Shown here piece by piece: positions 1 to 64,000 of a stretch of 64,000 nucleotides of DNA (position 1 is the stretch's first letter; every line of letters begins with the position of its first letter). The DNA is taken from the NCBI GenBank assembly GCA_016618085.1, contig JABLTG010000060.1, positions 36,283 through 100,282 on the forward strand, given 5' to 3'. Both the position numbers and the translations under genes were made by a program. Source of the DNA: Neovahlkampfia damariscottae. Taxonomy: Eukaryota > Heterolobosea > Selenaionea > Neovahlkampfiida > Neovahlkampfiidae. Under the pieces are notes generated by a model that had not been told where the DNA came from, made no database searches, and was given only the letters and a program-made list of their open reading frames with translations.

Positions 1-1172
1 GATAAATCAGGAAGAACCGGGTTACATATTGCATGTCAATTTGGTAGTTCTTCATCTGTCTCAATCTTTATTTTGCACGGAGCTTCATTGAATGAACAAG
101 ATTACCTTGGAAATACACCATTACATTTGGCATTTGAAAATAAATTCTATCAAATCACAGAAAAATTAATGGAAGCAGAATGTGATGTGACTTTACCAAA
201 AATTAATGGAAGAACTGTATTACATGATATTTTACATCAAGCTGATTTGAAAGGATTAATAACATATTTGAATTTCCACGGAGATAATATTTCATTATTC
301 AATACCAGAGATTTGAATGGCAATACACCATTCATGCTGACAGTGACCACAGAAAATGATAAAGATGGAAAAGATTGTATTGGTTTATTCATCAAAAATA
401 AAAAAGTGAAAGTAATGGCAAAGAATAATGCTCTTGAAAATTTCATTCATTTAGGTATCGCTTATGATAATTGGAATTTAGTTCAATTTTGTTTAAATCA
501 TATTCAAGGGTTTGCAGCTTTATTATGCAAATCACGAGATATCAATGGGAATCTACCATTTCATTTGGCTGCAAAATATGGAAATATAGGTAAAATGAAT
601 GTTTCAATTCACTTTTTACAGAGGCGCTTCATTATTTTTTGAAAATGGATATTCCAATTGATATTGAGAACAATGATGGATTGTCACCGATTCATCTTGC
701 AAAAAGGAATAGAAATGTAGATAAGAATTTGTTTCAATTGATGATTGAAAAATTAGTGAACGAAAGTAAAGCCATCATACAAAACAATAATGATACAATA
801 TCTGATCATGAAAATTCAGAGAAAAATGAGCACAAAAAAGATAAGGAACTTAATACAATTAAATCAATCTTATTTGGATTGATTCCAAAATTTGAAAAAA
901 AGACTGTATCAAAACATCAATATTTATTGAATTTCGATTATTCTGAATCAGAGGAATCTTTACAAAATCAAGTTTTGGCTTTTGCTAAATTTTTGAGAGA
1001 TGATGAAAATTTGAACAAATTATTGAAGGATGATGATAAATCAATTTTGAAAAATATGATCAAAGATATTTATGAATTAATGAAAATTGATGGAAAAACA
1101 AAAAAATCCATTGATGAAGAATGTAAAAAATTAGAAGAAAAAGTGAATGAATTGATTGAAGAAATAAAATAA
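1..1172 (+). CDS. Ankyrin-repeat protein, 3' part (start lies before the window)
   Basis: Exons <1..589 and 622..1172; the 32-nt intron 590-621 joins the frames with no stop and restores an ankyrin unit across the junction. About 379 residues are visible. Ankyrin helix-turn-helix signatures recur: GRTGLHIAC at the window edge, GNTPLHLAF near 115, GNLPFHLAAKYG near 550 and DGLSPIHLAKRN near 680. After about residue 225 the protein becomes charged, then ends in a helical, Lys/Glu-rich tail. No catalytic domain is visible; a protein-binding scaffold is the family expectation. The repeat region resembles that of the ankyrin gene at 61324-63350 (shared RTxLHIA and GNxPL style units), so the two may be paralogs. 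The binding partner cannot be told from sequence. Confidence 0.85.
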
Positions 1173-1192
1173 ATTTCAATTTGTTTTTTTTT

Positions 1193-1201
1193 AACCAATC
1201 A
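1193..1201 (+). promoter_or_regulatory. CCAAT box of the BAG-like gene
   Basis: AACCAATCA lies 27 nt before the ATG at 1229 and only about 20 nt after the preceding stop codon. Confidence 0.6.
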
Positions 1202-1228
1202 TTTTGTTTTCAACTTTAGGTCACAAAA

Positions 1229-1519
1229 ATGAGAATTAAAACGAGTGAAGACAACGCAAAAAAAATTACAAAGGTTTCTGATAAAATTGATGAATATGAA
1301 CAAGAAATACATTTATTGATACAACAAGATCAAGAATATAGAGAAAAACTTTATGAACAATATTTAAAATATCAAGAATTATTGACACAACAAATGCTTA
1401 AATTAGATATGGTACATGATGATTCTCTGAAGAAATTAAGAAAAGAGCAAATTAACAGACTTCATAAATTATTAAAACCAATTGATAAGAGAGTTGAAGA
1501 ATATGATCCAAAAATGTAA
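1229..1519 (+). CDS. Small BAG-domain-like helical protein
   Basis: Single-exon, 96-residue protein that is almost entirely helical and charged. Residues about 40-85 look like the end of a BAG domain, the Hsp70 nucleotide-exchange module: a YxELLxQxxLKLD helix followed by a LRKEQINRLHKLLKPID helix, with Leu, Asp and Arg spacing as in that family. BAG domains bind the Hsp70 ATPase domain and release ADP. If the call is right, this is a minimal co-chaperone with only a coiled-coil lead-in. It could instead be an unrelated coiled coil, because composition alone favours such matches. The start is the first ATG after the CCAAT box at 1193, and the frame has no intron signals. Confidence 0.55.
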   Translation: MRIKTSEDNAKKITKVSDKIDEYEQEIHLLIQQDQEYREKLYEQYLKYQELLTQQMLKLDMVHDDSLKKLRKEQINRLHKLLKPIDKRVEEYDPKM

Positions 1520-1570
1520 TAAAAAATTAAATTCAATTTTGCAAAGTTGATAAAATCATTCTTTTTCTTT

Positions 1571-1579
1571 GACCAATTA
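1571..1579 (+). promoter_or_regulatory. CCAAT box of PGGT1B
   Basis: GACCAATTA lies 20 nt upstream of the ATG at 1600. The whole intergenic space from the previous stop is 80 nt. Confidence 0.6.
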
Positions 1580-1599
1580 AAAAAATTCCGTACAACAAA

Positions 1600-2786
1600 A
1601 TGAGTTCGTTAGAGATAAAAAAACATGTTGGTTATTTTTTAAAACATCTTGAAATATTACCAACACAATATTCATCACAAGATACAAATAGATTGACTAT
1701 TCTATATTTTTGTGTTGGAGCTCTGGACATTATGAAGTAAGAAAAAAAAAAAAATAAAAAACAAGTCAACTTGATAAAATTACAAATAAAAAAGAAATCA
1801 TAGATTGGATTTATACACTTCAAATCTGTCCACAATTAGAAAATGGTAAAAAGAAAGAAAAATTCTTACAAAAATTCAAACAGACGAAAATGAAGGTAAT
1901 TCTGGTTTTGTTGGTGGAAATTTTTATGGAAATACATTTTATTTAGAAAATAAAAAAATGAACCCACTTGTGAAATCACATGTTACAATGACCTATACAG
2001 CATTAGCAGTTTTAAAAATTTTAGGCGATGATTATTCAAGAGTAAAAAAAAAATCAATTTGTGTTGGACTAAAAAGTTTGCAACAAGAAGATGGATGCTT
2101 TTTGTCAACAAGAGCAGGTGGTGAAATTGGTAACTTTATTATTTTAATAATTTTTCTTGGTAAATAGACATGAGATTTACTTATTCAGCTTGTGCTGCTT
2201 CTGCTCTTATTGATGATTTTTCAGGTATTGATATTGAAAAAGTGACAAAATACATTGTAGAATCACAAAGATATGGTAAAATCAATTTTCTGCCTTAAAA
2301 CTTTGTTAGATGGTTCTTTTCCACATGTTGAAGGTCTTGAAGGCCATGGTGGTTATTCGTAACAAAAATTATTATCTAATATTGTTTCAAATCAGTTATT
2401 GTGCAATTTCATCATTAATTTTGATGAAGAAATTTGACCAATTAAAAATGAAAAATGAATTGACAGAATGGTTGACCAGAAGACAAGAATTAGGTGGTTT
2501 AAATGGTAGACCACATAAAGATCAAGATACTTGTTATTCATTTTGGGTTGGAGCAACTTTAAAATCATTAGATGCTTTGGATTTCATTTCCAATGAAAAA
2601 TCAATTGAGTTTACTTTACGTTGTCAACATGATAAATTTGGAGGAATTTGTAAACATATGGGAACCTATCCAGATCCTTTACATAGTTTTATGTCCATTA
2701 GTGGTTTATCTTTAATGAATTTTCAAGGGTTAAATGAAATATATGCTCCTTTGGGATTGACAAAAAGAAGTTTGGAAATGAAATAG
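1600..2786 (+). CDS. PGGT1B: Protein geranylgeranyltransferase type I beta subunit
   Basis: Six exons: 1600-1736, 1766-1845, 1884-2129, 2168-2275, 2310-2358, 2396-2786; introns are 29-38 nt and the spliced frame is 336 residues. The enzyme transfers geranylgeranyl to CaaX proteins such as Rho GTPases, with an alpha subunit shared with farnesyltransferase. The zinc site is visible: the D and C of DTCYSFWVGATL and the H of DPLHSFMSISGL. The CYSFWVGATL wording is typical of GGTase-I beta, where Rab GGTase has CYSWWVLASL. Alpha-alpha barrel repeats are also seen (GEIDMRFTYSACAASAL, GLEGHGGYSYCAISSL). Each splice completes a conserved motif, which strongly supports the exon model. The protein is slightly shorter than the human enzyme, with no missing key residue. 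Confidence 0.93.
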
Positions 2787-2928
2787 TAGATTAAATTTTG
2801 AATTAATTTTTAAATTCAATTCTTTTTCATTTAAGTGTACAATTTTCAAAAAATTGATTTTAAAATGAACAGCTTTTCAACCTGACAAAAATCACCATTT
2901 TTGGAAAATCTTTTTTTAACTCAAATTT

Positions 2929-2937
2929 TAATTGGAT
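2929..2937 (+). promoter_or_regulatory. CCAAT box (reverse) of the RCC1-TIG gene
   Basis: TAATTGGAT lies 28 nt before the ATG at 2966. Its ATTGGATAAT wording recurs upstream of the EGF gene at 19002-23714. Confidence 0.45.
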
Positions 2938-2965
2938 AATTAGAGTTACTTCTGCAGATTTACAG

Positions 2966-5900
2966 ATGACCTACACTTTAGGATATTCCCTTTTCATTCT
3001 TTTTTCATTCATTTTTCTAGTGTCAGGAGACAATTATGGAATTGGAAACAACAAAGTAACTCTTAAATTTTAACAAAAAAAAAAAAGTACTCAATTTTAA
3101 CAGGAGATGGAAGAGGTACTTTTTTCAAGTGAATCTATTAAATAATTTAAGGTGACGTTTATACTTATCAAAAAACAAATCTTGACTTTATAGTTTCAGT
3201 GGCAGCAGGAGCCAGTTCATCATTTGCAGTAAACCAACAAGGAAGAGTGTATTCATTTGGTTCTGTTGTAGGAAAACGACTTGGAAGAACTGGAAAAGTG
3301 TATCCAGAATTTATACCTGGCTTGTTTGGTATAAAAAAAGTTTTCTTTCAACTTTTTCATGGAATTGCTTTGGATGAAAATTCAGAACTATATGGTTGGG
3401 CTGATAATAGTGTAAATTAAATATAGAATTAAAAAAAAGCAGCATGGTGAACTTGGAATAGGATTTATTCAATCAAATATACCTGTACCAACTAAACTAC
3501 CAATTCAGAATATAACTCAAGTTTCAATTGGATATTATTTTACTTTAGCTCTGAATTCTTCTGGTTTTGTTTATGGATTTGGATCGAATGCAGTATTTAG
3601 GGTTTTTATTAATCTATTATTAGAACGGAAAACTTGGACTTGGAATACTCAACAAGAATTATCTTTTGCCAACATTGATTTCAACACTAAAAAATATCAT
3701 TCAAATATCAACTGGTGAGGCTCACTCACTCGGTAATAATTTACTGTTTTTTAATCTCTATTTTAGTTTTAGACAAATTTGGTAATGTTTTTGGTTTTGG
3801 GGAAAATAAAGTTGGATGTTTATTTCCTTCAGGAGAAAATAATATACACACACCTTCATTAGTAACAAAAAATGCAATATCAGTTCAAACTGGAGTTTAT
3901 ACATCATTTATTCAAAAGGAAGATGGTTTCTATGCACATGGTGAAAATGGTAAAGGTCAATTAGGTTTAGGAGATACAGCACCGATATCTTCACCTAGAA
4001 AACTTATTATTTCTAATATCACCAAAATATTCACTGCAACCACCTCCAATTTTGCAAAAACTATATCCAATCAATTGTATTTTTTTGGATATAACCAATA
4101 TGGAATTGCTGGTGATGGAACAAAAAATTCTAAACATTGGATACCAAGACTTGTATTCAACGAAACATATACAATGGCAGCTTATACTCATTCGTTGATT
4201 GTATCAAAAGGAGTTCTCCATTCAGCTGGAATAAATGACGTAAGTGAATTTGATTGAATTCATATTATTAGGATAATCAACTTGCGAGGTATTTGCAAAG
4301 TCCAACATTATTACCCAATTTCACATCGATTTCAATGGGTGAAGATCACAGTTTGGCTAAATCAAATGAAGGTGATTTATTCGTGGTTGGAAGTAATTTC
4401 AATGGGCAATGTGGATATGGATCTGTTTCAAATATAAAAAGTTATCAAAAACTAACTTCCATTACGAATATACACTTCATTTCGGCAGGACACGAATATT
4501 CTTTAGTTGCTGATGAATCAGGGTATTTCTACAGTTTTGGAAATGGTGCTTCAGGGAAATTAGGAACTGGAAATACCAATATTCAAAAAAACCCAATTAA
4601 AAATGCACTTCTAAATATCACCAGTGTTGCAGCAGGATTACTTCATTCGCTTGTTCTTAATAAAAATGGTGAGGTCTTTAGTTTTGGACACAACGGAGTA
4701 AATCGAATGTAACAAGTAACATTTTTTTAGTTTGGACAATTAGGGTTAGGAGATTCATCATTTAGGGCGACACCACAAAAAGTTGAAAATTTGAACAATA
4801 TTGTAAAGATATCAGTGGGCAATTTTTTTTCAATTGTTTTGGATTCAACTGGATATTTATTTGGATTTGGTAAAAATGGTGTTCGGTGTTTTAATATTAC
4901 TAACTTTTCAATACTTAGATGAGAGAAATAGGTAGACCAATTATTCCATCATCACCTTTCCCTACACTAGTTCAAAATTTATCCAATGTAGCAGATTTTT
5001 CAACAGGTTTCCAGCATACAATTGTAAGAGATTATTCGGGGAGAGTTTATGGGTAATATTTAAAAAATTAAACAAATAGATTCGGTTCCAACCAGGTTTG
5101 CTTTAATATTAAAGTCTAAATTTGTTTAGGAAGGTCAAATTGATAGTTCAGACAATGTTACTACTCTTGCAAAAGAAATTGAATATTTTTCTTCAAAAGT
5201 AGTCACACAAATTAACGTTGGGAAATATGCTTCGTCAGTTCTAGATAAAACTGGAGAAATATTTATTTTCGGAGAGATACCCTATTTAGATCATGTAAAT
5301 GGATTAATTATTAATTCTTTTAGGCAACTGGATCTAAAAAACCTCCAGTGAATTTAAAATTGCCAGGGATTAAATCATTGGTTTCTAATTATGGAGAGGT
5401 TTTGGTATTTTCAACAACTAAACCAAAAAAAGTAAATTTACAATGCCAACAATACTTTTCAAATCATACTGTTGTTTGCAACGAAAAACAAAGATCAATG
5501 ACTATTTGTGATTGTATACCAGTGAGAAAATATCTCAATGATTGTTTGAGTGTCTTTTCAAGTGATTTAGAAAAATATCAAAATGAGACTCATTGTATTG
5601 ATTTTATTCATCCAACGGAAATTATTTCTTCAGAAACAAATGTTCCGTTTGGATATGTATTCAATACCACCATTACAATATCAAATTTTGCATCAACAGG
5701 TCTTAAATATCATCATCAAAATTCTGTTTTTTGTTTTGTGAATTCGACTGCAATTCCAACTTTCAGAAAATCCCAAAATGAATATCTTTGTGAGATGAAT
5801 TCTCTACGATTTGGAAAACAAAATATATCTCTTTACTACGTCAATGATAATGCTATTAATTCAAAAGTTATGATATCAAAGTATCCAGCTGTGATCAATG

Positions 5901-8900
5901 TACAAGAACCAGTTCTAATTGATCATATTTCCCCACATGCTATTTCATATTCTGATTCAATGAATGAATTCAAGATAAAAATGAAATTAGAAAAGGAACT
6001 AAACCCTGAAAAATTCAATTGCAAATATCAATCAAAGGGAGAAGTAACACAATACACTTTGATGACTTTTCCTTCAACTGATCGAAAACTTGTACAATGC
6101 ATCATCAAAAAGAATTATTTTTCAGAGAGAATATCATCTGTTGATGTAGGACTCACTATCAATTTTTTGTCTTCAAATTATGATATTACTTTAAATAACG
6201 CAACAGTTTATTTCATCAAACCAATTGAATGGAATACCACATTATTGAACACAAAAACAGAAAAAAATATTTTGTTTTTTGAAATTCCAACAAAACAATT
6301 CAATTATAGCGTGCAGTTGATGACAAAGGAAAATGTTAGTCTAAATTGTTCTTTTGGAATTGGTTCAATGAAAAATACAACATGTTATTTTGATATTGAA
6401 ATATTCAACAATTCAACAATAAATCCATTATTACTTCAATTTGGATTGAATATTACAGATTCAAAGTCTGGTGAAATAAATACAATTCCAATTAGAAACA
6501 GTACTTTCTATCGTGAAACAGATTTTCAACATTTGAAACCATTTTTTATAAGGATGAAAGAAAGATTGGGATCTAATATCCGTGTTATCAGTAACGTGTT
6601 TTCATTATTACAAAATCATCTTTTCGATTTCAAATGCAAAGGTAAATATCCATGAAACCGATTAATATTTTTAGTCTCACAAAATGGAACATCAGTTAAA
6701 TCAGCAGCTTTATTTGATATCAAAGAGGATGAATATGAAGATAATTTGGAACCTCAGTCTCATTTTGGTTGTTCAATCAAATCAACAGGAAACTCAAATT
6801 ATACTGTCCAATTATTATTTGTTCATGAAGGAATTGATGTTCTTTTAACACCAATCGGATCATCAATAGTTATATTAAACGAAAGTTTATCAATATCATC
6901 AGATCTCAGTTCCTATCATGGTGGGTATACTGTTGGTCCTGTTTCAATTCCAAATTTTTTACCAACCAAAAATTATGATGATTACAAATTTGTTTTGAAA
7001 ATATCAGACAGAGGAAAATATTATTCACTTGAATCTTGCAATTTCAACAATAGTAATATATTTTGTAATCAAACAGATTTTTCATTTAAATATTTGAATT
7101 GGAGTCAAGTGGTAAAAAAAATGAAATATGAATTATTTGTTGGTTCTGTTAGATTCATTTCAGTCTATCCATTTTCTTTATTTTATGGATTAAAAATAAA
7201 AAAAATAATTGGATCATCAAATTTATTGATAAATACAAAATATAGTTTGCAATATCAATTGGAACAAAATATTAACACATTTGAATCAATTTTTGTGAAG
7301 TATATTAATCATTTATCCGAAGTACAAATCAGACAATGTTCTGTGATATCAACTGATTTAATTCAATGTCAAACACCTTTTTATTCGTCACCAACAAGCT
7401 CACAAATATATTTATCTTTGAAAGGAAATGAATATTATCATTCATCAAAATATTTGATATTCATTGAAAGTAAAACAAATCAAATTTAACATATGCAGGT
7501 AATATGACTTTTGATCAAATAGAACCAAAGTACATTTATAATCCATCTCAGAATTCTCTTTCGATTTATGGGGAAAACTTTTCCAATTCACCAATCAAAT
7601 TGAAATACAAGAATGATTATTTTGTCGATGTGGTACAAGGAATATATATGAATTCATCATTCATATCTTCAAAATTTCCAAGATTTTATTCTTCTAACAT
7701 CAGGTATCCTTTGGATGTGGATGTTGAAATTTCTATTGATAATGGTATCAATTTTATGAAAACAAACCTTTCAATCACATTGGATAATTGGAGTAAAGAA
7801 CATATTTCTAATATTTTTAGAGAAAATATCATTCTTACCTTGGAAAAATCAAGAAAACACACCGTTTTCACTTATTTTGAAGAATTTTCCGTTTATAGAT
7901 AGATCTGTTAATATTTCACTTGTCTCCAAAAATAATTCAATCACTTTGAACTGTAATGAAAATAATACCATATGCAGTTCTTCAATCGATTCTTTTTTGA
8001 TTATTGGAGAGTATTTTCTCAATGCTAGCTATGTAAAAAATAACATTTTGAACAAAATTTTTGTCAAATCAGAACCGTTTGTTATATTCAGTAAAATTAC
8101 AATTTAATTGACATTTTTCAAAGAATCACCAACAATTTATCAAATTCATCCTTTAAACCTGTTTTATGAGAATTCTAGAGTGAAAATTGAAGGAGCAGGT
8201 TTTAGTGATCACAAAAATGCAATTATTCGATTTGAGAAAACTAACAGTTTATATTTTTCCAATATAACATTCCAAGATTTCATTGGAGTAATAAAAAATG
8301 ATTCAATCATTGAATTGGAAATTAAGTCGTTCCCTGAAGACTATCAATTTGTTTCAATTCAATTGAGTTTAAATGATGGTTTTAATTTTAAAGAAATCAA
8401 AAGAATTCAATTAAAAAGTAAGTCAAAGAATTTGATTGAAAAATTCAAGAAACTCCTTCATTAGAATTCATCGAAAATTTAGATTCACCTCTTCATCGTG
8501 ATCCAACAGCATACAGTTTTCAAGATGTCAATCTTGTTTTGCATGGAAAACACTTTTTAAATAACAAAATTATCTCCAGAGTTAGAAATTCAGGATTTAC
8601 AAAAATATATCATGATCAAGTCAATTTTACTGATGTCGAAAAGGCAATATTTAAATTTCCTTCATTTGAGAACATTAGTATTGGATATAATTTGAGTTAT
8701 CCAACAATATTCAAATTTGGATTATCATTCAATGGTGGTTATTCATTTACAGAACAGAATTTAATTTATATTGATAAATTTGTGTTTATAATTGTATACC
8801 TTGTTTCACCAACATTAATTCAGAAATCAAATGAAACCATAACTGTTAGAGGTTTAGGATTGAGATATGCAGAAAAATGTATTTTCAGAAATGAAAAGTT

Positions 8901-11602
8901 ACAAGTAATACAAGAAACAAATGCAATATCATCAGGTAAAGATTTGATTACATATTGTAAATTAAACAAAAATACGACCGTTAATCAAAAAAAACTGTTT
9001 ATTGAAATCAGAAATCAATTCAATGATACTTCAAATTCGGCAAAAATTGATGTATACAATTTTCCAAAGATTTTGAATTTATCAAGAACTTCAGGTCCGA
9101 CTGGAGGTGGTTATTCATTAGGGGTTTTTGGTGAATTTGATGATTTCAAATTATATTGTAGATTTGGTACCATACCATGTAACCAATTATGTGAAAGAAT
9201 GAATGAATCATTCGCAAATTGTACTGTTCCACCATTTCAACCAGGAACATATTCTTTTTCTTTAGGTCACGATAGGATACATTGGATATCAAATTCATCA
9301 TTGAATTTCACTTTCTTACCTTGTGAAGCAGGATATGAATCATCCAATTACACTTCAACATGCAAAAAGTGTCCACCTGGAAAATATAAACCTACTGAAG
9401 GAAATTATAACTGTTTATCATGTTATTTAAGTAGTTATAGCGATTCATTCAATGCAACTTCATGCAAATCTTGTCCAAAAAATACAAAATCAGATTTTGG
9501 AAGCGATTCGGTTTCTAAATGCTTATGTGACATTGGATTCTATAAAAATTCTGTTACTAATGATGAAAGATGTTTAAAATGTCCAATAGGAGGAATTTGT
9601 GATAAAATCAATACTTCTATCCCTATTGAAGCTCAATTTGGATATTGGAAAGAAAACAGAGACGATGTCAACTTTTATTTATGTAAACCTGAGTTCTCTT
9701 GTGGAGGTGGTTCTCCAGGGAATTGTACACCAGGATATGTTGGAACTTTATGTGGTAACTGTGACAAAGGTTTTTATAGAACTAAAGGAATTTATTGCTT
9801 CAAATGCGGGAATTTATTTTTCAATTATGTAAAATTAATTGTCAGTGGAATTATAGGATCAGGAGCTGTTTTTGTACTTGCTTTAATTTCAAAGTATTAT
9901 CCTAGTTTATTAAGTTCAACTTCAATTTTATTGACCTATTGGCAAATGTTATCCATTATCTCGAAATATGATATTAAATGGCCTTGGGTTGTAGATATAA
10001 CAATGCAAACTGCATCTGCTTCAAGTCTAAGTTTTGATTTTCTTCAATTTGAATGCTTATTTCCATTTTTAGATTATGCTTCACTTTGGATCTTCAAAGT
10101 TTTGATTCCATTATTTTTGATGATTTTATTTGTTCTCATTTATGTATTTGGTGTTCTGCGTTCATTATTTGCATATAAATTAGGAAATATTCTTTTAAAG
10201 AAATTAAATATTAAATACAAAACACCACCTGATTTTACTGAAGATACAAAAAAGAATATTTCAATTTGGATTAAAATCCAACTAATAGATTTCTACAATC
10301 TTTTAGTTTGGATCCCAAGACAAGGATCAACTAAAAAAGAGTTATTTCAATTATTCAATAGAATGCTTAATTCAATGAGTGCTTACATCAGTTTTATTTA
10401 TATTTTCATTATGACAACTGCAAGTGAGATATTTGACTGTTATCGTCAACCAAATGGATTATTCACTTTACAAGCAAGTCCAAATTTATTCTGGTACAAT
10501 AACATTTGATTTATTTCTTTTAGTTTTCAAGGAGGATGGTTTGCTTTAGTTCCAATGTCTTTATTTTTATATTTGATCTTTGGTGTTGGTGTTGGAATTT
10601 ACTTCATCATAATGATCATTCAAAGACAAAGAGATCCAAATAATGAATATTTCAAACTTAGATTTAAATTTGTATTATTGAAATTTAAGAACAATAGATT
10701 CTATTGGAAGATTTTTGAAACGTAAAAAAAAAAAAAGATAAAACTAACTAGAATTAGTGGTAGATTTTTATTGATTTCGGTTTTGAATGTATTTTTTGAA
10801 CCAATGTTTGTTATTTCATTGATGATTGGAATCTTGATAATTTCATTGATTCTTCACTTTCATTTTGTTCCTTTTAAGAGGAAATTTCAGTATATTTCAC
10901 TGTTTTTTTTAACTTTTCAGTAATATCATGGAATATTTGATGTTGATTTCTGCAATATTTACATATTTCTTTTCTTTGCTATTCTTTACAAACAAATTTC
11001 CAAATGACACGATCAAAGTGTTGATTCTGATTTGTTGTATTGCCTGCGTGATTATTTGTAACGTAATTTTAGTTGCAATGACTGTTTGGGATATTTATAC
11101 AAGAAAGAAGAATTCAAATAAAAGAAAAAAAAGAAGAGAAAAATTGGGTTTGGATGTTGTTGAAAAAAAATTCCTTGAAGATGGTGAATTTGATTTCCAT
11201 TATAATTTTAGTGAATCAAACGTTTCTTCTGATGAAAAGGAAAATTTATCAATGAATGAAATTTGGAATGATTTGTTCTCCACTCGAAGAATTCGAAGAA
11301 AGATTTTCTTAGTTGATAGAAAAAGAAAAAGAATTTCTAAAAAAGTGAGTCAAATCAAAATAGGTAAAAAAGTCAATGAATTAGTGGAAAAAATAGAGAA
11401 CCAATCAAATGAAAATGAAAATTGTGTGGTGAATAAATCAAGAGATCATGTAAGAATTATTAAACTCGAAGATGAAAAAATGATTGAAGATATCATAGCA
11501 GGAACTAAAACAGAAAGTAAATTGAACTTTACACATTCAAAAAAAAGAAATCGTTTTGTGGATGGAATCAAAAAGAAACAATCCAAAGATTCCAACAAAT
11601 AA
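2966..11602 (+). CDS. Giant secreted/membrane protein: RCC1 propellers, IPT/TIG-like region, GCC2/GCC3-like Cys-rich region, multipass C-terminus
   Basis: Twenty exons, about 2,670 residues: 2966-3055, 3104-3115, 3152-3411, 3440-3592, 3624-3732, 3767-4239, 4272-4697, 4731-4880, 4919-5052, 5080-5095, 5130-5294, 5324-6641, 6675-7469, 7499-7792, 7821-8090, 8124-8417, 8450-10493, 10524-10721, 10752-10889, 10921-11602. All junctions keep frame except exon 2, which is one base short, so that spot is uncertain. A hydrophobic signal peptide comes first, then about 14 RCC1 units (residues about 25-660; for example ISAGHEYSLVADESG, GKGQLGLG), enough for two seven-bladed propellers. A long beta-rich, sequon-rich region follows with IPT/TIG-like units (SPTIYQIHPLN, SRVKIEGAGFS). 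Residues about 1940-2110 are Cys-rich (CKKCPPGKYKP, GYVGTLCGNCDKGFYR). Several membrane helices and a basic cytoplasmic tail end the protein. It is likely a cell-surface receptor or adhesion protein; ligand unknown. Confidence 0.85.
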
Positions 11603-11618
11603 AATATATTCTAATTTT

Positions 11619-12528
11619 CTAATTTTCAATCAATTTTGTTGTTGAAACTCCTGTTTCTCTAATCTTTTTGATTGATTTGGATCGAATATTGAATTGGAAA
11701 TTATCCAAAGAAAAATAATTCAATTCTCTTTCTTCAATTGAGATACTGGATACTTCAAGAAATCCAGGTAAAATTTTGTTGATCAAATAAAAAACAAAAT
11801 CACCAAACATTGCAACTCTTCTGATTAAATTTTGTAAAATGAGTGGTTTATCAATGATTGTTGATGGTATTTCATGTTTATTTCTCCCAAAAAAGTCACT
11901 AATTAAATGTCTTCTGCTGATTAACATTGTTTCTATTGATGCATCTTTTGTTTTTAAAAAATATAAAATTGAAGGATTGATTGAAGATAAGATCAATCTC
12001 TCTTTCAAATTTGGATGTAAAATCAATAAACTCAATAACTTTGTGACATATTTAAATATATCTTTGAATTCTTTAAGTTCAATTTCAATTAACAAATTTG
12101 TGTGTGAAATTTTTTGAATAAATTCTGAATCAAACCAAGAGATAGAATCACCATTTTTGTATTTATAATTCTTTTTTATCTCTTCAGAAGTCAATTCAAA
12201 AAAATAGATTTTATCATTTTTTGTATTTGTTAACCTATTCATCATTGTATCTTCAAAAACAAACAATGAGTCATCTTTTGAAAATTGTAAAGTAAATTGA
12301 ATTCCTTGTACATTTTTATTTAAAGTTTTTAAATCATTCAAGTTTCTTATTTGTTGAAATGTTTTGTGTTTTCCTATGGATTCTTTTGCTGTTTCTTGTA
12401 TCTTTGTTTTTTGAAAAACTAAATAAATAAAAATTGAACAAACTAAAACAAAAGAAGATAAAAAAGTGATTCTAATTATTTTAGTACGAAAATATTTCTC
12501 ACATGTGCACAGATACTTTGCTCACCAT
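11619..12528 (-). CDS. Type II membrane protein of unknown function (292 aa)
   Basis: Exons 12503-12528 and 11619-12471; the 31-nt intron 12472-12502 was found because the long frame lacks an ATG, while ATG 12528 after the CCAAT box opens the matching phase. The protein starts MVSKVSVH, enters a membrane anchor at about residues 9-28 (ITFLSSFVLVCSIFIYLVF), and then has a lumenal-type soluble part of about 260 residues with no Cys-rich or catalytic pattern I recognise. The single N-terminal anchor resembles Golgi type II enzymes, but no glycosyltransferase motif is seen. Its stop lies 16 nt from the stop of the convergent RCC1-TIG gene. I do not know its function. Confidence 0.7.
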
Positions 12529-12540
12529 AAAAAAAAAACA

Positions 12541-12549
12541 ACCAATCAA
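12541..12549 (-). promoter_or_regulatory. CCAAT box of the 292-aa membrane protein gene
   Basis: ACCAATCAA on the plus strand lies 12 nt from the ATG at 12528, separated mostly by a run of T on the sense strand. It sits in the 73-nt gap after the upstream RGS-TPR gene. Confidence 0.6.
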
Positions 12550-12601
12550 AATGCAATAGTTGATTTTACATAAGTTGTCATTAAGTTCAATCAATAAAAT
12601 T

Positions 12602-14622
12602 TTATTCTTCATCATCATCTTCTTCATCACCATTTTCAATTTGATCAATTAAACTTAATGCCCTTTCATTTTCTGGATCAACTTCCAGAGCTTTTCTGAA
12701 ATCATTTTCTGCTTTTTCCATATTATCTAATTGATAATAACACATTCCTCTATCAACGTACAAATCAGAATCAGGATTTTCAACTGACAAACATTTATCA
12801 TAATCTGGAATTGCATTTTCAAATTCATCCAATTGTTTATAAATAGTTGCACGATTATAATAAGCATCAATTAAATCAGGATTTAATTTAATTGCATTCG
12901 TAAAATCATTAATAGATTCTTGTTCTTTTCCTTCAATTTCACCTAATATTGTTGCTCTATCCAAATAAAGTTCAGCGGTTGGACATTTTTCAAGTAATAT
13001 TGAAAAACATCTCAAAACAGATTTTAATTTGTTCAATTTTTCATACATTTTTAATAAAGGAAATACAGCTTTTGTATAATCTGGATTTAATTTAAATGAA
13101 GTTTCAAAATCTTGAATTGCATTTTCAATTTCACCTAAATACTTATAACAAACACCTCTAACATAGTAAAAATTAAAATCATCATTTTTAATTTCAATTG
13201 CAGCATTCATTGTGTGAAGTGCATCAAAATATTTCTTTTTATAAAATAAATCAATTCCTTCATTATAAATTGCATTTACACTATTTTCCATTGATTCAAT
13301 ATAATCTCTTTTTGCTTCTTCATCAAAACCTAAAGCTTGATAACATTTTGATCTTTTTCCTTTCATTTCTCTTATAAAATCATCATTATCACATAATCCA
13401 ATTGATTTTGAATAATCATTAATTGCATTTTCATATTGATTCAAAGAAAAATATGCTTGTGCTCTATTATGAAATACTGACATCATATTTTCTTGGAATA
13501 ATATTTTTCCAGGATCATTTTCTTTTATTTTTGCTTTAGTAATATAATTTGTGTACGCTTCAATTGCTTCTTCTTCCATTTCAAGTTTATCATAACAAAT
13601 ACCTAATAACATGAAGTTGTTGAAAATTTCTTCATATTTAACAGAGTTTTTGAAATCTTTTGCTGCTAGATCATATTTTCCAAGTTTTTTTAAACTCATA
13701 CCACGAACCTGTAATTAGAAATTAAATGTTAAAAAAAATTGTTTTTTTTTACACTCAATGCTCTTGCATTTGTTGAATCATTTTCAATAACAAATGACAT
13801 ATCAGCTACTGCATCAACATGTTTTTGTGAATTATAACTTAAAACACCACGATTGAAATATGCCTCTTTTAAGTGTTCATTATAAGTAATTGCCATTGTA
13901 AATGAATCATAAGCCTCTTCCCATTTTTTTAATTTAAATAATTCTAATCCTTCTGATAAATATTTCTTTGATAATTCTTCTTTTCTTTCTTTTTCTTCTT
14001 CTTCTTCTTCTTTTGATATTTTTCTTGACCATCTTTTATCTTTGGATTCTTTAATATCATAAATTTCAACTTTTTCCATAACTTCTGGATTTTTGAGAAA
14101 TTTTTTCATATTCTTTTTCCATAAATCACTTGCTATAAATCTATTAAATGAATCTGAAGCTAAATCCATTCTGAGATTCTTGTGAGCTGGAAAAAAAAGT
14201 TTTTTAAGAGTTTCACCAATTTTCCATTTTAAATGTTCACTTAATTGATTACTTTGCATAACTTTATCCATGAGATTGTTTTTTGTTTTTGAAGAAATGT
14301 TAACTTCTTCATCAGATTTTTCATCAAAATAAACATCCAAGAAATGTTTTAAAATTTTGATGTTTTCTTTATCTTCATAATCTTCTTCTAACTCTAAATA
14401 TTCCATAATAAAATCATATGGTGAGGTATTGAATTCAGATACAAGATGTTGTCTGAATAATTCTCCTACTTCTTTTACTTCATAAACTGACGCATATTTC
14501 AAAATATATTTTGATAAATCTTGTTGTGTGTTGAAAAATTCTATTGGATTTTCAACAGCTTTGATAAGATTTGAGGCACTACTTTGTAAAAAATTTGTTA
14601 ATCTTTTTAGTTTTTTGCTCAT
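12602..14622 (-). CDS. RGS-domain protein with C-terminal TPR array
   Basis: Exons 13753-14622 and 12602-13708; the 44-nt intron 13709-13752 joins two frames in the middle of a TPR unit, giving 658 residues. Residues about 35-190 read as an RGS fold: LFRQHLVSEFNTSPYDFIMEY at its start, an EVNIS segment, and LASDSFNRFIASDLWKK near its end. RGS domains speed GTP hydrolysis by G-alpha. A Glu/Lys-rich linker follows, then about eleven TPR units (AYFNRGVLSYN, AYYNRATIYKQLDEFENAIPDYDKCL, YVDRGMCYYQLDNMEKAENDFRKAL) and an acidic end. TPRs commonly bind chaperone or client tails. The start was set at ATG 14622, 15 nt below the CCAAT box. The RGS call rests on pattern only; the TPR call is firm. Confidence 0.85.
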
Positions 14623-14637
14623 CGGCAATTGACTTTT

Positions 14638-14646
14638 GATTGGTGG
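14638..14646 (-). promoter_or_regulatory. CCAAT box of the RGS-TPR gene
   Basis: GATTGGTGG on the plus strand (CCACCAATC in sense) is 15 nt from the ATG at 14622 and excludes the two-residue longer frame. Confidence 0.6.
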
Positions 14647-14766
14647 ATGAGTCTAGATTTTTTGACAACCTCAAATCACATTCTAACATGTATTAATTTG
14701 TAGTGTCAATAACAAAAAGAATTGATTCATCTTTGATCCAATAAATTTTTTTTTTCCATTTTTGGT

Positions 14767-17337
14767 TTATTTTCTCCAACGAAATTGAATGTTGAATACA
14801 TTTACTTCACGAATCACTTTGAATCTTTTTTGGAACAACCATGATAACTCTTGATTTTGTTTCATATTTGATGATGCATGTTCAAGCAGAATAGGATTTC
14901 CTAAAACAGCAATTCTAACAATTTGATAATCATTTTTGCATTCTGTACATAAGTATTCAAAGATTCTGAAATTTTCCATCATTAATTTCAAAATAACATC
15001 ATATTCTTTGCAAATATCATGTGAAATCTTTTTCAAACGTGGAAATACGAGGTGATTGTATGCCACTGCTTTTTTCAAAAATTCCAAATCTTTTAGGTGT
15101 TCTCTATTTGGACTTAATAATAAAAATAAATGATTCAAATCGACTTCTGATCTTATATTTTTCAAACATTCCAATAGTATTAATTTATCATTCCAAAATG
15201 GTTTCAAAAGTGTCAATACATATCCATCATTTTTCACGCATTCAAATACAATATCTCGGTCATTTTGAATAAAATTTGGTGCCAATTGAATCCCTTTTGG
15301 TTGAATTTTAATTACCTTTAACATGAATTCTTTGCTACTTAAGAGATTCTTATTTGCAAGCGATAATGGAGAATAAGATTCTTTCAATGAAGCCAAAACT
15401 ACATCTGGATCATCTTTGAAATAATTGGATACATAACAAAATTTTGAACCGTCTTTCTTCATTGCTTTTATAGCAATATCTTTATCTTTCTTCATTGATT
15501 CTGGAACAATCACAATAGTGTCTGGGTAGGAATTCAAAGCAATCAATATTAATTCTTTGTCATATTTAAATTTTTCAGGACAGTATTTAATCGATTCTCC
15601 ATTTTGTTTCAATGCAATCTTAACAATATCTCTGTTATTGAGTAAATTTGATGAAACATATTTCAAATCCAATCCATTTTTATGCAATGCAAGTTTCACG
15701 TATTTTTCATTTTTCTTTAGATTTCGTCCAGCAAAGGCCAATGAAATTAAAATATCTTTTTTGAGAATTCGAGTCATAAACTCTTCATTTGACCTCAGTT
15801 TATGAGAAACAAATGGTATAGATTTCAATGATACATGCTCTAAAATAAACGAAAAATTTGAAGTAATTTCTTCATCAAAATATTTCAAATTCGATCCATC
15901 TATCATCATCATTTTTTTTGCAAATTCTTCTGTTCTTTTCAAATCTTTGGCGAACATTATTGGAAATTCTGACTTTACATAACCTAAGAAGAATTTTTCC
16001 TTATTTTGTAATTCTTCATCAAAATGTAAAAAAGAAGTGAGAGTTTTGAGCAATGAAATTTTGCAAATGTATTCATTTTTTCTCCATTTTTGAGGGAGAT
16101 ATTGATAACAATAAACATTATCTTTAATTATATCTGTCACTTCTTCTTGTGAAAGTGTCTCTGGGAAATCTTTTTTCATTGGTTTCACTGATTTCTTCAT
16201 GTAACTCTGAATTACAATTCCATATCCAATAATTGAGCTCCCGTCTCTAATTATGAATTTACCAAATTTTGATCCAATTTCCAAACAAAATAAACTTTGT
16301 GGTTCAAATTCAACAATTCCACTTTCTCCTTTTTTCAAATCAACCGGTGAATTTTGAATAATTTTCTCATCGTCAAATGAAATTATAGATTCAATTTCCT
16401 TAATTTTACATACCACATGATCAGAATGAGAGTCAATTATTGGACAAGATCCTTTTCGAATTTTTCCTTTTTGTATTGATACTTTTGCAATAAATTTCCG
16501 AGAGGCACGAGGAGGTTCATAATCATCAATACCTATGACATCACCTAATTGAAAATCTCTTGCACTATTCATAGTAATAGTAACTATCTCTCCAGCCAGA
16601 GCATACTTAATATCTATATTCTGTTTCTTGAATGAAAATATGTCATTATTTTGTTTACAACTGTTCTGTAGGGAAACAAATTTCTCTGCAATTCCTTGCT
16701 CAATTTTTCCATATAAAATATATTTCAGCGGATTTTTCATTTGTATTTTATCGAACATCAATATTCTCAACGGTGAAGTATAATCTCTTTCTGGTTTTTT
16801 GGAAGAATTTAGTTCTTCAATCAATGTATTTCCAATATACCATTTCATATTATCCGTTTTTTCATGAATATTGTCTTCTGTTTCACAAGAAATGGGTATA
16901 ATACTAATTCCTTGAAAATTAAATTCTGTAAATGAATTTTGAATAGTTTTTGAAATGTTTTCAAATTTTTCTTTTGAAAACTGAATTTTATCCATTTTAT
17001 TGATACAAATTATCAATTTTTTCAAGTCAAATCCTTTTGCTAAAGCTAAAAATTCTTCTAACAAATATTCTTCGGAGTTTGTTGACAAATTTAAAATTCC
17101 AAAATCACAAACGGACATGAATCTAATCATATTTTTAATGTATTTTGTTTTTCCTGGAGTGTCAATTAAATTAAATTTAAAAATAAAAGTTTCAAAATAA
17201 TCCAATTCAAATTTGACTGTTGAATGGATTTTCTTTCCAAGAATTTTCTTGTTATCCTCCACTATTGCCGAAAATAAGGTTGATTTTCCACTATTTTCAG
17301 GTCCAAAAATTCCAACAGTAACATCAGGTTGCACCAT
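14767..17337 (-). CDS. EF1A/EF-Tu-like GTPase fused to DUF4116 repeats
   Basis: Intronless, 856 residues. Residues 1 to about 390 follow the translation-factor GTPase plan: P-loop GPENSGKST (residues 11-19), DTPGK at the DxPG position, NKMD, and SCE as the guanine-base loop, then two beta-barrel domains (GDVIGIDDYEPP, FLCLEIGSKFGKFIIRDG) as in EF1A, eRF3 and Hbs1. From about 440 to 850 come repeated units of about 35-50 residues matching DUF4116 style (DRDIVFECVKNDG, DKELILIALNSYPDTIVIVPESMKKDKD). The usual His after DxPG, which supports GTP hydrolysis in EF-Tu, is Lys here. The start ATG 17337 follows a CCAAT box; the 14 residues further upstream in frame would overlap it. I infer a translational GTPase with altered hydrolysis; its substrate is unknown. 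Confidence 0.85.
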   Translation of the reverse strand: MVQPDVTVGIFGPENSGKSTLFSAIVEDNKKILGKKIHSTVKFELDYFETFIFKFNLIDTPGKTKYIKNMIRFMSVCDFGILNLSTNSEEYLLEEFLALAKGFDLKKLIICINKMDKIQFSKEKFENISKTIQNSFTEFNFQGISIIPISCETEDNIHEKTDNMKWYIGNTLIEELNSSKKPERDYTSPLRILMFDKIQMKNPLKYILYGKIEQGIAEKFVSLQNSCKQNNDIFSFKKQNIDIKYALAGEIVTITMNSARDFQLGDVIGIDDYEPPRASRKFIAKVSIQKGKIRKGSCPIIDSHSDHVVCKIKEIESIISFDDEKIIQNSPVDLKKGESGIVEFEPQSLFCLEIGSKFGKFIIRDGSSIIGYGIVIQSYMKKSVKPMKKDFPETLSQEEVTDIIKDNVYCYQYLPQKWRKNEYICKISLLKTLTSFLHFDEELQNKEKFFLGYVKSEFPIMFAKDLKRTEEFAKKMMMIDGSNLKYFDEEITSNFSFILEHVSLKSIPFVSHKLRSNEEFMTRILKKDILISLAFAGRNLKKNEKYVKLALHKNGLDLKYVSSNLLNNRDIVKIALKQNGESIKYCPEKFKYDKELILIALNSYPDTIVIVPESMKKDKDIAIKAMKKDGSKFCYVSNYFKDDPDVVLASLKESYSPLSLANKNLLSSKEFMLKVIKIQPKGIQLAPNFIQNDRDIVFECVKNDGYVLTLLKPFWNDKLILLECLKNIRSEVDLNHLFLLLSPNREHLKDLEFLKKAVAYNHLVFPRLKKISHDICKEYDVILKLMMENFRIFEYLCTECKNDYQIVRIAVLGNPILLEHASSNMKQNQELSWLFQKRFKVIREVNVFNIQFRWRK

Positions 17338-17362
17338 ATTAGTATTGAAAAACAAAACAAAA

Positions 17363-17371
17363 TGATTGGAG
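17363..17371 (-). promoter_or_regulatory. CCAAT box of the EF1A-DUF4116 gene
   Basis: TGATTGGAG on the plus strand lies within a 47-nt gap between the stop of the VWA gene (17385) and the ATG at 17337, 25 nt from that ATG. Confidence 0.6.
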
Positions 17372-17384
17372 GAAAACAAACATT

Positions 17385-18893
17385 TTAATAGTCAAAATCA
17401 TCGTCACTGTGATCTGCTATGTGATCAAATTCTTCAATATCTTGTTTATTTTTTTTCACCAAATCATTTAATTTCACTAAAAGGTCAATTTCATTCTTAA
17501 TTGTTTCATCTTTTAATGAGTCAGTTTTGTTATTCAAATAATCAATGAATGATTTGAAATCATCTTCTTTAACTTCATCTTTCATTACTTTATGAGATAA
17601 TTTAACATATTTCATGAAAGCAATAGCTTTTTCTATTGCTTCATTTCCTTTGGAATCAAATGAAATTTCATCACTCTGAATGATTTGTTCTCTTAAGATT
17701 GTATCATAAAACAAAGTCATTTTAATTTTTCTAGAAGCATCTTTTTTTGTTGTTAATTTTTGTTTTATCTTGATTAATAACATGTTTCCCTTTTTTCCAA
17801 GTTTTTCATCTTTAGGGGAAGCGATTTGTGAAGCCAAGTCAATTGTATCATTTTTGAATTCTTCTTCAAATGCAGTTCCATAAACAGCATCAATACAATA
17901 GTATTCTGATTCAAGTAATAATTTTGTATTGAAAGAAATTGGTGTTACAATATAATTGAAGTTGGTATTGAGAATATCTTGAAATTCTTTTTTTGAAGAA
18001 ATACCAAAGTAATTTGTACCTTGAGTTCTTGTCAACTCATTCACAAAACCAGTGTCAAAATCAAGACCAATACCAATATAAGTTGTAAATATTGATAGTT
18101 TTGATGCTTCTTGTGTTAAATCAATCAATTTTTTATCTTCTCCTTGATTTGGACATGCATCTGTTAAAAAGATTATTCTGTTTTGATTTTCATTTTTCTT
18201 GGAATCTTTTAAGTGTTTTTTCATCATATCTAAAGCAGTTGACATTCCTATTTCCATATTTGTTGATCCTCTTGGTTTGATTGCAAGAATATCTTTCTCT
18301 AAATTCTTGATATCAAAACTGTCATCAATTTTTGTCATTTTTGAAAAAATTTCAACTTTATTGTCAAAAAGAATAATTCCAAAATATTCTCCCTTCTTCA
18401 TACTTTTAATGATTTCGACAATGGTTTCATTTGCAATTTGCATTTTTGTTGTATCTCCATCCAATCCTGAACTCATTGATCCAGAAATATCAAGCACTAA
18501 AATAAGATTTAAAGGTTCTCTATGGTTTAATCCGTCAAAAATTGAATTTAATGAAGTTAAAATGAATTGTTCCTTTTCACCAGTGATTGGGTCATTTTCT
18601 TCCATTGTTGAATAAGAATTGTAGAGCACTTTTTTTTGATTTTGATGACCATCATTGAAATAATGTTCACAAAAAACACTTTGACATTGAATTGAAGATT
18701 CATCTGGTATCATTGAACCACTTAAATTTTGTCTAAAAGTTGATAAATTCATTGATATACTTGTTCTTCTTTCCATTCTTCCTGTTGTAGTTTTATTAGG
18801 TATGACATTCATGTTTAATCCTCTGACAGGACTAATGGATCTTCTTCTACCAACTGGACTGATTGAGCGTTCACGTCTTCGAGGTGAGGACAT
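17385..18893 (-). CDS. Von Willebrand A domain protein
   Basis: Single exon, 502 residues. The first 50 residues are basic and repeat RSISPV units (MSSPRRRERSISPVGRRR), like phosphorylatable SR/SP linkers. The VWA domain spans about 120-315 with the metal-ion site intact: DISGSMSSG (DxSxS), the Thr of STNMEIG, and LTDACPN. The C-terminal third is beta-rich then helical and ends in an Asp-rich DDDFDY. There is no signal peptide, so it is cytoplasmic or nuclear; VWA domains of this kind (copine-like and intracellular complexes) bind partners through Mg2+. Start ATG 18893 is 23 nt below a CCAAT box; the frame upstream of it overlaps the box. Partner unknown. Confidence 0.88.
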   Translation of the reverse strand: MSSPRRRERSISPVGRRRSISPVRGLNMNVIPNKTTTGRMERRTSISMNLSTFRQNLSGSMIPDESSIQCQSVFCEHYFNDGHQNQKKVLYNSYSTMEENDPITGEKEQFILTSLNSIFDGLNHREPLNLILVLDISGSMSSGLDGDTTKMQIANETIVEIIKSMKKGEYFGIILFDNKVEIFSKMTKIDDSFDIKNLEKDILAIKPRGSTNMEIGMSTALDMMKKHLKDSKKNENQNRIIFLTDACPNQGEDKKLIDLTQEASKLSIFTTYIGIGLDFDTGFVNELTRTQGTNYFGISSKKEFQDILNTNFNYIVTPISFNTKLLLESEYYCIDAVYGTAFEEEFKNDTIDLASQIASPKDEKLGKKGNMLLIKIKQKLTTKKDASRKIKMTLFYDTILREQIIQSDEISFDSKGNEAIEKAIAFMKYVKLSHKVMKDEVKEDDFKSFIDYLNNKTDSLKDETIKNEIDLLVKLNDLVKKNKQDIEEFDHIADHSDDDFDY

Positions 18894-18916
18894 TGTTTCT
18901 AATTTTGGATTTGTTT

Positions 18917-18925
18917 GGCCAATCA
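18917..18925 (-). promoter_or_regulatory. CCAAT box of the VWA gene
   Basis: GGCCAATCA on the plus strand is 23 nt from the ATG at 18893; flanking TTGGCCAA makes it a CCAAT on both strands. Confidence 0.6.
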
Positions 18926-19001
18926 TGAGCAATTTATTTTAAGGAAAAATTAAGTTTTTAAAAAAAGAATTTATTATTACATACATCGCTATGAATATCA
19001 T

Positions 19002-22000
19002 TTAAACTTGATATTCGTCAATTGAAAATTTTGGATCAATATAAAACTCTGTTGACATTTTCATGGATTGAACAGGTGGTGTTTGATCTTGTTTTACTGA
19101 TTCTTTCGGGATTTCAAATTGTTTTGATTTTGTCAAAAGAACATCTTCATGAAATTTCATTTTTTTTACCATGAAGTCATCAACTGATATTTCTTTTTGA
19201 GTTTCTAATGATTTGATTTTTTCAATATCTTCAACTCCAATTCTCATGTGTTTGTAAAAGCAATTTGGACCTCCACAAATTTTGGCCAATTTAATTTCAT
19301 TTCCTTTTTTCAATTGAAGTAAATATTTTGCTGGAAAATTTTCGCACCATTCACAAGGAGCATTCAAAAATGAAAAATTGGTTTTCAAATTTCTAGATGA
19401 AATAGTTTTGAACATTCTCATTCCTTTCTTTCCTCTGAAAAGAAGAATAATTAAAAGTGGTACCAAAATAATAAAGCATAAAACCAATAAAAAGATAATT
19501 CCAAATGGTGTTGCAACCAACATCCATTCTGCTTCAAAACCAACAATTGATCCTGTTTTTATTTTTGGTACTGCAAATTTGATAAAGTATTGATCTTCTT
19601 CATTTTTCCAACAAGCTGAAGGTTCAACAAAAAATGATAAAGAACATTCATATTCTTCCAATAATGTTTCTAACTCCAATTGAATTGAATAATTACCAGT
19701 TTTATGAATGAATGAACCAATTTTTGGTTTTGAAACTTTATCAGTTGAACAATTTAAAATTGGATGAAAGTGAGCAATTTGTTTTGTATTAGATAATTGA
19801 AAATTGAAGATTGCCGTTTTGTTGCTCACAAATACTGACTTGATTAACAATTTTAAATTTTCGGTTGATTTTTGACTGACAACATTAGTTGAAATATTTT
19901 CTTTAAAATTTGCTAAATATTCAGCATCAACAAGTTGACAAAGATTGATATTCGTTTCAGTTCTGACAAATTTCGATCCATCTTCAAAACAACTGTCAAA
20001 AACCTTCTTTGTGTAAGTTGAATTTGTTGTGCAATTTGAATCCAAAAATTGTGAAGAAATTTGATTCAACAGTTTAAAGTTACTTTCCAAAATGCATTCA
20101 TTTCCAGTTGTTATATTTGAGCAAATTTTTGTTGAATTTATCAAAGAGATTCCAGTACATTGAGTTGCAATACTGATATCAATATTTCTTGCTTGAGTAT
20201 TTGCAGTTTTGACCACCAAAGAGTCAATTTTGTTCCTTGAAACGTCAAATGGTATCAACAATGAAAGTTCTTGAACGTTATCACAAATTTCACAATTTGT
20301 TCCATTGAATCCATTATCACATAAACATTGATCTAATTTTTGACAAACTCCTTTTCCTGAGCATACTGAGCTATTTGATGATAAAATTCCTTGACAAGTT
20401 GTATTTGAACATTCAGAACCAAAATATCCTTCAGAACAACTACAATTATTTAAAGATAAACAATTTCCATTTCCTGAGCAAACCATTGAATTTGAACTGT
20501 TTTTGTTGAAGCATTCAGTAAATTGACATTGATTTCCAGAATATGATGGTTTACAATCACATTTATCAGGTGAAGAACATTCTCCATTTCCAGAGCAAAC
20601 ATTTGAGTCTATTGAGTTTAATCCAAAGCAAATAGCAAGTTGACAAGTTTTTCCAGTGTATCCAGCAGAACATTTGCATGTATTTGGTGAAATACAATTT
20701 CCATGTGACGAACAGACTGTCTTTTCATTTGAATTTGTTCCAAAACAGATGTTTAATTCACATGATTGTCCTGTAAAACCTGGTTTGCAACTACAACTAT
20801 TTGGAGACAAACAATTTCCATTTCTTGAACATACATCAGGATCAGTTGAATTTTTTCCGAAACAAATCGGAAGTTGGCAATCATTTCCAGTAAAATCTAT
20901 ATCACATGAGCATTTATTTGGTGAAGAGCAGATTCCATTTCCTGAACAAACATTTGGATCTGAACCATTTTTTGAAAAGCAAATTGGAGTTTCACAATCA
21001 TTTCCAGTGTATCCAGAAGTACAACTACATTTGTTTGGTGAAATACAAGTTCCATGTGATGAACAAACTGAATTGCTTGATGAATTTTTTCCGAAACAGC
21101 TAATATATTCGCATGAACTCCCAACATATCCAAAAGAACAATTGCATGAATCTGGTTGATTACAAATTCCTCTTTTTGAACAAACATCAGGATCAGTTGA
21201 ATTCATTCCAAAACAAAATGGATATTGGCATTCATTTCCAGTATATCCATTTGAACAAGTACAATTATTTTCATCAATACAATTTCCATGACTTGAACAA
21301 ACTGTTGAATCACTTGAATTTTTTCCAAAACAAAATTCAGGTAATTCCATTAAATATCCATCATAAATTTGAATTTTCATTTCTTTGTTGATATTTTTAA
21401 GATTAGAGCTCCAAAGTTTTTTCTTTTGAATGGAAACAATGATTGAACAAGTTTCATTTGAATCAATTTTTGAAGTAGTTGAAATTGAATATTCAATTGA
21501 AGTTGATTCATTTGATTTTAACATTTTTTGAATTGGATCTCCTGAAAAAATAATATTATTTGTACAATTCAAAAAGATAGTGAAGTCTCCAGATAATTCT
21601 CCTGAGTTAGTAATATTTGCAAATATTTGAGCATGATTTTCAAATTGTCTGATTGAATTCACTTTCATTTTTAATTCACCAATTTGAATTTTTGGTTCTT
21701 TGAATCCAATAAAAGTTCTATCAACAGTAACATTCATGGATACTGAGCTTGTTTGTAATTTTGAAAATTGAATTTTTAATTGATGATCAACACATTCATC
21801 CCCTAAACAGTTTGGATTTTTTGCAAATTGAACATCATTCTATTGAAAGTTAATTGAATTGTTTCAGTTTACCAAAAGAAATCTGTTGTAATAACCTGAA
21901 AATCTTCCAATATTTTGTTGATCCCAATTTTGAAGGAAATATGATAATTGATTCTTTAATCCTGTTCCTTGAGGTAATGAACAAAATTCTTGTTGAATAG

Positions 22001-23714
22001 CGTTATTCCAAACTTTAGGTCCAGTTCCAATTGAGTTGATTTTCTCTTCTGAAAAAAATTTACGATTTACAAATACAAAATTGGAAATTGGAACATTTTC
22101 ATTGATATTACTACGAGCTGGAATAATAATTTGATCATTTTTTAATAAATCTAAAATAAGGTTAAAATTATGAAATTTACTGATTGTTTGCTCAACATCA
22201 GAATCAAGAACTGAAATTGATAGTTTACCATTCATTGAATGAATTGAATTCATACTTGATGTAACTGAATACTTTTGATTGGAAACTTCAATATTGAATG
22301 CTGAACTTTGAGTATGAACTGTTGATGAAATATTCATCACTTCAAAAATCTTTGAATTATCTGACATCCATGCGTGATAAACTTTTGAACAAGTTGGACA
22401 TTCTGAATTTCTGAGAGAACCAGTTGGACAAGTTTTTCCATTTTGCATTGAAAGATAAACAATTTTCCATAGTCTATAACTTCTTCCATTTACATGTTCA
22501 GAAACAATTCGAATTTTTTCTCCATTTGAAAAAGTCATTTCTCCCATATAATCAAACCACCATGGAATGTTAATTACAAGATCTTTAGCGTTGAGAACTC
22601 TCCAGATACTTCCAAGTGGAAAAGTGTAATACTCTTTAAATTTAAAGGATGTATCTCTGATAAAAAAACTTGTACTACTTCCTAAAAATCCATCAAGTAA
22701 TGATTGAACAAAACTTCTAAAAAAAAATGAATAAATGAATTTTTTTTTCTTTACTCTGAAACAATTCGTTCAAATGGTAAATTTGTCACACTATCTCTAT
22801 GAGCTTGAGCGATTTCAAAAACTGGAGCAGTATACTGGGTGAATTTTACATCTGAAACAAATGAGTCTTCTTTTAAAGCAGGTGTAACTCTGAGTGGTTT
22901 TACTAATTCATAAAACTCATCTTCAAACGTAAAATTTTCAGTATAAAATTCATTGAAATTTGTTTTGAAAGTGATTTTTTCTGAAGCTTCTTCATAAATT
23001 ATTTCATTTTTTACAGTTGAATTTTTTGACAAAGTTGAAGGTGAAATGCCTGTGTTGTTGTAAGGTGTAGGAATACAAAAATCGGCAGTAGTTGATTTTT
23101 TTGTTGTGATTACGTTAGTTCTTGAAACTGTCCATCTTGAAGTGAATTCGTTTTCATAAGATCCAACTTTAAAGGAATTGGAAACAACCAATGAAAATTC
23201 AGGAGCAAGCGGAAGTGAAGAAAAACCAAACAAAACTTTGTTTCTGCTGAAACGTTGTAAAGTTGTTGGTTTATGGATGGTTGTTGAACCTGATGATAAG
23301 TACTGTTGTGAAATTAGTTATTTCTAAAAAAAACTTACAACTGCTGCTTCACTTTGATTTTTGATGTTAAAATCACCCAACAACTTACCTTGGAATGTTA
23401 TAGCTAGATATTTCAACCTTTTGATTCAAGTAGTTGAGAAGGAGTAACTCGGAAGCAAAGTCCGAAAAAATGTCTTTTGTTTCTCCAAAATTTCGAGTAA
23501 CTCTTTGGGAAAGGTGTTAGAGAATCAAAATGACTTACGAAATGTCTTTAGAAAACTGAAGTACGATGTTAACTGTTGTTTGTGTTGAATAGAAGGTGCT
23601 TGAAAGTGTAGGAGTGATATCTAAGCATTGAGAAACTTGAAATTGAGCAGCAATGAAGGAAAATTGAACAAAAAATGTTAAAATTTTGACGATAAGTGAT
23701 GTTTGGCGTTGCAT
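19002..23714 (-). CDS. Type I membrane protein with nine EGF-like units (tandem paralog A)
   Basis: Seven exons: 23539-23714, 23389-23502, 23339-23351 (13 nt), 22755-23302, 22181-22716, 21873-22150, 19002-21839; 1,500 residues. The intron 22151-22180 is 30 nt without a stop and is recognised only by comparison with paralog B. A signal peptide starts MQRQTSLIVKILTFF and ends near IAAQ. The ectodomain to about residue 720 is novel to me, with TFSNGEKIRIVSEHVNGR and CPTCSK. Nine units of about 39 residues follow (about 720-1070; CFGKNSSDSTVCSSHGNC type, 6 Cys plus NSS sequons). A juxtamembrane beta region leads to a membrane helix near 1330. The tail has CEWC then CGGPNC, a possible zinc site. 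It is probably an adhesion or recognition receptor; ligand unknown. Confidence 0.88.
20283..21346 (-). repeat. EGF-unit array of paralog A (9 units of about 117 nt)
   Basis: Tandem in-frame units of about 39 codons, each with VCSxxGxC and CxCxxGYxGxxC Cys spacing. Two stretches, 20283-20610 and 20998-21346, appear identical base for base to 25474-25801 and 26540-26888 in paralog B. Confidence 0.85.
22151..22180 (-). other. Stop-free 30-nt intron hidden in the reading frame of paralog A
   Basis: The sense strand reads gtaaat...ttttag. Its length is a multiple of three and it has no stop, so it looks coding. Removing it turns the protein into VEQTINLLKND, which matches VDQTIDVLKNH in paralog B, where the intron is at the same place. 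Confidence 0.75.
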
Positions 23715-23730
23715 TTGGTGAACATTTAGT

Positions 23731-23789
23731 CATTGGATAATCTAATTTATGGTTTTGATCATTGACCAATGAAAATTGTTGGCCAATGA
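23731..23789 (-). promoter_or_regulatory. Cluster of three CCAAT boxes of EGF gene A
   Basis: CATTGGATA (23731-23739), GACCAATGA (23764-23772) and GGCCAATGA (23781-23789) lie 16, 49 and 66 nt from the ATG at 23714. Confidence 0.6.
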
Positions 23790-24192
23790 ACTTCGTTTAT
23801 TTCGCATTTTCGCTCAATTTTTATCATTTTGAATCAGATCTAAATATTGGTGAATGTATGAAATAATGTACATCCAAAAAATGTATTTATGAAAAAAAAT
23901 ACAGATTTCAATAATTTATCATTTAGAAATTGCATCTCAAAGTTGCACCTTTTTTTTTTTACTGTGACTGCAAAATTTATCAAAATGAAGAATTTAGAGT
24001 TTAATAAATTCATTTTATATGTTATTTTTACTGTTTTCCACGAAAAGTGTGCAAGTGGAAATCATGAACTCAAATGATCTTCAATTCAGCAACTGACCAA
24101 ATTTGGGAAAAGAAAAACCAATATCTGATTTGGAAAATTGGAAGAATTATAAAATTTAAACAAAAAATATTTATTTGATGATTGAATTCATT
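23790..24192. other. Spacer between the EGF genes
   Basis: About 400 nt with no convincing gene. A 62-codon plus-strand frame at 23889-24077 has no CCAAT box near its start and AT-rich composition; I see no RNA gene. Confidence 0.5.
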
Positions 24193-27100
24193 TTAGACTT
24201 GATATTTGTCAATTGAGAATTTAGGATCAACATAAAATTCTGTTTTCATTTTGACTGATTGAACAGGTGGAGTTTGGTCTTGAACTACAACTTCTAAAGG
24301 AATTTCAAATTTCTTTGATTTAACTAAAAGAATATCTTCATGGAATTTCATCTTTTTTACTAAAAAGTCTTCAACTGAAATTTCTTTTTGATTTTCTAAT
24401 GATTTGATTTTTTCAATATCAGCAACACCAACTCTCATATGTTCATAAAAGCAATTTGGATTTCCACAAATCTTGATCAATTTAATTTCATTTCCTTTTT
24501 TCAATTGAATTAAGTATTTGGAAGGATTGTTGAAGCACCATTCACAAGGAAGATTTAAAGTTGAAAAGTTAGCTTTCATATTTCTGCTTGAAATTGTTTT
24601 TAATAATGTGTAACTTTTCTTTCCTCTGAAGATAAGTAACAATAAAAGTGGTGTTAAAATAATGCAGCAAATAAGTAATAAAAAGAGAACTCCAAGTGGT
24701 GTTGTAACAAAGATCCAAGTTGCATCATATCCAGCAGCAGCTGTAGCAGTTTTTGTTTTTGGAACACTAAATTTGATGAAGAATTTGTCTTCTTCATTTT
24801 CCCAGCAAGCTGAAGGTTCAACAAAAAATGATAAAGAACATTCATATTCTTCTGCCAACATGTCTAAATCCATGTAAATTGAATGATTTCCAACAGAGTG
24901 AACAAAAGATGAAATTGCTGTTTTTGAGACTATTCCAGTTGAACAATTTAAAATTGGATGGAATTTCGCAATTTGTTTTGAATTTGATAATTGAAATTTG
25001 AAAGTTGCAGTTTTGTTTGAGAAATTCATTGACGCACCTAAGATCTTGACTGCTTCAGTTGGACTTTGATGATAATCAAAATTTGGTGGTGGCACTTGTT
25101 GAAATTTGTCAAAGTATTCAGAATCTACGAGTTTGCAAAGATCAATTTTGTGATGACTTTCAACTGATTTCATTCCATCTTCAAAGCAACTATCAAATAC
25201 TCTCTTAGTATAATTTGAGTTTGTAGTGCAAGTGGTATTCAAGAATTTGGATGTAATTTCACCAATAAGTTTGAAATTGCTTTCCCATTGACATTCATTT
25301 CCAGTTGTAATATTTGAACATTTCTTTCTTGGATTTTTTAAAAAGATTCCTTTACATTTGATCTCGAAATCAATATCAATATTTCTGTGATGAGTATTTC
25401 TACTTTTGACAAATAAATGATTTGAATCTGAAACATTCAATGGAATTAATGATGATAATTTTTTGGAATTTAGACAAATTTCACAATTTGTTCCATTGAA
25501 TCCATTATCACATAAACATTGATCTAATTTTTGACAAACTCCTTTTCCTGAGCATACTGAGCTATTTGATGATAAAATTCCTTGACAAGTTGTATTTGAA
25601 CATTCAGAACCAAAATATCCTTCAGAACAACTACAATTATTTAAAGATAAACAATTTCCATTTCCTGAGCAAACCATTGAATTTGAACTGTTTTTGTTGA
25701 AGCATTCAGTAAATTGACATTGATTTCCAGAATATGATGGTTTACAATCACATTTATCAGGTGAAGAACATTCTCCATTTCCAGAGCAAACATTTGAGTC
25801 TGTAGCACTATTTCCAAAACATATAGCTATGTTACATTCAGTTCCCATAAATCCTGAATTGCAAATACATCCATTTGATGATTTGCATTCTCCTTTTCCA
25901 GAACAAACTTGAGGATCTATTGAATTCTTTCCATAACATATTGGATATTCACATTCATTTCCAGTGTATCCAGAAGTACAACTACATTTGTTTGGTGAAA
26001 TACAAGTTCCATGTGATGAACAAACTGAATTGCTTGATGAATTTTTTCCAAAGCAAATAAATAATTGACAATTGTTTCCTGTATATCCGGCAGTGCAATT
26101 GCAATTGTTTGGTGATAAACAATTTCCACATGATGAACATACTGTTGATTCATTTGAATTTGTTCCATCGCAAATACTAAATTCACATGAGAATCCAACA
26201 TATCCTGAGTTACAAGCACATTGATTTTTTGTGATGCAATTTCCATGACTTGAACAAGCATTAGGATCAGTTGAATTTTTTCCAAAACAAATCGGATACT
26301 GGCAATCTTTTCCTGTAAAATCTACATCACATGAGCATTGATTTGGTGAAGAGCAAACACCATTTCCTGAACAAACATTTGGATCTGAACCATTTTTTGA
26401 GAAGCAAATTGGAATTTTGCATTCATTGCCACTGAATCCTGATGAGCAGTTACATTTGTTTGGTGAAGTACAAATTCCATGAGAAGAGCAAACAGCAGAA
26501 TCAGTTGAATTCTTTCCGTAACATATTGGATATTCACATTCATTTCCAGTGTATCCAGAAGTACAACTACATTTGTTTGGTGAAATACAAGTTCCATGTG
26601 ATGAACAAACTGAATTGCTTGATGAATTTTTTCCGAAACAGCTAATATATTCGCATGAACTCCCAACATATCCAAAAGAACAATTGCATGAATCTGGTTG
26701 ATTACAAATTCCTCTTTTTGAACAAACATCAGGATCAGTTGAATTCATTCCAAAACAAAATGGATATTGGCATTCATTTCCAGTATATCCATTTGAACAA
26801 GTACAATTATTTTCATCAATACAATTTCCATGACTTGAACAAACTGTTGAATCACTTGAATTTTTTCCAAAACAAAATTCAGGTAATTTCATTAAATATC
26901 CATCAAATATTTGAATTTTCATTGTTCGATTCACATTTTTGAGATTATTTGACCAGAGTTTTTTTTTTTCAATATTGGCAATCACTGTGCAAGACTCATT
27001 TGAAGTAATTTTTGAGTTTGAAATGATCAAAAATTGCAAAATGATTGTTTCATATGCGTCAAGAGTTCTTTGTATTGAATGTCCAGAATAAATTATATTG

Positions 27101-29272
27101 TTTGTGCAATTCATTGAAACTGTGAAATTTCCAGAGAAGTCACCTGAATTAGTGATGTTTGCATAAATTTTAGCAGTATTTTCATATTTTCTTGTTGTGT
27201 TGACAATCATTTCCAATTCAGAAATAAAAGCAGTTGGTTCTTTCAATCCAATAATTGAAGCATCAACCGAAATATTCATTGAAACAGAACTTTTTTGCAT
27301 TTTTGAAAATTGAATTTTGAAATGATGATAAAGACAATCTGCTCCTAAACAAGCAGGGTTTTTCACAAATTGGACATCATTCTAAAAATACATTTAAATT
27401 AACAATAGTCTGTTACCAAAAGAAATCTGTTGTAATAACCTGAAAACTTTCCAATGTTTTCCTGGTTCCAATTTTGAAGAAAATGTGAAAGTTGGTTCTT
27501 CAATCCACTCCCTTGAGATGATGAGCAAAATTCTTGTTGTGAGATGCTGTTCCAAACTTTTGGACCAGTTCCTATTGAATCTGAATTATATTCTGAAACA
27601 AATTGACTGTTTACAAAGAGTAAATAGGAAATAGAAACATATGAGTCGATGTTGAAACGAGCAGGAAAAATTATTTTGTGGTTTTTTAATACATCTTTGA
27701 TTTCAATAATATTTTGATCTTACCAATTGTTTGATCAACATCTCGATCGGAAATTTCAATATGTACTTTTTCATCGACTGAGTTGGCAACATTTGTTGCA
27801 GATGAAATGGAATAATTTTGCTTTGAAACTTCAATGTCGAAAGTTGCACTTTGGGTATGTGTTGTGGAAGTGATGTTCATAATTTCATAAATACGTGTAT
27901 TATCTGACATCCTAGAAACTGTTAAATTTGAAAAGAAAAATACCATCCATGAGCGACATTTGAGCATGTAACACATTGTGAATTTCTTGCAGACCCAGTT
28001 GAGCAAGTTTTTCCGTTAATTGATTCAAGGTAAATTATCTTCCACAATCGGTATGTTCTTCCATTCACGTGTTCTGCAATGATACGGATTCTTTCACCAT
28101 TTGAAAATGTCATTTCTGCTGTATAGTCGTACCAATATGCCAGGTTGTTTACAATCTCTCCAGTGTCAAGAAGTCTCCAAATGGTATGAACTGGATATTC
28201 ATAGAAGTTCTTGTAGGCAAATGTATAATCTCTGACCATAAAAGTAGTATTGCTTCCAGGGAAATCATCCAGTAACTTTTGGACATAAGACCTTGTGAAA
28301 AGTTGAATCAAAATTTTTTTTACTCGGAAACCACATGCTCAACTGTCAAGTTTGTCATGTTATTTCTGTTCCCTTGAGAAATTTCAAAGTTTGGAGCTGT
28401 ATAACCTGCAAATTTGGCTTCTGATAACAATGAATCTTGTTTTGTTGGCACTACATGAAAAGGTTGTTTTAATTCATAATCTTCTCCATCAATATTAAAT
28501 TCTGTGACAGAAAGTTCTTTAAAATTTGATTTGAAAGTTATCTTGTTTGAAATTTCTTCATAAGTTATTTCTGTTGCAGAATCACCTGGTGGTGTTGTGT
28601 GAGTGATGTTTGTTGTATTGAAAGTTTGAATACAGAAATTCACAGCACCTGTAGTATTTTCTGTTTTGATCATGTTAGTTCTTGAAATTGTCCATTTTGA
28701 AGAAAACTCATTTTCGTATGAACCAATTCTGAATGAATTAGAAACAATTAACGAAAATTCAGTGACAAGTGGAAGACTTTCAAACCCAAATAATACTTTT
28801 GAGCGACTAAAACGTTTTAAAATTGATGGTTTGTGATTTGTAGCTGTTCCTGATAACAAGTACTTGATGAAAAATTAAATTAGAATCAACAAATTATATA
28901 CCACTGCAGCTTCACTAAACAAGAATGAATTGAAATTCTGTTTTACCTTGGGATATTAAAATCCGTGTATTCAACCTTTTGATTTAAGTAGTTAAGTAGT
29001 TGATTATCAGAGCTGAAATCGGTGAACATGTCTTTGGTTTCATGAAGAGATCTGGTGACTCTGTGAAAATATGTCAGCTAATGTTTTCCTTACGAAACTT
29101 CTCTTGAGAATTGAATAGTGATATTGAGTTTTGTTTCCCCAGTTGAAAATGAGCTGGAAAGGGAGGGTGTGATGTCAAAACATTGATAAACTTGGAGTTG
29201 AGCAGCAACAAGCGAGACTTGAAGGGTGAGAAATAATACTATGACAGCAGCAAGTGCAGGGTTTTGTTGCAT
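24193..29272 (-). CDS. Type I membrane protein with twelve EGF-like units (tandem paralog B)
   Basis: Eight exons: 29094-29272, 28947-29060, 28902-28914 (13 nt), 28324-28862, 27944-28291, 27724-27911, 27417-27694, 24193-27381; 1,615 residues. It has the same plan as the gene at 19002-23714: signal peptide MQQNPALAAVIVLFL, ectodomain of about 700 residues (TFSNGERIRIIAEHVNGR), 12 EGF units (about 720-1185), membrane helix near 1440-1465 and a tail with CEWC plus CGNPNC ending in YQV. Six intron positions match paralog A; intron 27912-27943 is absent there. Three extra EGF units account for most of the length difference. The start is ATG 29272, because the in-frame ATG at 29347 lies upstream of two CCAAT boxes. 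Ligand and pathway unknown; the conserved tail suggests intracellular signalling or anchoring. Confidence 0.88.
25474..26888 (-). repeat. EGF-unit array of paralog B (12 units of about 117 nt)
   Basis: The array includes internal copies. The unit starting CFGKNSSSNSVCSSHGTC occurs twice (near 25958-26055 and 26540-26640), each followed by a CYGKNS unit, so a block of units was duplicated inside the array. Confidence 0.85.
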
Positions 29273-29299
29273 TTTTTGTGTTTTTAATGAGAATTTTTC

Positions 29300-29339
29300 A
29301 ATTGGTTTATCGCATTTTATTATATTATCCAACCAATCA
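29300..29339 (-). promoter_or_regulatory. Two CCAAT boxes of EGF gene B
   Basis: AATTGGTTT (29300-29308) and AACCAATCA (29331-29339) lie 27 and 58 nt from ATG 29272. The second is flanked by TTGGATAAT in sense, as in EGF gene A. Confidence 0.6.
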
Positions 29340-29636
29340 CATTGCATTATTCCCGTTTTCTCCTTCGTTTGCTGTTATTTTGAATTGAAAATTAACCAAA
29401 GTTCTTTAACATCAAAGTCATCATCTTGTACAAGTTACCTATTTTCAAAATAAAAATTTCAACCCAACAAGTATCCGTTGAGAAAAGTAAAATAATTGGA
29501 AATATTTCACACCAATCATAATCTGTGATTTGTTTGACGTTGAATTTTCAATTTCTGAATTGCCAAACTTTGAAAATTACCAATTCGAATCATAAATAAA
29601 CTTCAAAGTTTCAAATAATCTTCAAGTGATTACCTT
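29340..29636. other. Spacer between EGF gene B and the SH2 gene
   Basis: About 300 nt, AT-rich, with no frame I can support; it holds the 3' flank of the SH2 gene. Confidence 0.5.
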
Positions 29637-30886
29637 TTATTTTTTAAATTCTGAAATGACTTCTTCTTTTGCTCCAAGTTCACTAAAATCTCTTGATTTT
29701 AATGGACCCCAAAAATAAGTAAAATCCATTTTCCTTTTCCTCGCAATAGAATCAGGAGGTAAATCTTGATAGCTAAAAACCTTCTCCACTTTAATTTTCT
29801 TATCATCATAAGGATACTTAAAAGACAATGAATATTTTTCAATCAATGATTTCAATGATGTTTTTGTTTTTTCTGATGTTGTCAAATAATATAATTCTTC
29901 TTGTTGATAAACTTTAAAATGAATAGTTGAAGGTTTATAATTTATATCTTCTTCAACACATGAAATGTAAATACAACCAGGTTCTTTTTCATTAAATCTA
30001 ACTAAAAATGTTCCAATTTTTTGTGAATCTAATAAATTTTGACATACAAGTGAACTCATTGATCCAAAAAAATAATTTGATTCACATAATGATTCTACAT
30101 TATCAATACATTTGTTAAATGGTCCAAACCAATTTAAAAAGATTTTAAAGTCTCCAGCAGAAACAATTTCATCAGATGTTGGATCTAAAATTGTGGCAAC
30201 ATAATCTTTGAATGGTTTGAATTTCTTTTTCATTGCATCTACAAATTTTTCTTTTGGAATACCAAAATTCTTTATAAGTTTTAATTTTTTTTTTCTTCTT
30301 ACTTGTCCTCCTACTGTTTCACACCAGAATTTATTTGCTTCTTCGTCAGTATCAGAAACTTTGAATTTAATATCTGGATGATTTCTTTTCTTTTCTCTTT
30401 CAAATTGTTGTAAGAATCTTTCTAAACAAACAAGTCCTTGACCATGTAAATTTAACAACATCTTTATTTTTTTTTGAATTAAAAAATAAAAAAGATTACC
30501 TCAGTTTCATCTTTTAAGTCAAAGTATATTTTGATATTGATGTTAGACATTTCTTTTTTTTTAAAATCATTTTCAAATCTTTGATTAAAACAGTGAAGAA
30601 TTTTTAAAAGACAAAAGAAACTAGCATTCACAAGTTCAGAACCAGTCACTCTTTTGGATGAATAGTCTTTATCAAAATAAGCAAATTTTGTTCCCATGGT
30701 TCTGAAAACGTTTCTTAGAGAAGCATAAGATTCATGTCCGACTGTATTTTCAACAGCTGTATTAAGAGCTGAATTAATTCCTTTTATTCTATCTTTGATT
30801 GTTCCTCTTGCGTTAAATGGGTCTCCATCTTCAGGAGAAGACAATATACCAGCTGTTAACCGTTGTGATAAACGACTGGTCAACAT
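29637..30886 (-). CDS. SH2-domain protein with STAT/Cbl-like linker
   Basis: Exons 30500-30886 and 29637-30461 (38-nt intron); 403 residues. The SH2 domain spans about 275-375: GTFLVRFNEKEPGCIYIS carries the FLVR Arg that binds phosphotyrosine, followed by TIHFKVYQQEELYYLT and a SLKSLIEKY helix. Just before it is a helical segment (SDEIVSAGDFKIFLNWFGPF) like the EF-hand-type linker that packs on the SH2 of Cbl and STAT proteins. The N-terminal half is helical and not recognised. No kinase, RING or DNA-binding domain is visible, so this looks like an adaptor. The start at ATG 30886 lies 7 nt from a CCAAT box; the upstream in-frame extension crosses that box. Phosphotyrosine binding is inferred from family residues. 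Confidence 0.82.
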
Positions 30887-30893
30887 TTTTTTT

Positions 30894-30902
30894 GATTGGA
30901 CA
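30894..30902 (-). promoter_or_regulatory. CCAAT box of the SH2 gene
   Basis: GATTGGACA on the plus strand is only 7 nt from the ATG at 30886, leaving almost no room for a 5' UTR. Confidence 0.55.
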
Positions 30903-30994
30903 ACTATCAGAAAAGACAAAAACAAAAAAATTTGATCTAATTTTAATATGATTGAAAGAGAAGAGATTTATCTCAATTTGGATTTATTGAGAGT

Positions 30995-31003
30995 GACCAA
31001 TCA
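30995..31003 (+). promoter_or_regulatory. CCAAT box of ERO1
   Basis: GACCAATCA is 33 nt upstream of ATG 31037, in the 150-nt divergent spacer shared with the SH2 gene. Confidence 0.6.
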
Positions 31004-31036
31004 TATGTTTACAAGTTTTTTTCTTCGGAGTTGTCA

Positions 31037-32564
31037 ATGCGAAAGGTGTTAATTATATTGATTTTATTTTTGATTTCGTTCACTCAATCAAAACTATTTC
31101 AAGGAAAGGATATTGTTGATGATGCAAAATGTACGATAGGAGACATTGATGAAGCAAATTCACTTTTGAATCCACTACTCAATAAATTGAGAGTAATTTT
31201 AAAATATTCCATTAATAATAATTAGAAAACAACATTTTTTAAAATTTTTAAAGTGGACCTCGAAAGTGAGTGTCCTTATTGGAGAAGAAATTTTCTTTGT
31301 TCAAGAAAATCAGGCTCTGATGAACCACCATCATGTTCTGTTTGTAAATGTAATGAAACTGAAATTCCTGAACCATGGAAGATTAAATTTGACAATAACA
31401 AAAAAAATAACAAAGTAAATCCATTTTCAAAACTTGTTAGACCATGGAAAGATGAACCAAAAAATTTATGGTTTCCAAAGCAAGAAGAATCAAGTAAAAT
31501 AAAAAAAATAATCAATTTATACTTCTCCATTAGAAATGACTTACGCAAATTTATTGTTAAATCCAGAAGGGTAAATTTCACACAAATAATTTTTAAACTC
31601 AAATCAACAGAAACACTGGATATGTTGGAAAAGAAGCAAATAGGTAACTATATCAATTTATTTTTTAATCCATAATTAGAGTCTGGCAAGAAGTTTATTC
31701 ACAAAATTGTTTCAAAGGTAAATTAGAAGATATGTGTCTTGAACAAAGAGTATTTTATCGATTAGTTTCTGGTTTTCATTCATCTGTATCTATGCATATT
31801 ATTCATAAATTCTTCAATCAAAAAGATGTTTTCAATGTAAATAATGGAAAACCATTATCATCACCAAATTATGATGAATACAAAAATAGATTTGAAAAAT
31901 TTCCAGAAAGAATTCAAAATTTATTTTTCATTTATACCTTTTACATTAGAGCAATTCAAAAAGTTAAACCATTCTTGATAAACTATGATTTCAATACTGG
32001 AAATAAAACAGAAGATGATCAAACTAAGGATTATATGAATGAATTATTACAAACAAAAGTATTGTGTCAATTTTGATATTTATTATTTTAGGTTTTATGT
32101 CATGATAAACCAATTTTTGATGAATCAATCATTTTTAGAAATGCTGAAAAATATTATTTAATTCAACAAATAAGAGAACATTTTTATAATATTTCAACTG
32201 TCATGGGTAATAATATATTTATTTCTAATCAATTAGATTGTGTTGCTTGTGAAAAATGTCGTTTATGGGCGAAATTACAAACATTAGGATTAGCAACAGC
32301 CTTAAAAATAGTTTTATCTGAAGATACAGATGAATGTATTACCAGTTTACAAAGAAATGAAATTATTGTTTGATGTTTTTTTTTTTTAATTTTTCAAAGG
32401 CATTTTTTAATGGATTTCGTCAATTGTCGACAAGTGTAAAAATTGAAAAGAAATTTAGAATGATGAACCAAAGAAAAGAATATTCTTTTTATATTCCCTA
32501 TATTATAGGATTTTCAGTGGGTTTATTTGCTTTATTTGGACTTTTTTCACCAAAGGGAAATTAA
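31037..32564 (+). CDS. ERO1: ERO1-type ER disulfide oxidase
   Basis: Six exons: 31037-31192, 31226-31643, 31682-32058, 32092-32206, 32237-32367, 32400-32564; 453 residues. ERO1 reoxidises protein disulfide isomerase using FAD and oxygen in the ER lumen. A signal peptide is clear (MRKVLIILILFLISF). The core motifs are present: CPYW near residue 65, the shuttle pair inside CSVCKC, GFHSSVSMHIIHKF, and the active site DCVACEKCRLW followed by KLQTLGLATALKI. The acceptor at 31680-31681 was chosen because it restores VWQEVYSQNCFKGKLEDMC. A hydrophobic stretch near the C-terminus (IPYIIGFSVGLFALFGLF) suggests membrane anchoring. The gene fits its neighbours, since the EGF proteins need many disulfides. 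Confidence 0.94.
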
Positions 32565-32615
32565 ATTTTTGTTTTAAATAATTGACTTGTATTTTACTTC
32601 CACGTGTATTGTTTC

Positions 32616-32624
32616 GATTGGTTA
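32616..32624 (+). promoter_or_regulatory. CCAAT box (reverse) of STT3
   Basis: GATTGGTTA is 36 nt before ATG 32661. A CACGTG palindrome lies just upstream, near 32601-32606. Confidence 0.6.
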
Positions 32625-32660
32625 AATTCCTTAGATTTTTTTCAACACAAAAAAAAAACG

Positions 32661-34856
32661 ATGGGCTTGGTTGATAAAATTAATTTTATTCCTACCAGAA
32701 AGAAAGAAATTCTTATGAGAATTATTATTCTCACATTAATTTTCATCCTTGGTAATTTTTAATTTGTTTTTTTTTAAAATTAAAAAAAAAGCATTTTGTG
32801 TTCGTTTATTCGCTGTTTTGAGATTTGAAAGTGTTATTCATGAATTTGATCCATATTTTAATTATCGTTCAACAATTTATCTCGCTGAAAAAGGTTTTTA
32901 TGAATTTTTCAATTGGTTTGATCATGAATCATGGTATCCATTAGGTAGAATTATTGGAGGAACAGTTTATCCTGGACTTATGATTACAGCAGCATCAATT
33001 TATTGGATCTTAAATGCTATCAACATTACAATTAATATTAGAAATGTTTGCGTTATGATTTCACCATTTTTTGCTGGACTTACTTCAATTGCTGCTTATT
33101 TACTTTCATCTGAAGTTAAAGATTCTGGTTCAGGTCTTTTAGCAGCTGCTATGATTTGTGTTGTACCAGGTTATATTTCACGTTCAGTTGCTGGAAGTTA
33201 TGATTATGAATGTATTTCAATATTTATTTTATTAATGGTATTCTATTTCTTTATCAAAGCTGTAAACACAGGTTCATTCAAATATTCACTTTTTGCTTGT
33301 CTCTTTTATTTTTATATGGTTAATTCATGGGGTGGTTATATCTTTATTATCAATATTATACCAGTTTATGTTTTAACTTTAATTGTAACAGGTATCCTAT
33401 AATTTTTTTTTTTTTTTAAATTTTTTTTTAAACAATAGGAAGATATTCATCAAGACTTTATGTTGCTTATAGTACATTTTATACATTAGGTACTTTATTA
33501 TCTATGCAAGTTCGTTTTGTTGGATTTCAAGCGGTTCAAAATTCTGATCATATGGGAGCAGTTGGTGTTTTTCTTTTACTTCAATTAGTTTGTTTCATTA
33601 ATTGGATTCGTTCAAATTTTGATAAAGGAGATGATAAAAACTTTTATAGATTAGTTTCATTTGTACTTACATCTGTACTTGGATTAATTGTAACTGCTTT
33701 TCTTGTTGGAACTATAACAGGATATATTGCTCCATTTTCAGGTAGATTTATGGTTTTATTAGATCCAACTTATGCAAAGAAACATATTCCAATTATTGCT
33801 TCAGTTTCAGAACATCAACCTACAACATGGGCTAGTTTCTTTTTTGATTTACATATTTTAACTTTATTTTTACCTGTTGGATTATATTTTTGTTTTAGAG
33901 ATATGACAGATGCATCAATTTTCTTTATACTTTATGGAGTACTTTCAGTTTATTTTTCAGGAGTCATGGTTCGTTTAATGTTAATTTTAGCACCTGCTGC
34001 TGTTCTTTTATCTTCAATTGGTATTTCTCAACTTTTAAGAAGTTATATGAAAATTTTAAAAGAAAAACAAAAAGATACAAAAATTGAAAAAGCTAAAAAA
34101 CAAAACAAAATTGGTATGGAATTTGCTTTAATTATGGTTTTTGGTTTAACTTTTCTTTTAATGTTTTATTCAATTCATTGTATTTGGGTAACTTCAGAAG
34201 CATATTCATCACCTTCAATTGTTTTAGCTGCACGTGGAAATGATGGAAATAGAATCATTTTTGATGATTTTAGAGAAGCATATTATTGGTTATCACAAAA
34301 TACACCAAAAGATGCTAAAATTATGTCTTGGTGGGATTATGGTTATCAAATTACTGCAATGGCAAATAGAACAATTATTGTTGATAATAATACTTGGAAT
34401 AATACACATATTGCAACTGTTGGAAAAGCAATGGCATCTTCAGAACCAGAAGCATATCAAATTATGAAAAGATTAGATGTTGATTATGCTTTAGTTATAT
34501 TTGGTGGTGTTACTGGTTATTCTTCAGATGATATTAATAAATTCTTATGGATGGTTCGTATTGGAGGTTCAGTTGATCCAACTGTTAATGAAAGAGATTA
34601 TTTATCAAAAAGAGGTGAATATAGAATTGATAAGGAAGGTTCTCAAACTATGTTGAATTCATTAATGTATAAAATGAGTTATTATAGATTTGGTGAAATG
34701 ATGACTCAATATGGTATGCCAACAGGTTTTGATAGAGTTAGAGGTGTTGAAATTGGAAGAAAAAATTTTAATTTAGAATACATTGAAGAAGCTTATTCAA
34801 CAGAACATTTCATTGTTAGAATTTATAAAGTCAAAAAAGAAGACAATAGAAGTTAA
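32661..34856 (+). CDS. STT3: Oligosaccharyltransferase catalytic subunit STT3
   Basis: Exons 32661-32751, 32792-33391, 33439-34856; 702 residues, normal for the family. STT3 moves the lipid-linked glycan onto Asn of N-x-S/T sequons in the ER. Signatures: [11 protein letters not shown] in the first lumenal loop, SVAGSYDYE for the second acidic motif, [12 protein letters not shown] in the fifth external loop, and [10 protein letters not shown], the sequon-binding WWDYG. Eleven to thirteen hydrophobic segments precede the lumenal C-terminal domain. The frame breaks at the two introns are exactly repaired by splicing. Sequon-rich surface proteins encoded nearby are plausible substrates. No key residue is missing. 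Confidence 0.96.
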
Positions 34857-34870
34857 TTTTATTCTCCCAC

Positions 34871-34896
34871 TTTTTTTTTTTTTTTTTTTTTTTTTT
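34871..34896. repeat. Poly(T) tract of 26 nt
   Basis: An unbroken T run between the convergent STT3 (stop 34856) and hydrolase (stop 34903) genes, in their 46-nt shared 3' spacer. Confidence 0.9.
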
Positions 34897-34902
34897 CGCT
34901 TC

Positions 34903-36024
34903 TCAATAAAATTCTCTCAAGAAACTTTTGATTACATTTGAGATTTGAATAAAATCATTTGATTCAGATTCTTTTAAAAGGTAATGATTTAAATTATATC
35001 TTTCAATTTTTATAATTCTTGAAAAATAAGCTAAAAATAAATTCAAGTAATTAGTGGAAAATTTTGTGTCTAATTCACTCCAAATTAATAAAGTTGGATT
35101 TGAAACTTTTACAGAATTTGGGAATGTAGTTTTCATTGTTTCTAAATTATCTCCAATAAAATTTTTTTTAAAAAAATTAATAGTTGAATTTAAATCATCA
35201 TTCCACTTTTCTAAATACATATTTCTTTGAAATTGATTATAAAATTTATATTTTTTCATTGAATCATCTAAATTTTTGATTGTTTCATTTTTTTTTATTT
35301 CTTCATATTTCAATAAATCTAAAATAAATTGATTTGATTTTCTTTCATTTTTATCATTTTTCCATAAATATTGCATTATATTTGGATGTGGTGAATTTAT
35401 AATAATTAAACCTGAAACTTTTTCTGGATGTTTATTTGCATAAATCATAGCCAATAAACCACCAAAATCATGACCCATTAAATAAACTTTTCTATTTCCA
35501 TTTTGTTTTTGAATAAAAGAAATTAATTCTTCCATATCTTTTATAAAATAATCAACATGATATTCATCTAAATTCTTTGGTTTTGAAGTTTCATTATAAC
35601 CTCTTAAATCTGGAATATATAACTTAAACTCTGTATTTAATTTTGGTATTAAATTTGAAAAAATTGACCATCCATCAGGAAATCCATGAAGACATAATAC
35701 ATCATCACCAAACTTTTAAAAAATATATTAAACAATTAAATGAGTTGTTGTTTACTTTTCCACTTTGTATAACATTCATTTGTATATTATTTACAGTTAT
35801 TTTCATTGTGTTTATAGCTGGTCTTAATCTTATTGCAAAAACTAAAATTTAAAAAATTAAAAATAAAAACCTCCATTTAATATTATGGTAATTAAAATAA
35901 ATATTATAACTGTTGCCACTGTTAAAAGTGTGAATACATTTTCTTTTTTTAATTCTGTATTTTCAAATATTAAACTTTCTAAAAACTGTTTGGTTCTTTC
36001 TTTTGGATTTCTAAAGAACTTCAT
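34903..36024 (-). CDS. Membrane-anchored alpha/beta hydrolase, epoxide-hydrolase-like
   Basis: Exons 35871-36024, 35756-35841, 34903-35712 (introns 29 and 43 nt); 349 residues, stop TGA. The first 50 residues contain a membrane anchor (NVFTLLTVATVIIFILITII). The catalytic fold follows: LCLHGFPDGWS (HGxP oxyanion motif), DLRGYNETSKP, GHDFGG with Asp as nucleophile, as in epoxide hydrolases and haloalkane dehalogenases rather than Ser lipases, and a late LNHYLLKESE that supplies the His. This plan matches the EPHX4 type: N-terminal anchor plus epoxide-hydrolase fold. The substrate is unknown; lipid epoxides are the family expectation. The N-terminal exons are invisible to a simple frame search and were found by tracing splice signals upstream. 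Confidence 0.85.
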
Positions 36025-36080
36025 TTGATGAACCAAAATCTCTCCACTTGATGTTTTTGAAAAAAAAAAAAAAGAATTTA

Positions 36081-36089
36081 ATTGGTTGA
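36081..36089 (-). promoter_or_regulatory. CCAAT box of the hydrolase gene
   Basis: ATTGGTTGA on the plus strand is 56 nt from ATG 36024 and directly abuts the stop region of the upstream GT10 gene (36096). Confidence 0.5.
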
Positions 36090-36095
36090 TTTTTT

Positions 36096-37449
36096 TTATT
36101 CAAAAATAACTTCATACCGTTTTCCTTTTTGAATATTTTTCATTGATTCAATCATTTCTCCATAAAATAATTCATCTAATGTTGTTGTTCCAGAATCTGC
36201 AAGTTCATAAATTTTAGATATTTTCAATGATTCAAAAGATCTAAATTTTGACCAAGTTGGTAAATAATTAGATCCAAATAAATTTAAAATTGAATTTTTA
36301 AAGTTTTCAAAATTTCCATCATTTTTGTATTTCAAAATTTTAAATTGAAATGTATTTCTCTCTCTAATCAAAATTTCATCATTAATTTGTTGATCCAATT
36401 GAAACTATCAAAAATGTAAAAAAAAAAACATAATTTCTTCTTACAGTGTCACCTAGTTTTTGACAAATTTTACAATAATTTTCAATTGAATCATCATCAA
36501 GAATCATTCGAAAATCATTTTTTAAATTTTCATTTAAAAATTGTTTCCATTTGAATTTTGATTGAAATAAATTCATATCACTCATAATATTCTTCATCTT
36601 TTCAATCAATTTTTCAGAATCCAAATACAAAATGAAGTCATTTTGAGGTTCAAAAAATTTAATGTTTTTCACCCCTTTATAAATTGGAATTGTACCTGAT
36701 GATATTGTTTTAAAAAAATTGTCTGTTAATTTATCTTCTAGTATTATATTAAAAAAATACTTTTCTATTATAATTTCATTCATTTCTTTTTCTTTAAAAC
36801 AATCAACTTGAATTCCATTGGATTTAAAACCTTTAATAACTTCATTTTCTTCACAATTCTTTATAAATGAACATGCTACTTTTCTCTTTCCATTATAAAG
36901 TTTTTTAAAATAATTGAATTTTTTGTAACCAAAAGGATTATTAGTTATTGTGGATTCAAAATTTGATGAAATTGTAAAATGAAATTTTTTTTTCATGAGT
37001 TTAATTAAATGACTATCATTATCATTGGTGATGAATAATGTTTTTTGTCGATTTGTTGGTGTTTTAGGTGGTATTTTATTCTCCATTAGAAATCCGTCAA
37101 TAATGAATAAATTTTTGACGTTAATTTTCTTTGTTATTTTACATGGTATATCACATAATATATCTTCACCAAATGTATCATTTGTCTTTATATTTGAATT
37201 ATTAAAATAAATCAAAATTGGAGATGTCTTGAAATCTCTTGTCATTTGATAAGGTAAACGTTGATTTTTCAATTTTTCAAATGAATTATCTGTATCAAAT
37301 CTATGTATATATTCATCTGAATGGATGTCTAGTTCGAATTTCTTTTCATTTTTTGTTATTTTTGATTTGTTAATAATAAAAAATTGAAATAAAATTAAAA
37401 TGACAATCATCAAGAAGAAAAAACTAATGATTTTAAATTTTGAACTCAT
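36096..37449 (-). CDS. GT10-like alpha-1,3-fucosyltransferase
   Basis: Exons 36445-37449 and 36096-36404 (40-nt intron); 437 residues. It is a type II Golgi-style protein with a short cytoplasmic start and an anchor at about residues 7-27 (IISFFFLMIVILILFQFFI), then a lumenal domain. Near residue 230 the segment KYFFNIILEDKLTDNFFKTI followed by SSGTIPIYKGVKNIKFFEP follows the GT10 fucosyltransferase donor-site pattern (YKFxLxFENS, TEKLFDAL, AGTVPVVYG, FLPPNSFI). Such enzymes add fucose from GDP-fucose to N-glycans. The Glu-Asp at the ENS position differs from the usual Glu-Asn. The C-terminal 100 residues are not recognised. Identity rests on one motif block, so the acceptor is open. Confidence 0.75.
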
Positions 37450-37515
37450 TTTTAAATAATGTGCCCGGAGTCTGTTTGGTTGTTGGTTTGGTTGAGTTTC
37501 TATATTGAATCAAAA

Positions 37516-37524
37516 TGATTGGAC
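37516..37524. promoter_or_regulatory. Shared CCAAT box between divergent GT10 and TOM1-like genes
   Basis: TGATTGGAC lies 66 nt from ATG 37449 (minus gene) and 51 nt from ATG 37576 (plus gene). It is the only good CCAAT in the 126-nt spacer, though a near-match ACCAACCAAA sits at 37537. Confidence 0.55.
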
Positions 37525-37575
37525 AATTGAAATAAGACCAACCAAACAACTAAAGGATATTTCTCCAAAACCAAA

Positions 37576-38680
37576 ATGTTTGAGAAAATGACAAACACTA
37601 CAATGGAGGCAGTTCCATATGATATGATTGCTATAAATATATTTCTAATGTCATTTTTTATTTTATTATTCCTGTCATCGTTGAGTAAAACACTGAAAAA
37701 AAATTAAAAAACATAAAGTATCTTTAGGAAGAATTGTATTATTAAATCTCGAAAAAAACTCAAACACAAACGAAGAAGAATATAATTCAACATCAAAAAG
37801 CACCAAAACATCCAATAATAATCACAGTATCAGAATTCAAATTTATTTTTATTTATTTTTGTTGTTTGGGTCATTTGGTAGATCTATGTTTTTCATTTTA
37901 GATATTATCAATTCATTTTATAAAAACTCTTTGTTACCAAAATCTATCATCAAAGCATTTGAATATTTACCAACTTATTTTTTTGGTATATTATTTGTAG
38001 TTTTATTATTAAGTTGGTGTGAAAAATATTATTCAATACAAGTAAACTCTGGAAATGCAGAACAATCAAATGGTGCCAAATCTTCATTATGGTGGGGGGA
38101 AAAAATTGTCTATTTTGGAATATTTTTATATTTCATTTTGATGATTATTGATATCATAAATTTGTTTTTCTTAGAATTGATAAACGTTAAAATTCTCTTT
38201 TTAATTCTAAAAAATGTCACGATCACATTTTTATTATTGTACATGGACATCACTGGAATTTTATTCTTTTATTTTGGAATGAAATTATATTTAATGTTGA
38301 ATAGATTGTCAAAGATTATTAATTCTCCAACTATTGTAAATCATAAAAGAAAAGTTTTGATTGTCACTTTGGTTGGTGGATTTATTTTGATTTTTAAATC
38401 TGGTATTTTATTATATCATTTAATTTCAATGATTATAATTGATGGTGAAACACCTATTGAAAATATGTTATTTATTGTATTTCCATATCATTTGACCACT
38501 GAAATTATTCCATTGGCTTTTTTCCAAATATTTCTATGGAGAAATAACAATGGGAATGATGACGAAGATGAAGAAGAAATTGAAGTTAAAATAGAAAAAA
38601 AATCAAAAAGAAAAACTAGTATAGAAGAAGAAGAAGAAGATGTTTTGATGCCAATTTATAAAAAGACTGTTGATTTTTGA
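37576..38680 (+). CDS. Seven-helix membrane protein, THH1/TOM1/TOM3-like
   Basis: Exons 37576-37684 and 37728-38680 (43-nt intron); 353 residues. Seven hydrophobic segments are visible, starting with DMIAIN...FLMSFFILLF and ending with a segment after FPYHLTTEIIPLAFF, then a charged acidic-basic tail. The segment LPTYFFGILFVVLLLSW followed by CEKYYSIQ resembles the FFTTYALLVLFWAEIYYQ region of plant TOM1/TOM3 proteins, and TEIIPLAFFQIFLWR resembles their last helix. Those are 7TM endomembrane proteins distantly related to GPCRs. An alternative is an unclassified 7TM receptor. The first exon was recovered by joining ATG 37576 through a gtaaaa...tttag intron. Confidence 0.65.
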
Positions 38681-38684
38681 TCAT

Positions 38685-39659
38685 TTATTTTTGTATTGAA
38701 TTTAATTCATCCAAGACTTCTTTTGCTTCAACTGAACCATTTTTTGATGCATCCATTAAATATTTCATTCCTAATTCTGGATTTTTTTCCACTCCCATTC
38801 CATTCAAATAAATCCAAGCAAGATTTAACATTCCTTGTGGATCACCTAAATTAGCTGATTTTGAAAATAAGTCAAATGCTTTTTTTGGATCTGGTGTCAT
38901 TAAATAATCAGATTTATCATTTGGATCTTGTTTTCCACCTGAAATATAAATTAAACCCAATTGATTCATTGCTACTGTATGATTTAATGATACTGCTTTT
39001 TCAAATAATTCAATTGCTTTTTTGAAATTCTTTTCACCACCAACTCCTGTTAAATAAAAAGTTGCTAAAGTTGTCATTGATCTTTTATCATCTTCACCTT
39101 CTGATGCTAAAATGAATAAATCTCTTGCTTTTTTTTCATTTTTTTCTAATTTTCCATTTAAATAAAGATCTCCTAAATGACCATTACTTGCTTTATGTCC
39201 ATATGAAATTGCTAAATTATATAATTCAACTCCTCTTTCAGTATTATTTTTATAATATATTTCAATATAAGCTAAAGTTGAAATAGAGTGAGCATATTCT
39301 TCTCCTAATTTTGGTGAAATTGATAATAATTCATATGCTTCTTCAATATTTCCTTTCATCATAAAAATTCTTGCCAAATTATACATTGAATGTGGATCAT
39401 CCATTGAAATACCTTTTTTGTAAAGTTCAATTGCTTTTTTTTCATTTTTTGGAATACCAATTCCTTCACTGTACATAACAGCAAGATTATTTATTGAAAC
39501 AACACTTCCTTTATCAATTGCTTCTTGGTACAATTCAACTGCAGATTCAAAATTTTCTCTCATGAAGTGATTTACAGCTTGTTGATGTATATCATGTGCT
39601 GTTTTTGCGTAATTTCGTTTGAATAAAAGTTTATTCTTGGTCAAAAGTCTCTTCATCAT
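38685..39659 (-). CDS. SEL1-like repeat protein, possibly mitochondrial
   Basis: Single exon, 324 residues from ATG 39659. About seven SEL1 units of 36-40 residues are clear: AVMYSEGIGIPKNEKKAIELY, ATFYLTGVGGEKNFKKAIELF, AWIYLNGMGVEKNPELGMKYL. SEL1 repeats are TPR-like scaffolds that assemble complexes. The N-terminus MMKRLLTKNKLLFKRNYAK is basic with no acidic residue, like a mitochondrial presequence. The reading frame is open for another 113 codons upstream but has no ATG at its far end, is low complexity, and crosses the CCAAT box at 39687 and the 3' end of the next gene. I therefore reject that extension. The stop is only 4 nt from the stop of the convergent 7TM gene. Confidence 0.88.
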   Translation of the reverse strand: MMKRLLTKNKLLFKRNYAKTAHDIHQQAVNHFMRENFESAVELYQEAIDKGSVVSINNLAVMYSEGIGIPKNEKKAIELYKKGISMDDPHSMYNLARIFMMKGNIEEAYELLSISPKLGEEYAHSISTLAYIEIYYKNNTERGVELYNLAISYGHKASNGHLGDLYLNGKLEKNEKKARDLFILASEGEDDKRSMTTLATFYLTGVGGEKNFKKAIELFEKAVSLNHTVAMNQLGLIYISGGKQDPNDKSDYLMTPDPKKAFDLFSKSANLGDPQGMLNLAWIYLNGMGVEKNPELGMKYLMDASKNGSVEAKEVLDELNSIQK

Positions 39660-39686
39660 TTTTTGTTCTTCAATAAATGGGTATTT

Positions 39687-39695
39687 AGCCAATGA
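39687..39695 (-). promoter_or_regulatory. CCAAT box of the SEL1 gene
   Basis: AGCCAATGA on the plus strand is 27 nt from ATG 39659 and decides that start over the longer open frame. Confidence 0.55.
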
Positions 39696-39969
39696 AATCG
39701 GTGGTGAATTCAAAGAGAGTTTAAAGTGAATAAATAAACAAACTTTATAGAAACGATCAATGGTAACTTTATACACGGAATATAGGTGCCGTATACTTGA
39801 TTGTACTTGGTTTTTTTGGTTTTTTAAAATTTTACAAATTTCAAATGAAAAAAGATCAAAGAAAATCCTTAACTGAAAATATACATTTTTATAATTTATT
39901 TCATTTTGGAATAATTGATCAAAATTCATCATATTCAAATATTCATCTTGAATTTCAATCAAAGTTTTT

Positions 39970-40435
39970 TTAATGATGTCTCGGCGGTGGAAATGCAAAC
40001 CTAAAAACTACAGCAAGTGCACCCAAAAATGATAATACACAAAAGGCAGACAACAAAGCAGCAAGTAAAATCGAAAAACTATTTTAAAATTTAAAAAACA
40101 AAACCAATACTTACACAATACATCCGTTACATTTTTTTTTAGTTTTTGATAACTTTTCTGAAATATCTCCAGGTGAAGGCAACATATCACTGTCACTATA
40201 GTCTCCTGTCTCTTCTTTAAATTAATTTTTCTTTTCTAAATTTACCTTGTATTTTTTTTTTTTTCTCAATCAGAACATCAAAACTTTTTTTATTTTCTAG
40301 AGGTGTCTCTGGTGAATTTGGTATTTCATCAAAATTTGAAGAAGGTACATAAGGTGAATCATTATCTAAAACTACAGATTTTGAATTCTTCTTTTTAGTT
40401 GAAACTGGTGAAGTTGATTTATCCGACAAAGACAT
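39970..40435 (-). CDS. Small single-pass membrane protein (132 aa)
   Basis: Three exons, 40246-40435, 40115-40214 and 39970-40078, with introns of 31 and 36 nt. Every junction keeps frame. The first 95 residues are Ser/Pro/Lys-rich and hydrophilic (MSLSDKSTSPVSTKKK, SPYVPSSNFDEIPNSPETP), with several SP sites that could be phosphorylated. A CNGC motif precedes one membrane helix (VFSILLAALLSAFCVLSFLG), and the end is short (FAFPPPRHH). This looks like a tail-anchored protein. No family is recognised. None of the exons 2-3 would be found by a plain frame search. It is a real gene by splice consistency and promoter box, but function is unknown. Confidence 0.68.
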
Positions 40436-40439
40436 TAAT

Positions 40440-40448
40440 TGATTGGGT
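40440..40448 (-). promoter_or_regulatory. CCAAT box of the 132-aa membrane protein gene
   Basis: TGATTGGGT on the plus strand is only 4 nt from ATG 40435, the shortest box-to-ATG distance in the window. Confidence 0.45.
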
Positions 40449-40475
40449 AATGACAAAAATGGACAAAATAAAATT

Positions 40476-42090
40476 TTATTCTTCTTTTTTTTTCATATAA
40501 AATTCATAATTGTCTGTGTTTCTTTTCAAAATTTCATCAACTGATCCTAAAAGTAATTTGAAACTCTTTTGATCTAATGAAACAGTTTTGATTGGAGTAA
40601 GAGCTTCAACAGTGGCAGCTCTTGGTTGATCAAATAATAAAGCAAGTTCACCAAAATAGTCACCTGCTTTTAATTGAATTAAATCAACTCTTTTTCCATC
40701 AATTTCTTTATGGACTTGACAAATACCATCTAAAATAACAAAAAAGGTTTGTCCAAGGTCACCTTGTTTAATAATGAGATCACCTTTTTGAAAGTTTTGT
40801 GGTTGAAGTGCATCTGCAACTGTTAATCTTTCATACGCATTCATATCGCCTAAAGAATAAAATAAAAATAAAAAAAAAAAAACCTAAGAGAGGAACTTTT
40901 TTCAAGAAACCTTCGTATAAATCTCTTTTTCCCATTGTATTATTCATAATGATTTTACGATAACTATTTCTGTCAATAGCCCATAGTTTAACATCAGTTG
41001 CTGATTTAATAGAAGCAGCTCTTGGTGTACCATACCTGTTTTTTTAAAAATAAGTTAACTTTTTTTTTTTTTACATTAAAGCAAGTTCACCAAATGAATC
41101 ACCAGTTCTACAAATTTTTACCATTTCTTCTCTATTTTTATCCATTTTGACATAAATTTCACATGTTCCTGATTCTACAACATAAAAGTGTTCACCTTTA
41201 TCTCCTTGTCTCATTATAAAATCACCTTTTTTATAATTTGCAGCAAACATTGCTTTATAAAGAATATCTAAGTCTTCTCTTTCAAAATGACTAAAAAGTG
41301 GATTTTGTGATAATGCTTTTTCGAGTCTTTTTAATTCTTCATCAGTTTTTGGAATAACCTTTTATACGTTATTATAAAAAAAAAAAAAAAAAAAACTTAC
41401 TGGTGGTTTGAAGTTTTTTAATTCCTTCATATTTATTGATTCTGAACTGAATGCTTTACGACGTATTGTTGAAACTGAGTATTTCCTACGAATATTTTCT
41501 GAAGTACTTGTATCAATTTCAGCTGTTTTTATTTCAATTCCTTCTTTTTCAACCATTTCCATTTCTTTACTTTTTGGTCCAGAAGGAGTATTCATCATAG
41601 CAAAGTTTTCAAGTGCTTCTTGGTATTCTTCATTCATTTCTTCATCTGAAGCTGAATCTTTTTCATTCATACCTCTTTTTTTTGTTTTTCTTTCTTTCTT
41701 TGTTTTTTCTTTTACAGCTGGTTTTTTTTCTTTTACATCTGGATTATTAATTGGTGATGATGAATAGAACATATCTTCTATTGTATCTTCTTCGCCTTCT
41801 GAATCGGAACGGAAATTGAAGTTTTCATCATTACCAAGTTCACCTGGTTTTGGTGATCTTAAAGCTCCTTTTGTTTTGTTTCTAGCCTTTGGTATACTTG
41901 ACAAATCGATTTTTTTTGAAACATCACCTTTGAAAGCATCTTTTTTTTTTTGTAAAAAGTTCACAATGAAGGTTTCAACATCTTTCGGTCTTTCAAGACA
42001 TATAGCTTCAGTGATGGAACTTAATATTCCTTCAACATTTTTTTCTTTCAAGTAAGTTCTAAGCTCAAACTCGGTCGTTTTGTTAGTCAT
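40476..42090 (-). CDS. cAMP-dependent protein kinase regulatory subunit 1
   Basis: Exons 41401-42090, 41075-41358, 40884-41035, 40476-40849 (introns 42, 39, 34 nt); 499 residues. It binds and inhibits the PKA catalytic subunit until cAMP arrives. The first 50 residues form a dimerisation/docking-like helix pair ([34 protein letters not shown]). A long acidic and Lys-rich linker follows, then [10 protein letters not shown], a pseudosubstrate RRxA-hydrophobic site with Ala at the phospho position. Two cyclic-nucleotide domains carry intact phosphate cassettes: [18 protein letters not shown] and [18 protein letters not shown], each with the Glu and Arg that hold cAMP. It is paralogous to the gene at 50649-51908. 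The linker is longer than in the paralog. Confidence 0.93.
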
Positions 42091-42105
42091 TTCGGAGTTA
42101 AACAA

Positions 42106-42131
42106 CTATTGGTCAAAAAATCGTCCAATCA
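42106..42131 (-). promoter_or_regulatory. Two CCAAT boxes of PKA regulatory subunit 1
   Basis: CTATTGGTC (42106-42114) and GTCCAATCA (42123-42131) are 15 and 32 nt from ATG 42090, in opposite orientations. Confidence 0.55.
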
Positions 42132-42225
42132 ACCTGCTTTCTTAAAAAAAGAATCAGTCAAATATAAATTATTTTCAAATTTCCCAGAAAAATATTGTAT
42201 TTTTTTTTTTTTTTTTTGAACAAAT

Positions 42226-42234
42226 GGACCAATA
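42226..42234 (+). promoter_or_regulatory. CCAAT box of TMEM209
   Basis: GGACCAATA is 33 nt before ATG 42268 in the 177-nt spacer divergent from PKA regulatory subunit 1. Confidence 0.6.
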
Positions 42235-42267
42235 ATAATTCTGTTTTAGAAATACCGGCCATTTGGG

Positions 42268-44032
42268 ATGAACGAAACTTTTACTCCAATTCAAAAAAGA
42301 CCTACATCCGGTATTCGTCCTTATCAATCACCTCATTTGAAGGATGCTAATTTTATAAGAAAAATAGCTCATTCAAAAGAAGAAGAGTCGAATTTACGAA
42401 AAAAAAAATTATTTTTCCATTTTTTAGGATTTATTTTTTGTTTTATAATTTTAAATGTGACACAATTTAGGTATAAATTTCAATTATCTTTAATTTAAAA
42501 TGTTTTAGAAACTTTTTTGAATTTTTTGGTTTTTCAAAATTCGTATTTTATTTTCTTGGATATTTGGGTTTAATTTTATATTTTTGTTTTCTTTTATTGT
42601 ACATTTATGTTATGATTAGTAAATCAAAAAGTTATACTTCAATAAAAAGACCTGAAAAATTACCTTTTTCAGATTCTGATATAAAATCAATGACACCAAA
42701 ACAAATTTCATTATTAGGTCTTGATCATTCAGAAATTCAAGAATATTTGAATAAAAAAATAGAAAAATCAAAAATAACACCAGAAATAAAAAAAGAACAA
42801 CCATCATTTCAAACAATAGAAGATGATGATTTATTTTTTTCATCTTTAAGAAAAAAACCACAAACATCATTTAGATATGGAACATCACCACAAAGAAGAA
42901 TTGAAGACTCAAATAAAAAAATATCAAATTATTCAAATGAAAAAAAAGATCAATCATTTTTTGGTAAAAACAAATTAAAATTTTAAAAAATGAAAGATTA
43001 TGAAAGTCCTATTTCAAATGAAAGAGATTTAGAAAAATATTTGAAGAAATATAAATTTGATCATCCAACAAGTTCAAAAGAAGGAAAGATTAATTTCACT
43101 CCAAATTATGAACAAACAATGTCATATAGATTATCACCAATACCAAAATCAGTAGTACAACAAAGTTCATTTGACTATGGAAATTATAATGAAAAGGCTG
43201 CAAAAGTTTTAGAAGAATTTGGAATTTCAGGAATTGATATGAGTCAATATATTGAAAGAATGAGAAGATGGATGTTTGATAGAATATTAAAACCTATTAT
43301 TGATAATATTGATGATGTAAATAAACAATTGAAAGAACATAATTATGAAGGTTATGATTGTTATCATTTATTAGATTCATCACCACCTTTAGGTTTATAT
43401 ATTCCACCAAATACACCATTACCAACATCAGGAAAATTAACATTACGTCATATTTTACAACATCAATCACAAGGAAATACAATCATTACAAATAGGATTT
43501 TATTAGAAGAATATTTAGATATACCAAATTGTAATCGTAGATATTTGATAGAAAGATTACATGATTTATCATCTGGTGGTTATTTACCAAGATTTAAATG
43601 GAATTCTGGTGGTGAATTTAATTCACATCCTTGGAATGATAAAGATTTACCAACTGATTCTCAAATACTTTTACATTTATTTTGTAAATATTTTGATTTA
43701 TCTTTACCATCACATCCACTTTATGGTCAAATATCATTCACACAAAGACATTTTATAGATCAAACAATTGATAACAAATGTAAAAAAAAAAATGATTAAT
43801 TTTATATTTAGTAATGGGTAAATCTGGTATTTATATTGCTCAAACAAAAAAATACCCACCTCATTTCAATGTAATTTTCTCATCAAAAACATTAGAAGCT
43901 CAAAGTGGAAGAAATAATCTATTTTATGTTTTGGTTTTATTTGTTTATTTAATTAAAACTAAATTTAATGGATACCTTGATTCACTTCAAATTTCTGATT
44001 CTTCAATCGACTTGGAACACATTTTCCAATAA
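42268..44032 (+). CDS. TMEM209: TMEM209-like nuclear envelope membrane protein
   Basis: Exons 42268-42470, 42509-42963, 42997-43779, 43812-44032 (introns 38, 33, 32 nt); 553 residues, close to the 561 of human TMEM209. Two membrane helices lie near residues 49-64 and 85-110. A Ser-rich disordered segment follows, with SLLGL and Pro/Arg motifs. The conserved C-terminal domain starts about residue 230: WMFDRILKPIIDNIDDVN, YLIERLHDLSSGGYL, then YPPHFNVIF and SGRNNLFYVLVLFVYLIKT, the last matching the family's GRNN(M/L)FH end. In animals this protein sits at the nuclear envelope with nucleoporins. Each of the three splices removes an in-frame stop and restores family sequence, so the model is firm. 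Exact function in this organism is unknown. Confidence 0.88.
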
Positions 44033-44059
44033 ATTTTTTTTAATTTTTTTTTGTTAATT

Positions 44060-44068
44060 TCATTGGTC
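44060..44068 (+). promoter_or_regulatory. CCAAT box (reverse) of BCKDHA
   Basis: TCATTGGTC is 13 nt before ATG 44082; the gap from the preceding stop (44032) is just 49 nt. Confidence 0.6.
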
Positions 44069-44081
44069 AAACAATTATTAA

Positions 44082-45394
44082 ATGAAAAGTGTGTTAAAGG
44101 TGAACAAAATTTCTACTTTTCGTTTTTTCACAACAAAAGTAAAACCTGATTTTCCTGGTGCTCCAAAAGCAAAAATAACACATGACTTGAATTTTATTTC
44201 TGAATGGAAAGAAACCTGGCCTGTTTATAGAATATTAGACGAAGAAGGAAATGTAGAAAATGAAAAAGAGTTTAAAAAAGTTAATTTACCAGAAAAAGAC
44301 CTTATTCATTTGTATGAATGTTGTGTGAGATTACACTGTATGGATGATATTCTGTATAATGCTCAACGTCAAGGAAGAGTTTCTTTTTATATGACAAATT
44401 ATGGTGAAGAATGTTCTCAAATTGGCTCAGCTCATGCATTAAAACCAACTGACGAAAGTAAATTTCATTTTCTTTTTTTTAACATTCAAGTTTTTTCACA
44501 ATATAGAGAAGCAGGAACTTTACTTTACAGAGGATTTGGAATTGATCAATTTTTACATCAATGTTTTGGTACAAAACAAGACTTTGGAAAAGGTTTGAAA
44601 AAAAAATGGTTAATATATATTTATTAGGAAGACAAATGCCAGTTCATTATGGTTCAAAGGATTTACATTTTCAAACAATTTCATCTCCTTTGACAACACA
44701 ATTACCACAAGCATCTGGCTCAGGCTATGCTTTTAGATTAGATGGAGAAGATAGAGTAGCTATGTGTTATTTTGGTGATGGAGCTGCTTCAGAAGGAGAT
44801 TTTCATGCTGCTTTAAATTTTGCTGCAACTTTAAAATCACAAACAATTTTCTTTTGTAGAAATAATGGATACGCTATTTCAACACCTGTTCAAGATCAAT
44901 ACAAAGGAGATGGTATTGTTTCAAGAGGACCTGGTTATGGAATTCATTCAATTAGAGTTGATGGAAATGATTTATTTGCTGTTTATCAAGCAACAAAAGA
45001 AGCAAGAGAAATTTGTATTACTCAACAAGTTCCTGTTTTAATTGAAGCAATGACATACAGAGTAGGTCATCATTCAACATCAGATGATTCAACAAGATAT
45101 AGAAAATCAGAAGAAGTTAAATATTGGGAAACAGAAAGAAATCCAATTAACAGAATTAAAAAATATTTAATTAATCAAAAATTATGGTCAGATGAACAAG
45201 AAAAAGAATTAAGAGCAGAAGGTAGAAAAAATGTTTTAGAAAGTTTAGAAAAAATTGAAAACGAAGAAAAAGTACCTTATAATGAATTATTCAATGATGT
45301 TTATGATAAAAAACCACAATCATTGATTGATCAAGAAAAAGAATTACATGATCATCTTGAAAAATATTCAAAGCATTATGAATCAACTCATTAA
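44082..45394 (+). CDS. BCKDHA: Branched-chain 2-oxoacid dehydrogenase E1 alpha
   Basis: Exons 44082-44457, 44491-44592, 44628-45394; 414 residues. This is the thiamine-diphosphate enzyme of the mitochondrial complex that degrades Leu, Ile and Val. The N-terminus (MKSVLKVNKISTFRFFTTK) is a likely presequence. Signatures: RVSFYMTNYGEE, QYREAGTLLYRGF, GKGRQMPVHYGS (completed by splicing), the TPP motif GDGAASEGDFHAALNFAA ending in RNNGYAIST, and YRVGHHSTSDDSTRYR, the loop phosphorylated in animals. Intron 1 (44458-44490) is 33 nt without a stop. It would insert 11 extra residues if read through, and family sequence requires its removal (DEIFSQYREAG). The wording favours BCKDH over pyruvate dehydrogenase. 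Confidence 0.95.
44458..44490 (+). other. Stop-free 33-nt intron in BCKDHA
   Basis: gtaaatttc...attcaag, a multiple of three and open in frame. Retention would encode 11 residues inserted just before the conserved QYREAG motif. Confidence 0.8.
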
Positions 45395-45420
45395 ATAAAT
45401 GTTTTTCCAATTTTATTATT

Positions 45421-45429
45421 GACCAATCA
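45421..45429 (+). promoter_or_regulatory. CCAAT box of the HDAC gene
   Basis: GACCAATCA is 12 nt before ATG 45442, inside a 47-nt intergenic gap after BCKDHA. Confidence 0.65.
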
Positions 45430-45441
45430 TTTCTTTCTTTA

Positions 45442-46767
45442 ATGGAAATTGACAAGTTGAAAGAAGTGACAGAAAATAAAGTATTTGATGATGAAATACT
45501 GAATAGTATGTTAGATTGTAAATTAGATAAAAATTATGTTCCAATTATTTATAGAAAAGAAAATAATATTAGTGCTTTAGGGTTAGAAAAACTTCATCGT
45601 TTTGATCCGTCAAAATATATGCACAGTAACCTTAAAATTTAATTAAAACTATGGTTTTAGTTTCAAATTTTTTGAGAGAAAAAAAAGTTTTGAACGAAGA
45701 ACAAAAATTCATAAAACAAAAAAAAGTGACAAATGAACAATTATTTTTGATACACACAAAAGAGTATATAGATTCTTTAAAATGGTCTTATAATCTGGCT
45801 ATTGTTTTAGAATTTCCTTTGATCGCAGTGATACCAAATTTCATTCTTCAATCAGTAATTCAAAGTTGTTTATTTTTTAATATACATTAAGTTTTTGGTA
45901 AATCCAATGCTATATCAAGTTGGTGGAACTATTTTAGGTGGTGAGATTGCATTGAGATATGGTTGGTGTATTTGTTTAAGTGGAGGTATGCATCAGTAAG
46001 AAGAAATAAACATAATTTTAAATAAAAAAGTGCAAGTAGTGATAGAGGTGGTGGCTGGTGTGTTTATTCAGATATACCAATATCAATCAAATCTTTAAAA
46101 GGATCAAAAAAAATTAAAACTTCAATGATTATTGATTTAGATGTACATCAAGGAAATGGTAATAAAAAAAAAAGAAATCATTCATAAATAAAGGACATGA
46201 AAGAGATAAAGTAATTCAAATACAAAAAATTTAATATTTTTTAAGTTATCAGGTTTATTAGGAAACGAGGAGGAAACATATATTTTTGACATGTACAATT
46301 GTAGAGCATATCCAAGAGTATACATTTTATTCATTATTTAACTTTTCAAAAAAAAAAAAAGGATAAAGAAGCTAAGCAAGGGATCAACAAGAAAATTGAA
46401 ATTAAATCTCAATGTGACGGAGATGAATATATAATGAAATTAAAAAATGGTTTAAAGGATACATTTGAAGAATATACACCTGATATTATATTTTATAACG
46501 TTTTATTTTTTTTTGATTAAAATTAAGGCTGGAACAGATATTTTAGATGGAGATCCTCTTGGAAGATGTTGTGTACCAGAAAATGATGTTATCAAAAGAG
46601 ATGAACTTGTATTTGAATATGCAATTAATAATAATATTCCTATTGTTATGGTTTTAAGTGGTGGATATATGGAATCGAATGCGAGAGTTATATCAGAATC
46701 AATTGAAAATTTAGATAAAAAATTTGATCTAATTAAATTGTCTCAAAATAGATTTGAAAAGAAATAA
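45442..46767 (+). CDS. HDAC11: Class IV histone deacetylase, HDAC11-like
   Basis: Eight exons: 45442-45625, 45661-45854, 45892-45995, 46031-46158, 46194-46210 (17 nt), 46246-46317, 46362-46499, 46528-46767; 358 residues. HDAC11 enzymes remove acetyl and, in animals, long-chain acyl groups from lysine. The start YVPIIYRKENNISALGLEKLH matches the class IV signature. Active-site blocks are complete: GGMHHASSDRGGGWC (paired His), DLDVHQGNGHERD (zinc ligands D and H, completed across the 46159-46193 intron), and NAGTDILDGDPLG (zinc Asp). VLSGGYM near the end supplies the late Gly-Gly-Tyr loop. All seven introns (28-44 nt) must be removed to build the domain. Length is close to the human 347 residues. 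Confidence 0.95.
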
Positions 46768-46850
46768 ATTATATTATAATAATATTCAGTGTAAAATTAT
46801 GTTTTAATAAAATGATCATTTTTTTTGAAGTTATTTATTCATTCAATTTC

Positions 46851-46859
46851 CGCCAATCA
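46851..46859 (+). promoter_or_regulatory. CCAAT box of NEMF
   Basis: CGCCAATCA is 36 nt upstream of ATG 46896 and therefore points to the tiny first exon rather than to ATG 46946. Confidence 0.6.
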
Positions 46860-46895
46860 TTTCATTTTCTCAATTTCGGCTTTGAATACACAACG

Positions 46896-49800
46896 ATGGT
46901 GAAAACAAGTTCGTTAAAATATCAAAAATTAAAAGTTTCATAGGAATGTCCTTAGTGGACATAAGAGCAATGATTTTAGAATTAAACTCAAAAATAGCCA
47001 CATACAGATTAGCAAACTTTTATGATTTAGTTCAAACAAAAGGTTTCCTTTTAAAATTTTCAAAAACTGAATCAGAGAAAATATTTGTTGTAGTTGAATC
47101 AGGAATGAGATTACATACAACAAAATTTGAACGTGATAAGAATCAACTACCTTCTTCTTTTACAGCGAAAATAAGAAAATATATTCGTACAAGAAGACTT
47201 GAAAAAGTACAACAATTAGGAATTGATCGTATTGTAGAATTTACTTTTGGAAAAGAAGATGAAAATACATACAGATTAATTTGTGAATTTTATGCAAAAG
47301 GAAACATAACTTTAACAGATAAAAATTATAAAATCTTGGCAATTTTAAGACCTCATGGTCTTGAAGAAGGTGTTAAATATGCTATTGGAGAAACATATCC
47401 ATTGGATTCAAGAAGACAAATTGATAGATTAACTGAAGAAAAATTAGAAGAAATTTTAAAAACAGTTGAAGAACCAAAAACTCAACTTAAAAACTTTTTG
47501 AATTCTCAATTATATCATGGTCCAAATTTTGCAGTGCATTGTATTGTCAGTTCTGGGTTAAAACCAAACATTAAAGTTTCAGAAATAAAGAAAGGTAAAA
47601 AAAAAAAAAAAAAAAATTGAAAATAAATAATAGAGGATATAAAGAATTTAGTCAAATATTTTAATGAAGCAGATGATTTTCTAGAAAAAATAGAAACTGA
47701 AAAACAAAAAGGATATATAATTTGTAAAGAAGGAACAGAAAAAGATTTAGAAAAAGTTGATAACAATTTAGAAGAAAAAAGAAAACTTTATGAAGAATTT
47801 CACCCTTATTTATTTGTTCAATATAAAAATAGACCTATTGTTGAATTTGATAGTTTTGATACTTGTATGGATGAATTCTTTGCAGTTGATGAAGTATCAA
47901 GAGTTAATGAACAAAAGAAAAACTTAAAACAAACAGCATTAAAAAAAGTTGATAAAATTAAAAAAGAACAAGAAGAAAGAATTAATAGATTACAAAATGA
48001 AGAAGAATTATCAAAAAAGAAAGCAGAGTTAATTCAATATAATGCTGATATTGTTGATGAAGCAATTGAAATTATTTCATCTGCTAGAAAACAAGGAATT
48101 TCATGGGAAGAAATTAAAAATGTAATCAAAGAACAAAAAGAAGATGAAAATCCAGTTGCTGAAATTATACATTCTCTACAATTAGAAAAATCAAAAATTA
48201 CACTTTTATTAAAGAATCCAATGGATGATGATGATGATGATGATGATGAAGAATCAGAACCTATTAAAGTTCAAGTTGATATTACTTTATCTGCATTTGG
48301 AAATGTTAAACAATATTTTGATGATAAAAAAAAATCTGGAATGAAAAAATCAAAAACTATTGAACATTCAGATAAAGTTATTACACTTGCAGAAGAAAAA
48401 GCAATGAAATCTTTAAAACAACAAACCACAAAACAAGTAAAAAATATTCAACAAATGAGAAAAAGATTTTGGTTTGAAAAATTCAATTGGTTCATTACAT
48501 CAGAAAATTATCTTATTTTATCAGGAAGAGATGCTCAACAAAATGATATTTTAATTAAAAGATATATGAAAAAAGGTGACATTTATGTTCATGCAGGTAA
48601 GAAAACAAGAAAAAAAGAATATTAAAAATTAAAAAAGACGTTCATGGAGCTTCAAGTTGTATCATTAAAAATCCATCAGGAAAAGCAATACCAAAAGCAA
48701 CTTTAATTGAAACTGGTGTTATGACAGTTTGTAGAAGTTCTGCTTGGAATGCTAAAATTATAAGTGGTAAAGTTTATTTTTTTGTTTTTTTTTTAATAGC
48801 ATAAATAGATGCATGGTGGGTTTATGATTATCAAGTTTCAAAAACTGCACCTTCTGGAGAATATTTACCAACTGGTTCTTTTATGATTCGTGGAAAGAAG
48901 AATTTTTTAACACCTTCACAACCACAAATGGCTTTAGCTTTATTATTTAAATTATCAGATGATTCTATTGCTAAACATTTAAATGAAAGAAAAGTTGAAA
49001 TTAATGAAGATGAAATAATTGATAAAGAATCATTCATTGAAATTGTTGAAACTGAATTAAAAATAGATGAAAAGGCAGAAGTATTTCATAAAAGTGGTGA
49101 ACTTGAATTTGTTAATTTACAAAAGAAACAACAACAACAACAGAAAAAAGAAGAAAAAGTTCAAGAAAGAAAGTTAACACCAAAAGATAAAAAGAATATT
49201 AAAGAACTTCAAAAAAAAGGTTTCACTGAAAAAGAAGCAACAGAAAAGATTTTAAAAAATGATATTCCAAAAGATGAAGAAATTGAAGAAAAAAATAAAC
49301 AAAAACCAATTCCAAGAGGAAAAAAAGCAAAATTAAAAAAAATGAAAAAGAAATATGGTGATCAAGATGAAGAAGAACGTAAAATTAAAATGAAATTATT
49401 AGGTCATAAAATTGAAGAAGAACAAGAAGATGAAGAAGATGAAGAAGAAGAAGAAAGTGGTGTTGATGTTTCTACTAATGGTACAAATGAACCAAAATTA
49501 GAAGAAAAGATTGAAATTAAAAAAGAAGAAATTATTCAAAAACAAAAAGAATCAGAAGAAGTTTCAAAATTAATGGTTGAAGAAAATATTTCATTTTTAA
49601 ATTCAGAAGTTTCAATTATTGATAGTTTAACAGGTATACCAAATGAAGATGATGAAATTTTATATGCAATACCAGGTAATAATTATTATTCTTTTTTTTA
49701 ATTCTTTATAGTTTGTGCTCCTTATATTGCTGTTAAAAATTATAAATATAAAGTTAAATTACTTCCTGGAAATTTGACACGTGGAAAAGCTTCAAAGTTA

Positions 49801-49977
49801 ATTCAAAGTCAATTTGTTTATGATGCAAAACAAAATTCAGAAAAAGAAATGACCTTTATAAAACAAATACCAGATGTTCTTTTTACAGAATTTATTTTAG
49901 GAAATGTGAAACCATTGTTACAAAATGTTGAAATCAATGATAAAAAAAAACAAGGAAATTATAAATCAAAAAAATAA
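46896..49977 (+). CDS. NEMF: NEMF/Rqc2 ribosome quality-control factor
   Basis: Six exons: 46896-46908 (13 nt), 46944-47594, 47634-48596, 48638-48766, 48809-49675, 49712-49977; 962 residues. NEMF/Rqc2 binds the 60S subunit carrying a stalled peptidyl-tRNA, recruits Listerin and adds C-terminal tails. Splicing the 13-nt exon gives [14 protein letters not shown], matching the family start MKSRFSTIDLRA. NFACT-N spans about 1-215 and includes LGIDRIVEF, the Asp-Arg pair needed for tailing. A long coiled coil and an Asp tract follow, then NFACT-R ([45 protein letters not shown]). Acidic and Lys-rich linkers precede the NFACT-C end ([17 protein letters not shown]). The stop lies 6 nt from that of the convergent COX6B-like gene. 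Confidence 0.94.
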
Positions 49978-49983
49978 AATTCT

Positions 49984-50549
49984 TTATAAGTCACTGATAT
50001 TATCTCCAACAAAATATTTTTTACCTGATCTTTTGCTTACATTGAATACTTTGACTACATTGTTATGTTCATCAAGTTGTAAAGCAGTAAATCCAGTACC
50101 TTTTGGATATTTATTTAATCCAATAACCCCTAAAAATCTATCATTTTCGATTTGATCCATGTAACGTTGGTACTAAAAAAAGTTGAGAAAAAAAAAAAAA
50201 GTACCAAGAAAGTTGGACATGTAAACATAGCAAGTTTGTGATATTTCTTGCAAATTTTTGCATCTGGGTTTTCTTCATCAAAAGAGTCTCCAGAATGTTC
50301 AAATAAACATTGTCTCCAAACACCAAAATTAAGTTGACATTTTCTTGTATCATCAGCACCATTATTTGGAAAACGGATATCAAGTGTATTTTTCTTTGAG
50401 CCAAACATGTTATATTTTGAGAAGTGTTGTGATAAGTCTGGAAGAGCAGGAAGTTCTGCAATTTCTTCATCATTAACGTATTCACCAACTACCTTTGGAA
50501 CTGGATTTGTAATATAAAGAAGATTAGAAAAAGTTCTCCAAAAACCCAT
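49984..50549 (-). CDS. COX6B: Cytochrome c oxidase subunit 6B-like protein, extended
   Basis: Exons 50205-50549 and 49984-50172 (32-nt intron); 177 residues. Residues about 72-120 carry the twin-Cys pattern of COX6B: RFPNNGADDTRKC, a CX9C (CQLNFGVWRQC), then CX10C (CKKYHKLAMFTC) followed by CPTF and QRYMDQIENDRFLG, parallel to CP...W..R..G.FPG in COX6B. Such proteins enter the intermembrane space by MIA40-type oxidation and cap complex IV. Human COX6B is about 86 residues; here there are about 65 extra residues before and 55 after the core. There is no cleavable presequence, which fits this import route. Assignment rests on the Cys spacing and flanks. Confidence 0.75.
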
Positions 50550-50584
50550 TGTTTAAAATTTGTTCAAAAGTGTAAAAAAAAAGG

Positions 50585-50617
50585 TGATTGGTTAAAATTT
50601 ATGAATTATGATTGGAC
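50585..50617 (-). promoter_or_regulatory. Two CCAAT boxes of the COX6B-like gene
   Basis: TGATTGGTT (50585-50593) and TGATTGGAC (50609-50617), both CCAAT in sense, are 35 and 59 nt from ATG 50549. Confidence 0.6.
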
Positions 50618-50648
50618 ACAATTAAAATTGGATAAAATAATTCAATTT

Positions 50649-51908
50649 TTATTTTTTATTTTTTTCATTCATATAGTAATCATACATTTCTGTATTTCTT
50701 TTTAAAATATCATCTAATGGTCCTAATAATGATTTGAAACTTTTTGCATTCAAAGAAACAGTTTTTAAAGAAGTTGTAGCTTGAACTGTAGCTGCTCTTG
50801 GTTCATTAAATAATAAAGCTAATTCACCAAAATAATCACCTTTTTTTAAAGTCATTAAATCTACTTTTTTTCCGTCTAAATATTTCCAGACGTTTGCTTC
50901 TCCACTTGTAATAATAAAAAATGAATATCCATCTTCTCCTTGTTTTACAATTTGATCTCCTTCAGAAAATGATTTTGGTTGTAATGCATCTGCTAATGTT
51001 TGTCTTTCATAATCATTCATAGTTTCCAATATTTTTATATTTCTAAGAAAATCAGAATATATTCTTCTTTTTTCCATTGTTCTACCCATTATAATTTTTC
51101 TAAATGTTAATCTATCAATCGCCCAAACAACTGTATCTGTAATACATTTTACTGATGCTGCTCTTGGTGTACCATACCTATGAATTTAAAAATATTTTTC
51201 TATCTATTTACATTAATGCAAGTTCTCCAAAATAATCTCCTGGAAAACATGTTTTAACAAGTTGATCTTGTTCACATCCTTCTTTTGAAACATAAATTTC
51301 ACAAGTACCTTTTTCAATAACGAATAAATTTTCACCTTTTTCATCTTTTTTAAAAAAGTATGAATTAAAAATGAAAAATATATACTTTGTTTTATAATAT
51401 AATCACCTTTTTTAAACTTTAAAGAAAACATAGCACCATATAAAACATCTAAATCTTCTTTATCAACAGTAGCAAATAGAGGATTATTTGAAAAAGCGTT
51501 ATTAAGAACTTGTATTTCATCTTCAGTTTTTTGATTATAAGGTGGTACAAAATCATCTAAATCTTGAAGATTTATAGACTCAGCAGAAAAAGCTCTTCTT
51601 CTTATTGTTGAAGTACTATATCTTCTTCTTAAATTTTCAGAGAGGTTTGTGTCTATAATAGTTGTATTTTTTTCTTCATCTTCTTCTTCTTCATTTAATA
51701 TTTCTTCTTTTGATTTCGCACCAAAAGTGAATTCATCAATTGATTTTCTGTAAATTTTTTCCTCTGTTGGTTTGTGATTTTGTTCAATTTGTTTTATTAA
51801 AAATTCAGAAACATTTTTTGGTTGTTCAAGCAACACTGCCTCTAAAAGAGATTTGAAAAGTTCTTCCACTTCATTTTCTCTTACGTACTTTTTGATGTCT
51901 TCGGTCAT
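50649..51908 (-). CDS. cAMP-dependent protein kinase regulatory subunit 2
   Basis: Exons 51386-51908, 51212-51344, 50649-51177 (introns 41 and 34 nt); 394 residues. Same order as the gene at 40476-42090: docking-like helices (IKKYVRENEVEELFKSLLEA), pseudosubstrate IRRRAFSAES with Ala at the phospho position, then two cAMP domains with [18 protein letters not shown] and [18 protein letters not shown]. The intron after GELALM (51178-51211) is at the same codon as in subunit 1, showing common descent. The linker is about 100 residues shorter, which explains most of the size gap. The start is ATG 51908, because the GTG one codon upstream is not needed and the CCAAT box begins 5 nt beyond. Confidence 0.93.
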
Positions 51909-51913
51909 CACGT

Positions 51914-51922
51914 TGATTGGTT
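51914..51922 (-). promoter_or_regulatory. CCAAT box of PKA regulatory subunit 2
   Basis: TGATTGGTT on the plus strand (AACCAATCA in sense) is 5 nt from ATG 51908. Confidence 0.55.
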
Positions 51923-52037
51923 AAATCTTCGTTACTGAAAAATTTATAAATAGGTTATATTTTGTACCCTTTCCAATTTTCATTAATTTTCATATATTTT
52001 TGTCAAAACTGACAACTCTTTCCAATTTAACTTCATT

Positions 52038-52046
52038 GACCAATCA
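52038..52046 (+). promoter_or_regulatory. CCAAT box of the RNA polymerase I gene
   Basis: GACCAATCA is 32 nt upstream of ATG 52079. Confidence 0.65.
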
Positions 52047-52078
52047 TCAGTTGATAAACTTGAAAAAATTTTTGCACA

Positions 52079-55000
52079 ATGGTTTTGGAAATCTCAAACA
52101 TCAAATTTGAATTTTATTCAGAGGAAGAAATTACCAATTTAGCATCAGTTGAGATTTCAAATCCTATTACATTTGACAATCTTTCAGTTCCTACACCATT
52201 TGGTCTTTATGATCCTCATATGGGTCCAATTGACAGAAGTTCAACGTAACTAAAAAAAAAATATTTAATTTTTAGATGTCAAACATGTGGTTTAAGTGAA
52301 AAAAATTGTCCTGGACATTTAGGTTGTATTCGTTTATCAAATCCAGTTTATCATCCTTTGGTTTTATCAGAATTAATCAGTTTATTAAATTCATGTTGTA
52401 GTTACTGTAAAAGGCTCAGAATTACTGATGAAAAAGTATTTCCAATTTTTTAGTTTTAATTTTCATTAATAGAAATTTTTATATCAAAAAAAATTGGAAT
52501 TACTTAATTATGGAATGGTTGAAGAAGCATTAAACTTTTTCGAAACACCAAGAAGTTTTTATGAAAGAAAGAAAGATTCATTAGATTTAAACAAAGAACT
52601 TGATATTGAAGATATTCCAAAATTTGAAAAAGCTATAAAAAAAAAAATTGAAGAAAGAGCAAAATTAGAAGGAAAAACAATGGAACAAATGTTAAATATT
52701 GATGAAGTATTTTCATCTGTTCATAGTGAAAAATATAATACTTTCAATGATTTATTAAAGGAAGCACGTTCAATGAAAACATGTATGCACTGTGCAGCGT
52801 AAGAAATATTTAAATCAAATTTTAATCCATTTTTTATATAGACATTCATTAAAATATGTTCCATTTAAAAATCATACAATCTTTGTTGATGCTCCAGTTG
52901 CTTTATCTAAAAATAGAACAATTGAAAATCTTTCAGATCCAATGCCACAAATTAAGTCAGCAAAAAGAATTGATACAAAGACACCAATATTTTTAATGCC
53001 AAATGAAATTGAAGATTTTATTGAAGAAGTTTGGAAATTTGAAAAAGAAACATTTGATTTACTTTATAAAAAATCACATGAAATGTTTTTTTTAAAACTT
53101 GTTCCTGTAATGCCAAATAAATTTAGACCACCTCAACTTGTTAATAAGAAAATGTTTGAAAATGCATCAAATTCATTTTTGACAAAAATTATTCAATCAT
53201 CAAAAGAAGTTCAAAGTGAAATGAAACAATTAGAACAATATGAAGTTAGTGAACATTTAAAATCTGTTGTTGCAAATTTACAAGAAAATGTGAATATTGT
53301 AATGGATTCTTCAATGACAAAAGATCCAAATGTTATTCGTAGTCAATATAAAGGAATTAAACAAACAATTGAAAGAAAAGAAGGTTTATTTAGAAAGAAT
53401 ATGATGGGTAAAAGAGTTAATTTTGCAGCTCGTTCTGTTATTTTACCTGATCCTTATATTGAAACTGATGAAGTTGGTGTAATGTCATATTTCAAATAAT
53501 TTAATCTTTTTTAGATTCCTGAAGTATTTGCAAAAAAATTAACATTTCCTGAACCTGTTACACCACATAATGTTAAACAATTAATGAAATCAGTTATTCA
53601 AGGACCAGATAATTATCCAGGTGCAAATTATATTAGTACACAACATGAATCAGGTGAAATGTTTTTACAAGATTTAGTAATTTGAATTTGAATTTTATTA
53701 ATATATTAAGTCATCATTCAATTTGACACAAAGACAAACACTTGCAAAAACACTTTTAGGAGAATCACAAAAATTAGTTTATAGACATGTTCAAGAAGGT
53801 GATTTATTATTAGTTAATAGACAACCTACACTTCATAGACCAAGTATTATGGCACATAAAGCTAGAGTATTTGGAAATCAAAGAGTTATTAGATTACATT
53901 ATGCAAATTGTAAATCTTATAATGCTGATTTTGATGGTGATGAAATGAATCTTCATTTTCCACAAAATCAAGTTGCAAGATCAGAAGCATCAAATATTGC
54001 AGTTACTTCAAAACAATATATTGTACCAACTTCAGGAAATCCAATTCGTGGTTTAATTCAAGATAATATTTCAGCTGCAGTTATTTTAACAATGAAAGAT
54101 ACATTCTTTGATCAAACAGAATATCAAGAATTGGTATTTAGTTCAATTTATCATTTATCTGATAATAAACCAATTAAAACATTACCACCAACTATTTTAA
54201 AACCAAAAAAACTTTGGACTGGAAAACAAGTTGTTTCAACTGTTTTAAAACATCTTGCAAATGGAAGAAAAGGTATTAATATGGATGGAAAATCAAAATT
54301 GAAAGGAAATGTATTTGGACATGATTCAGAAGATGGTGAAGTTATTTTTAGAGATAATGAATTATTATCAGGTGTTTTAGATAAACAACAATTTGGTTCA
54401 GAACATGGTTCAATTGTACATGTAAGAAAAATAAAAAAATTAAAACATAAAATAGTGTGCATATGAATGTTATGGAGATGCAATTGCTGGTCAATTATTA
54501 ACAACACTTTGTCGTATGTGTACTGTATTTCTTCAAAAATATGGATTTACATGTGGATTAGATGATTTATTATTAGAAGAAGCAGTTGAAATTAAAAGAA
54601 AAGAAATTTTAGCATCAGCTACAAAAAAATGTGAATTAACAACAATTGAATATTGTAAAAAACAATATCCTGATACAACAAATATTCCATATTCATTATC
54701 AAAAATTGTACCAAATGAAGGTCTTTCAAGATTATTAGATCAATCTGTTAAAAAAGAAATAAATAAATATACATCAGAATTAATTAAAGCAGCAATTCCA
54801 TTTGGACAAATGAAAGAATTTAGAAAGAATTGTTTTGCACAAATGACATCATCTGGTGCTAAAGGATCAATTGTTAATTTTTCACAAGTTACATGTTGTT
54901 TAGGACAACAAGAATTTGAAGGTAGAAGAGTTCAACCAATGGTTAGTGGTAAAACATTACCTTCATTTTCCGAATATGATACAAGAGCTATTGCAGGTGG

Positions 55001-56930
55001 ATTTGTTGGAAGTAGATTTATTACAGGAATTAAACCACAAGAATATTATTTTCATACAATGGCAGGTAGAGATGGTTTAATTGATACTGCTATTAAAACA
55101 GCTAGATCTGGTTATTTACAACGTTGTTTAATTAAAAATCTTGAAACTTTATCTGTTCAATATGATAGAACTGTTAGAGATTCATATGGTTCAATTGTTC
55201 AATTTCATTATGGTGGTGATTCAATTGATCCTTCAAAACAATCAATGATGAAAGAATTTAAATTTATGATTCTTTCAAAAGATGCATTAAAAGAACAATA
55301 TAATTATGAAAATATTGAAAAAGCATTTGAAATTAAAAATCATTCAAATGAAGAAATTGAAAAAATTTTAAAAAAAGAAAAAAATACACCAATTGATTTA
55401 ATTCATAAATTTAATCCAGATGAATATTTTGGTTCAATTTCTGAAAGTTATTTAAATTCAATTAAAGAATATGTTAAATTAAATCCAGATGGTTTGATTG
55501 GTTCAAAAATATCCGAAAATGATTTTAAAAAATTAGCTCATTTAAAATATATTAATAGTTTAATTGAACCTGGTGAAGCAGTTGGTATTATTGCAGGTCA
55601 AGGAATTGGTGAACCATCAACACAGATGACATTAAATACTTTTCATTTTGCTGGTTTAGATATGGCTCATGTTACAGTTGGTATTCCACGTTTAAGACAA
55701 TTAATTATGGCTGGTATGGTTACAAATCCAACTATTACATTTCCATTAAAATCTAATGCTTCAATTGATGATGCAAATATTTTAGCTGGAAAATTATCAA
55801 GAGTTACTCTTTTTGAAGCAATTTCAAAAATTACAGTTGAACAATCAATGAATATTTCAATTGGAAAAAGAATTTTAAATTCAAATTTACATTTAAATAA
55901 ATCAAAAATTGAAAAAGTATCTAAAAAGAAAATTCAAAAAGTTATTACATCATTTGTAACAAATTTAAATTCTTATATGAAAGCATATCATGGAAAACAA
56001 ACATTTAATTTCACAGAAAGAAAAACTGAAATTTCACAAAAAGATGCAAAAGAGTCAGGAGGGAAAAATGATGATGAAGAAGAAGAAACTACTACAGTAG
56101 CAACAAAACATAAAAATAAAAAAGAAAAAGATGATTCTGATGAATCAGATGATGAAAAATCAGAAGGAGAATCTGAAGATGATGATGAATCAGATGAAGA
56201 AAATGAAGATAAAATGGAACAAGAATCAGATGATGAAAATGATAAAGAAAAAAAGAAAATTGAAAATGAAATTGAAGAAACAAAAGATGAAGAACATTTT
56301 GATTTTCCATCTGGTCATTGTGCAGTTAAATATTTAAAAAATCAAAATATTGTGAATATTAATATTACATATTCACCAAAATCTGTAATTTTCTTTACAG
56401 AAGCAATTGAAAGAGCTGCAAAAACAACATTCATTAATCATATTCCACAAATGAATAAAGCAACAGTTGTTGAAGAAAATGGAAAATTATCTATTGCTTG
56501 TGAAGGTGAAAATTTCCCAGAAGTTTTCAGACAAAATCCTGATTTTATTGATTTTAAAAATATACTTTCAAATGATCCAAATTTAGTTGCAGCAACTTAT
56601 GGAATTGAAGCAGCCAGACAATTAATTATTAATGATGTACAAAATGTCTTTAATATGTATGGTATTCCAGTTGATGAAAGACATATTGGTTTAATTGCTG
56701 ACAGTATGACATCACAAGGTATTTATCTTGCATGTAATAGATTCAGTATGAAATATAAATCAGGTCCACTTGCAAAAATGAGTTTTGAACAATCTTCAAA
56801 ATTTTTGGTTGATGCTGTTGTGAGAGGAGAAGAAGAAAAAGTTGCAGGACCAAGTTCATGTATTGCATTAGGTAGATTATCTGATCAAGGATCTGGATCA
56901 TTTTCACTTCACCAAGAAATAAAATTTTAA
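52079..56930 (+). CDS. POLR1A: RNA polymerase I largest subunit (RPA1/RPA190)
   Basis: Seven exons: 52079-52245, 52276-52435, 52473-52798, 52842-53478, 53515-53676, 53711-54421, 54456-56930; 1,545 residues. This catalytic subunit makes the rRNA precursor. The N-terminal zinc site CQTCGLSEKNCPGHLG and the CxxC of MKTCMHCAA are present. The catalytic Mg2+ loop is NADFDGDEMNLHFP, the lid/rudder area GKRVNFAARSVILPDPY, and the bridge-trigger region GRDGLIDTAIKTARSGYLQR. IQGPDNYPGANYI and the overall C-terminus favour Pol I over Pol II or III, and no heptad CTD is present. A highly acidic insert lies at 56065-56300, as in the jaw of Pol I enzymes. All introns fall in the first half; the last exon is 2,475 nt. 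Confidence 0.94.
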
Positions 56931-56955
56931 AAAATTTGTTGAGAAAAAAAAAAGT

Positions 56956-59900
56956 TTAAAATCCAGTTAAATTTCTAACATCTTGTAATTTTTTTTTGAT
57001 TTCAGATGGTGTTCTATCTAATTCATCTGCAATTGATTTTTGTTTTTCGATTGACATTTTTTCATAAGTGTCCAATAAATCACCATCAACACAATTTTTT
57101 ACTGGAAAATAATAAGAAACAAAACTTAAATGATCTCTGCCAACTAAAGAAGTTCCATCTTGTCTCAAATGCATTTCTAATAAAGAAAAGAAATCAACAT
57201 CTTCTTTACTTGAAAATGGAACTAAACAACCAATTGTACCAAAAATTGTAAAATAAAGTAAAACACCTGGTGATCCTGGTACAAAATTTGCTTTACATAA
57301 ACTAGTAACAGTTTCACCAAGATGAAAAGAAACAATTTCTTTTGCTTTTTGAGGAGCACCACCTAAAAATCCTCTTTCCCACATGAATCTATTTGAAGTT
57401 GGATCATCTTCAATAGAATCATTAATATCTTCTGGTAATCTTGAAATAAAAACATTTCCAAATTTATCTGAACCTGCCATTGTACTATAATCAATTTGAG
57501 TTGAAGCAGTTAACCATCTTGGAACAGTACTATCTGCAAAAATTGAAAGAAATTGTTCATCTTCTTTAAATTTAACATAATGAAATGATTCAGCAATATC
57601 ACCAACATAAATTCTTTTTCCATTATGAGAAATTGAAATAATCTTATTTGGAAATGATTTGTTTTCACTTTTTTTTAATAATTTTTTCTTTCCTAAATCA
57701 TAAACTCTTAAGAATTTACCCATTCCAACTAATAATCTACCTTGAAACTCACAAAGAGCAGTTGGAACATCTTCTAATTCAGTTTGATGTAATAATTCAA
57801 TTTTTTTTCCATCTTTATCAAATTTATAAACATTTAAACAACCACCTGAATTTTTTGAAGGATAAAGTTGTAAATCTTTTGCAATACCAACAATTAAATA
57901 AGTTTCTTTATCAGAGAATTCACATGTTGTTAAATTAAATGCAGCTTCATTATTTTTTAATTCTAAATATTGAGTTGTAATTGTATCTTCATTTGATTTT
58001 TCATTAATTGAATTTGTATCAATAAGTCTAATATAAGATGCCCATTTTCCATTTTTATTTGGTCTTAATTTTTCAAATTCACTATCTTGTTCATTTTCTT
58101 CTTCAATTTCCATTTGTTCTTGTTTAAAATTTTCTAATTCTGATAATTTATATGCATTATGATCAGTTTCTAAAATTATCATATTTTTTGTTTTTGGATG
58201 AAATATAAATTTACGAGGTGTATATTTTAATGGAAATATTTGTTGATTAAATACTTCACCTAATTTTTTAATTGAAAAAACAACTAATGTATTTCCTGTT
58301 ACTGCAACTAAACCTTCCGAACATTGTTCTGATGAAAAATTTGATGCAGATTGTAATGGTTCATATGATAATGGTGTCATTTGAAATTTATTTTGATAAA
58401 AATAACATAACCATGATCTTGAAGAAAGTACTAAAACTGAATTGGATTTTTGTGTTTTTACATTAACTAAACGTAATGGTTTTGAACCTAAAAATCTAGC
58501 TCTTGTATCAAATAATTCACCTGTAAGTGAATCCATTACATTTTTAATTAAAACACCATTATTTAATCCAATATATAAATTTAATTCTTTTGAAGAAGAT
58601 GATGAATTTAACATTTCTGTAATTGTAATACTTTCTGGTTCTGCTGGAATTGCTTGTCTTGTTAAAACTTGTAAACAATCTTCTGTATCTAAAGAGAATA
58701 TTCTAACAGTTTTATCATATAAACCAACTGCTAAAAATCTATTTCTAATTCTACCTTCTGGTACACTTCCAATTGATAAACATGCAATATCTTGACCCAT
58801 ATCTTTTCTTTCAACTTCAACTAAAATACCTTGTTGATTTAATTCAAAATAAATGATTTCTCCACCACTTAATGCAGCAACAACTTGTGATTCATTTGCA
58901 GCAGCTCTTATAATTGTTTTTTTACTTGACCATTCAATTGTTTTATTTTCACCATTTAATTGTTGTTTAATTTGTCTTAAACCAGTTGGATGAATTTGTA
59001 AAATTGAATCTTTTCCTAATAAAGAAACTGATAAAGTTGAAGATAAAGTTTCAAAACCAGAATCAGTTACTTGAGCAACTTCTTTTCCAATTGAAAATAC
59101 CATAGTTCTACTTGAAAATGATAAAACAATATAATTATCAAATTCTTCTTTCATTGATTTTTTAACAGTCCAAACATTAATTGGAACACCAGGTAATTTA
59201 ACAGATGCAAATTGTTCAATTGGTAAACCATGTTTTAAAATTCTTAAAGTTGAATTTTCTGATCTTCCACAAATTGTATAAATATTTGGTGTTTGATTAT
59301 TTTTTAAATCAATTACTTTTGCATCAATTATTGGTGATAATGAATTAATATTTTCTTTTAATTGTAAATTCTTTAAATTTTTATGAATATTAAATAAAGG
59401 AATAGTTAATTTTTTTGAAATTTCAACTTTTGATACAAAATTATTTTCATCTTGTCCTAATGATTTAAATTGATAAATTTTATGATCTCCAAATTCAGAT
59501 GCAACAAAAATAGATGCACTTTTAATTAAAATACAAATTGAAATTGCAATTGGAATAGTATCAAAATAAAAAATATTAATTTTTGAAACTTGATTTGATT
59601 TATGATCTAAATTTAATTTAAATAAATCACCTTCTTCATTTTGAATAAAAAATATAATTTGTTTTCTTTTAATTGTACTTGATGCAATTATCATATTTCC
59701 ATTACTATAATCATCATCTTTTCTTAATCTTCTTGGTACAATTGTTGAAATATCTTTTTGTCCTGAATTTCTATATGTAATTTTATCAGATGAACAAATT
59801 AAAACTCCACCAGGTCCATCATTTCCACCAGGTACAGATATTAAATGATATGAACTTTTTTCAACTTCTTTTGATATTTTTTTGACTACATGATTTGAAC

Positions 59901-60579
59901 TTAAATCAAGTTCATAAAATGTTAATACTTTTTTTGAAACTGAATCTAATTCTTCTGATGTTTCATCACTTTCTGTATGATCTAATTCTAAACATGCAAA
60001 CATTGGACTTTCATATCCAACGTCAATTCCAACCATACTATATATAACTGTATTAGATGAATGTGCTTCTAAAGGTGATGAAATTGTTAATCTATTTGAT
60101 GTATCTCTATTTAAAACATAAACAAATTTTTGTTTTTCAATAGCTCCAATCATTATTGCTCTTCCTTTTGGATCTACAGCTAAATATTCACCAGGTACAA
60201 TTCTACGACAACCTGTTTTTCCAAATGTTTCTTGATGTACTTTTATAAATTGATTCTTTTTTTCATCGTATTCAAGAATTACAAGTCTACCTGAATCACT
60301 TCCAATAGCAATATAATCTTTTTGGAAACCTGTTTTTTTTTTTTATGAAAGAATTTTATTTTTACCTGTCACTCTAAATGATGATATACTCCTAATCAAT
60401 CCAAAAACTTCGGAAGATAAGACTACTTTCATTTTTGTTGAATTTTCTTCTTGTTTCCAAAGTTCCAATATTTTTCCTCTTGATATCAGAATATCTTGTG
60501 ATTTTGGTCCAGAAAAGCTGCCAGTAATTGCTTGTGTAATAGCTGTTGCTTTCTGTAACGTGTTGTTCAAAAGATGCAT
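56956..60579 (-). CDS. SF3B3: Splicing factor SF3B3 (SAP130)
   Basis: Exons 60366-60579 and 56956-60329 (36-nt intron); 1,195 residues against about 1,217 in human. SF3B3 is the three-propeller scaffold of the SF3b complex in U2 snRNP, which grips the branch-site region with SF3B1. Signatures: MHLLNNTLQKATAITQAI at the start, SRGKILELW, GCRRIVPGEYLAVDPKGRA, TISSPLEAH, VPGGNDGPGGVLICS, and the end DRTPSEIKKKLQDVRNLTGF. The intron completes RVTGFQKDYIAIGSDSGR. ATG 60579 was chosen by family alignment and by the CCAAT box 21 nt upstream; 12 in-frame codons further upstream overlap the box. The stop is 25 nt from that of the RNA polymerase I gene. Confidence 0.96.
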
Positions 60580-60600
60580 GTTGGTGATTGTTGAAGTGTT

Positions 60601-60609
60601 GACCAATGA
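60601..60609 (-). promoter_or_regulatory. CCAAT box of SF3B3
   Basis: GACCAATGA on the plus strand is 21 nt from ATG 60579. Confidence 0.6.
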
Positions 60610-61276
60610 AATCAATTTTAGAAAAACTTTTTTTGTTTTTTTTTTCTAAAATTTGAAAAAACAGAGTTTTAAAACTCAATCTACTTAGCCTTCAAATTTT
60701 AATGTTTAAAATACATAGGATTCCGGAAAAAATGATTTTTCTCAAAAATGAAGAAAAATGGAGAATAATTTGAATTTATTGAACATGCCTTCATCATTGA
60801 TATTCCAAATTTTCTTTCAAAAATTTTCTCCTCTTTTTTTTTAAGCAAAAATTTTTGGAACTCCACAATTCAAAAATAAAAGGTGTTTTGTTGAGGGACA
60901 CCAAGGCCAAACTGATTTTTTACCGTGTTTTCATCAAACTCTTTGAATCAAACGTGAAAGATTGATTGTTTGAGCATCATTGTTCAATGTCAGTTGGTTC
61001 AAAAGCGAATAATTTTAAAAGCAAGAATAACAACAGGTTTGAGTTGACTGTATTTTTGATTTCATCATTTGGTTCCAAAGATTCATTTTATTTGTTTCAA
61101 ATTGTTGATGTTGTTTATTTTCTTCAAATAAGTTTAAATAAACAACTTTCGAAAAAACATTGATTTTTTTATCCAATCAAATTGTTCGTTGTTGATTTTG
61201 TTTTTTTTTTTTGAAAAAAATCTTCCATTTTTTATGTTTTATTAATTAATAATTTTAATTTACTAAAAAACCTTTT
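60610..61276. other. Largest internal intergenic stretch
   Basis: About 670 nt between two divergent genes. A 65-codon frame at 60966-61163 has no recognisable domain. A short hairpin can form (GGTGT at 60882 with ACACC at 60898). The block 60880-61110 is less A/T-homopolymeric than typical spacers here, so an unrecognised RNA or decayed gene is possible. Confidence 0.4.
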
Positions 61277-61285
61277 TGATTGGAG
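61277..61285 (+). promoter_or_regulatory. CCAAT box (reverse) of the second ankyrin gene
   Basis: TGATTGGAG is 38 nt before ATG 61324. Confidence 0.55.
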
Positions 61286-61323
61286 TAGGTCATAAATCTG
61301 ATTTGTTTGCTTTTGTCATCACC

Positions 61324-63350
61324 ATGAGCACGAACACTTCACCAAGAAACTATTTCACACATCCACTGGAAGAAGAATTGGAAAAACAGAAAATTCTAAT
61401 TCAAACTTTAACAGATGAAAGAGATTTTTATAAAAATTTTTTTGAAAATAGCGAAGTAGGCATAAATATTGATATTTTAATTTTAAAAAGTCAATGGTGT
61501 TATCAACAAAATCAAAAGAAAAAATAAATACAAATTTTGAAAAGGAAGAAGAAAATGAAAATTTATTTGAACAAATAGATTTTAAATCAGAAGAAGGAAT
61601 ACAATTTCAAAATTTTTATGAAAGAGAAATGAACGATAAATATTCTATATTACTATATGAAAAAATACAAGAATTAAAAAAATTAAAAAAAGAAATTTTG
61701 AATTCCAATGAATTGTATAAAAAGAATATAACTGAAATAGTTGAATATATTAAGAAATCGAATAATATTGAACAGGAAAAAGACGAAGAACATGAAAATT
61801 TAATAAAAAAAACAGAAAGAGAGATTAAAAAGAAATTAAATTCAAATTTTCGAAATTTTAAAAAGAAAAGAATAAAAATACCGATGCAACATTATCAACA
61901 AAAACATAAATCACCATTTTCTTCACCTTTAGTTCAAAAATTAAAAAATATAAAAAAAAAAAAATCAGATGATGGACCTGGAGTATTATCTCCAAAAAGT
62001 GGACAACAAAGTGAAAATGTAAGTTCAAATGAAGGTTCGTCTATATCAGATATACATGAATCTAATAGTATACTTTCACCTTTGAATATGGATGATCAAA
62101 ATATATCACAAAGTTTGAATGATAGTCCAGAATCATTTTTGTCACCAAATATCAGAAAATCTGGTTCATTTCCAATCTTAGATGCAACAACAATGAGAAG
62201 ATTTGAAGAAGAAAATCCAGTAAAATCAAGAACAAAAAATTCATTCCAAATTGAATTAATCAATGATTCAATTGGTGGATCAGAAGATCCTCAAGAAATA
62301 CTTTTAAATTCGATAAAAGAAGATAATTTAGAAGTATTTGAAAAGTTATTAAATCAATCCAATGATGAACATGAATTTTTAAAAAGAAGATATTTATCAG
62401 AGAATTATACATTACTTCATTATTCAGTTTTACATAATTCAACTAAAATAACAGATTTTATACTGAAAAAAGATGAAATAAATATAAATTCAAAAGATAA
62501 ACAAATGAGAACACCTTTACATATTGCATCAAATATTGGGAGCTCAATTTCATTGGTCTTAATTTCTGAAGGTGCATCAACCAATATAAGAGACGCATAT
62601 GGAAATTCACCTTTAATTTTATGTTTAAAACAACATCATTTTTCATTATGTTCACAATTAATACTATTTGGATCAGATATTAATTTTAAAAAAGATAATG
62701 GAATGACTGCATTACATGAAAGTTTAAGTTTAGGTGATGAAGAAATGACTAGATTTATTATTGAACAAGAAAATGTAAAATTAAATTTAAAAGACTCAAC
62801 AAATCAAACACCTTTGTTTAAAGGGTGTACAAAAGCAAATGTTCAATTTCTTTATAAATTTTTGAATAAACCTGGAATTGATTATAATGCCATTGATGAA
62901 AATGGAAGAAATTTTTTTCACATTTTATCATTAAATAAAAGATATGATTTCTTTAATTTTATGATAAATAAATTAGATTTAGATGAAGTTAGAAGATATA
63001 CAAAATTGATAATTTCAAATGATACTTTAAAAGGATCAACACCTATTCATTTAGCTGTTGAAACTACGGATACAACAACAGTACAATCATTGACATTATT
63101 ATTTAAAAGATTAAACGAAGATATTGCAATTCATGATTTTAATGATTATACACCTTGTTCATATGCTCATAAATTAATCACAACATATCAAGATAAATTG
63201 ATTGACAATACAAATATTTATTCAATTGAGGATATTGAAGATAAGATTAAGAGATTGAAATCAATTCATTCATTTTTACTGTTAAATGAAGTTGAATCAT
63301 CAAAATCAAAGTCAAAAAGAAAAGGTTTTGGTTCATTTTTTAAACAATAA
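61324..63350 (+). CDS. Coiled-coil and ankyrin-repeat protein
   Basis: Exons 61324-61455 and 61491-63350 (35-nt intron); 663 residues. Residues 15-160 are Glu/Lys-rich coiled coil (YEKIQELKKLKKEIL). A Ser/Pro-rich segment follows (SPFSSPLVQKL, GVLSPKSGQQSENVSSNEGSS), probably phosphorylated and disordered. About eight ankyrin units run from residue 310 to 625: TLLHYSVLHNSTKITDFIL, RTPLHIASNIGSSISLVLI, GMTALHESLSLGDEEMTRFI, GSTPIHLAVE. The last residues are basic (SKSKSKRKGFGSFFKQ). No enzyme domain is seen. The exon 1 frame joins cleanly to exon 2 even though a plain ATG exists at 61494, and the CCAAT box supports the upstream start. Partner unknown; related in style to the partial gene at 1-1172. 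Confidence 0.88.
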
Positions 63351-63427
63351 ATACTTGTATGTGTATTATATGGTCATTTAAAATGTACAATCAGTTCATC
63401 CAAAAAATTCTGGTTGCTAGAAATATT

Positions 63428-63481
63428 GTGCATTAAATTTAACGCACTGGTGAGATACATTGTCGACATCACAGAATTCTG
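63428..63481. repeat. Cluster of three palindromes
   Basis: GTGCATTAAATTTAACGCAC (63428-63447, one mismatched pair), TGTCGACA (63461-63468) and CAGAATTCTG (63472-63481) occur within 54 nt of a stretch richer in G and C than other spacers. Function unknown; candidates are protein-binding sites or a small structured RNA. Confidence 0.5.
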
Positions 63482-63609
63482 CCCAAAACTAACAGGAATC
63501 ACTCAGATAAAAAAAAGATAAACAAAATATTTGTCTCATTATTTTTAGTCAAATTTTATTTCATGAAAATTTCCTCTTCTCACTCTTCAAATTCTAAAAA
63601 TAAGGTTTT

Positions 63610-63834
63610 TTGACCAATAAATTTTCGTCAAATTCCACAAATCAAACAGATGATGAATCAAATGATATTGAAAATATTTTAAAAGTTTTAAATGAACCAA
63701 TGAATAATGGATCTGTTAATTTAACATTTTTAAAGAATTTAAATGATTTAATATTAAAGAAAGATACAGATTATAATGTTAAATTAGTTGAAAAAAGGAT
63801 TTCTTCAAATAACAAAATATTTATTAACATTTGA
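63610..63834 (+). CDS. Uncertain open frame at the window end
   Basis: An open frame of about 74 codons that begins on a non-ATG codon within a CCAAT-like TGACCAATA (63611-63619). Its composition is protein-like (ENILKVLNEP, LTFLKNLNDLIL), but the first in-frame ATG is at about 63700 and no donor/acceptor pair I tried gives a full gene. It may be an exon of a gene continuing past the window, or spurious. The sequence from 63835 to 64000 shows no supported frame. Confidence 0.25.
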   Translation: MTNKFSSNSTNQTDDESNDIENILKVLNEPMNNGSVNLTFLKNLNDLILKKDTDYNVKLVEKRISSNNKIFINI

Positions 63835-64000
63835 TAAAAAACAAAAGAGTGAGTATTTTTTTTTTTCACATCCCAAGCAGGCAAAATACAAGTCAATGCC
63901 ATATTATAATAACCAAAAGATGAATAAATTCCTCCATAGACCGATATATGTTTATGATAACTGGCTAAAAAACATGATGATGATAGTCCAGAAAATAATA

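Follow-up and report, generated by a model that had tools for sequence, protein, structure and literature searches.

CCAAT is probably the main, near-general promoter element of the compact genome of Neovahlkampfia damariscottae, most likely bound by NF-Y in either orientation. It stands close to the start codon of most genes examined, in both orientations and in genome-wide excess, and the genome encodes NF-YA, NF-YB and NF-YC.

Boxes ahead of start codons in the window

The window, the stretch of 64,000 nucleotides that was analysed, was surveyed for CCAAT or ATTGG (boxes) before start codons. The starts were curated by eye with knowledge of the boxes, some being reassigned to another ATG or to a short first exon; the gene at about 24.2–29.5 kb (−), which has no settled start, was omitted from the curated 26. 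The original prediction placed a box 4–66 nt before every start. Boxes were indeed found within 66 nt before the ATG at 25 of the 26 curated starts, but at the remaining one, ATG 37449 (−), the nearest box was 73 nt away. All nine example coordinates of that prediction carried CCAAT or ATTGG, with an offset of 1–2 nt. When uncorrected gene-finder starts were used, 20 of 29 had a box within 66 nt.

Each box is given here with its coordinates and strand. The box at 1195..1199 (+) lies 34 nt before ATG 1229 (+), that at 1573..1577 (+) 27 nt before ATG 1600 (+) of a prenyltransferase-repeat protein, and that at 2931..2935 (−; ATTGG on the + strand) 35 nt before ATG 2966 (+), which begins a large model with TIG and ephrin-receptor-like segments and, by eye, an RCC1-like part. 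A GDPD-like gene with a start curated by eye (ATG 12528, −) is preceded at 18 nt by 12542..12546 (+), a TPR protein (ATG 14622, −) at 21 nt by 14639..14643 (−), and an EF1A-like GTPase with DUF4116 repeats (ATG 17337, −) at 32 nt by 17365..17369 (−). The start of the VWA protein gene is ambiguous: the box at 18919..18923 (+) is 30 nt before ATG 18893 (−) but lies within the longest ORF (ATG 18926), so an upstream position requires translation to begin at the in-frame ATG 18893. The EGF-repeat gene at ATG 23714 (−) has a box at 22 nt (23732..23736, −) and additional ones at 56 nt (23766..23770, +) and 73 nt (23783..23787, +). Two divergent genes, at ATG 30886 (−; Cbl_N2/SH2 protein) and ATG 31037 (+), have boxes at 13 nt (30895..30899, −) and 40 nt (30997..31001, +), respectively, and STT3 at ATG 32661 (+) has one at 44 nt (32617..32621, −). 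The box at 36081..36085 (−) is 61 nt before ATG 36024 (−), a model that is perhaps the first exon of an alpha/beta hydrolase gene, if the models are joined as we infer. A lone box at 37518..37522 (−) serves as the nearest one in a divergent pair, 73 nt from ATG 37449 (−), a glycosyltransferase family 10 gene, and 58 nt from ATG 37576 (+), both starts being curated by eye.

Further along, 39689..39693 (+) is 34 nt before ATG 39659 (−), whose ORF has another ATG upstream at 39932, and 40442..40446 (−) is 11 nt before ATG 40435 (−). Two genes that by eye resemble cAMP-dependent protein kinase regulatory subunits are each preceded by two boxes, at 22 nt (42108..42112, −) and 39 nt (42125..42129, +) for ATG 42090 (−), and at 12 nt (51916..51920, −) and, additionally, 69 nt (51973..51977, +) for ATG 51908 (−). 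ATG 42268 (+) has a box at 39 nt (42229..42233, +). Boxes also lie 56 nt (44026..44030, +) and 20 nt (44062..44066, −) before ATG 44082 (+), by eye a branched-chain keto-acid dehydrogenase E1 alpha-like gene; 35 nt (45407..45411, +) and 19 nt (45423..45427, +) before ATG 45442 (+); 42 nt (50587..50591, −) and 66 nt (50611..50615, −) before ATG 50549 (−); and 57 nt (52022..52026, +) and 39 nt (52040..52044, +) before ATG 52079 (+) of the RNA polymerase I largest subunit. SF3B3 at ATG 60579 (−) has its box at 28 nt (60603..60607, +). Sequence searches placed environmental entries closest to these last two genes, at 85% (JGI) and then 58% for SF3B3 and at 51–56% for RNA polymerase I. For two curated starts in short first exons, ATG 46896 (+; NEMF/Tae2-like by eye) and ATG 61324 (+; an ankyrin-repeat protein by eye), the distances are 43 nt (46853..46857, +) and 45 nt (61279..61283, −).

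Enrichment, flanks and orientation beyond the window

The wider sample comprised 264 kb from 21 contigs, the window contig and 20 others, of this AT-rich, gene-dense genome of a single-celled eukaryote. A first coding model (15 candidates kept, mostly internal starts) was replaced by another gene finder. Boxes were found within 66 nt before 101 of 150 uncorrected predicted starts, compared with 19 of 151 in the final 66 nt ahead of stop codons, coding lengths below 300 nt being excluded from both counts, and within 100 nt before 112 of 149. After the ATG, 26 of 152 first and 35 of 152 second 100-nt segments contained a box. The values were 67/149 for positions −200 to −100 and 55/150 for the 100 nt downstream of stops, both of which include promoters of neighbouring genes. 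The positional enrichment was also strong in the 20 contigs other than the window contig (81 of 121 predicted starts vs. 19 of 123 coding windows), in which CCAAT/ATTGG was the top 5-mer pair by upstream-versus-coding difference, and in a motif search of the upstream sequences CCAATCA was the top 7-mer (64/149 vs. 3.0 in shuffles). For 30 listed starts the preceding 100 nt held no box; by eye and uncounted, many of these are preceded by coding sequence and look like gene-model errors.

Densities, counted without genes shorter than 240 nt, were 12.6 boxes per kb in the upstream 70-nt zones, 3.4 in CDS and 3.8 in other intergenic sequence. The chance rate assumed in the original prediction, about 0.1 per 60 nt, was thus roughly half of the real one, since 3.4–3.8 per kb corresponds to about 0.2 per 60 nt. 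For the longer RRCCAATSA the values were 4.09, 0.15 and 0.56 per kb, respectively, and 0 in introns (9 kb), so that the upstream 70-nt zones exceeded coding sequence about 27-fold. RACCAATCA occurred at 4081 sites genome-wide, its reversed control at 194; of its 47 sites in the 264 kb, 28 had a predicted start no more than 66 nt away and 9 were in predicted coding sequence. With the same gene-length limit, and excluding gaps that were shorter than 10 nt or contained runs of N, boxes per kb amounted to 8.1 in divergent, 6.7 in tandem and 3.9 in convergent intergenic regions, that is 2.94, 1.64 and 0.79 boxes per region.

The flanks agreed with the NF-Y consensus on both sides, as had been predicted, with a consensus of approximately TYRACCAATCA. 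Among 68 CCAAT-sense boxes, A or G preceded CCAAT at frequencies of 0.77 (−2) and 0.71 (−1), and C (0.63) and then A (0.82) followed it. Both orientations were present: RRCCAATSA within 100 nt was balanced, 22 sense to 21 antisense. In the local sample the plain 5-mer leaned toward CCAAT in the sense direction (87 vs. 60 ATTGG, n = 147, p 0.03), as did CCAATCA (49 vs. 20). A core-promoter element would have a fixed orientation, but 60 of the 147 boxes within 100 nt read ATTGG in the sense direction. Because both orientations are used, the box differs from a strictly directional core element and behaves as a start-proximal general element. Genome-wide, the order box-then-AAAATG exceeded AAAATG-then-box in the two orientations (404 vs. 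249 and 342 vs. 185), at modest ratios of 1.62 and 1.85, and the excess over these order-swapped controls was equal, 155 and 157.

Starts anchored by homology show that "universal" and "4–66 nt" were too strong. For the 20 Ras-type starts, the numbers with a box were 12 at a limit of 66 nt, 16 at 100 nt and 19 at 150 nt; the farthest nearest-boxes were at 125–127 nt, and one start was boxless in the stretch examined. Among six tubulin-type starts, three had a box within 66 nt and five within 100 nt, and one had a box only at 328 nt, being without any within 300 nt. These broad distances and the boxless Ras- and tubulin-type starts count against CCAAT as a near-general element. In three H2B-type genes the nearest boxes were 73–88 nt before the ATG.

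Start sites, TATA-like words and transcribed leaders

Where a box lay no farther than 100 nt from the ATG, the median separation of the two was 32–39 nt (quartiles 23–54 nt). Upstream ATGs were depleted only across the final ~30 nt before the start, the in-frame scarcity being partly a product of start calling, and this limited extent suggests that the boxes lie just upstream of the start sites. If 5' ends lay upstream of the boxes, these would be transcribed leader and might act in RNA, as a signal for translation or stability. Their nearness to the ATG would suit such a role, and in the local sample sense ATGATTGG was rarer than CCAATCAT (3/20 vs. 19/49, Fisher p 0.09), a shortage that, with the local sense lean of CCAATCA and the 5-mer, would fit some transcribed boxes. 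However, genome-wide the ATG-bearing boxes were not rarer than the mirror form (95/342 vs. 119/404, chance matches not subtracted), so that the bias was not repeated (p 0.63). The balance of RRCCAATSA, the genome-wide excess common to both orientations and the highest box density in divergent regions also speak against an RNA signal, which we consider very improbable. On the whole, the indirect signs are mostly against 5' ends upstream of the boxes.

A TATA element as a general feature was rejected: no enrichment was found around the boxes (10 sense vs. 7 antisense matches), and the base-composition signal was weak. No fixed start-site motif at a constant distance from the box was clear in base composition either; T slightly exceeded A before the box, and A exceeded T from about +20. 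A TBP gene that looks ordinary by eye is present, so NF-Y need not replace TBP. TATA-like words were seen near the box in three of six tubulin-type upstream regions and far upstream in a fourth; in the three genes the gap between the end of the word and the box downstream of it is 7, 3 and 0 nt, a spacing at which NF-Y on the box would encroach on the TBP complex. The H2B-type gene on L016 has the classical layout, with two boxes (starting 103 and 88 nt before the ATG) upstream of a TATA-like word at 54 nt.

This H2B-type gene, with classical order and spacing, also bears on whether the box is an ordinary proximal NF-Y element of the fungal or oomycete kind, brought near the ATG only by the short leaders and spacers of a compact genome. 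Median spacers are indeed short (165 nt tandem, 222 nt divergent), and in Phytophthora infestans, according to the available text of PMC3599244, a CCAAT box occurs near start codons with equal orientations. In the same text, though, that box has 1953 hits among 17,797 gene models and lies at a median of 83 nt upstream of the initiator where both occur, and a median of 32–39 nt to the ATG leaves small room for an 83-nt gap. We regard this side effect of compactness as unlikely. Given the same median, a gap of 60–100 bp between box and start site is also unlikely for genes whose box lies in the last 100 nt before the ATG. In mouse stem cells, the accessible part of PMC6624317 gives a median of 94 bp upstream of start sites for bound NF-Y sites and promoter binding at 3191 genes, with none at 21,195, whereas here, for most starts examined (112/149), a box is found no more than 100 nt from the start codon.

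NF-Y genes and an NF-YA–SNF5 gene model

The search for NF-Y genes recovered all three subunits in canonical form, with matches to solved NF-Y chains at E 3e-21 (NF-YA), 7e-41 (NF-YB) and 6e-45 (NF-YC). The NF-YA core consists of a helix that docks on NF-YB/NF-YC, a linker and a DNA-reading helix. It is conserved here over the whole of PF02045 (1–56 of 56, 92.8 bits) and aligns with residues 2–66 of 4awl chain A (78 residues), N standing in place of a glycine in the glycine pair that precedes RF. Judged by its sequence, the NF-YB gene is a histone-fold subunit nearer NF-YB than NC2/CHRAC (4awl_B as best match, 143 bits; "Oocyst rupture protein 1", 106 bits; NC2 beta, 58 bits), and a second NF-YB-like gene, NF-YB by eye, is on L020. 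The NF-YC gene, also a histone-fold subunit, matches NF-YC chains at up to 157 bits, "Oocyst rupture protein 2" at 105, 5y26_B at 43 and NC2 alpha at 32. The prediction of an NF-Y-like factor marking the core promoter is supported in part, by the enrichment, the flanks and these genes, but not in the sense of a strictly universal mark or one of fixed orientation. We infer that NF-Y occupies the boxes and affects transcription: the trimer would bind CCAAT as double-stranded DNA in either orientation, keep the promoter region open and help position the general factors, an ordinary TBP among them.

Animal, plant and fungal promoters with a proximal NF-Y site share with this genome RRCCAATSA-type flanks, either orientation and canonical NF-YA/YB/YC. 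Entamoeba is likewise an AT-rich amoeba with a complete NF-Y, and its cyst nuclear extract binds CCAAT; the available text (PMC6581852), however, ties its NF-Y to encystation, with CCAAT unconcentrated across 500 nt upstream of cyst-specific genes. No further precedent for a start-proximal general CCAAT element was found in the open-licence literature searched, so absence is not proven.

One gene model combines an NF-YA-type module, SNF5 and a GATA finger. The module is N-terminal and covers profile positions 32–56 (protein model) or 26–56 (DNA); the SNF5 domain (PF04855, 111 bits) has SMARCB1 as its best PDB matches, with SFH1 and SNF5 ranking below. The single relative found, P0241 from a second organism, joins NF-YA to SNF5 in a single predicted protein, without a GATA match, and is identical at 24 of 31 residues of the module and 102 of 220 of the SNF5 part. 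The first NF-YA helix, which docks on NF-YB/NF-YC, is absent from the fusion as modelled; the gene model and the database protein share the same beginning, but the gene may have an extra upstream exon. The open-licence literature searched held no precedent for the fusion, so here too absence is not proven. SNF5 proteins of filamentous fungi (AoSnf5, SFH1 group) likewise join an SNF5 domain and a GATA finger, but the accessible part of PMC8055810 mentions no NF-YA module, in contrast to the N-terminal reading module here.

Such a fusion could make a remodeller the main reader of the box, its SNF5 subunit binding CCAAT through the NF-YA-type module, alone or with NF-Y, and opening promoters. In addition to the one gene model and its relative, SWI/SNF and RSC were pulled down with NF-Y in two filamentous fungi (PMC13221647, available text), where the link is contact between separate proteins rather than one predicted protein. 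However, without the first helix the module alone may bind weakly or less specifically, and canonical NF-Y is encoded as well, which makes this improbable. It is somewhat more conceivable, though still doubtful, that CCAAT is a general mark near the start site read by both NF-Y and a SWI/SNF- or RSC-type remodeller via the NF-YA module captured by SNF5. If this double reading is true, promoter opening and start-site choice would be encoded in one word before nearly every gene. The fusion in two organisms offers a testable direct link from promoter word to remodeller. In the well-studied cases cited, as far as the available texts go, NF-Y acts from a proximal position at a fraction of promoters. 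With NF-Y as the probable reader, start-proximal CCAAT at most genes examined would show to what extent an element of the proximal kind can dominate compact promoters; the genome would also be a simple system for studying how NF-Y sets start sites.

Distribution of the CCAAT box around start codons

The box (CCAAT or ATTGG near the start codon) is near-general in our sample, but it does not lie 4-66 nt upstream everywhere, because some distances at Ras-type, tubulin-type and H2B-type starts are larger. Genes were predicted in 264 kb (the window and 20 contig-start stretches) by a semi-Markov gene finder with GT-AG introns and an order-2 intergenic model hardly able to learn CCAAT. This yielded 224 genes with a median intron of 34 nt, and starts with a coding length of at least 300 nt were counted. 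A box was found within 66 nt upstream of 101 of 150 predicted starts and within 100 nt of 112 of 149, and boxes were most frequent between positions -60 and -20. As controls, the 66 nt before stops contained a box in 19/151 cases, and the two successive 100-nt stretches downstream of the ATG did so in 26/152 and 35/152; the values were 55/150 for the 100 nt after stops and 67/149 for -200 to -100, both of which include neighbouring promoters. The start-proximal enrichment extended beyond the window: the 20 contigs on which the original prediction was not based had a box within 66 nt of 81 of 121 starts and within 100 nt of 90 of 120. Many of the 30 starts on these contigs that lacked a box in the upstream 100 nt had upstream coding sequence and looked like mis-called internal exons (by eye, uncounted).

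Contig C264, which holds the window, is one of 307 contigs in an assembly that totals 20,439,759 bases. The window is AT-rich (GC about 27%) and gene-dense, with very short introns. Among its genes are those for SF3B3, STT3, the largest subunit of RNA polymerase I, an EF1A-like GTPase carrying DUF4116 repeats, and EGF-repeat proteins. The nearest protein matches obtained were environmental entries (SF3B3 was 85% identical to a JGI entry). The large EGF-repeat genes stand in tandem at 19002-23714 and about 24193-29500 (-), with repeat blocks in common by eye. The full listing for the window contained 237 CCAAT/ATTGG words, among which all nine sites cited as examples in the original prediction were recovered, 1-2 nt off the quoted positions. 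At hand-curated starts a box lay within 66 nt in 25 of 26 cases and at 73 nt in the remaining one; in this curation some starts were shifted by eye, not blind to boxes, and the (-) gene at about 24.2-29.5 kb, with an ambiguous start, was excluded.

Starts anchored by homology were also considered. Twenty Ras-type family matches on 17 contigs, each stop-free and running from profile position 1, were hand-picked before the upstream DNA was seen; some qualifying matches were omitted, among them two with long frames, C242 and several partial ones. Their nearest box lay within 66 nt in 12/20, within 100 nt in 16/20 and within 150 nt in 19/20, and one had no box in its stretch. For one of these genes (L072) the counted box is probably within coding sequence, and the counts are unchanged because the likelier start also has a box, at 32 nt. 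The whole genome contains at least 154 Ras-family matches (150 of 290 candidates scored), which is not a gene count, since some genes match exon by exon. The six tubulin-type starts had their nearest box at 55, 81, 56, 328, 48 and 77 nt; seven stretches had been fetched, and L052 (contig C247 near 49 kb) was left out, its PF00091 match resembling FtsZ more than tubulin by eye (GGAGCNAI). For the three H2B-type genes, identified by eye, the distances were 88, 73 and 81 nt. The boxes upstream of these genes (L016-L018), at distances of 73-114 nt, are each succeeded by AACGGTTTTTTT.

Sequence, orientation and position relative to transcription

In an unbiased count of upstream 7-mers, CCAATCA ranked first (64/149 sequences vs 3.0 in dinucleotide shuffles). 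The aligned boxes read approximately T-Y-R-A-CCAAT-C-A and fit RRCCAATSA, the NF-Y consensus, as had been proposed for their flanks. The density of RRCCAATSA was 4.09 per kb in the 70-nt zones before starts, compared with 0.56 for the remaining intergenic DNA and 0.15 for CDS, and the motif was absent from 9 kb of introns. RACCAATCA occurred 4081 times in the whole genome vs 194 for the reversed word, and its 47 copies in the 264 kb were intergenic (38) or in predicted CDS (9); for 28 of the 47, a predicted start was no more than 66 nt away.

Both orientations occur, as originally predicted. Genome-wide, the box preceded AAAATG 404 and 342 times in the two orientations and followed it 249 and 185 times, so that the excess (155 and 157) was nearly equal. 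RRCCAATSA was balanced within the 264 kb (22 sense, 21 antisense), but CCAATCA favoured the sense strand (49 vs 20, p 0.0006), with a slighter lean of this kind for the plain 5-mer (87 vs 60, p 0.03). Boxes per kb were 8.1 in divergent (35), 6.7 in tandem (84) and 3.9 in convergent (24) intergenic regions, or 2.94, 1.64 and 0.79 per region; the pair 37449/37576 appears to have one box in common. The words AACGGTTTTT / AAAACCGTTA, perhaps a Myb-type site, recur near promoters of genes on L009, L012, L016-L018 and L020.

From the sequence we infer that, for most genes, transcription would start some 10-30 nt past the box. ATG triplets were scarce only in the last 30 nt or so before starts (11, 8 and 6 per 10-nt bin vs 16-33 farther up), a scarcity partly built into start calling. 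T slightly exceeded A before the box, and A exceeded T past about +20. The boxes look unlike translated leader, because those with a sense ATG (ATGATTGGTY before AAAATG) were about as common genome-wide as the mirror form (95/342 vs 119/404, p 0.63, chance matches unsubtracted); the small local sample leaned the opposite way (3/20 vs 19/49, p 0.09). No general TATA enrichment was found in the sample. A TATA-like word ended 7, 3 and 0 nt upstream of a box in three tubulin genes (L046, L047 and L048). The H2B-type gene L016 had the classical order: counted back from the ATG, its TATA-like word is at 54 nt and its two boxes start at 88 and 103 nt. A TBP gene is present and ordinary by eye. The Cbl_N2/SH2 protein at window positions 29637-30500 (-) matched IBP39, the initiator-binding protein of Trichomonas, at 23.7 bits, below the 25-bit cut-off and probably by chance.

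NF-Y subunits and a predicted NF-YA-SNF5 fusion

The genome encodes all three NF-Y subunit types, the look-up suggested with the original prediction: one full NF-YA (L009), one NF-YC (L012) and two NF-YB-like proteins (L015 and L020). The best PDB matches of NF-YA, NF-YC and the L015 NF-YB were chains of solved NF-Y complexes, and other histone-fold families scored far lower, except the 9rif 'oocyst rupture proteins' (105-106 bits). NF-YA has its reading segment, SRHxHAxxRxRGxxGRF, in which N stands in place of one of the two glycines before RF.

A second NF-YA match (L010:461-1581, (-), contig C221 near 248 kb) belongs to a gene model with three matched domains: at the N-terminus an NF-YA segment (32 bits for profile positions 32-56, which exceeds the cut-off) and, fused with it, SNF5 at 111 bits and a GATA finger at 46 bits. 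In the PDB the model matched SMARCB1, SFH1 and SNF5; its matches to NF-YA and GATA chains were weak. The fusion has equivalents of all five residues that we take to read CCAAT in human NF-YA (R274, H277, R281, R283 and F289). The NF-YA/SNF5 join spans a predicted 29-nt intron. A gene-model artefact seems unlikely as its source, because the only match at E <=0.01 among 1942 candidates, an environmental protein of 327 aa (P0241, 46% identical), also joins NF-YA and SNF5. Identity between the two was 24/31 in the module, 22/44 in the linker and 102/220 in the SNF5 part. The two predicted proteins share a starting position and lack the first NF-YA helix, though there may be a further 5' exon. Our search of open-licence literature found no earlier report of NF-YA fused to SNF5. 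NF-Y of two filamentous fungi contacts SWI/SNF and RSC, mainly via other subunits, and for its budding yeast partner Hap4 contacts with several subunits of SWI/SNF, including Snf5, have been reported (PMC13221647). SNF5 with a GATA finger is already known in fungi (PMC8055810). The NF-YA-SNF5 fusion is the boldest lead of this analysis.

Relation to known CCAAT elements

In sequence and orientation the box has the character of an NF-Y element. The original prediction had an NF-Y-like factor marking the core promoter; the fixed orientation of a core-promoter element was not found, boxes occurring on both strands. NF-Y lies at a median of 94 bp upstream of start sites in mouse cells (PMC6624317), CCAAT at a median of 83 nt upstream of the initiator in Phytophthora, with 1953 hits in 17,797 gene models (PMC3599244), and CCAAT without preferred position in cyst-specific promoters of Entamoeba (PMC6581852). 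In the present sample the box is near-general, and its distance to the start codon is mostly much shorter. We rate it as a variant of the known NF-Y-type element.
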